This document shows positions 1 through 32,629 of a DNA stretch of 32,629 nt, in pieces. Source of the DNA: Burkholderia sp. Ac-20379 (GTDB taxonomy: Bacteria > Pseudomonadota > Gammaproteobacteria > Burkholderiales > Burkholderiaceae). The notes below the pieces were generated by a model. That model had not been told where the DNA came from. It saw nothing but the letters and a program-made list of their open reading frames with translations, and did not search any database. The position numbers were made by a program, and so were the translations under genes. Positions within the stretch are counted from its first letter, which is position 1, and every line of letters starts with the position of its first letter. The stretch lies in contig NZ_JAAGPF010000056.1 in NCBI RefSeq assembly GCF_017104645.1, positions 1 to 32,629 on the forward strand, read 5' to 3'.

Positions 1-2
1 CA

Positions 3-692
3 CTGCTGCGCGACGGGCTGCGCCTGCCCTACCCGCTCGCCTGGAACGTCGACGGCTATCGCGGCTACAACGTGTTTCAGGGCACGCGCTTCACGAGCGG
101 GCTCGGGCTGGCCCACTCGCCGCATCCGCAATCGCACCCCGAATTCCACGAGAACGGCTACCTGTACGCACAGGGCGACGCGTACATCCGCTACTTCGTC
201 ACGCGCGACACGGCGTTCGACGCGTTCGAATTCGATGTCATGCGCCCGGGGCGCTACCAGGCGCGGCTCGTGTCGCTGTCGAAGACGATCGGCGCGATGA
301 ACCCGGACCTCTCGCGCTTCATCGCGCGCGGCGGCAAGCTGATCACCATGCAGGGGCTGGCCGACGAGGTGATCAGCCCGAACCAGACGATCGCGTACTA
401 CGACCGGCTGGTGGCGCGCTACGGGCAGGCGCGCGTGGACGGCTTCATGCGCTTCTACATGGCGCCGGGCTTCCAGCACGGCAACGGCGTGTTCATTCCG
501 TCGGTGGACATGCTCGGCGCGCTCGACCGCTGGGTGTCGCACGACATCGCGCCGGAAACGCTGCTCGCCACCGACATCCTGCCCGCCACCAACGGCCGCA
601 CGCGCCCGCTGTGCCGCTATCCGGGCTTTCCGCGCTACCTCGGCAAGGGCAACGTGAATCAGGCCAGCAGCTTCGTGTGCGCGATGTCGTGA
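3..692 (+). CDS. Tannase/feruloyl esterase family hydrolase, C-terminal part (5' end outside window)
   Basis: The reading frame is already open at the window edge, so only about the last 230 residues are present. The visible part matches the C-terminal half of the tannase/feruloyl esterase family, secreted alpha/beta-hydrolases that cleave esters of gallic or hydroxycinnamic acids. The segment GGKLITMQGLADEVISP carries the family's catalytic Asp in the loop after a beta strand (GLADEVISP). MAPGFQHGNG carries the catalytic His. The serine nucleophile and any signal peptide would lie upstream of the window. The protein ends in a Cys-containing tail typical of the family, whose members have structural disulfides. 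A GTG at 72 is an internal codon, not a start. The exact ester substrate cannot be told. Family assignment is firm. Confidence 0.88.
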   Translation: MLRDGLRLPYPLAWNVDGYRGYNVFQGTRFTSGLGLAHSPHPQSHPEFHENGYLYAQGDAYIRYFVTRDTAFDAFEFDVMRPGRYQARLVSLSKTIGAMNPDLSRFIARGGKLITMQGLADEVISPNQTIAYYDRLVARYGQARVDGFMRFYMAPGFQHGNGVFIPSVDMLGALDRWVSHDIAPETLLATDILPATNGRTRPLCRYPGFPRYLGKGNVNQASSFVCAMS

Positions 693-763
693 GCAAGGCG
701 GCCGGCCGGCCCGAGTAACGAAAAAAACCGAAACACGAAAAAACCGATCCGGGGCCAAACGGG

Positions 764-1249
764 ATGACGCGTCAAGACGTGCAGGAGATGTTGATCTTCG
801 GCCGCAGTTGCCTGTACGGCATGGCCGGCAGCCTGCCGTCGGCGCTGCTGCTGATTCCCGTGTGGATTTTCGCGGGATATGGGCTGGTCGAAGGATTGCG
901 CAGCGGCGACGATGGCGTCGGGGAATGCATGCTCGCGGTCGTCGCGATCGTGACGGCGACCTCGGGCTGCGTCGGGCTGTGCCGCGCGCTGATTCCGCCC
1001 TGGACCACCACCCGGCGCAGCATCGTCAAGACCCTGTTCTGCCTGATCGGCGGGCTGATCACGATCAGCCCGTACGTGCTTGTCGCGATCCGCGACATCG
1101 CGCAGCACCGCGACGCGCACACGTTCAATCCGCTCGACCTGATCGCCGTCGCGTTCGGCGGGCTCGCGCTGCTGTATTTCGTCGAGGCGGGGGTGACGCT
1201 GGCGTGGCGATGGCGGCGGCGGATGCGCATGCGGGCTGCCGGCGCGTAG
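764..1249 (+). CDS. Four-helix inner-membrane protein of unknown function
   Basis: A 161-residue protein with about four hydrophobic segments: roughly residues 20-45 (SLPSALLLIPVWIFAGYGL), 55-78, 88-108 and 125-146. It ends in a very basic tail (WRWRRRMRMR) that should lie in the cytoplasm. I recognise no domain or catalytic motif. The start ATG follows only a weak purine stretch. The 71 bp between it and the esterase gene contains two near-identical copies of ACGAAAAAACCGA (718-731 and 735-747) and no clear terminator. The opposite strand also holds open frames, but these have no hydrophobic pattern and are codon shadows. Membrane location is a direct reading of the hydrophobicity; function is unknown. 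Confidence 0.7.
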   Translation: MTRQDVQEMLIFGRSCLYGMAGSLPSALLLIPVWIFAGYGLVEGLRSGDDGVGECMLAVVAIVTATSGCVGLCRALIPPWTTTRRSIVKTLFCLIGGLITISPYVLVAIRDIAQHRDAHTFNPLDLIAVAFGGLALLYFVEAGVTLAWRWRRRMRMRAAGA

Positions 1250-1285
1250 GGTGCGCGCCGTCCTGCGTGGCGGCGCCGGTCGGCA

Positions 1286-1897
1286 TCAACGCCCGGCCAT
1301 CGTCCCCAGGAACGTCGCGACGTTCGCCTTGCTCGTCTTCTGCAGGCGCGACATCAGCGCGTGGTCGACGCGGCGCAGCCCGTAGGTCTGCGCCATGTCG
1401 CGCTGCAAGCGGCACCACAGATGCCCCGCCATCTCCGCATCGACCATCGCCCGGTGGGCGCGGCCCGATTTCGGCAGGCGCAGCATGTCGGCCAGATTCG
1501 ACAGCCGGTGGCTTTGCGCCTGCGGATAGATGCGCCGCGACACCAGCAGCGTGCAGGCGAAATCGTGCGCCGACGGCACGCCGAGCAGTTCGAGCTCCGA
1601 TTGCCAGAAGCGCCGGTCGAACGCCGCGTTGTGGGCCACCACGGGATGGCCGCCGACGAACGCCGCCGCTTCGCGCATCACGGTGGCCACCGGCGGCGCC
1701 GACGCGATCATGTCGTTCGTGATGCCGGTCAGCGCAACCACGTCGGACGGAATGCGCCGCCCGGCGTTCATCAGGCTCTGGTAACGGTCGACGATTTCGC
1801 CGTCGCGCAACAGGATGACGGCGATTTCGGTGGCGCGGTCGCCCTGGGCGGGCGACAGGCCGGTGGTTTCGAAGTCGAGGACGGCTACGGTTTGCAT
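1286..1897 (-). CDS. DEDDh-type 3'-5' exonuclease (DnaQ/epsilon superfamily)
   Basis: A 203-residue protein made almost entirely of one RNase T/DnaQ exonuclease domain. All five catalytic positions of the DEDDh class are visible: D8 and E10 in VLDFETTGL, D94 in HNAAFDRRF, and H148 with D153 in HRAMVDAEM. These residues hold two metal ions and remove nucleotides from the 3' end of DNA or RNA. There is no polymerase-binding tail like that of the replicative epsilon subunit and no GIY-YIG fusion, so this is probably a stand-alone repair or RNA-processing nuclease. The protein is transcribed away from the lower-GC pair at 2049-2923. No strong ribosome binding site precedes the ATG. The family call is secure; the cellular substrate is not known. 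Confidence 0.9.
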   Translation of the reverse strand: MQTVAVLDFETTGLSPAQGDRATEIAVILLRDGEIVDRYQSLMNAGRRIPSDVVALTGITNDMIASAPPVATVMREAAAFVGGHPVVAHNAAFDRRFWQSELELLGVPSAHDFACTLLVSRRIYPQAQSHRLSNLADMLRLPKSGRAHRAMVDAEMAGHLWCRLQRDMAQTYGLRRVDHALMSRLQKTSKANVATFLGTMAGR

Positions 1898-2048
1898 GTT
1901 TCGTGAATCAGGCGGGGGAATTGAGTCGGGTCAGCAGGGTATCGCGTTCGAGCCGCCGAAAGGCCTTTTCGGTCAGTTCGGCGATCATGGGCGTCATGTC
2001 TGCGCTCGAACAGGGGGCGATTTTGACTGAAATAGGCCGCCCAATGGT

Positions 2049-2513
2049 TCAATTTTTGGCGGCGATCACAGGCCATCCGTGAAGCGGGATGTTATTGCCA
2101 CCAACATCGAAAAATCCCTTGCTAATCCCGATATGGCACCCACGCCCAATTAGAGAAAGCAATGGCTCAAAGAGATCCACTTGAAAATCAGGCGATAATT
2201 CTTTTACAGAAATCATCGCAGCCCATTCCATCGCATTTTTTACTATCACTTTCGCATACGCATTTTGAATTGTTTCAAGCCGCTCATTAATAGCGCTCTC
2301 CACTTCCAAAGTAGGAGTGAACCCCATCAGCCGAGCAGAACTCGATAAAACGTGCGCCCCCTCTGTCGCATCGTACCGCCGCGCAATGCTCGAAATTGCT
2401 TTTAAGCATTGCATTACGCCGTCCATTTCGAGTTTCGTGGGCGTGTATCCTTGGCTGAAAGGGCGCCAATCATCACCACTCAGTCGTTCCAGTATTTTTT
2501 CGAATGAATTCAT
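2049..2513 (-). CDS. Hypothetical protein, lower-GC, coupled to the upstream gene
   Basis: A 154-residue, mostly soluble protein that I do not recognise. It starts MNSFEKILERLSGDDW and has a helical acidic middle (residues about 65-110), with no signal peptide or membrane segment. Its DNA is clearly more AT-rich than its neighbours (many AAA, ATT, GAA and TTT codons), which points to recent acquisition. The ATG overlaps the TGA of the upstream gene by 4 bp (ATGA), so the two are probably translated as a coupled pair. Small, acidic, low-GC proteins in such pairs are often immunity proteins of contact-dependent or T6SS toxins, but nothing in the sequence proves that here. Confidence 0.65.
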   Translation of the reverse strand: MNSFEKILERLSGDDWRPFSQGYTPTKLEMDGVMQCLKAISSIARRYDATEGAHVLSSSARLMGFTPTLEVESAINERLETIQNAYAKVIVKNAMEWAAMISVKELSPDFQVDLFEPLLSLIGRGCHIGISKGFFDVGGNNIPLHGWPVIAAKN

Positions 2514-2923
2514 TTGTTACCAGTCCACAACGAATGGTGAAATTTTATAGCTGGAGAACGTGGTGCTCGGTGGCACCGTGGCAAAATTATGCGCCACTGG
2601 CGGAGTCGTGCCGAAGTAACCATCGTTCCATGCCTCTTGTCGCAAATAAGCTGCGCCTCGCGCCATAAAACGCCGTCCGTAAATTCATGCCCGAGCAATT
2701 CGGCAAAGACGGCCAACAGCCAAACCTCGCCCGTACGCAGCAGCGAAAGGACGTTGAACTCCGGCACGAAACATTTCGCATACGCGGCGCGAGCCGATCG
2801 CAAACCCGTCAGGCGAGTGGGCTGCCCGGCAGCGGGGGCCACGCGATCAACCCAAACCCCGCGAAGCGCGACGGGCGGTATTCTACCGTTCATGAAAAAC
2901 GCATCCGCTTGCTCCGGTTGCAT
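2510..2923 (-). CDS. Hypothetical protein, first gene of a coupled pair
   Basis: A 137-residue protein of unknown function. I place the start at the ATG at 2923 because the minus strand there reads AAGGGGGGACGG before it, a good ribosome binding site. The longer frame to 2983 has none and would abut the divergent gene. The central segment (AKCFVPEFNVLSLLR, then LLAVFAELLGHEFTDGVLW) looks like a folded globular domain. The last 30 residues (ILPRCHRAPRSP onward) look less structured and may result from an older frameshift or fusion. GC content falls along the gene toward the low-GC gene that follows. No signal peptide or catalytic motif was seen. Confidence 0.5.
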   Translation of the reverse strand: MQPEQADAFFMNGRIPPVALRGVWVDRVAPAAGQPTRLTGLRSARAAYAKCFVPEFNVLSLLRTGEVWLLAVFAELLGHEFTDGVLWREAQLICDKRHGTMVTSARLRQWRIILPRCHRAPRSPAIKFHHSLWTGNK

Positions 2924-2981
2924 CCGTCCCCCCTTAACCGTCGCCGCAACGCAAAGCGCGCTCGCCGCTGGAACTCGCCCC

Positions 2982-3242
2982 ATGCCCGCTCACGATCACC
3001 TGCCGGTGCGCCGCCGCGCGATCCGAATCGCATCCGTGGCGCTGTTCTTCGCCGTCGTCGTACTCGCGGTGGCATTCAACGCGCTCGCGCTGCAAGAAGC
3101 CTACGGCGACGGCCCGCCCTATTACGGCCGAACCGCGAACATGGACAAATGGGAAAGCCCGCTGCCGATCCTGCTGCCGGCCGACGCCGGCGTGCTCGCG
3201 CTGATCGGCATCTGCGCGGCTTGGCTGCGCCGCACGCGGTAG
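2982..3242 (+). CDS. Small two-helix membrane protein
   Basis: An 86-residue protein with a basic N-terminus (VRRRAIR), a first hydrophobic helix at about residues 14-37 (IASVALFFAVVVLAVAFNAL), a polar loop containing YYGRTANMDKWESP, and a second helix at about 61-80 (ILLPADAGVLALIGICAAW) followed by a short basic end. This fits a small inner-membrane protein with both termini in the cytoplasm. I recognise no family. An in-frame ATG at 2892 would add 30 residues without hydrophobic or coding character, so I prefer 2982, although the ribosome binding site there is weak. It diverges from the gene starting at 2923, so both promoters should lie in 2924-2981 or just upstream. Confidence 0.5.
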   Translation: MPAHDHLPVRRRAIRIASVALFFAVVVLAVAFNALALQEAYGDGPPYYGRTANMDKWESPLPILLPADAGVLALIGICAAWLRRTR

Positions 3243-3280
3243 GAGAGCACCGGCGCGCGCCGATGCCCGGCCCGTGACCT

Positions 3281-4180
3281 TCAGCCCTCGGCCCCCTCGC
3301 CCGCCTGCCCCAACAACCACTCGCGAAAGATCGTCAGCGCTTTCATGCCCGCCGACGTCTCCGGATAGACGAGGTAATACGCCTTAGCCGGATGCCGCCA
3401 CGGCTTCGAAGAAAGCGCCACGAGCCGGCCGGCCGCCACCTGATCGGCCACCATGAACGGCGGCAGCAGCGTCGCGCCGAGGCCGCCCACGGCCGCGTTC
3501 AGCGCCATCGACATGATTTCGTAGCGCGGCCCCTCGTTGCCCGCCTCGGCGGCGATGCCGTCGTGCGCGAACCACGCGTCCCACGCGCCGTCGAGCGTCA
3601 GGTGCTGGATCAGCGCCCCGCGCGGCGTGCAGGCGCCCACCGCCGCGCCATGCTCGCGGACCCACTGCGGCGCGGCATACGGCAGCAGCGCCAGCGGCGC
3701 GACGAACTCGCAGTGCATGCCGGGCCGCCTGCCGTCGCCGAATTCGAGCGACGCATCCACGCTGGCCTGACTGAAATCCACCGCGCCGACGCGCGTCCGG
3801 ATGTTCAGCGTGATCTCGCCGTGCTCGCGCGTGAACGCCGGCAGCCGCGGAATCAGCCAGTAATTTCCGATCGACGATCCGACCGACAGCGACAGCGCGC
3901 CGCCCCGCCCCTTCAGCGCCATCACGTTGACGGTCGCGCGCTCGAGGCGCTTGAGCAGCGGCTCGATCTCGGCGAAGTATTCGCGCCCGGCGTCGGTCAG
4001 CGTCATGGCATCGCGGCGGCGAACGAACATCGCCACGCCGAGCCGCTCCTCGAGCGTCTGGATCTGGCGGCTCACTGCCCCCTGCGTGAGGTGCAGTTCG
4101 TGCGCGGCGGCCGTGAACGAGCGCAGCCGCGCGCTCGCCTCGAAGCACAGCAGCGACTGCATGGACGGAGCATGGAACAT
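3281..4180 (-). CDS. LysR-family transcriptional regulator, GcvA type
   Basis: A 299-residue LysR-type regulator. Residues 7-65 form the winged helix-turn-helix (FTAAAHELHLTQGAVSRQIQ, then LEERLGVAMFVRR), and residues about 90-290 form the periplasmic-binding-protein-like effector domain. The wording SVGSSIGNYWLIPRL and GLGATLLPPFMV is typical of the GcvA subgroup. It diverges from the 46-codon remnant of a D-aminoacylase gene at 4373. LysR genes commonly control the gene transcribed away from them, so its original target was probably that amidohydrolase. If so, the regulator is now an orphan. A second possible start is the ATG at 4162. DNA-binding function is secure; effector and targets are unknown. 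Confidence 0.88.
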   Translation of the reverse strand: MFHAPSMQSLLCFEASARLRSFTAAAHELHLTQGAVSRQIQTLEERLGVAMFVRRRDAMTLTDAGREYFAEIEPLLKRLERATVNVMALKGRGGALSLSVGSSIGNYWLIPRLPAFTREHGEITLNIRTRVGAVDFSQASVDASLEFGDGRRPGMHCEFVAPLALLPYAAPQWVREHGAAVGACTPRGALIQHLTLDGAWDAWFAHDGIAAEAGNEGPRYEIMSMALNAAVGGLGATLLPPFMVADQVAAGRLVALSSKPWRHPAKAYYLVYPETSAGMKALTIFREWLLGQAGEGAEG

Positions 4181-4372
4181 GGGCGCAATGCGCGGCGGGC
4201 GGCCCGCGCAGCATTAGTAAAAATCATAGCCTCGCACGCCAAAAAGCCGCGAGAAGCCGGTATTTCCACGCATGCATGCATTTTCCTCACGCTCACCGCA
4301 GGATTAATGGTTTGCCCGGCGGTTTTGACGAACGCATGATCCGGCCATCGACATTCACGTACGGCGGCAAAC

Positions 4373-4513
4373 ATGTTGGATCTGGTGATCGAGAACGGCA
4401 CGCTGATCGACGGCACGGGCGCGCCGCGCCGGCAGTGCGACGTGGGCGTGAGCGAGGGCCGCATCGCCGTGCTCGGCGCGCTGCCGGTGGCGGCATTGGT
4501 GGGCGACGCCTGA
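4373..4513 (+). pseudogene. Truncated N-acyl-D-amino-acid deacylase (D-aminoacylase) start fragment
   Basis: A 46-codon open frame encoding MLDLVIENGTLIDGTGAPRR, then CDVGVSEGRIAVLGALP, ending VALVGDA at a TGA. This is the conserved N-terminal beta-sandwich opening of amidohydrolases of the D-aminoacylase/dihydroorotase class. Members of that class run to about 480-500 residues and next contain the metal-binding HxH motif (PGFIDxHTHxD). Everything from just before that motif is missing, so no catalytic domain can be made. The remaining 340 bp up to the cyanase gene does not contain the rest in any frame that I can recognise. The fragment faces a GcvA-type LysR gene in the usual regulator-target arrangement. 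The truncation is seen directly; that it came from a deletion is inferred. Confidence 0.75.
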
Positions 4514-4853
4514 GCCGGCACGATGCGTTCGCCGCGCGGCCGGCTTGGACGCTCGCGAGCAACGGCGCAGCGGGCGGTGCCTGAGCCGATGCGCCGCGCG
4601 TCGCATCAATCCTCCGCGCGGAAAAGCAGCACAGTCGGTGCGCCGTTGACACCGATTTCTGGCCGGCCGCTAATGAGGCCTGGCGACGCGCCGGTCCGCA
4701 TGTCTTCGCGGCCGGCGCCGCCCTCCCCACGATGATTCGCCGCGGCGCGCCCATGCAGCGCGCCGCCGTCCCGCACGCCCATCCCGTTTCGCCGCCGCGC
4801 GCCCGCTCGCGCGGCGTCGTTCCCTGTCCAGCCGTTTCAATGGAGTCGCAGCG
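4514..4853. other. Gene-free stretch between the amidohydrolase relic and cynS
   Basis: About 340 bp of GC-rich sequence with no coding pattern. It contains TTGACA at 4646-4651 followed 19 bp later by TAATGA (4671-4676), a weak candidate promoter for cynS. No obvious CynR-type palindrome was seen. It may be scar DNA left by loss of the D-aminoacylase gene. Confidence 0.4.
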
Positions 4854-5303
4854 ATGATTTCGAGCCGTGAAGAAGTGACGAAGATGATTCTGTCCGCCAA
4901 GGTGCGCAAAGGCATCAAGTGGACGCAGGCCGCCGAGGCCACCGGCCTGTCGAAGGAGTTCACCACCGCCGGCTGCCTCGGCCAGATGACGTTCGACAAG
5001 CCGCAGGCCGAGGCGCTCGGCAAGCTGTTCGAACTGCCCGACGAAGCCGTGGCCTGGCTGCAGATCGTGCCGTACAAGGGCTCGCTGCCGTCCGCCGTGC
5101 CCACCGATCCGCTGATCTACCGCTGGTACGAGATCGTCAACGTGTATGGCACCACCATCAAGGAGCTGATCCACGAGGAATTCGGCGACGGCATCATGAG
5201 CGCGATCGATTTCTCGATGGACATCCAGCGCGAGAAGGATCCGAAGGGCGACCGCGTCAACGTCGTGCTGTCGGGCAAATTCCTGCCGTACAAGCAGTAC
5301 TGA
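4854..5303 (+). CDS. cynS: Cyanate hydratase (cyanase)
   Basis: A 149-residue cyanase, the decameric cytoplasmic enzyme that turns cyanate and bicarbonate into carbamate, which yields ammonia and carbon dioxide. The N-terminal part is a helix-turn-helix-like helical bundle (residues 5-75). The C-terminal part is the small dimer-forming catalytic domain with PTDPLIYRWYEIVNVYG. The three catalytic residues are present as R90, E93 and S116, matching Arg96, Glu99 and Ser122 of the E. coli enzyme with a constant offset of six. GGAG stands 8 bp before the ATG. The usual partners cynT (carbonic anhydrase), cynX and cynR are not beside it, so bicarbonate supply must come from elsewhere. A GC-rich hairpin follows at 5316-5337. 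Confidence 0.96.
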   Translation: MISSREEVTKMILSAKVRKGIKWTQAAEATGLSKEFTTAGCLGQMTFDKPQAEALGKLFELPDEAVAWLQIVPYKGSLPSAVPTDPLIYRWYEIVNVYGTTIKELIHEEFGDGIMSAIDFSMDIQREKDPKGDRVNVVLSGKFLPYKQY

Positions 5304-5315
5304 TCGCCCCCTCGC

Positions 5316-5337
5316 GCCGGGCGCCGCGACGCCCGGC
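5316..5337 (+). terminator. GC-rich hairpin after cynS, no T-tract
   Basis: GCCGGGCG and CGCCCGGC form an 8-bp perfect stem around a 6-base loop, 13 bp after the cynS stop. No run of T follows, so it may only protect the 3' end or help a Rho-dependent stop. Confidence 0.4.
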
Positions 5338-5789
5338 CGCTGTCCCGCCCCACGTTCTTACCCCATTTCCCATCGGCCGCTGCCTTACCAAATCATTTCA
5401 CATTCGTCTGATTGTCTTTCAATCAGCATTCATCTCGCTGCGAACGCAGGCGAAATACCCCTATCGACGCACGACGCGTATTGACACCGCCGGAGCGCGC
5501 GGCGATCATGGCCGCGTTCGATTATCGATCCAATGTTCGACTAAAGAACAACATAACAAGAACAGGCTGGCCGTCCGACGCGTCTGCGCGATGTATCGCG
5601 CGACGCGAACCGACACACATGAACCCGCTGCGCCGGAGCATTCGCCCCGAGCACCTGGAGGAGCACCGCCCCCTGTCCCGATCGCGCCGCCGGCCTTCGT
5701 GCCCGCACGCGTGGCCGGGCGCATCCGCATGCCGATCCTCGCGCCCCGGCCAGCCAGCAGGCCCCCCTGCTGCGCAACCGAAAGACAGC
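5338..5789. promoter_or_regulatory. Long leader/intergenic region before the AtoE-type gene, with two inverted repeats
   Basis: Part of a roughly 480-bp gap between cynS and the transporter gene. It includes two short operator-like palindromes: CTGATTG-TCTTT-CAATCAG at 5408-5426 and TGTTC-GACTAAA-GAACA at 5534-5550. Both lie in locally AT-richer DNA, where a promoter for the transporter would be expected. An open frame runs through the last 370 bp in frame with the transporter, but its codons (rare CTA, ATA, AAG use, many Arg/Pro/Ser) do not look translated. Which protein binds these repeats is unknown. Confidence 0.35.
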
Positions 5790-7181
5790 ATGCAAAGAGA
5801 CCGCACCCTCGCCCACCCGCCCGCCCGCGAATCGCGCGGCGTGGTATCCGCCCTCGTCTATGTGTTCGAACGCGTCATGCCCGACCCGTTCGTGCTCTCG
5901 ATCTGCCTGACCGCGTTCGTCGCCGTGCTCGCGTTCGCCGTCGCGCCCAAGGGCGACGTGCCGACCGTGCTCGGCGCCTGGTACGAAGGCACGTTCGGCA
6001 TCCTCGGCTTCGCGCTGCAGATGATCCTGATCCTCGCCACCGGCTATGCGATCGCCGAGGCGCCCGTCGTGCAGCGCGGCCTGCGCGCGATGGCCGCGCG
6101 GGCGCAGACGCCGGCCCGCGCCGCCCTGCTGGTGTTCCCGGTGGTGGCCGTGGCGGCCTGGCTGAACTGGGGGCTCGGGCTGATCGTCGGCGCGATGCTG
6201 TCGCGCGAGATCGCGCGGCGCGTGCGCGTGGATTTCGCCTGGCTCGTGGCCGGCAGCTATTCGGCCTGGTCGATCTGCAACAGCGGGCTGTCCAGTTCGA
6301 TCGCGCTGTCGCAGGCGTCGCACGGCAACGCGCTGAACCTCGTCGAGAAGGCCACCGGGCAGGTCGTGCCGCTCGCCAGCACCGTGTTCGCGCCGTTCGT
6401 GTTCGTACCGACCGTGCTGGTGGTGGTGGTGATGACGGCGATCTTCATCCGCATGCATCCGCGCGACGCGGACGTGGTGCCGTTCGCCGCGGCCACCCAG
6501 GACGAGGCCGACGCGCCCAGCGACGATCCGCATGCGCGCGCGGCCGGCGGCGCGCCGTCGTTCGCCACTCGGCTCGAGCAATCGATGCTCGGCACCGCGC
6601 TGCTGTTGCTGTTCGGCGTGGGGTTCCTGGTCATGGAATGGCGCGAGCACCGCTTCGATCTCGACATCAACACCACGATCCTGATCTTCCTGCTAATCGG
6701 CCTCGCGCTGCAGCGCACGCCGATCGCCTACGCCAACGCGATCCGCCGCGCCGCGCGCCAGACCGGCTCGATGCTGCTGCAGTACCCCGTGTACGGCGGG
6801 ATCATGGGCATGATGAAGGGCACCGGGCTCGCGTCGATGATCGCCAAGGCGTTCGTGACGATCGCCACGCCGATGACGCTGCCGCTCTGGAGCTACCTCA
6901 GCTCGCTGATCATCACGCTGCTGGTGCCGAGTGCCGGCGGCCACTGGGCGGTGCAAGGGCCGTTCGTGCTGCCGGCCGCACTGAGCCTGCACGCCTCGGT
7001 GCCGCGCACCGCGATGGGCGTGGCGATGGCCGAGAACGTCTCGAACATGCTGCAACCGTTCTGGGCCGTGCCGATCGTCGCGATCGCGGGAATCCGGATT
7101 CAGCGCGTGATGGGGTATACGGCGGTGACGTTCGCGGTGTCGCTGGTGGTGTATGCGGTGGCGCTGTGGTTGGTGCCTTGA
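5790..7181 (+). CDS. Short-chain fatty acid transporter, AtoE family
   Basis: A 463-residue polytopic inner-membrane protein of the AtoE family, proton-linked carriers for short-chain fatty acids such as acetoacetate and butyrate. E. coli AtoE has 440 residues. About 10-12 hydrophobic segments are visible, beginning at residue 32 (FVLSICLTAFVAVLAFAV). Family-typical stretches include LNWGLGLIVGAMLSREIA, SYSAWSICNSGLSSSIAL and LLVPSAGGHWAVQGPF. A hydrophilic loop at about 235-265 (DEADAPSDDPHARA) is probably cytoplasmic. I chose the ATG at 5790 because the hydrophobic pattern starts shortly after it and the 126 in-frame codons upstream lack coding character. The ribosome binding site is weak. 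No ketone-body catabolism genes flank it, so substrate is inferred from family only. Confidence 0.88.
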   Translation: MQRDRTLAHPPARESRGVVSALVYVFERVMPDPFVLSICLTAFVAVLAFAVAPKGDVPTVLGAWYEGTFGILGFALQMILILATGYAIAEAPVVQRGLRAMAARAQTPARAALLVFPVVAVAAWLNWGLGLIVGAMLSREIARRVRVDFAWLVAGSYSAWSICNSGLSSSIALSQASHGNALNLVEKATGQVVPLASTVFAPFVFVPTVLVVVVMTAIFIRMHPRDADVVPFAAATQDEADAPSDDPHARAAGGAPSFATRLEQSMLGTALLLLFGVGFLVMEWREHRFDLDINTTILIFLLIGLALQRTPIAYANAIRRAARQTGSMLLQYPVYGGIMGMMKGTGLASMIAKAFVTIATPMTLPLWSYLSSLIITLLVPSAGGHWAVQGPFVLPAALSLHASVPRTAMGVAMAENVSNMLQPFWAVPIVAIAGIRIQRVMGYTAVTFAVSLVVYAVALWLVP

Positions 7182-7206
7182 TCGGCGCGGCACGCGCTTG
7201 ATGGAT

Positions 7207-7248
7207 CGATCGATGCCAAGGATGACGAAACATCCTTGGCATCGATCG
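7207..7248. terminator. Perfect 18-bp hairpin between convergent genes
   Basis: CGATCGATGCCAAGGATG, a 6-base loop ACGAAA, then the exact reverse complement. It lies 25 bp after the AtoE-type stop and 7 bp before the end of the convergent DUF4148 gene, so it can end transcription from both sides. There is no T-run on either strand. Confidence 0.6.
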
Positions 7249-7255
7249 GATTCAA

Positions 7256-7567
7256 TCATGAAGGCATGTTCGACGCATTCAGCCGATAGCCGGCATTTCC
7301 GCAATCCTTGACTTCCATCCTGGCCAGCTTTTTCTCGGCCGCCTGAATATCGTCGGGATAATAAGGATCGTTGCCGCGCGCCGGGGTATAGCCGGCCGCT
7401 TCAAGCGCATCGAGATTACCAACGACGTCGGCACGCGTCAGCGGCCGGTTGGCCCGTGAGGCCTTATAGCTGTGGCATTCCTGCGCCGTCATGACAGGCG
7501 CGGCGCTGCACACTGAACTGATCGCGATCAGCAAAACCAGGCAGGCGGCTTTATGGGTTGCATTCAT
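7256..7567 (-). CDS. DUF4148-family small secreted protein
   Basis: A 103-residue protein with a clear Sec signal peptide (residues 1-22, ATHKAACLVLLIAISSVCSA before APVMT). The mature part has the DUF4148 pattern common in Burkholderia: LTRADVVGNLDALEAAGY, then ARGNDPYYPDDIQAAEKKL. Two Cys in the mature part (the ECHSYK and DCGNAG segments) may form a disulfide in the periplasm. The function of DUF4148 proteins is not established. The start at 7567 is supported by GAGAGGA 5 bp upstream, and the longer upstream frame lacks a signal peptide. That ribosome binding site is one arm of an inverted repeat (7569-7612), which suggests control of translation. Confidence 0.85.
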   Translation of the reverse strand: MNATHKAACLVLLIAISSVCSAAPVMTAQECHSYKASRANRPLTRADVVGNLDALEAAGYTPARGNDPYYPDDIQAAEKKLARMEVKDCGNAGYRLNASNMPS

Positions 7568-7568
7568 G

Positions 7569-7612
7569 ACATCCTCTCGATTGAATTGAGACCACGCGGT
7601 CGGAGAGGATGT
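7569..7612 (-). promoter_or_regulatory. Inverted repeat that can mask the DUF4148 ribosome binding site
   Basis: On the minus strand, ACATCCTCTC pairs exactly with GAGAGGATGT across 24 bases. The second arm contains the Shine-Dalgarno sequence and ends one base before the ATG. A small nested palindrome (GACC-ACGC-GGTC, 7590-7601) lies in the loop. If transcribed, the leader could fold to block ribosome entry. Transcription from upstream of 7612 is assumed, not shown. Confidence 0.45.
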
Positions 7613-7791
7613 TAATGAGCGTCGCAGAACGAATTCGAGTGAATTGCATGAACTTAAATTTACATGGCAAGCGCCATTTAAACCGGCACAATTCCTCAAA
7701 TTAATCTAACACCTGCGCGCATGTACAACGCACGCCGAAATTCAATTCCGCCTCAACCGCGATTCACGAATCCGCGGCCGTGCCAAAAGAT

Positions 7792-8715
7792 TTACCAGCC
7801 CTGATCCACCCGCTGCGGCCCGTCCGCGTGCTGCCCCAGGTACGCGCGCAGATAATCGACGAAGCACGCCACCTTCGCCGACAGATTCAACCGCTCCGGA
7901 AACACCGCATAAATATCGGCCGGCAATGTCTCGTGCTCGGGCAACACCTGCACGAGGCGGCCACTGCGCAGATACTTGGCCACGTCCCACTCGGCGCGCA
8001 TCAGGATGCCGCGATGCTCGAGTGCCCAGTTCAGCGCGACGCTACCGTCGTTGGTGCTGAGTTTGCCGCGCACTTTCACCGTTTCGGTCCGGCCTCCACG
8101 CGTCAGCCTCCAGTTGGCGTAGGCGGCATCGTTCTGGCGCAGCACGATACATTCGTGCGAGACCAGATCGTGCGGCATTTGCGGTGCGCCGGCGCGGCGC
8201 AGATAGCCTGGCGTGGCGACCAGCAAACGCCGGTTGCCGGCAATCCGCTTGGCCACCAGCCGAGAATCGGGCAGTTCTCCGAAACGAATCGACAGATCGA
8301 TCGCCTCGTCGGGCAAAGCCACCGGCCGGTCCGTCAAATGCAGCTGCACGTCCACGTCGGGATAGGCATCGCTGAACGCGGAAATCGCCGGCCCGATATA
8401 CGAGCGCCCGAATCCGAGCGGCGCATTCACGCGCAGCAGTCCCTTCGGCGCCGCGCGGCTGCTCGATACCAGCCGCTCCATCTCGTCGATGTCGCTGAGG
8501 ATCCGTCGCGCGTTGGCGAAATACACCTCCCCTTCGCTGGTCAGGCTGATGCGCCGCGTCGTGCGATTGAGCAGCCGCACGCCGAGCCGCGCCTCCAGCT
8601 GCGAGAGCCGGCGCGAGATGGCCGGCGGAGTCAGATTAAGCTCGCGCGCGGTCGCGGCGAGACTGCCGTGCTTGATGAGCAGGCAGAAGAAGCCCAGTTC
8701 GCTGTCCGTTCCCAT
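7792..8715 (-). CDS. LysR-family regulator (TtuA/TtdR/DmlR-like) divergent from the tartrate operon
   Basis: A 307-residue LysR-type regulator. The helix-turn-helix is at residues 15-45 (GSLAATARELNLTPPAISRR), followed by LEARLGVRLLNRTTRR and an effector-binding domain from about residue 90. LRVNAPLGFGRSYIGPAISAF is the signature of the large DmlR-type subgroup. It diverges from a carrier gene and ttdAB, the same layout as ttuA-ttuB in Agrobacterium vitis and ttdR-ttdA in E. coli. It therefore most likely senses tartrate or a related hydroxy acid and activates that operon. The ATG has no clear ribosome binding site. It is a paralogue of the LysR at 28249, with the same length and shared blocks such as WALE-H-GIL-RAEWD. 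Family is certain, effector inferred. Confidence 0.9.
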   Translation of the reverse strand: MGTDSELGFFCLLIKHGSLAATARELNLTPPAISRRLSQLEARLGVRLLNRTTRRISLTSEGEVYFANARRILSDIDEMERLVSSSRAAPKGLLRVNAPLGFGRSYIGPAISAFSDAYPDVDVQLHLTDRPVALPDEAIDLSIRFGELPDSRLVAKRIAGNRRLLVATPGYLRRAGAPQMPHDLVSHECIVLRQNDAAYANWRLTRGGRTETVKVRGKLSTNDGSVALNWALEHRGILMRAEWDVAKYLRSGRLVQVLPEHETLPADIYAVFPERLNLSAKVACFVDYLRAYLGQHADGPQRVDQGW

Positions 8716-8885
8716 TCGTAAATTTTTTGCAACTATGTATTAAGTTTCGAGCGATTCATTCCTTCGGTAGAGATCTTAATCTCCGCTCCACGTGTGGTCT
8801 ACAACAGGATTCGGCCACGCGGGTCCGATCGGCGGAGTGCGAGGCCGCCCCCCGATCGCGCATCCAACGAGAACGGAGACACCCC
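8716..8885. promoter_or_regulatory. Divergent promoter region between LysR and the MFS-ttdAB operon
   Basis: 170 bp, AT-rich at the LysR end. It contains a short palindrome GAGAT-CTTA-ATCTC (8770-8783), a plausible LysR operator half-site pair, about 100 bp before the carrier ATG. A divergent regulator-target arrangement is seen; binding is inferred. Confidence 0.4.
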
Positions 8886-10187
8886 ATGGATACCTCGCTC
8901 GAACAACGCACGCTGCGCCGGATCGGCTGGCGCATCGTGCCCTTCATCATGCTGCTCTACTTCGTCGCCTACATCGACCGCGTCAACATCGGTTTCGCGG
9001 CGCTGACGATGAAGACGGATCTCGGCTTCACGGCCTCGACCCTCGGCTTCGGCGCCGGCATCTTCTTCTGGGGCTACTTCATGTTCGAGGTACCCTCGAA
9101 CATCGTGCTGCACAAGGTCGGCGCGCGAATCTGGATCGCGCGCGTGATGGTGACCTGGGGCCTGATCTCGGCGGCGATGGCCTTCGTCACGGGCCCAGTC
9201 AGCTTCTATGTGATCCGCTTCCTGCTCGGCGCGGCAGAGGCGGGCTTCTTCCCCGGCATCATCCTTTACCTCAACTACTGGTTCCCAGCGCGACGGCGCG
9301 CCGGCGTCACAGCGCTGTTCATGGCGGCGGCGCCGATCTCGACGGCGATCGGGTCGCCAATCTCGGCCGCGCTGCTGCAAATGCAAGGCGTGATGGGCCT
9401 GGCCGGCTGGCAATGGCTGTTCGTCGTCGAGGCGGTACCGGCGCTGGTGCTCGGTGTGATGGTGTTCTTCTTCATGACCGACCGGCCCGAACAGGCTACC
9501 TGGCTGCGCGACGACGAACGCGCCTGGCTCGTCGCCACGTTGCGGGAAGAAGCCGCGAGCCGCACCGGCGGCGGTGCACACAGCATCTGGAGCGGCCTCG
9601 CCAACCCGCGCGTGCTGGCGCTCGCACTGATCTATTTCGGCACCTCGGCCGGCCTCTACACACTTGGCATCTGGTCGCCCCAGATCATCAAGCAACTCGG
9701 CGTGTCGTCGCTGACCGTCGGCTTCCTGAACGCTGTGCCGCCGGTGATCTCGGTCATCGCGATGGTGCTCTGGTCGCGTCATTCGGACCGCACCGGCGAG
9801 CGCACCTGGCACGTCGTGCTGGCCTGCGTCGCCGCAGCCATCGGACTGATCGTGGCAGCCGCCGCGAACAGCGCGGTCGGCTTGATCGCCGCGCTGACGC
9901 TCGTCAACGTCGGCATCAGCTGCGCGAAGCCGCCGCTCTGGAGCATGCCCACGATGTTCCTGTCCGGCGCGGCTGCCGCCACCGGCATCGCCACCATCAA
10001 TTCGATCGGCAACCTCGGCGGCTTCGCCGGGCCGGCCGTGATCGGCTGGCTCAAGGAAGAAACCGGCAGCTTCAGCGGCGGGCTGTACTTCGTCGCGGGC
10101 CTGCTGGTCATGTCCGCTGTCCTGACCATTTTGCTGTCGCGCACGAAAAAGCCCGTGGCGACCACGGCCGACGCGGCCGCGCACTGA
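8886..10187 (+). CDS. MFS carrier, anion:cation symporter family (TtuB-like tartrate carrier)
   Basis: A 433-residue major facilitator protein with about 12 membrane helices and a central cytoplasmic loop near residues 205-240. The first helix region (FIMLLYFVAYIDRVNIGFAA) and the loop motif FFPGIILYLNYWFPARRRA are hallmarks of the anion:cation symporter subfamily, which imports organic anions such as tartrate, galactonate and phthalate. CGGAGA stands 7 bp before the ATG at 8886. An in-frame extension upstream has no coding character. It is followed after 39 bp by ttdA, so carrier and dehydratase probably share one transcript. Context favours L-tartrate or a close dicarboxylate as substrate. 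It is a clear paralogue of the carrier at 25203-26510. Confidence 0.9.
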   Translation: MDTSLEQRTLRRIGWRIVPFIMLLYFVAYIDRVNIGFAALTMKTDLGFTASTLGFGAGIFFWGYFMFEVPSNIVLHKVGARIWIARVMVTWGLISAAMAFVTGPVSFYVIRFLLGAAEAGFFPGIILYLNYWFPARRRAGVTALFMAAAPISTAIGSPISAALLQMQGVMGLAGWQWLFVVEAVPALVLGVMVFFFMTDRPEQATWLRDDERAWLVATLREEAASRTGGGAHSIWSGLANPRVLALALIYFGTSAGLYTLGIWSPQIIKQLGVSSLTVGFLNAVPPVISVIAMVLWSRHSDRTGERTWHVVLACVAAAIGLIVAAAANSAVGLIAALTLVNVGISCAKPPLWSMPTMFLSGAAAATGIATINSIGNLGGFAGPAVIGWLKEETGSFSGGLYFVAGLLVMSAVLTILLSRTKKPVATTADAAAH

Positions 10188-10226
10188 CCCCCTCCCCCCC
10201 ACGGAATCATCCACAAGGAGAACAAC

Positions 10227-11126
10227 ATGGACAAGGTCGCTGCTACCCAGTCCCTGACGGACACCATGGCCCGCTTCACGGCCTATATCGGCAAACGCCT
10301 GCCCAAAGACGTCAAGACCAAGCTCGCGGAGCTGCGCACGCTGGAAACCAACCCGCTCGCGAAGTCCGTCTACGACTCGATGGCCGACAATCAGGAAGCC
10401 GCCGACAAGCTGAACCGCCCGAGCTGCCAGGACACCGGCGTGATCCAGTACTTCGTCGAAGCCGGCGCGCAGTTCCCACTGCTCGGCGAGATCGAGGAAA
10501 TCCTGCGCGGCGCCACCGAAGGCGCCACCGAAATGGGCCCGCTGCGCCACAACGCGGTGGAAACCTTCGACGAGAAGAACACCGGCACCAACACCGGCAC
10601 GCAGATTCCCTGGCTCGACTGGCGCATCGTGCCGGATTCGGACAGTTGCACGATCGACGTTTACATGGCCGGCGGCGGCTGCACGCTGCCGGGCGCGGCC
10701 AAGGTGTTGATGCCGGGCCAGGGCTACGAGGGCGTGGCCGAATTCGTGATGGACGTGATCACCGAGCGCGGCGTCAATGCCTGCCCGCCCCTGCTGGTCG
10801 GCGTCGGCGTCTCGACCTCGGTCGAAACGGCGGCACGCCTGTCAAAGCTCGCGATCCTGCGCCCCGTCGATTCGAAAAGCAGCAATGCGCGCGCGGCGCT
10901 GATGGAAGACCTGCTCGAGCAGGGGCTGAACCAGGTCGGCATCGGCCCGCAAGGCCTGACCGGCAACAACAGCGTGATGGGGGTGAATATCGAATCGTCG
11001 GCACGTCATCCGTCGACCATCGGCGTGGCCGTGAACACCGGTTGCTGGGCGCACCGACGCGGCAAGATTCGCATCAACGCGGATCTGACGTACGACATTC
11101 TGTCTCATGAAGGAGTGGTGCTGTGA
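10227..11126 (+). CDS. ttdA: L(+)-tartrate dehydratase, alpha subunit
   Basis: A 299-residue alpha subunit of the class I fumarase/tartrate dehydratase family. With TtdB it removes water from L-tartrate to give oxaloacetate in the cytoplasm. The three cysteines expected to hold the oxygen-sensitive [4Fe-4S] cluster are present: C67 (PSCQDTG), C186 (NACPPLLVG) and C273 ([10 protein letters not shown]). The blocks [26 protein letters not shown] and [14 protein letters not shown] follow E. coli TtdA (303 residues) closely. A good ribosome binding site, AAGGAG, precedes the ATG. The gene sits between the carrier and ttdB and overlaps ttdB by 4 bp. A two-subunit fumarase is the main alternative, but similarity to TtdB in the partner and the tartrate-type context make tartrate more likely. 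Confidence 0.93.
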
Positions 11127-11731
11127 AGAAGATTCTGACTACGCCAATCAAGTCGGAAGACCTCGAAGACCTGAAGGTGGGCGATGTGGTCTACCTGACT
11201 GGGCGTCTCGTGACCTGCCGTGACGTCGCGCACCGCCGCCTGATCGAACAGGGCCGCGAGCTGCCGGTGAACCTCGAGGGCGGCGCGATCTTCCACGCCG
11301 GACCGATCGTGCGCAAGAAGCCCGACGGCGGCTTCGAGATGGTCTCGATCGGCCCGACCACAAGCATGCGCATGGAGAAATTCGAGCGCGAGTTCATCGA
11401 GCAGACGGGTGTGAAGTTGATCGTCGGCAAGGGCGGCATGGGGCCGGAGACGGCCGCGGGATGTCAGGAGCACAAGGCCGTGCACGCGATCTTCCCGGGT
11501 GGCTGCGCGGTGCTGGCGGCCACGCTGGTCGAGGAAATCGAAGGCGCCGAATGGCAGGATCTCGGCATGCCGGAAACGCTGTGGATCAACCGCGTGCGCG
11601 AGTTTGGGCCGCTGATCATCTCGATCGACACCAAGGGCAACAACTTGATCCAGCAGAACAAGACGACGTTCAACGAGAAAAAGAAGCCGATTCTCGACGA
11701 GATCAGCAAGCAGCTCAGCTTCATCAAGTAA
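11123..11731 (+). CDS. ttdB: L(+)-tartrate dehydratase, beta subunit
   Basis: A 202-residue beta subunit (fumarase C-terminal domain). The start [20 protein letters not shown] and the blocks [45 protein letters not shown] and [14 protein letters not shown] match E. coli TtdB nearly residue for residue in places, and the length is almost the same (201). These blocks carry substrate-binding Arg, His and Lys residues at the subunit interface. Translation starts at GTG overlapping the ttdA stop (GTGA), with AAGGAG 8 bp before it inside ttdA. The two subunits are therefore made in equal amounts by coupling. A strong terminator at 11775-11817 closes the operon. Confidence 0.95.
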
Positions 11732-11774
11732 GGCAGGTTTCGCGGGCGGCACGACCGCCTATTCGGAACCGGTG

Positions 11775-11817
11775 CGGCGCGCCAGGCGGAACCTTCTGCC
11801 TGGCGCGCCGTTTTGTT
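11775..11817 (+). terminator. Rho-independent terminator after ttdB
   Basis: A 13-bp perfect stem (CGGCGCGCCAGGC paired with GCCTGGCGCGCCG) with a 10-base loop is followed by TTTTGTT. It separates the ttdAB operon from the convergent reductase gene; its T-tract overlaps that gene's stop codon. Confidence 0.92.
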
Positions 11818-12697
11818 ATGCGACGGCGTGACCAGCGAGCATTTCGAGCGCACACACCATTGCCGAGTGATCCCAGCTGGCACCGTCGTTTGCCACGCAG
11901 GCGTTGAACAGCTGCTGGCAGGTGGATGTGTTCGGCAACGCGACGCCGATCGCCTTCGCGCTCTGCAGCGCCAGGTTCAAATCCTTCTGGTGCAACGCGA
12001 TACGGAAGCCCGGCTCGAACTTGCGCTCGATCATCCGCTCGCCGTGCACTTCAAGAATGCGCGATGCGGCGAAGCCACCCATCAGCGCCTCGCGCACCTT
12101 GGCCGGATCGGCACCGGCCTTCGACGCGAACAGCAGCGCTTCGCCTACCGCCTCGATCGTCAATGCTACGACGATCTGGTTGGCCACCTTGCAGGTTTGC
12201 CCGGCACCCACTTCGCCCACGTGCGTGATGTTCTTACCCATCAGCGCGAGTAGCGGCCTGAGCGTCTCGAATGCACCTGCGCTGCCGCCGACCATGATCG
12301 ATAACGTCGCGGCCTTCGCGCCAAGTTCGCCGCCCGACACCGGTGCGTCGAGATACTCGCAGCCGAGCGCACGGATCCGCTCGCCGAAGCCCTGCGTCTC
12401 GATCGGGGAGATCGAGCTCATGTCCACTACCGTCTTGCCCTTGGTCAGCCCAGTAGCGACACCCTGCTCGCCGAACAGCACGCCGGTCACATCCGGCGTG
12501 TCGGGCAACATCATGAACACCGTGTCAGCGCGGCGCGCGACTTCGGCGGGCGATTCGACGCTGACGGCCTTGCGTTCCGCGATCGCCTTGGGCAGCGCGC
12601 CGCGCGTGTAGATGAACAGTTCGTGGCCGGCGTCGAGCAGATGCTGCGCCATCGGGGCGCCCATGATGCCGAGGCCGATGAATCCGAGTCGTGCCAT
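11816..12697 (-). CDS. 2-hydroxy-3-oxopropionate (tartronate semialdehyde) reductase
   Basis: A 293-residue beta-hydroxyacid dehydrogenase of the GarR/GlxR type, which reduces tartronate semialdehyde to D-glycerate with NAD(P)H. The N-terminal Rossmann motif is GFIGLGIMGAPMAQHLL (residues 5-21). The substrate-binding motif DAPVSGGELGA lies near residue 120. The catalytic Lys is in GAGQTCKVANQ near residue 170. The C-terminal signature FRIALHQKDLNLAL is near 235-250. The order and spacing match GarR throughout. AGGAG stands 7 bp before the ATG at 12697; the longer upstream frame is not coding. It follows the molybdopterin subunit gene by 167 bp, with an intrinsic terminator between, so it may have separate or attenuated expression. 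No glyoxylate carboligase or glycerate kinase gene is in the window. Confidence 0.92.
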   Translation of the reverse strand: MARLGFIGLGIMGAPMAQHLLDAGHELFIYTRGALPKAIAERKAVSVESPAEVARRADTVFMMLPDTPDVTGVLFGEQGVATGLTKGKTVVDMSSISPIETQGFGERIRALGCEYLDAPVSGGELGAKAATLSIMVGGSAGAFETLRPLLALMGKNITHVGEVGAGQTCKVANQIVVALTIEAVGEALLFASKAGADPAKVREALMGGFAASRILEVHGERMIERKFEPGFRIALHQKDLNLALQSAKAIGVALPNTSTCQQLFNACVANDGASWDHSAMVCALEMLAGHAVA

Positions 12698-12734
12698 GTG
12701 TTTCTCCTGGTGGGTTTTGGGGAACAGCCGGGGG

Positions 12735-12760
12735 CGCACGGCCCGTATTCGAGCCGTGCG
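12735..12760. other. Hairpin in the leader of the reductase gene
   Basis: CGCACGGC and GCCGTGCG form an 8-bp perfect stem around a 10-base loop, about 38 bp upstream of the reductase ATG. It may shape the 5' end of the mRNA or act as an operator. No promoter was recognised between it and the terminator next to it. Confidence 0.35.
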
Positions 12761-12764
12761 ATGC

Positions 12765-12800
12765 GAAGAAAAAGCGGCGCGCCGCCTCGCGGGGCGCGCC
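12765..12800 (-). terminator. Intrinsic terminator between the Mo-subunit gene and the reductase gene
   Basis: Read on the minus strand: GGCGCGCC, a 9-base loop, GGCGCGCC, then GC and TTTTTCTTC. The stem plus U-rich tail is a standard Rho-independent terminator. It lies 65-100 bp after the molybdopterin-subunit stop and about 67 bp before the reductase start, so it should stop or reduce read-through from the oxidase operon. Confidence 0.75.
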
Positions 12801-12838
12801 GGAAAGGCGGTGCACGGTGGCACCACCGGTGGGTTCGG

Positions 12839-12859
12839 GAGGCGGCGTGAGGCCGCCTC
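12839..12859. other. Stable hairpin just after the molybdopterin-subunit stop
   Basis: GAGGCGGC-GTGAG-GCCGCCTC, an 8-bp perfect stem 5 bp beyond the minus-strand stop codon, with no T-run. It may protect the 3' end of the mRNA upstream of the true terminator. Confidence 0.4.
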
Positions 12860-12864
12860 GGGGG

Positions 12865-15147
12865 TCAGGCGTTCAACAAGGCAAGCAGGTTGGCCGGCGT
12901 GAACGGAATCGCGCGTGGGCGCACGCCGGTGGCGTCTTGGATCGCGCTCGCCACCGCCGACGGTATCACCGCGCAAGTCGGCTCTCCCGCGCCGACCGGC
13001 GGCTGGTCGGGCCGGTCGAGCAACACGACGTCCACCGTCTCGGGCAGCTCGGGGAACTTCAGAAGCCGATACGTGAGCCAGTCGACGCTGGTCACGGCCG
13101 AGCGCGTGAAATGCACCTGCTCGAACATGGTGCGGCTCAGCGTCTGCACGATTTCGCCTTCGACTTGGTTACGCACGCCGTCGGGATTCACGACGAGGCC
13201 GCAATCGTGCGCGATGGTCACTTTCTTGATGACTACCACGCCCGTGCGCCGATCGAGTTCGATCTCGACGACCGAGGCCACATACGCGTGATTCGGCTCG
13301 TAGCGCACGCAGGCCATTCCGCGACCCGTTACCACGTCGCCCGACGGCTTCAACGCGTGCAGGGGACGGCGCTGCCAGCCTGTTCGCCTCTCGACGGCGT
13401 GCAACACGGCCTGCGCGCGCCAATCCGAAAAATGCCGCAACCTGAATTCGATCGGATCAGCCTTGGCCGCCACCGACAGCTCGTCCATGAACGATTCGTT
13501 CGCATAGGTGTGCTGGACGCGGCCAGGCCCGCGCAACCAGGACGGCCGCAGGGGCGTGCGCGTGGTGCGATTGACCGTCACGCGCATGTTGGGCACATCG
13601 TAGGGCGCGACCATATTGAATTCCATGCCGCCGGCGTTGTCGGGCTCGCCTTCCATCGGTGACGACCGCATCAGCTCGGCCGCGAGTAGCGGCACGTCAG
13701 CGTTGCCGGACACGCGATATGGCACCCAGGTCGTGTATTGCCAAGCAGTAATGCGTCCGTTTTCGTCGAGCGCGCCGGCCAGTTCGGACACCACGGCCGC
13801 GCCCTTCGGGTCCCAACCATGCTCGTCCTCGCGCATCCATTGAAGCCGCACAGGCCTGTCGATCGCCCGAGACAGCAACGCGGCCTCCGCCGTGGCGTCC
13901 TCGTGGCCATTGCGCCCGTAGCAGCCCGCCCCCTCGACGTAGATCAGCCGGACATCCTGCTTCGGGAGGCCCATCATCGCTGCGATCTGGTCTCGCGTCA
14001 TGTGCGGCGCCTGGGTGGACGACCACACAGTCAGCTTGCCGTTACGCCAGTCGCCGATCGCGCACGACGGGCCGATCGAGCCATGGGTCTGCATCGGCCA
14101 GCCATAGGTGGCGTGCACGGTGCGCTTCGCATCGGACTCTGCGATGGCCGCGGCCGGGTCGCCTCGGGAGGCGAGTGTGCCCTGTTCGTGGACCGGCAGC
14201 GCGCGCACCGCGTCGAACAGCTTCGCCTCGTCGGGCAGCCCAGTCCACCGAGACCAGCGCGCCACGATAGCGCGCGAGGCGCGAATCGCGGCCCATTCGC
14301 TCGTGGCGATCGCGGCTAGCAGGTTGCCGATCCGCACCGTCTGAAGGAAGCCGGGCACGGCGCGCGCGGGGCCGTCGTCGAACGAGAGCAGTTGCGCGCC
14401 GTAGGCATTCGGATGGATTACACGCGCGTGCACCATGCCGTCCACCCGCACGTCCTGCATGAATTCGAATTCGGCGAACACCTTGGCGCGTACGTCGTCG
14501 CGCGGAACCGGCTGGCCGACCACTCGGTATTGCGACACCGGCTTGAGCGGCGCATGCGGATCGAGCGCGAGTTCGAGCGGCCGATTAGCCAGCAGCGCGT
14601 GGTACGCGGTGCCGTTCTTGTCGCGGGTGTCGCGGTACGCACGTCCGTTGGCCAGCCGCACCGAGGCGGGCGGCACGCGCCACGCCTTCGATGCCACGTC
14701 ACGGATCGCGGCGGCAGCCGTGGCCGCCGCTTGCCGGAGCTGAATGCCGGCCGCCTGCACCGACATCGAGCCGTTGGTCGGTCCCTGATCGACGGTCAGC
14801 GCGGTGTCGCCCTGCACCACGCGCACCTGGCCGATTGGGAACTCGAGCTCCTCGACCACCATCTGCGCGAGCGCCGTGGTGTTTCCAGTGCCGAGGTTCA
14901 CCTTGCCGGTGTAAAGCGATAGCATGCCGTCGTCGCCGAGCGCGAGAAATGCGTCGACGCGTGCGGCGTCTACTGTTTTCGGTACGGCCGCAGGCAGCGC
15001 GCCTTCGGCAGCGATTTCGGCCGAACCCGAAGGCAACGTGGCGGAATTGGCGAACGACGGCCGCGCGAGCGAGAAGCCCACGATTAGCGCCGCGCCTTGC
15101 TTCAGGAAATCGCGTCGGGACGACGTAAGCGGTTCAGGCGCGTGCAT
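12865..15147 (-). CDS. Molybdopterin-binding subunit of a xanthine oxidase-family dehydrogenase (IorB type)
   Basis: A 760-residue large subunit of the isoquinoline 1-oxidoreductase/aldehyde dehydrogenase branch of the xanthine oxidase family. The N-terminus has a Tat signal (SSRRDFLKQGAALIVGFSLA), so the folded enzyme with cofactor is exported and works in the periplasm. Molybdopterin-binding blocks are spread along the chain: GKVNLGTGNTTALAQ, QGPTNGSMSVQAAG, PMQTHGSIGPSCA, EGAGCYGRNGHEDA and RGPGRVQHTYANESFMDEL. The catalytic Glu is E722 in PVGAGEPTCAV. It starts on the base after the stop of the [2Fe-2S] subunit and would pass electrons through that subunit to the tri-haem cytochrome encoded upstream. 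Substrates of this branch include aldehydes and N-heterocycles; which applies here is unknown. Confidence 0.93.
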   Translation of the reverse strand: MHAPEPLTSSRRDFLKQGAALIVGFSLARPSFANSATLPSGSAEIAAEGALPAAVPKTVDAARVDAFLALGDDGMLSLYTGKVNLGTGNTTALAQMVVEELEFPIGQVRVVQGDTALTVDQGPTNGSMSVQAAGIQLRQAAATAAAAIRDVASKAWRVPPASVRLANGRAYRDTRDKNGTAYHALLANRPLELALDPHAPLKPVSQYRVVGQPVPRDDVRAKVFAEFEFMQDVRVDGMVHARVIHPNAYGAQLLSFDDGPARAVPGFLQTVRIGNLLAAIATSEWAAIRASRAIVARWSRWTGLPDEAKLFDAVRALPVHEQGTLASRGDPAAAIAESDAKRTVHATYGWPMQTHGSIGPSCAIGDWRNGKLTVWSSTQAPHMTRDQIAAMMGLPKQDVRLIYVEGAGCYGRNGHEDATAEAALLSRAIDRPVRLQWMREDEHGWDPKGAAVVSELAGALDENGRITAWQYTTWVPYRVSGNADVPLLAAELMRSSPMEGEPDNAGGMEFNMVAPYDVPNMRVTVNRTTRTPLRPSWLRGPGRVQHTYANESFMDELSVAAKADPIEFRLRHFSDWRAQAVLHAVERRTGWQRRPLHALKPSGDVVTGRGMACVRYEPNHAYVASVVEIELDRRTGVVVIKKVTIAHDCGLVVNPDGVRNQVEGEIVQTLSRTMFEQVHFTRSAVTSVDWLTYRLLKFPELPETVDVVLLDRPDQPPVGAGEPTCAVIPSAVASAIQDATGVRPRAIPFTPANLLALLNA

Positions 15148-15621
15148 TCAGGCTCCGCTGGCTTTGAGGATGGCGCGGACGATCCGAAGATGCGTGCCGC
15201 AGCGACAGAGGTTCGACGCTAGGGCGTCCTTCACCTGCTGCTCAGTCGGCTTCGGGACGCGCGTGAGCAGCCCGCGCGCGGCGATCAGCATGCCGTTGAT
15301 GCAATAGCCGCACTGCACGGCCTGCTCGGCGACGAACGCGGCCTGAAGTGGATCGGGGGCGGCCGGCGTGCCCATGCCCTCGAGCGTCACAACTTGATGG
15401 CCGACCGCCGACGATACCGGCATCACGCACGAGCGCCGCGCCACGCCATCGACCAGCACCGAGCACGCGCCGCATTGCCCGAGCCCACAGCCGAAGCGTG
15501 GCCCCTTGAGCTCGAGCTCGTCGCGTAACACGTACAACAACGGCGTGTCAGGGCTGGCGTCGACCGCCACGGGTCGGCCGTTGACGTGCAGCGTAATTGG
15601 GTGTGCAACGGACGTCGTCAT
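15148..15621 (-). CDS. [2Fe-2S]-binding subunit of the molybdenum dehydrogenase (IorA type)
   Basis: A 157-residue electron-transfer subunit with two iron-sulfur clusters. The plant-ferredoxin-type cluster is held by C45, C50, C53 and C65 (GCGLGQCGACSVLVDGV). The C-terminal four-helix cluster is held by C104, C107, C139 and C141 (VQCGYCINGM and NLCRCGTH). All eight ligands are present and length is standard. It moves electrons from the molybdenum site to cytochrome c. It has no signal peptide and so probably leaves the cell as a complex with the Tat-signal-bearing large subunit. Its ATG overlaps the stop of the cytochrome gene by 4 bp (ATGA), and its stop directly precedes the large-subunit ATG, indicating tight translational coupling. 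Confidence 0.95.
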   Translation of the reverse strand: MTTSVAHPITLHVNGRPVAVDASPDTPLLYVLRDELELKGPRFGCGLGQCGACSVLVDGVARRSCVMPVSSAVGHQVVTLEGMGTPAAPDPLQAAFVAEQAVQCGYCINGMLIAARGLLTRVPKPTEQQVKDALASNLCRCGTHLRIVRAILKASGA

Positions 15622-16874
15622 GGTTGAGTCCCGGTTCGACGGCGCACGGCGGCGACGTCATGAGTCGACACGGCTGGCGCACGATTGCCCCAGCTGTTGC
15701 GCAGATAGGTCAGCACGTCGGCTACCTCGGTGTCATCAAGCGCCGAGCGATGCGCCGGCATCGGATACGGTGCGGGCTGACCGTCGATCACGAGCGGATC
15801 GGCGCCGTTCAGCGTCACGTTGATCAGCGACAGCGGATCGGTTTCCAGTAGGTTCGGATTGCCAGCCAACGGCGCGAGATACGGCGGCGTACCTGCGCCG
15901 TTCGCCAGATGGCAGGCCACGCAGAAGTTGCCGTAGATGCGTGCGCCGCGCAGCACCGAGGCGGCATCTGCTGGGGCTAGTGGAGCGTGGCCGTCCTTGC
16001 CCTCGTCATGCACCGGCAGCGATTTCAGATACACGGCCATCGCATGCCGGTCGGCCTCGGTCAGCCATTGCGTGCTGTGGTTGATCACGTCGGTCATCGG
16101 GCCAAACGCGGTGGCGTGGGCGTTCGCGCCGGTTCCCAGAAACGCGGCAAGATCGTCGGTGCTCCAACGGCCGAGCCCGGTATCGGCGTCACCGCGAAGG
16201 TTCGAGGCGAACCATCCGTCGAGCGCCGCGCCTGCCAGAAAAGCGTCGCCGTGCTCGTCGATGGCCTTTTCCTGGAATGCCACGCCGCGTGCGGTGTGGC
16301 ACGCGCTGCAATGGCCAAGCCCCTCGACCAGATACGCGCCGCGATTCCATTCGACGCTGCGGTCGGGGCGCGGCGAGAAACGCGTGTCGTCGAGGAACAG
16401 TGCGTTCCAGACCTTCATCGGCCAGCGCATCGACAGCGGCCAGCGAATGTCCACCGGTCGATCGGACTGCTTGACGGGCGCGACGCCGTGCAGGAAGTAT
16501 GCGTAGAGCGCGCGCACGTCGTCGTCGCTGACCTTCGCGTATGACGTGTACGGCATCGCCGGATACAGGTTGTGGCCGTCACGCGCCACGCCACCCTGTA
16601 CAGCCCTCGCGAAATCAGCCTCGGTGTAGCGCCCGATACCGGTTGCCGCGTCGGGTGTGATGTTGGTCGAATAGATCGCGCCGAGTGGCGTAGCCATCTT
16701 CAGGCCGCCTGCGAACGGCTCTCCGCCCTTCGCCGTGTGGCAGGCCGCGCAATCGGCGGCGGCCGCCAAATAGCGGCCGCGCGCGATCTGCGCCTGATCG
16801 GTTTCGGGTTGGGCGGCGCGCGCCGTTCCGAGCGCGCCGAACAGCGCGAGCACGACAAGCATGCGTTTGGTCAA
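15618..16874 (-). CDS. Tri-haem cytochrome c subunit of the molybdenum dehydrogenase
   Basis: A 418-residue exported cytochrome with a Sec signal peptide (residues 1-20, LVVLALFGALGTARA). It has three haem c sites: CAACH at 42-46, CSACH at 189-193 and CVACH at 318-322. Proteins of this layout are electron-acceptor subunits of membrane-bound alcohol and aldehyde dehydrogenases and pass electrons to ubiquinone. It is coupled to the two molybdenum-enzyme subunits by a 4-bp overlap, so it most likely serves them. The start is TTG at 16874, chosen because GAGGAG stands 6 bp before it, while the ATG five codons in is too far from that site. It is a clear paralogue of the cytochrome at 18668-20050. 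Confidence 0.93.
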   Translation of the reverse strand: MTKRMLVVLALFGALGTARAAQPETDQAQIARGRYLAAAADCAACHTAKGGEPFAGGLKMATPLGAIYSTNITPDAATGIGRYTEADFARAVQGGVARDGHNLYPAMPYTSYAKVSDDDVRALYAYFLHGVAPVKQSDRPVDIRWPLSMRWPMKVWNALFLDDTRFSPRPDRSVEWNRGAYLVEGLGHCSACHTARGVAFQEKAIDEHGDAFLAGAALDGWFASNLRGDADTGLGRWSTDDLAAFLGTGANAHATAFGPMTDVINHSTQWLTEADRHAMAVYLKSLPVHDEGKDGHAPLAPADAASVLRGARIYGNFCVACHLANGAGTPPYLAPLAGNPNLLETDPLSLINVTLNGADPLVIDGQPAPYPMPAHRSALDDTEVADVLTYLRNSWGNRAPAVSTHDVAAVRRRTGTQP

Positions 16875-16891
16875 CGGATTCTCCTCGTTCC

Positions 16892-17935
16892 TCAGGTTTC
16901 ACAGAGGGTCTTGCCGGCCGCGACCGATAGGGTGGCGGCCCTCGGCACGCCTCGCCGGTGCGCGGTGAGATCTGCCAGAATCGACAGACCGATTTCGAGC
17001 GGCGTGGACGCGCCGATATAGAGCCCCGCCGGCCCGCGCAGCCGCGCGAGCATGGACGCATCGACGCCAAACAGCGTGAGTCGCTCGCGCCGCGCCGCAT
17101 CGCTGCGTCGCGAACCGATCGCGCCCGCGTAGAACACCGGGCGCCTAAGCGCCTCCATCAGCGCGAGGTCGTCGAGCTTCGGATCGTGGGTCAACGCGAT
17201 CACGGCCGAACGCTCGTCGAGCGCCATCTCGATCACGACGTCGTCGGGCATCTCGCCTCGCAACGCCGCACCGGGCACGGTCCAGGTCGCGATCCGCTCG
17301 GCACGCGGTTCGCAGACGGTCACGTCGTAGCCGAGCGCCAGCGCGTTGCTGGCGATGAACGCAGATGGCTGGCCCGCGCCGATGAGCAGCAGCCGGTGTG
17401 TGCGTCCATAGCAGGCGATCAGGCTACGATCGATTAGGGCAATGGTGCGGTCACCTGCGACGGTGTGATGCTGCACCGCACCGCTGTCGAGATCGAGCCG
17501 TCGCTCGACGAGCGGATGCGCCTCCAGCATCGCTAGTAGCTCGGCCAGTGCACTGGCCGGGCCGACCGGCTCGATCGCCAGCACAATGGTGCCGCCGCAT
17601 GGCAGCCCAAAGCGGTAAGCCTCGTCTGCATCCACGCCGTATTCGCGCAATGAGGGACGGCGGCGGTCGATCTCGCCCGCCAACCAGTCGGCATGCAGGT
17701 CGTCCTCTATGCAGCCTCCTGACACAGAGCCTACGATGGCGCCGTCAGATGCGATCGCCAGCATCGAACCGGGCGGCCGCGGCGCGGAGCCCCAGGTGCG
17801 CACCACGGTGGCGAGCATCACGGTTCTGCCGCAGCGCTGCCATTCGAGCGCGGCGTGCAGGATTTCGCGCTCGCTCTCGACCGCAGACATTGATAGCGCG
17901 CACAGGTCGGACAAGGGAGGCTTGAGCGGTCTCAT
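16892..17935 (-). CDS. XdhC/CoxI-family molybdenum cofactor insertion protein
   Basis: A 347-residue two-domain chaperone that binds the molybdenum cofactor, helps it gain its sulfido ligand and delivers it to xanthine oxidase-family enzymes in the cytoplasm before export. The N-terminal XdhC/CoxI domain has ATVVRTWGSAPRPPGSMLAI and GSVSGGCIEDDL (69-80), with LPCGGT at 111-116. The C-terminal Rossmann-like domain begins at RLLLIGAGQPS near residue 182. Placement between the two cytochromes and just upstream of the molybdenum enzyme fits dedicated maturation of that enzyme. A second possible start is the ATG at 17890; neither has a good ribosome binding site. Family assignment is firm. Confidence 0.92.
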   Translation of the reverse strand: MRPLKPPLSDLCALSMSAVESEREILHAALEWQRCGRTVMLATVVRTWGSAPRPPGSMLAIASDGAIVGSVSGGCIEDDLHADWLAGEIDRRRPSLREYGVDADEAYRFGLPCGGTIVLAIEPVGPASALAELLAMLEAHPLVERRLDLDSGAVQHHTVAGDRTIALIDRSLIACYGRTHRLLLIGAGQPSAFIASNALALGYDVTVCEPRAERIATWTVPGAALRGEMPDDVVIEMALDERSAVIALTHDPKLDDLALMEALRRPVFYAGAIGSRRSDAARRERLTLFGVDASMLARLRGPAGLYIGASTPLEIGLSILADLTAHRRGVPRAATLSVAAGKTLCET

Positions 17936-17969
17936 TGGCGGCGGACGGTGGTTGGAGGCAATAAGGGGA

Positions 17970-18635
17970 TCAGATCACGCACGCCTGGTTGTCATAATTC
18001 ACGCCGGGGCGCTTCTTCAGCGTGACAATCACCCGCACGTTCGGTGTGTCGCCGACCTGCCGCGCGGTGTGGCCGACCGGGTCACCGAGGTGTTCGGCAT
18101 GCGCGCCTTGATCCGAATTGAACTGAATCTGCCCCGGCCCCTGGCGCAGCACCGAGCCGTCGGCCGTGCGGATCTCCCATTGCCCCGACAGGTCGATGAC
18201 CCATTGCGGACCCGGTGCGTGATGCCAATCGCCGTACCATCCCTTCGGCAGCACCGAATAGACGATGCTCTGGATGTCCTCCGGCGCATACCCCATGTAG
18301 TAAGGCGCGGCGGGCGGCGCGAAGCCGTGCAGCTTGAGGCCCTTTAACACGCAGCGGCTGACATGGGTGCGTCCGTGGTCGTCGGCCCAGACGTTCGAAT
18401 ACGGGATCTCGTCGAGCGCTAGCAGTTGTGCGTCGCTCGCACCGGCGGGAGCCAGCTCGGTGCTGAGCGGGATCTTCGGCTTGGCTTTGGCGCTTTGCTG
18501 CACGGGCGTCAACATCTGCATCGACATCGAGTTCGCAACGGGTGCGTCGGGCGTCACCGCCGGGGTTTGTCCGAACGCGAGCGAACTCGCCGCGAGGCCA
18601 AGGGCACCAACGAGCTTCCGGCAACGTGCTTCCAT
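17970..18635 (-). CDS. Secreted cupin-like protein of unknown function
   Basis: A 221-residue protein with a signal peptide (about residues 1-23, LVGALGLAASSLAFGQ) and a low-complexity linker rich in Ala, Pro and Met up to about residue 60. The C-terminal half resembles a single cupin barrel: HHAPGPQWVIDLSGQWEIRT, then GPGQIQFNSDQ and GAHAEHLGDPVGH, containing His, Glu and Gln residues that could bind a metal. AGGAGA stands 7 bp before the ATG. It lies inside the oxidase operon between the FAD-enzyme cytochrome and xdhC, with short gaps, so it is likely made with both enzymes. It might be a periplasmic lactonase, isomerase or assembly factor; none of these is shown by the sequence. Confidence 0.75.
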   Translation of the reverse strand: MEARCRKLVGALGLAASSLAFGQTPAVTPDAPVANSMSMQMLTPVQQSAKAKPKIPLSTELAPAGASDAQLLALDEIPYSNVWADDHGRTHVSRCVLKGLKLHGFAPPAAPYYMGYAPEDIQSIVYSVLPKGWYGDWHHAPGPQWVIDLSGQWEIRTADGSVLRQGPGQIQFNSDQGAHAEHLGDPVGHTARQVGDTPNVRVIVTLKKRPGVNYDNQACVI

Positions 18636-18667
18636 CGAATTTCTCCTGTCCTGAGGTGGGTTGGCCG

Positions 18668-20050
18668 TCAGCCGCCACTGACGCCGGCGCTAGGGCCGGA
18701 CGCGCGGTTCACCGGCGCGGCGTGATGAAGCTGAGGTTGCGCGACCACCGGCGCCTTGCCTTCGGCCGCTTCGGAATCTGCGCGGATCTTCGCGACCTGC
18801 TTGACGGTGGCCGGCCCGCCCTGATTACCCCACGCGGTCTGCACGAAGCTGACCACCGCGGCCACCTGGCGATCGTCGAGCACGGTGTTTAACGGCCCCA
18901 TCGTGAACGCGGACGGCGCCGTGGCCGTGGCCGGCTGGCGGCCGCCCGCCAGCACAATATGGATAGCCGAGGTGGGGTCAGCCGTCTGCAGCACCGGATT
19001 GCCGGCCAGCGCCGGGAACGCGACGCCCGCACCCTGACCGTTCGAGCGATGGCAGCCCGCGCAGCGGTCGAGATAGATTTGCGCGCCTTCGCTAGCCACC
19101 TGTTGGTGGGCGAGCGCGGCAGAGATTGTCTCGTCGCGCGCATACGGCACGTCGCGACGATGCGGCGCGAGCGTCTTCAGATAGCGCGCGATGCTGTGCA
19201 GATCCACGTCGCTCAGATGCTGGGTCGAATTGACGATCACGTCGTTCATCGCACCGAACGAAGCCGTGTTGGCGTTGCGGCCTGTCTTCAGGAACGCAAC
19301 GATGTCGTTTTCGCTCCACGCGCCGATGCCGTCGGGCCGGTCACCACGCAGAGACGGTGCGATCCAGCCGTCGATCGCGCCACCGCCATCGAGAAATCGG
19401 TGGCTCGCGTCGTCAGTCAGCGCGGTTTCCTGCAAGGCTACGCCGCGCGCAGTATGGCAACTGCCACAATGGCCGAGTCCCTCGACCAGGTAGCGGCCCA
19501 GCGTGATCGACGGCTGGCTTCCGAGCGGCGGTGAGAACGGCTCGGGCTTCGGCGCGAACAGCCAGGCCCAGATCGTCAGCGGCCACCGCATCGACAGCGG
19601 CCACGGAATGTCGCTTGGCCGGTTGACCTGATGCACGGGCGCGACACCGTGCTGGAAGTAGGCGTATAGCGCGTGCATGTCGGAGTCGCCTATCCGCGAA
19701 TACGACGGATACGGCATCGCCGGATATACCGTGTAGCCCTCCTTCGCGCGTCCGGTTCGCATCAGCGTGGAGAAATCGGCGTAAGTCCAGGTGCCGATGC
19801 CAGTGTCGCGGTCCGGCGTGATGTTCGTCGCGTAGATGCGACCCATCGGCGTTTGCAGTGGCAGGCCGCCTGCGAACGGCTGGCCGTGCTTGGCGGTGTG
19901 GCAGGCCATGCAGTCGCCGGCGCGGGCGAGGTACTCGCCGCGCTTGATCAGCGCGGCGTCGGTATCGGCGGGCGAGACTGGTGCGGGTTGCGCTGCGTGG
20001 CTGACAACAGGCAACACGAGCGCCAGCAGGATCGGGAGAATGCGGATCAT
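18668..20050 (-). CDS. Tri-haem cytochrome c subunit of the FAD-dependent dehydrogenase
   Basis: A 460-residue exported cytochrome with signal peptide MIRILPILLALVLPVVSHA. It has three haem c motifs: CMACH at 47-51, CGSCH at 195-199 and CAGCH at 330-334. It follows the GMC flavoprotein gene after 14 bp, the same order (subunit 3, flavoprotein, cytochrome) as the gamma-alpha-beta genes of B. cepacia FAD-glucose dehydrogenase. It is therefore the likely electron acceptor and membrane anchor of that enzyme, passing electrons to ubiquinone. A Pro/Ala/Gln-rich tail after residue 430 is longer than in its paralogue at 15618. Shared blocks with that paralogue (PLSMRWP, YLVEGLGHC-CHTARGVA) show duplication of one cytochrome gene within the operon. 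Confidence 0.93.
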   Translation of the reverse strand: MIRILPILLALVLPVVSHAAQPAPVSPADTDAALIKRGEYLARAGDCMACHTAKHGQPFAGGLPLQTPMGRIYATNITPDRDTGIGTWTYADFSTLMRTGRAKEGYTVYPAMPYPSYSRIGDSDMHALYAYFQHGVAPVHQVNRPSDIPWPLSMRWPLTIWAWLFAPKPEPFSPPLGSQPSITLGRYLVEGLGHCGSCHTARGVALQETALTDDASHRFLDGGGAIDGWIAPSLRGDRPDGIGAWSENDIVAFLKTGRNANTASFGAMNDVIVNSTQHLSDVDLHSIARYLKTLAPHRRDVPYARDETISAALAHQQVASEGAQIYLDRCAGCHRSNGQGAGVAFPALAGNPVLQTADPTSAIHIVLAGGRQPATATAPSAFTMGPLNTVLDDRQVAAVVSFVQTAWGNQGGPATVKQVAKIRADSEAAEGKAPVVAQPQLHHAAPVNRASGPSAGVSGG

Positions 20051-20064
20051 GTCGTGGCCCCCGG

Positions 20065-21840
20065 TCAGACGGACATCAGCGGCGCGGTCTGGCGCAGGTA
20101 CTGCTGCCGGATCGCGGCGGCCGTCCAGTACGCGAGCGCACATACCAGCCCGGTTGGGTTGTAGCCGATGCCGTTCGCGAACAGGCCCGAGCCTGCGGCA
20201 AATACGTTCGGCACGTCCCAGCTTTGCCCGTAACGATTGACCACGCTGGTGCGTGGGTCGGTGCCCATCGCCACGCCGCCGGACCAGTGCGTGGTCTGGT
20301 ACGGGCGCAGGTCGAAATGCTGGCCGAGCTGCATGACGTCGACGTGATACGACTTCGGCTTCATCTCACGCGCAATCCGCTCGGCCTGCTTCGTCACGTA
20401 CTGGCTCATGCGGATGTCGTTGTCTTGCCAGTCGAACGTGAAGCGCAAGAGCGGCTGGCCGAAGGCGTCGCGATAGGTCGGATCGAGGTCGACGTAGTTG
20501 TTCCGGTACGTCATGTTCGAGCCGTGGCAGATGATCTCGACGAAGTGGTTGTAGCTGTCGACGACGCCCTGCTTCCAGCCCGCGCCCCACTTCGGCGTGC
20601 CCGGCGGCAGTGCAACGTTGGCGATCGGCTTCACGCCGGCCGGGTTGCACCAGATCGGCGAGCCGCCGACGAAGCCGAGCGGGCCGTGATCGAAGTTGTC
20701 GGCGTTGAATTCGTCGCAGGCCACGGCGTTGCCGCCCGCGCCGATGAAGTTGTTGGTGTGGACATCCTTGTCGAAGTAGACGCCGATCGTCGAGACGGTC
20801 TGATACGACACGTTGCGCCCCACCGCACCCTCGCCACTCACGGGATCGAACGGCTTGCCGATACCTGACAGCAGGAACAGCCGCGCGTTGTTATAGGCGA
20901 AAGTGCCGGCGATAACGATCTCGGCTGGCTGACTGACGAGCCGGCCCGCGCCATCGACATAGGTCACGCCGGTCGCACGCTTCTTCGTCGAATCGAGGTC
21001 GATGCGCAGCACGTTGCTGTTGGCGCGCAACTCGAACAGCGGCGAGCGCACGAGCGCCGGCATGATCGACACCTGCGGCGTAGCCTTCGAGTAGTTGTAG
21101 CAGGCGAACCCCGAGCAGAATCCGCAGAAATTGCACGGGCCCATCGTGCAGCCGTATTGATTCGTATAGGGCACGGAAGCATTCGCCGACGGCTCGCGGA
21201 ACGGCTGGAAGCCGGCCGCGCGCGCCGCCTCGCCGAACAGATGTGCCGTGTACGGAACCTTCTGCGCCGGCGTCGGGAACGGGGTCGATCGGTTGGCCTC
21301 GAACGGATTGCCGTCGCCAACCACTTGGCCGTTGACGCGATAAGCCTGCCCCGAGGTGCCCATCATCTGTTCGGAGAACGCGAAGTGCGGCTCGAGCTCG
21401 TCGTAGCTGACGCCGTAATCCTGCAACTGCATGCCGGCCGGTATGAACTTGGCGCCGTATTTCTCGCGATAGTGGCTACCCATGCGCAGTTCCTCGGGAT
21501 GCACACGCCAGTGCTGCCCCGACCAGTGCAGGCCCGCGCCACCGACGCCGGTGCCCGGCTTGAACGCGCCGATCTGCCGATACGGCAGCGCCTGATCGGC
21601 GGCCGTATGGCGGAATGTGAAGCTAGATTTCGACATGTCCTGAAGCAACTTGCCGCGCTGGATGTAGGTCAGCTCGTCAATAGTCTTCGGATAGGCGCCA
21701 TCCGGATAGGTGTCGCGCGCCTCGCCGCGTTCGAGCGCTACCACGCGCAGACCCGCCTCGGTTAGTTCCTTCGCCAGAATGGCGCCAGTCCAGCCGAATC
21801 CGACAATCACTACGTCGGCCGGCTTCATTACCTTGTCCAC
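20065..21840 (-). CDS. GMC-family FAD-dependent dehydrogenase, catalytic subunit (gluconate 2-dehydrogenase/FAD-GDH alpha type)
   Basis: A flavoprotein of about 591 residues that oxidises an alcohol group of a sugar, sugar acid or polyol. The FAD-binding Rossmann fold opens with VVIVGFGWTGAILAKEL. A second FAD block is GTGVGGAGLHWSGQHWR. The GMC active-site pair is His in QTTHWSGGVAMGTDPRT and Asn in NGIGYNPTGLV near the C-terminus. Near residues 233-249 is a Cys-rich stretch (CTMGPCNFCGFCSGFAC), where FAD-glucose and fructose dehydrogenases hold a [3Fe-4S] cluster. I prefer the GTG at 21840 because AGGG lies 8 bp before it; GTG at 21846 and ATG at 21828 are alternatives. There is no signal peptide, so it should be exported with the Tat-bearing subunit 3 encoded just upstream. 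The true substrate is not known. Confidence 0.92.
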   Translation of the reverse strand: MDKVMKPADVVIVGFGWTGAILAKELTEAGLRVVALERGEARDTYPDGAYPKTIDELTYIQRGKLLQDMSKSSFTFRHTAADQALPYRQIGAFKPGTGVGGAGLHWSGQHWRVHPEELRMGSHYREKYGAKFIPAGMQLQDYGVSYDELEPHFAFSEQMMGTSGQAYRVNGQVVGDGNPFEANRSTPFPTPAQKVPYTAHLFGEAARAAGFQPFREPSANASVPYTNQYGCTMGPCNFCGFCSGFACYNYSKATPQVSIMPALVRSPLFELRANSNVLRIDLDSTKKRATGVTYVDGAGRLVSQPAEIVIAGTFAYNNARLFLLSGIGKPFDPVSGEGAVGRNVSYQTVSTIGVYFDKDVHTNNFIGAGGNAVACDEFNADNFDHGPLGFVGGSPIWCNPAGVKPIANVALPPGTPKWGAGWKQGVVDSYNHFVEIICHGSNMTYRNNYVDLDPTYRDAFGQPLLRFTFDWQDNDIRMSQYVTKQAERIAREMKPKSYHVDVMQLGQHFDLRPYQTTHWSGGVAMGTDPRTSVVNRYGQSWDVPNVFAAGSGLFANGIGYNPTGLVCALAYWTAAAIRQQYLRQTAPLMSV

Positions 21841-21904
21841 TATCACAACCCTGTTCAGCTAATGCGGCGGCCACGCGATCGCGCGCGCCCGTCAATGACC
21901 ACGC

Positions 21905-22606
21905 TCAAACGATCGATACGGGCGGCAGCGTGTAGGCTTGCCCGTACTGCTCGACGGCGTCCATGTAATCGGCGCGTGCGCCGGGGAAGCCGATCATTCG
22001 CCAGCCGCCCATGCTCTTGTTGCCGCCGTGCGCGGGATCGCAGAAATAGCCCTCGCGCGTGTTCTTCAGCATCTGGTCGAAAAAGGCCTCGGACGGAAAC
22101 GCGCCGATCTGCAGCGTGCCGTGCTCCAGGCCGCCAATCGCGGCGTCCTTGCTTGCCTCGTCGAGCGCCAGAAAACGCTTGCCATGTGCGGCGAGCATCG
22201 CGCGATCGAGCCCGCCGAGCGCGGCGCGATAGAGCTCGCGCGGCGATAGCGAGAGCTGATAGCCCATCAGCGGCGAGGCATCGGGATGAAACGGCCCGTG
22301 CATGTACCAGAGGCCACCGATGCCATAGGGCGTGTTCATCTGGCGGTCGATGAACTCGGCCACGCCGGCCTCGAGCGCGCCGGGGCCGAGTGCGTCCGAA
22401 GGAATCATCCGATCCACCAGTGCATTCAGCGTTCGCCATTCGTCGGCATCGAAGAAGGTCGGCTGATACGGTGCGGCTTTTCCGTCCGCCAGCGCGGCCA
22501 CGGTGGTGCCTACGTAACCGCCGCCGACGGCGATCGCGGCTGGTGCCGCCACGGCCACGCCGCGCAGGAACGCGCGGCGCCCCGGAGTAATGCTGGGATT
22601 CTTCAT
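21905..22606 (-). CDS. Gluconate 2-dehydrogenase subunit 3 family protein (Tat-exported small subunit)
   Basis: A 233-residue small subunit with a Tat signal at its N-terminus (GRRAFLRGVAVAAPAAIAVG, twin Arg at 10-11). The mature part has the family pattern ADEWRTLNALVDRMIPSD, then EFIDRQMNTPYG, and a tryptophan/proline-rich end (GGWRMIGFPGARADYMD). In related three-subunit enzymes this subunit carries the signal-less flavoprotein across the membrane by a hitch-hiker mechanism and is needed for its maturation. The gene sits directly upstream of the flavoprotein gene as in B. cepacia FAD-glucose dehydrogenase. The start is 6 bp after the porin stop, and that stop (TGAGGT) forms part of the ribosome binding site. 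Confidence 0.92.
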   Translation of the reverse strand: MKNPSITPGRRAFLRGVAVAAPAAIAVGGGYVGTTVAALADGKAAPYQPTFFDADEWRTLNALVDRMIPSDALGPGALEAGVAEFIDRQMNTPYGIGGLWYMHGPFHPDASPLMGYQLSLSPRELYRAALGGLDRAMLAAHGKRFLALDEASKDAAIGGLEHGTLQIGAFPSEAFFDQMLKNTREGYFCDPAHGGNKSMGGWRMIGFPGARADYMDAVEQYGQAYTLPPVSIV

Positions 22607-22612
22607 GCGACC

Positions 22613-23659
22613 TCAGAACGAGTGATTGATGCCGACCTGCACGCCGGTCTGGCTCATGCCGTAAGGCTCGGTGGCGTCCAGTGCATTGAGGCTGACCGTC
22701 GACGCGCCGTGGTTGTCGAGGACGCCGGCATAGCCGTAGACGAAGGTGCGCGGCGACAGCGACAGCGTGCTGCCGAGCACGACCCAGGTCGGCTGCCCCC
22801 GCTCCCGGAACAGCTGCTCGTGCATCGCCTGCGCGATCAGCTTCACGCGCGACGAGACCTGGAACGTCGCGCCGGCCCACATCAGGTCGCCGTCGGGGCT
22901 CAGGCCGAGATCGCCGGAGATATTCGCGAAGCCGCCCATCGCCGTGGCCGCGCCGAAGCGGTATTTCGCGGCCATGGTGACGCGCCGCTCGACCTTGCCC
23001 GAGGCGTCGATGCCGGTGGCGGCATCGAGTTCGCCGCGACTGTCCTCGTAGACGGCGCGCGCGGCCAACGGCCCGGCGTCGTATGCCAACGCGAGCCCGA
23101 TATATCGGCCCGCGCGCGCGACACCCGCCAGTTGCTGACCGAACGAATATTCGGCATAGCCGGTGAAGCCGTGCCAAGCCGGCGAGATGTACTTGATCGA
23201 ATTCCCGGGCCAGTCGGTCTGCGCCGGAAACAGGCTCGTCGACAGCAGCGAGTACTGCGCCATTTCGGTCGCATCGAATTCGAGCAGCGTTTGGAACATC
23301 AGATTCCACTCGCGACCCATTTCGAGCGAACCCCATTGCGGATCGCGATAGCCGACATAGGCATAGCGATTAAAAAACGTACTGGAATCGGCTATTTTTC
23401 CGTCATTGACGGTAAAGCCATTTTCCAGATCGAAATAAATCTGCCGGCCGTCGCCGATATCCTCGGTGCCGCGAATCCCGAAATGCGAGGGAATGGCATT
23501 GCCGGATTGCATGCCGAATCGCGCTTTACCATCGGTACCGGCATGCGTCAGGTATTGGACGCCCACGTCCAGCGTGCCGTACAACTCGACCGACGATTGC
23601 GCATGGGCGGCGATCGAGACCGTGGCAACGGCAATCAGGAAGGAAAGTTTACGAATCAC
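22613..23659 (-). CDS. Outer-membrane porin (Burkholderia OmpC/Gram-negative porin family)
   Basis: A trimeric beta-barrel porin of about 348 residues. The signal peptide IRKLSFLIAVATVSIAAHA is followed by QSSVELYGTLDVGVQYL, the standard first strand of neutral and beta-proteobacterial porins. The loop containing FNRYAYVGYRDPQWGSLEMGR is the conserved region near the L3 constriction. The chain ends GINHSF, with the C-terminal Phe needed for barrel assembly. I place the start at GTG 23659, directly before the signal peptide; an in-frame ATG at 23710 would add 17 residues unlike a signal peptide. It is the first gene of the long minus-strand cluster and probably lets the substrate through the outer membrane. 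The promoter should lie in the AT-rich region upstream. Confidence 0.92.
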   Translation of the reverse strand: MIRKLSFLIAVATVSIAAHAQSSVELYGTLDVGVQYLTHAGTDGKARFGMQSGNAIPSHFGIRGTEDIGDGRQIYFDLENGFTVNDGKIADSSTFFNRYAYVGYRDPQWGSLEMGREWNLMFQTLLEFDATEMAQYSLLSTSLFPAQTDWPGNSIKYISPAWHGFTGYAEYSFGQQLAGVARAGRYIGLALAYDAGPLAARAVYEDSRGELDAATGIDASGKVERRVTMAAKYRFGAATAMGGFANISGDLGLSPDGDLMWAGATFQVSSRVKLIAQAMHEQLFRERGQPTWVVLGSTLSLSPRTFVYGYAGVLDNHGASTVSLNALDATEPYGMSQTGVQVGINHSF

Positions 23660-24055
23660 GAACGGTTCAGCCTTGCAGGATGGCGGCCCCGCGCAGGGAC
23701 TCGCTTTCAAATGACGTACGAATAAAATCTAAAAGCTTTCTACTTAAATAACAAATAATCCGATCAATCAATTCGTTGCTCGAAAAATTTCGGCGAATTC
23801 TAGCGGAATCTTCTCGCGCCAATTCGCCCGTCAGGAAAAGCATGTTTAACTCAAGGTTAAATATAAACACGCCATTCATTGTCAATTTAATAAATCTTCA
23901 TCTATCTAATTTAAACCTGATTCACACTGGCGGCGGCGCGACCAACCAATGATGATCATGTCATTTGCGTTCACGGTCGTTATGCCGCACCGCCATCGCC
24001 GCACCACGCTCGCCAGGTGCGGCGCCACTGTCTTCCCGTTTCTGCCACGAAGCCC
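23660..24055. promoter_or_regulatory. AT-rich divergent control region between porin and GlcG/HbpS-like gene
   Basis: About 400 bp, far more AT-rich than the rest of the window, between two divergent transcription units, so promoters for both should lie here. It holds a LysR-type imperfect palindrome (23842-23864, core TTTAAC-TCAAG-GTTAAA at 23845-23861) and the 16-mer TTAAACCTGATTCACA (23911-23926), which recurs with two changes in front of the LysR gene at 28249. A 72-codon open frame on the minus strand has no coding character. Confidence 0.55.
23842..23864. promoter_or_regulatory. Candidate LysR operator
   Basis: ATGTTTAAC-TCAAG-GTTAAATAT: nine-base arms with one mismatch and a 5-base spacer, containing a T-N11-A core as LysR regulators use. 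It stands about 180 bp upstream of the porin start and about 190 bp upstream of the GlcG-like gene. Confidence 0.4.
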
Positions 24056-24526
24056 ATGAAACCGATCCACGCCCTCTTGGTCTCCCTCGTCAGCCCAGCT
24101 GCGTTCGCGGCCGGCCCTGCCGACAAACTCCCGACGCAGCACGTCCTGACACTGAGCTCGGCGCGCTACCTTGCCGACATCGCTGAACAGAAGATCGCCT
24201 CGCTCGGCACTACCGGCACCGTTACGATCGCCGACGCCGACGGCGTGCCTATCCTCACCGAACGACTCGATGGCACCTTCGCCGCGTCTAGCCGCCTCGC
24301 GCCGGCCAAGGCGCTGACCGCCGCGCAGTTCCGCGTACCAACCGCCAAGCTCGAAAAGATCATCAACGACGGCCGCACGGCCGCCGTCACCTCGACCTAC
24401 ACGGCGATGGCCGGTGGCGAGCCGATCGTCGTCGACGGACAGGTTATCGGCGGGATCGGCATCAGCACGGCGGTACCGCCCGACGACGCCAAGGTGGCGG
24501 AAGAAACTGCTGCCGCGTTTCGCTGA
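24056..24526 (+). CDS. Secreted GlcG/HbpS-like (haem-degrading family) protein
   Basis: A 156-residue protein with a Sec signal peptide (residues 1-19, HALLVSLVSPAAFA) and one GlcG/HbpS domain. Family features are VLTLSSARYLADIAEQKI, the strand TVTIADADGVPI, SSRLAPAKALTAAQFRVPT, and the end GGEPIVVDGQVIGGIGIS. HbpS-type proteins bind haem; GlcG is found in glycolate oxidation operons with unclear function. Exported versions like this are often encoded beside periplasmic dehydrogenases and cytochromes, as here. The start at 24056 is the ATG directly before the signal peptide; the ribosome binding site is weak. It is the first gene of a short plus-strand group that diverges from the porin cluster. 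Haem binding here is inferred only. Confidence 0.87.
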   Translation: MKPIHALLVSLVSPAAFAAGPADKLPTQHVLTLSSARYLADIAEQKIASLGTTGTVTIADADGVPILTERLDGTFAASSRLAPAKALTAAQFRVPTAKLEKIINDGRTAAVTSTYTAMAGGEPIVVDGQVIGGIGISTAVPPDDAKVAEETAAAFR

Positions 24527-24616
24527 TCTGTCGCTCTCTGGGTCCTGATTAGCCCCAACGGCTCGCCACCGCATGACGGGCCGCGTTTATTCGTTTAACC
24601 ACCGAGGAGTCCATTC

Positions 24617-24802
24617 ATGCCTGAAGTCATCGTCTACGCAGCAGCGGGCCGCACCGCTGAACAGAAGAAGCGCCTGATGGAACGAATTACCGAAGCCGTC
24701 GTCGATTCGTTGGAGGTACCTAAGGAGATCGTCGTAGTGCAGATCGCAGAAGCGCCGCTCGATCACAAGATGAAGGGTGGCGTGCTTTATTCGGAGCGCT
24801 AG
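24617..24802 (+). CDS. 4-oxalocrotonate tautomerase-family protein
   Basis: A 61-residue member of the tautomerase superfamily. After removal of Met, the N-terminal Pro (PEVIVYAAAGRT) is the catalytic base that moves protons in keto-enol conversions. An Arg in the position expected for substrate binding follows (GRTAEQKKRL). The length is that of 4-oxalocrotonate tautomerase (about 62). A strong GAGGAG site precedes the ATG. It stands 2 bp before the monooxygenase-like gene, so the two are co-translated. The usual neighbours of a catechol meta-cleavage pathway are absent, so it probably tautomerises an intermediate of this cluster, such as a 2-oxo or hydroxy-semialdehyde acid. That role is inferred. 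Confidence 0.88.
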   Translation: MPEVIVYAAAGRTAEQKKRLMERITEAVVDSLEVPKEIVVVQIAEAPLDHKMKGGVLYSER

Positions 24803-24804
24803 AC

Positions 24805-25101
24805 ATGCCCTTCCATGTGCTGGTCCAGTTCGACGTGCCATCGGATAAAAGGGAGGCGTTCGCGCGCGCGGCCGAGGTCGATGCACGCGAATCACTTGCG
24901 TCCGAACCAGGCACCCTGCGCTTCGACGTGATCCGCGACGCGCTTAACCGTAACCGCTTCTATCTCGACGAAGTCTACGAGAGCGAGGCCGCGTTCACCG
25001 CCCATTGCGGCAACGCCCCGTTCCTCAACTTCTTCACCGAGATCGACGCTTATGCGTCGGGGCCAGTGGTGCTGTTCAAGGGCCATCGCTTGAACACCTG
25101 A
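24805..25101 (+). CDS. Antibiotic biosynthesis monooxygenase (ABM) domain protein, YgiN-like
   Basis: A 98-residue protein consisting of one ABM domain, a ferredoxin-like dimeric fold seen in cofactor-free quinol monooxygenases such as YgiN. Recognisable parts are FHVLVQFDVPSDKREAFARAA, ESLASEPGTLRFDVIRD, FYLDEVYESEAAFTAHCG and the final strand VVLFKGHR. GGAG within the end of the tautomerase gene serves as ribosome binding site. It is the last gene before the terminator at 25143. Many such proteins have no known substrate; with periplasmic oxidases nearby, removal of a reactive aldehyde, quinone or enol product is possible but not shown. Confidence 0.85.
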   Translation: MPFHVLVQFDVPSDKREAFARAAEVDARESLASEPGTLRFDVIRDALNRNRFYLDEVYESEAAFTAHCGNAPFLNFFTEIDAYASGPVVLFKGHRLNT

Positions 25102-25142
25102 TCGCCCGAGCTTGAGCCTCGGATTCCAGGCCGAACAAACGA

Positions 25143-25181
25143 GAAGGGCCGGCATGCTTCGCGCATGCCGGCCCTTCTTTT
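25143..25181 (+). terminator. Rho-independent terminator after the ABM gene
   Basis: A 15-bp perfect stem (GAAGGGCCGGCATGC with its complement) and a 5-base loop, followed by TTTT. It closes the plus-strand group and lies 22 bp from the end of the convergent carrier gene, so it may work on both strands. Confidence 0.92.
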
Positions 25182-25202
25182 ATGTTCCGCACGTCGTCAG
25201 CG

Positions 25203-26510
25203 TCAGTGCCCCGAACCGCGAGACACCGGTCCGGCCAACGTCTGCGCGCGCCCGATCAGCAAGGTGACAAGCGCCGACACCACGAGCGTGGCACCGACGA
25301 CGTAGAGTCCGGCAGCATAGCTACCGGTCGCGGCCCGGAGCCAGCCGATCGCGGTTGGCCCAACGAAGCCGCCGAGGTTGCCAAGCGAATTGATCAGTGC
25401 AATCCCGGCGGCCGCGCCAGCTCCAGTCAGGAACTGCCCCGGCATCGCCCAAAGCGGTGCCTTGGCTGCGCTGATGCCGATATTGACGATGGCCAGCGCC
25501 ACCACGATCGCCAACCCACCCGACGCGTGACCGGCGATCACAAAGCCGGCGAAGGCAAGCAGGCACGGCAGCACGACGTGCCACACGCGTTCGCCAGTGC
25601 GATCCGAGTGACGCGCCCAAGCGATCATCGCAACACCAGCCAGGATGCTCGGCAGTCCGGTCATCAGGCCTGTCGAGAACGCGCCGAAACCGTATTGCCG
25701 GACGATCATCGGCGCCCATAGACCGAGCGTGTAGAGCCCTGCCGAGGTGCCGAAATAGACGAGCGCCAGCGCCAGCACGCGCGGATCTCGAAGCGCATTC
25801 CACGCGCCCGAGGTCTGGCCACCTGACGCCGCGCGCGCGCCCGCTTCGGCGGCGAGCTTGCCGATCAGCCAGTTGCGTTCGTCGGCGTCAAGCCAGGTCG
25901 CCTTGGCCGGCGATTCCGTCATGCGACGCAATACTACGAAGCCGAGGATCACGGCCGGCACCGCCTCGATCAAGTAGAGCATCTGCCAGTCGGCAAGGCC
26001 GAACACCGAAGGCAGCTGCATGATCGCGCCCGACAGCGGCGAGCCGATCGCCGTCGAGATCGGCGCCGCCGCCATGAACCAGGCGGCAGCGACCGCGCGC
26101 TGACGGGTCGGAAACCACTGACTCAGATAGAGGATGATGCCGGGGAAAAAGCCTGCCTCTGACACGCCCAGCAGGAAGCGCAGCAGGTAAAAACTGTGAG
26201 GGCCGGTCACGAACGCCGACAGCCCCGAGACGAGCCCCCAGGTCACCATCACGCGCGCGATCCAGAGCCGCGCGCCGACGCGATGCAGGATCAGGTTCGA
26301 CGGCACCTCGCAAAGAAAGTAGCCGATGAAGAACAGCCCACCGCCGAGGCCGAAGGCCGATGGCGACAGCCCGATATCGTGATTCATCGAGATCGCGGCG
26401 AAGCCGACATTGACGCGATCGAGGAAACTGACGAAATACAACAGCATCACGAACGGAATGATCCGCCACATCAGTTTCCGGCCAACCCGGTGTTCGATTT
26501 CCTGCTCCAT
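25203..26510 (-). CDS. MFS carrier, anion:cation symporter family (second copy)
   Basis: A 435-residue major facilitator protein with about 12 membrane helices. It shares the hallmark segments of the carrier at 8886-10187: LLYFVSFLDRVNVGFAA, FEGY-like helix 2 (GYFLCEVPSNLILHRVGARLWIARVMVTWG), EAGFFPGIILYLSQWFP and ARHSDRTGERVWHVV. It belongs to the organic-anion branch (tartrate, phthalate, galactonate carriers). A strong GGAGGAG site precedes the ATG. It stands alone between the terminator at 25143 and the histidine kinase gene. The close likeness to the first carrier suggests duplication followed by divergence, perhaps for a precursor or stereoisomer of the first carrier's substrate. Confidence 0.9.
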   Translation of the reverse strand: MEQEIEHRVGRKLMWRIIPFVMLLYFVSFLDRVNVGFAAISMNHDIGLSPSAFGLGGGLFFIGYFLCEVPSNLILHRVGARLWIARVMVTWGLVSGLSAFVTGPHSFYLLRFLLGVSEAGFFPGIILYLSQWFPTRQRAVAAAWFMAAAPISTAIGSPLSGAIMQLPSVFGLADWQMLYLIEAVPAVILGFVVLRRMTESPAKATWLDADERNWLIGKLAAEAGARAASGGQTSGAWNALRDPRVLALALVYFGTSAGLYTLGLWAPMIVRQYGFGAFSTGLMTGLPSILAGVAMIAWARHSDRTGERVWHVVLPCLLAFAGFVIAGHASGGLAIVVALAIVNIGISAAKAPLWAMPGQFLTGAGAAAGIALINSLGNLGGFVGPTAIGWLRAATGSYAAGLYVVGATLVVSALVTLLIGRAQTLAGPVSRGSGH

Positions 26511-26644
26511 CTGTCTCCTCCGATTTGACCGCCGATATCGCGGCGTTGGCGCACTGTACCGAAGCCCGTCGCGACGGAACCGCCAGAGAAATCAAGGCAC
26601 CTTTAACTTCCGGTCGAGGAGCGAAATAATCGCGCGTACGCTTT

Positions 26645-28021
26645 TCAAGCTGACTCCCGGCAGAGGATCGTCGCACGCAAACCCGGCTGCGCATCGTCGA
26701 GACGCAAGCCAAAACCATGCAAGCGCACCACCGCAGCAACCACGCTGAGGCCAAGTCCGTAGCCGGCGGTCGTGCGCGATGCGTGGCCGCGATAATGGCG
26801 CGCCAGCACCACCTCGCGTTCCGCTTCGGGAATGCCAGGGCCGTCATCGCTAACTTCCACGCGCGCACCGTTCGCGCTGTCGTGCAGCGCGAGCGCAACG
26901 CGGCCACCGGACCGCGTGAACTTGATGGCGTTATCAAGCAGATTGCTCAGAGCTTCGAAGATCAGTTCGCGGTCAGCCTGCACGAAGACGTCGGTCGACG
27001 CTGCGATCTCCAGTGCGCACCCTTCGCTGTCGGCCAGAGGCGCATAGAGCTCGCCCAGCTCTTCCACCAGTTCGCGCAGATTCACGCGCGAAAAACCGAG
27101 GCGGCGCTGGCTCGCGTTCATTTCAGAAATGCGCAGCATCGCGCGAAAACGCTGGATCAAGCTGTCCGCCTCGTCGCCTGTACGTGCAAGCAGCTTCTGC
27201 AATTCAGGGATCTGTGCGAGATCAGGATGCCCCGCGGCTTGACCGAGCAGCGTCCGCAAGCGCGACAGCGGCATGCGCAGATCGTGCGCGATGCCGTCGC
27301 ATGCCACCTGCATTTCACCCATCAGCCGCTCCACCTCGGCGAGCATCTGATTGACGAGCCGCGACAACATATGGATTTCATCGCCTCCATTGACGGGAAG
27401 GCGCCGGCTGATCTCGCCGTCGGCGATGCGCTCGGTGACCTCACGGATCGCGCCAATCCGACGCCCCTGCCTCCATGCCATGAATCCGCCAGTGGCTAGA
27501 CAGACGACAAGACACAGCAGGCCGCAAGCAAGCAGCACACGCCCGATGCTGTCGCGGACCTGCAACGAATCCGACATGTCGCGCACGATCACGAGGCGAT
27601 CGCCGTCGGGCCGACGCGCCGCCATCGCGCGCACGCTGCCGTTCAACAAGGTATCGCCGATGCGCAATGTGCCGTGCAGTGTGCGGCCACGCCGATCGTC
27701 GGCGAGGCCGTCGGGCATCACGCGCAGCTCGCCGGCCAGAGGCTGGTCGGTACGATCGAACAGGCCGTATACGTTCGCGCGTACCTGCGCATGCTCGACA
27801 CGTCCGACCATCGCGGCCGGTAACGCCGCATCAGGCACGGCATCGAAATAGATCAGCTGCCAGCGCAGGATCGTGTCCGCATCGGACTCGATGATTGAGG
27901 TCGCGGCCACGCCAACGACGCCGAGCAGGAACATCCACGATACCAAAAACAGCAGCGTCAGGCCCAGCGTGATGCGCAACGTGGACGAGCGCCAACGGCG
28001 CGATCGAACACCAGTTTTCAT
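26645..28021 (-). CDS. Sensor histidine kinase without an adjacent response regulator
   Basis: A 458-residue membrane-bound histidine kinase. The first membrane helix is at about residues 17-42 and a periplasmic sensor region at about 43-158. The second helix is at about 160-182 (VLLACGLLCLVVCLATGGFM), followed by a HAMP linker. The phosphorylation site is H246 (CDGIAHDLRMPLSRLR). The ATP-binding domain has an N box with N364 (LSNLLDNAIKF), a G1 box (SDDGPGIPE, 391-399) and a G2 box (TAGYGLGLSVV). All catalytic elements are present. Such kinases nearly always follow a response regulator gene, but the 227 bp upstream to the LysR gene contains none. Its partner must be encoded elsewhere or has been lost. 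Confidence 0.93.
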   Translation of the reverse strand: MKTGVRSRRWRSSTLRITLGLTLLFLVSWMFLLGVVGVAATSIIESDADTILRWQLIYFDAVPDAALPAAMVGRVEHAQVRANVYGLFDRTDQPLAGELRVMPDGLADDRRGRTLHGTLRIGDTLLNGSVRAMAARRPDGDRLVIVRDMSDSLQVRDSIGRVLLACGLLCLVVCLATGGFMAWRQGRRIGAIREVTERIADGEISRRLPVNGGDEIHMLSRLVNQMLAEVERLMGEMQVACDGIAHDLRMPLSRLRTLLGQAAGHPDLAQIPELQKLLARTGDEADSLIQRFRAMLRISEMNASQRRLGFSRVNLRELVEELGELYAPLADSEGCALEIAASTDVFVQADRELIFEALSNLLDNAIKFTRSGGRVALALHDSANGARVEVSDDGPGIPEAEREVVLARHYRGHASRTTAGYGLGLSVVAAVVRLHGFGLRLDDAQPGLRATILCRESA

Positions 28022-28248
28022 GCGTTCCGCACGTACCAGCTTCCGCTGGACATCGACCGCGATCGCGGCGCATGATGCACGCCGGGCGAGGCTTGGAAGA
28101 ACCGGTACGTAATCCGAAACGTCGTGTGTTTCTGCGGGAAAGGCATCCGCGGGTCCGTCCAGAGTAGCAAGAATACGGCGACTGTAGCGTCTTTCCCCCC
28201 TCGCATTCCCGGCCTCGCTTTCACAGCATCCTTAATTCTGATTCACAA
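28022..28248. other. Region between the kinase and LysR genes; no response regulator found
   Basis: 227 bp. A 68-codon minus-strand frame (GTG at 28224, stop overlapping the kinase ATG as ATGA) runs through it. Its translation (for example TTFRITYRFFQASPG) matches no receiver or DNA-binding domain. The LysR end carries TTAATTCTGATTCACA (28232-28247), close to a 16-mer in the porin upstream region. Confidence 0.4.
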
Positions 28249-29172
28249 ATGACTCGCGATGAAACGATCCAGCCCACCGACCTGGGCTTCTTCTCGATCC
28301 TGGCCGGCTCCGGCAGCCTGAGCGCCGCCGCCCGCGAGCTTGGGCTCACCGCAGCCGCCGTCAGCAAACGGCTCACGCAGATGGAGCAGCGCGCCGGGGT
28401 GACGCTCGTCAATCGCACCACGCGCCGGATGATGCTGACGCCGGAAGGCGAGCTCTATGTCGAGCACGCGCGACGCATCCTCGACCAGATCGATATCCTC
28501 GGCGAATTGCTCGGGAACGCGAAGGAAAATCCAAAGGGCTTGCTGCGCGTCAATGCGACGCTCGGCTTCGGCCGCAACGTAGTCGGTCCCGCGATCTCGC
28601 GTTTTGTGTCGCGCTATCCTGACGTCGATGTGCAACTGCAGTTGTCGGTCGCGCCGCCGCCGCTGACCGACGATGCGTTCGACGTCTGCATCCGCTTCGG
28701 CGAGCCGCCCGACACGCGCGTGATCGCGAGACAGCTGGTGTCGAACCGGCGCCTGTTCTGTGCGGCGCCGGACTACATCCAGCGCTGCGGGGCACCAACC
28801 AGCGTCGCCGACTTGGCACGGCACAACTGCATCTCGATCCGTCAGGGCGACGAAGCCTACGGCACCTGGCGCCTGAGCCCGGCGCGCGGCACGTCGCGTC
28901 AATCGGAGTCGATCCGCATCGCCGGCAACCTGACTACCAACGACGGCGAGATCGCCGTCAAATGGGCGCTCGACGGGCACGGCATCCTGCTGCGCGCCGA
29001 GTGGGACATCGCTCGCTATCTCGCCGACGGCCGGCTCGTGCAGGTGCTACCCGACTATGCGTCGCCGCACGCCGACATCTACGCGGTCTACGCGCAGCGG
29101 CACCAGATGTCGGCGCGGATCCGCATCTTCGTCGATTTCCTCACCGACGAGCTGGCGACACGCGCACGCTGA
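28249..29172 (+). CDS. LysR-family regulator (DmlR/TtuA-like, second copy)
   Basis: A 307-residue LysR-type regulator of the DmlR-like subgroup. The helix-turn-helix is GSLSAAARELGLTAAAVSKR, then MEQRAGVTLVNRTTRR. The effector domain starts near residue 90 with the subgroup signature LRVNATLGFGRNVVGPAISRF. Length and many blocks (for instance NDG-IAVKWALDGHGILLRAEWD) match the regulator at 7792-8715, so they are paralogues. No Shine-Dalgarno sequence precedes the ATG. Instead the 16-base sequence TTAATTCTGATTCACA lies immediately upstream, close to a sequence in front of the porin cluster, which suggests that this protein controls both itself and that cluster. That control is inferred from the repeated sequence only. 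Confidence 0.9.
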   Translation: MTRDETIQPTDLGFFSILAGSGSLSAAARELGLTAAAVSKRLTQMEQRAGVTLVNRTTRRMMLTPEGELYVEHARRILDQIDILGELLGNAKENPKGLLRVNATLGFGRNVVGPAISRFVSRYPDVDVQLQLSVAPPPLTDDAFDVCIRFGEPPDTRVIARQLVSNRRLFCAAPDYIQRCGAPTSVADLARHNCISIRQGDEAYGTWRLSPARGTSRQSESIRIAGNLTTNDGEIAVKWALDGHGILLRAEWDIARYLADGRLVQVLPDYASPHADIYAVYAQRHQMSARIRIFVDFLTDELATRAR

Positions 29173-29199
29173 GCGCGGCGCTCCGGCCGACACACGTGA

Positions 29200-29709
29200 T
29201 CAGCCCTCCTCCCTGCTCAACGTCAACCCCGCCGCCGGCAACGGCAGCGCCGTCCGATACCGCACCTGCTTCAGCGCAAAGCTCGACCGGATGTTCGACA
29301 CGCCCGGAATCGTCGTCAGCCGGTCGATGATGAAGCGCTCGAGCCCGTGCATGCTCTGCACCACCACGCGCAGCAGATAATCGGCATCGCCCGACATCAG
29401 ATAGCACTCCATCACTTCGGGCCGCTGATCGATCGCCGCCTCGAAGCGGCGCAGCGCATCCTCCTGCTGCTTCTCCAGGCTGACCTGAATGAACACGTTG
29501 AGCTTGAGCCCGAGCGGCTCGGGATCGAGCAGCGTCACCTGCTGCTTGAACAGCCCGAGCTTCTCGAGCGCCTTGACGCGGTTGAAGCACGGCGTGGGCG
29601 ACAGGTTCACCGCGCGCGCCAGTTCGGCATTGGTGATGCGCGCGTTCTGCTGAAGCTGGTTCAGGATCGCGATGTCGGTGCGATCGAGCCGGATCGAATC
29701 GTTGGGCAT
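29200..29709 (-). CDS. Lrp/AsnC-family transcriptional regulator
   Basis: A 169-residue Lrp-type regulator. Residues 8-58 form the AsnC helix-turn-helix ([41 protein letters not shown]). Residues 75-150 form the RAM effector domain ([19 protein letters not shown], then [18 protein letters not shown]) that binds amino acids and drives octamer assembly. It diverges from the AceE-like E1 gene, the layout of mdeR with mdeB in Pseudomonas putida, so it probably controls that gene and itself. An imperfect palindrome lies between the genes at 29720-29747, very near its own start. The effector amino acid is unknown; methionine or a branched-chain or other 2-oxobutyrate-yielding amino acid would fit the context. 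Confidence 0.93.
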
Positions 29710-29719
29710 GAATGTAACA

Positions 29720-29747
29720 ATTCCGTAAATTGGCTAAATTTCGGAAT
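29720..29747. promoter_or_regulatory. Candidate Lrp-type operator in the divergent promoter
   Basis: A 28-bp imperfect palindrome with arms ATTCCG and CGGAAT and an AT-rich centre (AAATTGGCTAAATTT). AT-rich partial dyads of this kind are typical Lrp-family sites. A -10-like TATACT for the E1 gene stands just beyond it at 29751-29756, and the regulator's own ATG is 11 bp away on the other side. Confidence 0.5.
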
Positions 29748-29881
29748 ATTTATACTGCATACACGCCAAAACGCAAGCCAATACAGACACACATTCCGCG
29801 ATCGGCTCAGTACGCTTGTCGGATCGCCGCGTTCACCGCGCCGCGGCCCCACATGCAGCCTCCCCTTGCCGGAGCACGATC

Positions 29882-32605
<2,724 letters not shown>

Positions 32606-32629
32606 CGGGCGCGCGGTGGGCGGCGGGGC

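Follow-up and report, generated by a model that had tools for sequence, protein, structure and literature searches.

Membrane-bound dehydrogenases of the gluconate 2-dehydrogenase and 2-ketogluconate dehydrogenase type combine a GMC protein with subunit 3 and a tri-haem cytochrome, and GMC enzymes of the gluconate 2-dehydrogenase type usually oxidise secondary alcohols. The available excerpt of Price et al. (2019; PMC6365646) describes how deoxyribose is oxidised in the periplasm by an IorAB-like molybdenum dehydrogenase with a cytochrome c, together with MFS uptake. The L-threonate pathway is given, in the part of its description at hand, as LtnD-OtnI-OtnK-OtnC (PMC12540250). In plants, ascorbate is converted to tartrate, and the accessible portion of a recent account presents the enzymes of some steps as unidentified (PMC11066805).

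The DNA analyzed here is a stretch of 32,629 nucleotides from Burkholderia sp. Ac-20379 (contig NZ_JAAGPF010000056.1), hereafter the window. It contains a 21 kb block of 20 genes (7792-29172) bounded by two LysR genes. The block genes were typed with Pfam and NCBIfam profiles, and some were also compared with PDB. The gene content named in the original prediction was borne out, with every component found as an open frame in its predicted place and typed with these profiles; the gene content and the family assignments are established. The block is a rare one, in which two respiratory enzymes outside the inner membrane are joined to tartrate uptake and breakdown. With a probability of roughly one half, we consider it a co-inherited catabolic island in which L-tartrate is made outside the inner membrane and consumed inside.

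The standard L-tartrate cassette of the family is complete in the window. LysR regulator 1, TtdR-like by profile typing (7792-8715, minus strand), is divergent from MFS carrier 1 of the L-tartrate-cassette type, likewise typed by profile (8886-10187, plus strand), and is accompanied by the adjacent ttdA (10227-11126, plus strand) and ttdB (11123-11731, plus strand), which overlap by 4 bases. The alpha and beta subunits of L(+)-tartrate dehydratase both exceed the curated equivalog cut-offs (529 against 365 bits for NF006084 and 374 against 264 bits for NF006082). LysR1 is closest to the TtdR model, below its cut-off (236 bits against 398); its ortholog (79-84% identity) adjoins ttdAB in 14 of 19 other genomes, and that of MFS1 (77-83%) in 17 of the 19. 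Between the convergent ttdB and glxR lies a terminator-like stem-loop of 17 pairs with a T tail (11774-11811, plus strand), the longest of 10 such matches (the next has 11 pairs); shuffled sequence gives a mean of 8.4 matches, close to this count.

The molybdenum unit is encoded on the minus strand. Its large subunit (12865-15147) is IorB-like and Tat-exported, with MoCoBD domains, the Tat motif SRRDFL and a GAGE motif, and in order of coordinate there come next a profile-typed 2Fe-2S subunit with eight cysteines (15148-15621), a tri-haem cytochrome c with three CXXCH motifs and a Pfam assignment (15618-16874) and an XdhC-type maturation factor, typed by profile (16892-17935). The MoCoBD domains, Tat signal, GxGE motif, eight-cysteine 2Fe-2S protein and adjacent tri-haem cytochrome are those of an IorAB-like molybdenum cytochrome dehydrogenase, and the precedent in the excerpt of PMC6365646 suggests that the unit may act as a periplasmic sugar dehydrogenase. 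The best PDB match of the large subunit is 8gy3_C, the large subunit of an aldehyde dehydrogenase (E 1.4e-50).

The second oxidase, on the same strand, has the tandem architecture of the gluconate 2-dehydrogenase type: a tri-haem cytochrome c with three CXXCH motifs and an uncertain start codon (18668-20050), a GMC FAD dehydrogenase large subunit assigned by profile and tree (20065-21846) and gluconate 2-dehydrogenase subunit 3 (PF13618; 21905-22606). The FAD dehydrogenase had been predicted to be Tat-exported; the unit does carry a Tat-type signal, seen by eye as RRAFLR, but it resides on subunit 3, and the GMC protein itself lacks a signal peptide. The GMC protein is 57-67% identical to copies in Pseudomonas, Pantoea, Acetobacter and the genus of the window. 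Placement of the window protein in the widespread, presumed gluconate 2-dehydrogenase clade was rejected: in a tree without a characterised reference protein, it forms with the P. tropica protein a clade of its own (11 of 30 rows; 100/100), sister to the widespread one. The genome retains a GMC copy of the widespread type on contig C516. Tetronate- or PdxA-type genes occur within 10 kb of 3 of 9 other members of the clade and 0 of 20 loci with the widespread copy. This comparison is weak: inspection by eye had picked out the three loci beforehand and they supplied the query proteins, whereas the 20 controls, syntenic loci from a single genus, had no such inspection. The kinase of locus L116 and PdxA of L113 and L116 score below the D-threonate cut-offs, and LtnD, OtnK and OtnC are encoded near the GMC relative at L115.

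Between the two oxidases, a secreted cupin-like protein (17970-18635, minus strand) is the rarest marker of the island. It is without family assignment, having no match in Pfam, NCBIfam or PDB; its relatives on plasmids (28-39% identity) carry for the most part the annotation cupin-domain protein or hypothetical protein. In the alignment, H138 and H189 are conserved in 13 of 13 rows and Q144 in 10 of 13. The remaining proteins of this part are a general porin (PF13609; 22613-23656, minus strand), a secreted HbpS/GlcG-like protein (PF03928; 24056-24526, plus strand), a 4-oxalocrotonate-tautomerase-type protein (PF01361; 24617-24802, plus strand) and an ABM-domain protein (PF03992; 24805-25101, plus strand).

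The predicted GarR-like reductase is of the GlxR/GarR tartronate semialdehyde reductase type (11816-12697, minus strand; TIGR01505, 394 bits against a cut-off of 341). It falls below the cut-offs of PRK15059 (437 against 451) and PRK11559 (299 against 397), reaches 155 of the 350 bits required by the L-threonate dehydrogenase model and is the second copy in the genome, 63% identical to that on contig C344. At the far end of the block are MFS carrier 2 (25203-26510, minus strand), a profile-typed sensor histidine kinase with no adjoining response regulator (26645-28021, minus strand) and LysR regulator 2 (28249-29172, plus strand). MFS2 and LysR2 are of types found beside tartrate dehydrogenase: the LysR2-tartrate dehydrogenase-MFS2 cassette is complete on contig C206, and the block has its carrier and regulator types, with no TIGR02089 tartrate dehydrogenase among its typed genes. 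The two organic-anion carriers of the original prediction both prove to be of the tartrate-cassette type, and ordinary tartrate cassettes include both carrier types and both LysR types.

The conservation search proposed with the original prediction found much the same set clustered in Paraburkholderia tropica and in G328, a genome of another genus, within about 19 kb each, so that three genomes hold the shared set in 19-21 kb. In both clusters, ttdAB comes after the genes of the molybdenum cytochrome dehydrogenase on the same strand, separated by about 0.25 kb from the molybdenum subunit, and the same carrier, LysR regulator and porin, the cupin-like, HbpS-like and ABM proteins and a GMC-subunit 3-cytochrome unit are also encoded. 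Identities within the set are 66-77% for the molybdenum unit, 92% for ttdA, 97% for ttdB, 78% for MFS2, 72-76% for LysR2, 69-81% for the cupin-like protein, 64-67% for the porin, 56-57% for the HbpS-like protein and 35-38% for the ABM protein, and the only other TtdA-like matches of these two genomes are 29% identical. The GMC unit of G328 belongs to another subfamily (45%). XdhC, the tautomerase and the histidine kinase have no match in either cluster, and GlxR is encoded in the window cluster only, the other two having a YdfG-like SDR instead. Tartrate dehydrogenase is encoded within the G328 cluster (TIGR02089, 559 against 470 bits) and outside the cluster in the other two genomes (87% and 92%). 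In two genomes of the window's genus, G014 and G028, the flanking genes (aceE-like, lrp and atoE) stand in the same order with lrp and atoE about 4 kb apart, and the block is therefore lineage-specific; the aceE-like gene (29882) lies beyond the block and has a copy of at least 74% identity in 35 of the 65 genomes of the genus. The recurrence of the set, in which the oxidase units keep company with ttdAB, and the difference of the block at this site are direct observations. The neighbourhood is not due to chance. The clustering of the set in two other genomes suggests a previously undescribed route from a sugar acid to tartrate. No published description of this gene set was found among the matches listed, most subscription papers lying outside the literature searched.

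From the gene content we infer which way the compounds flow, that the oxidases yield tartrate, and what reaction each step involves. The porin would admit a polyhydroxy acid, to be oxidised by the gluconate-2-dehydrogenase-type flavocytochrome and the IorAB/aldehyde-dehydrogenase-type molybdenum enzyme, both of which would pass electrons via their own tri-haem cytochromes to the respiratory chain. The secreted cupin-like protein would work on an intermediate, perhaps by C-C cleavage or isomerisation. The resulting L-tartrate would be imported by MFS1 and MFS2 and dehydrated to oxaloacetate by TtdAB, and a part of it may pass through tartrate dehydrogenase to a three-carbon oxo-acid that GlxR would reduce to glycerate. 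The most likely substrate is a C4 aldonate such as L-threonate, converted through a C4 aldehyde to tartrate, even if the usual preference of this GMC type for secondary alcohols makes it a poor fit to C4 of threonate; the next lead is gluconate or 5-ketogluconate cleaved at C4-C5. A bolder version appears rather unlikely: that a plant-derived sugar acid, either ascorbate-derived threonate or a ketogluconate, is respired in the periplasm to L-tartrate by the flavocytochrome and the molybdenum enzyme together with a secreted cupin-like enzyme of a new kind, within one island that also provides for the import and dehydration of tartrate, as a bacterial counterpart of the plant routes from ascorbate to tartrate.

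Nothing in the gene set obliges the oxidases to yield tartrate; their substrates may only share a source with it. It is indeed conceivable, if somewhat doubtful, that the island assembles independent modules without a common pathway, namely a tartrate cassette, a second tartrate-type carrier with its regulator, and oxidases using other compounds of the habitat. The original prediction had linked the oxidases and ttdAB in a single pathway, to be given up if they usually occurred apart, and here the outcome is mixed. The parts are modular elsewhere: no molybdenum, GMC or cupin gene was found in the 19-20 kb read around ttdAB in 19 of 19 other genomes; in 3 of the 5 family genomes with the molybdenum unit (G145, G168 and G195), the 40 kb read around it contain neither ttdAB nor a GMC or cupin gene; none of the 9 other relatives that the GMC protein has in the family (67-74%) lies with ttdAB in the 20 kb fetched; and a cupin or molybdenum-unit match is absent from 47 of 48 named GMC loci. 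The long terminator-like stem between ttdB and the oxidase operon in the window points the same way. Two further results tell against the single pathway: the ttdAB tree does not firmly group the window with the cluster-borne copies, and no shared operator emerged from a narrow motif scan. The single pathway is favored, on the other hand, by the recurrence of the set in three genomes of at least two genera, with ttdAB directly behind the molybdenum subunit in P. tropica and G328 (otherwise arranged beside the operon in the window), by a tartrate-type carrier and LysR within the oxidase cluster in all three genomes, and by the cupin-like marker, which at 69% identity or more was seen only in the three clusters, each bearing ttdAB.

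A special case of the tartrate-forming reading, which we regard as improbable, starts from 5-ketogluconate. The GMC enzyme would oxidise C5 of gluconate, the cupin-like protein would cleave C4-C5 with help from the tautomerase or the ABM protein, the molybdenum enzyme would oxidise tartaric semialdehyde to L-tartrate and glycolaldehyde to glycolate, and GlxR would serve the glycolate/glyoxylate branch. By our own reasoning, C1-C4 of gluconate have the configuration of L-(+)-tartrate; the available parts of two sources propose tartaric semialdehyde from 5-ketogluconate for plants and engineered Gluconobacter (PMC11066805, PMC12016104), and both the sister position of the GMC clade and the aldehyde dehydrogenase match of the molybdenum subunit are consistent with this scheme. 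However, neither transketolase nor another known C4-C5 cleaving enzyme is among the 20 genes of the block, the cupin-like protein lacks a family, and GlxR is absent from the other two clusters. A reading in which TtdAB and the carriers act on some other hydroxy-diacid, an analogue of tartrate made by the oxidases, is very unlikely: the carriers, closest to the D-galactonate transporter model, both remain below its cut-off (386 and 346 against 395) and sequence cannot reveal specificity, but TtdA and TtdB surpass the L-tartrate equivalog cut-offs and are close (89-92% and 90-96%; G352 97%) to the copies at the 19 oxidase-free loci.

If the island forms tartrate, it would offer in one tractable cluster an activity of the kind missing from the plant route, either oxidation of tartaric semialdehyde or the cleavage that yields it, and might be of use for producing L-tartrate. 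Should the modules prove independent, they still make up a compact testable set of two respiratory dehydrogenases and a secreted protein outside any known family.

Among known systems, deoxyribose oxidation, as far as the excerpt of Price et al. describes it, shares with the block the molybdenum and 2Fe-2S subunits, a cytochrome c, the Tat motif of the large subunit, two MFS genes and a cytoplasmic finish on an acid, whereas the block adds ttdAB, the GMC flavocytochrome unit, the cupin-like protein and the porin; as a candidate for the block itself that pathway was rejected, its deoxyribonate SDR, lactonase and beta-keto acid cleavage enzyme being absent among the typed genes of 7792-29172. 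The L-threonate pathway, in the portion of its description at hand, also handles a C4 sugar acid, but its genes are absent from the block, with no LtnD, OtnK or OtnC among the typed genes. The 8gy3 aldehyde dehydrogenase is a distant match, and the molybdenum unit here is tied to ttdAB. The flavocytochrome has the three-gene architecture of the gluconate 2-dehydrogenase and 2-ketogluconate dehydrogenase type, yet belongs to the separate 11-member clade. Compared with the tartrate cassettes of the family, which have no nearby oxidases at any of the 19 other ttdAB loci, the window adds oxidase genes.

The 20-gene block at 7792-29172 is, with high confidence, a real and recurring unit. In the window, which is part of a draft genome (7.4 Mb, 826 contigs), it is bounded by atoE (5412-7181) on one side and lrp (29200-29709) on the other and has a LysR gene at each end. 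At the left end, LysR1 is divergent from MFS1-ttdA-ttdB. A minus-strand run comprises the genes for a porin, gluconate-2-dehydrogenase subunit 3, the GMC protein, a tri-haem cytochrome, a cupin-like protein, XdhC, a further tri-haem cytochrome, the 2Fe-2S subunit and the Mo subunit, with neighbouring genes overlapping by up to 4 bases or lying at most 58 bases apart; the gene for the tartronate semialdehyde reductase GlxR follows the Mo subunit gene after 167 bases on the same strand, and a terminator-like stem of 17 pairs separates it from ttdB. HbpS-like, tautomerase and ABM genes lie beyond this run on the plus strand, and MFS2, a histidine kinase and LysR2 form the right end. The kinase (26645-28021) is a sensor kinase with a HAMP domain and no adjoining response regulator. 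A short minus-strand reading frame (7256-7699) between atoE and LysR1 is outside the recurring set.

The same set is found, within about 19 kb each, in Paraburkholderia tropica (locus L012 with L160) and in G328, a genome of another genus (L122 with L143). Both have ttdA (92%) and ttdB (97%) on the strand of the Mo subunit gene, about 0.25 kb beyond its end, unlike the window, where ttdAB faces that gene. Each of these clusters has one LysR and one MFS gene, of the LysR2/MFS2 type, and an extra YdfG-like SDR gene (under the YdfG cut-off), and the G328 cluster additionally encodes tartrate dehydrogenase; GlxR, XdhC, the tautomerase and the kinase have no match in either. A chance neighbourhood was dropped as an explanation on two grounds: three genomes share the set, and two genomes of the same genus lack the block at this site.

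The original prediction, which assigned both oxidases, TtdAB and the reductase to one pathway, is borne out insofar as P. tropica and G328 share the set with ttdAB, and is weakened by the occurrence of its parts elsewhere, at 19 ttdAB loci, three Mo loci and nine GMC relatives. Neighbourhoods were examined for all 21 loci with TtdA of at least 89% identity (these 19, G328 and the window) and for one of the seven loci at 75-80%. The 19 loci, 19-20 kb each, contain no Mo, 2Fe-2S, GMC, cytochrome or cupin-like match; the MFS1 type adjoins ttdAB in 17 of them and the LysR1 type does so in 14. Nine have tartrate dehydrogenase (85-90%) within the same stretch, and genome G352 has LysR2-MFS2-ttdAB in place of the LysR1/MFS1 arrangement. 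Around the Mo unit (68-70%) of G145, G168 and G195 none of the other parts was found in a 40-kb stretch, the nine family relatives of the GMC unit lack ttdAB in the surrounding 20 kb, and among 48 named GMC loci a cupin-like or 2Fe-2S match was seen in P. tropica only. The parts are therefore modular and their union is rare. A 23-row ttdAB tree is too flat to tell copies in oxidase clusters from the rest; P. tropica, G352 and G328 have the shortest paths to the window's copy, a placement that lacks support.

Among 398 genomes of the family, the cupin-like protein is found at 70% or more in two (the window's own and G328) and at E <= 1e-10 in 16, the Mo subunit at 68% or more in five and at E <= 1e-180 in 17, and the GMC protein at E <= 1e-290 in ten, nine besides the own at 67-74%. 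TtdA reaches at least 89% in 21 and E <= 1e-100 in 28, the remaining seven at 75-80%. The cupin-like protein at E <= 1e-40 is confined to the own genome among 265 genomes of the order, and a GMC protein above 68% was found in none of the genus's 64 other genomes. The GMC copies that are widespread in the genus are about 67% identical to the window's (named Burkholderia records, 66-67%), and the own genome encodes six GMC large subunits of the gluconate-2-dehydrogenase type (E <= 1e-100, 43-100% to the window's; contigs C557, C516, C67, C290 and C256).

The aceE-like genes most similar to the window's are those of G014 (89%) and G028 (88%), two genomes that carry aceE-like, lrp and atoE in the window's order, with an lrp-atoE gap of about 4 kb. 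This stretch holds a deaminase-like gene (by eye) and further coding sequence, so the block occupies its position in the window and there is no clean empty site. The G+C content of 2-kb windows is 59-68% over the block with no clear step; third-position G+C, counted only for genes or frames passing the filter, is 0.80-0.87 in block genes (n=12) versus 0.88-0.94 in flanking frames (n=8), a compositional difference that is suggestive only. Spread on known plasmids was rejected, the best cupin-like relative in a plasmid collection, which may leave out records close to the window's own genome, being at 39%, all Mo relatives below 60% and the best GMC relative at 66.7%, and tRNA-borne integration was rejected as no tRNA was found in the window. 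The AceE-like protein (29816-32605), adjoining the Lrp-type regulator, scores 1697 bits against TIGR03186 (AKGDH_not_PDH; cut-off 1408); of the 65 genomes in the genus, 35 have a copy at 74% or more, besides a second copy at 56-58%.

Judged by gene company, MFS1 and MFS2 are both predicted to be tartrate-type carriers: MFS1 is found with ttdAB, and MFS2 with tartrate dehydrogenase in G328, own-genome contig C206 and P. tropica contig C45 and with ttdAB in G352; LysR2 is of the tartrate type by the same company. In P. tropica and G328, MFS2 and LysR2 are flanked by the Mo unit and the porin, which makes a putative tartrate-type carrier and regulator part of the oxidase cluster independently of ttdAB. 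A weak scan, limited to 15-base T...A palindromes without mismatches and to identical 10-base words, detected no common LysR operator among 13 intergenic stretches. On P. tropica C45 (L257, 8421-17968), tartrate dehydrogenase and the MFS2-type carrier lie near another porin, a small cytochrome and a distantly related second Mo dehydrogenase (28% and 45%).

GMC dehydrogenases of this kind usually prefer secondary alcohols, and the window's GMC unit belongs to the gluconate-2-dehydrogenase type, in a clade of its own. Of the nine other members of this clade, three have C4-acid or PdxA-type genes less than 10 kb away: LtnD, OtnK and OtnC, above cut-off, at L115, a kinase of the DUF1537 type (closest to D-threonate kinase, with 166 bits against a cut-off of 450) with PdxA above its cut-off at L116, and a PdxA homologue below cut-off at L113. 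Proteins of these loci used as queries had no match at 20 loci carrying the widespread GMC copy or at six with a 55-57% copy, a comparison biased by the loci having been spotted by reading, the queries drawn from them and the 20 controls representing one genus with shared synteny. L114, another member, adjoins an arabinonate-dehydratase-like gene.

By our own reasoning, L-threonate, D-gluconate, D-galactonate, D-xylonate and L-arabinonate have the L-tartrate configuration at C1-C4. Tartrate dehydrogenase yields a three-carbon compound; GlxR, a second paralog in its genome (63% to the copy on C344), might reduce this product or act in a glyoxylate branch, and, at a guess, a YdfG-like SDR may substitute for it in the other clusters. 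For Geraniaceae, a threonate-to-tartrate oxidation by enzymes yet to be identified has been put forward (PMC11066805); the available part of PMC9007349 mentions neither tartrate, threonate nor molybdenum. The family clues of the Mo and GMC units, the C4-acid neighbours, the Geraniaceae proposal and the shared configuration hence favour a model in which both oxidases would convert a sugar acid to L-tartrate in the periplasm for import and processing by TtdAB, with C4 aldonates the favoured candidate substrates and 5-ketogluconate second. That the oxidases feed tartrate is given about even odds.

A deoxyribose-type pathway was dropped, its partner genes being missing from the block. The deoxyribose dehydrogenase and a proposed vanillin dehydrogenase described in PMC6365646 resemble the Mo unit in architecture, and among PDB entries this unit matches an aldehyde dehydrogenase best (8gy3); because of these likenesses, the natural expectation is that the Mo unit would oxidise aldehydes or lactols.
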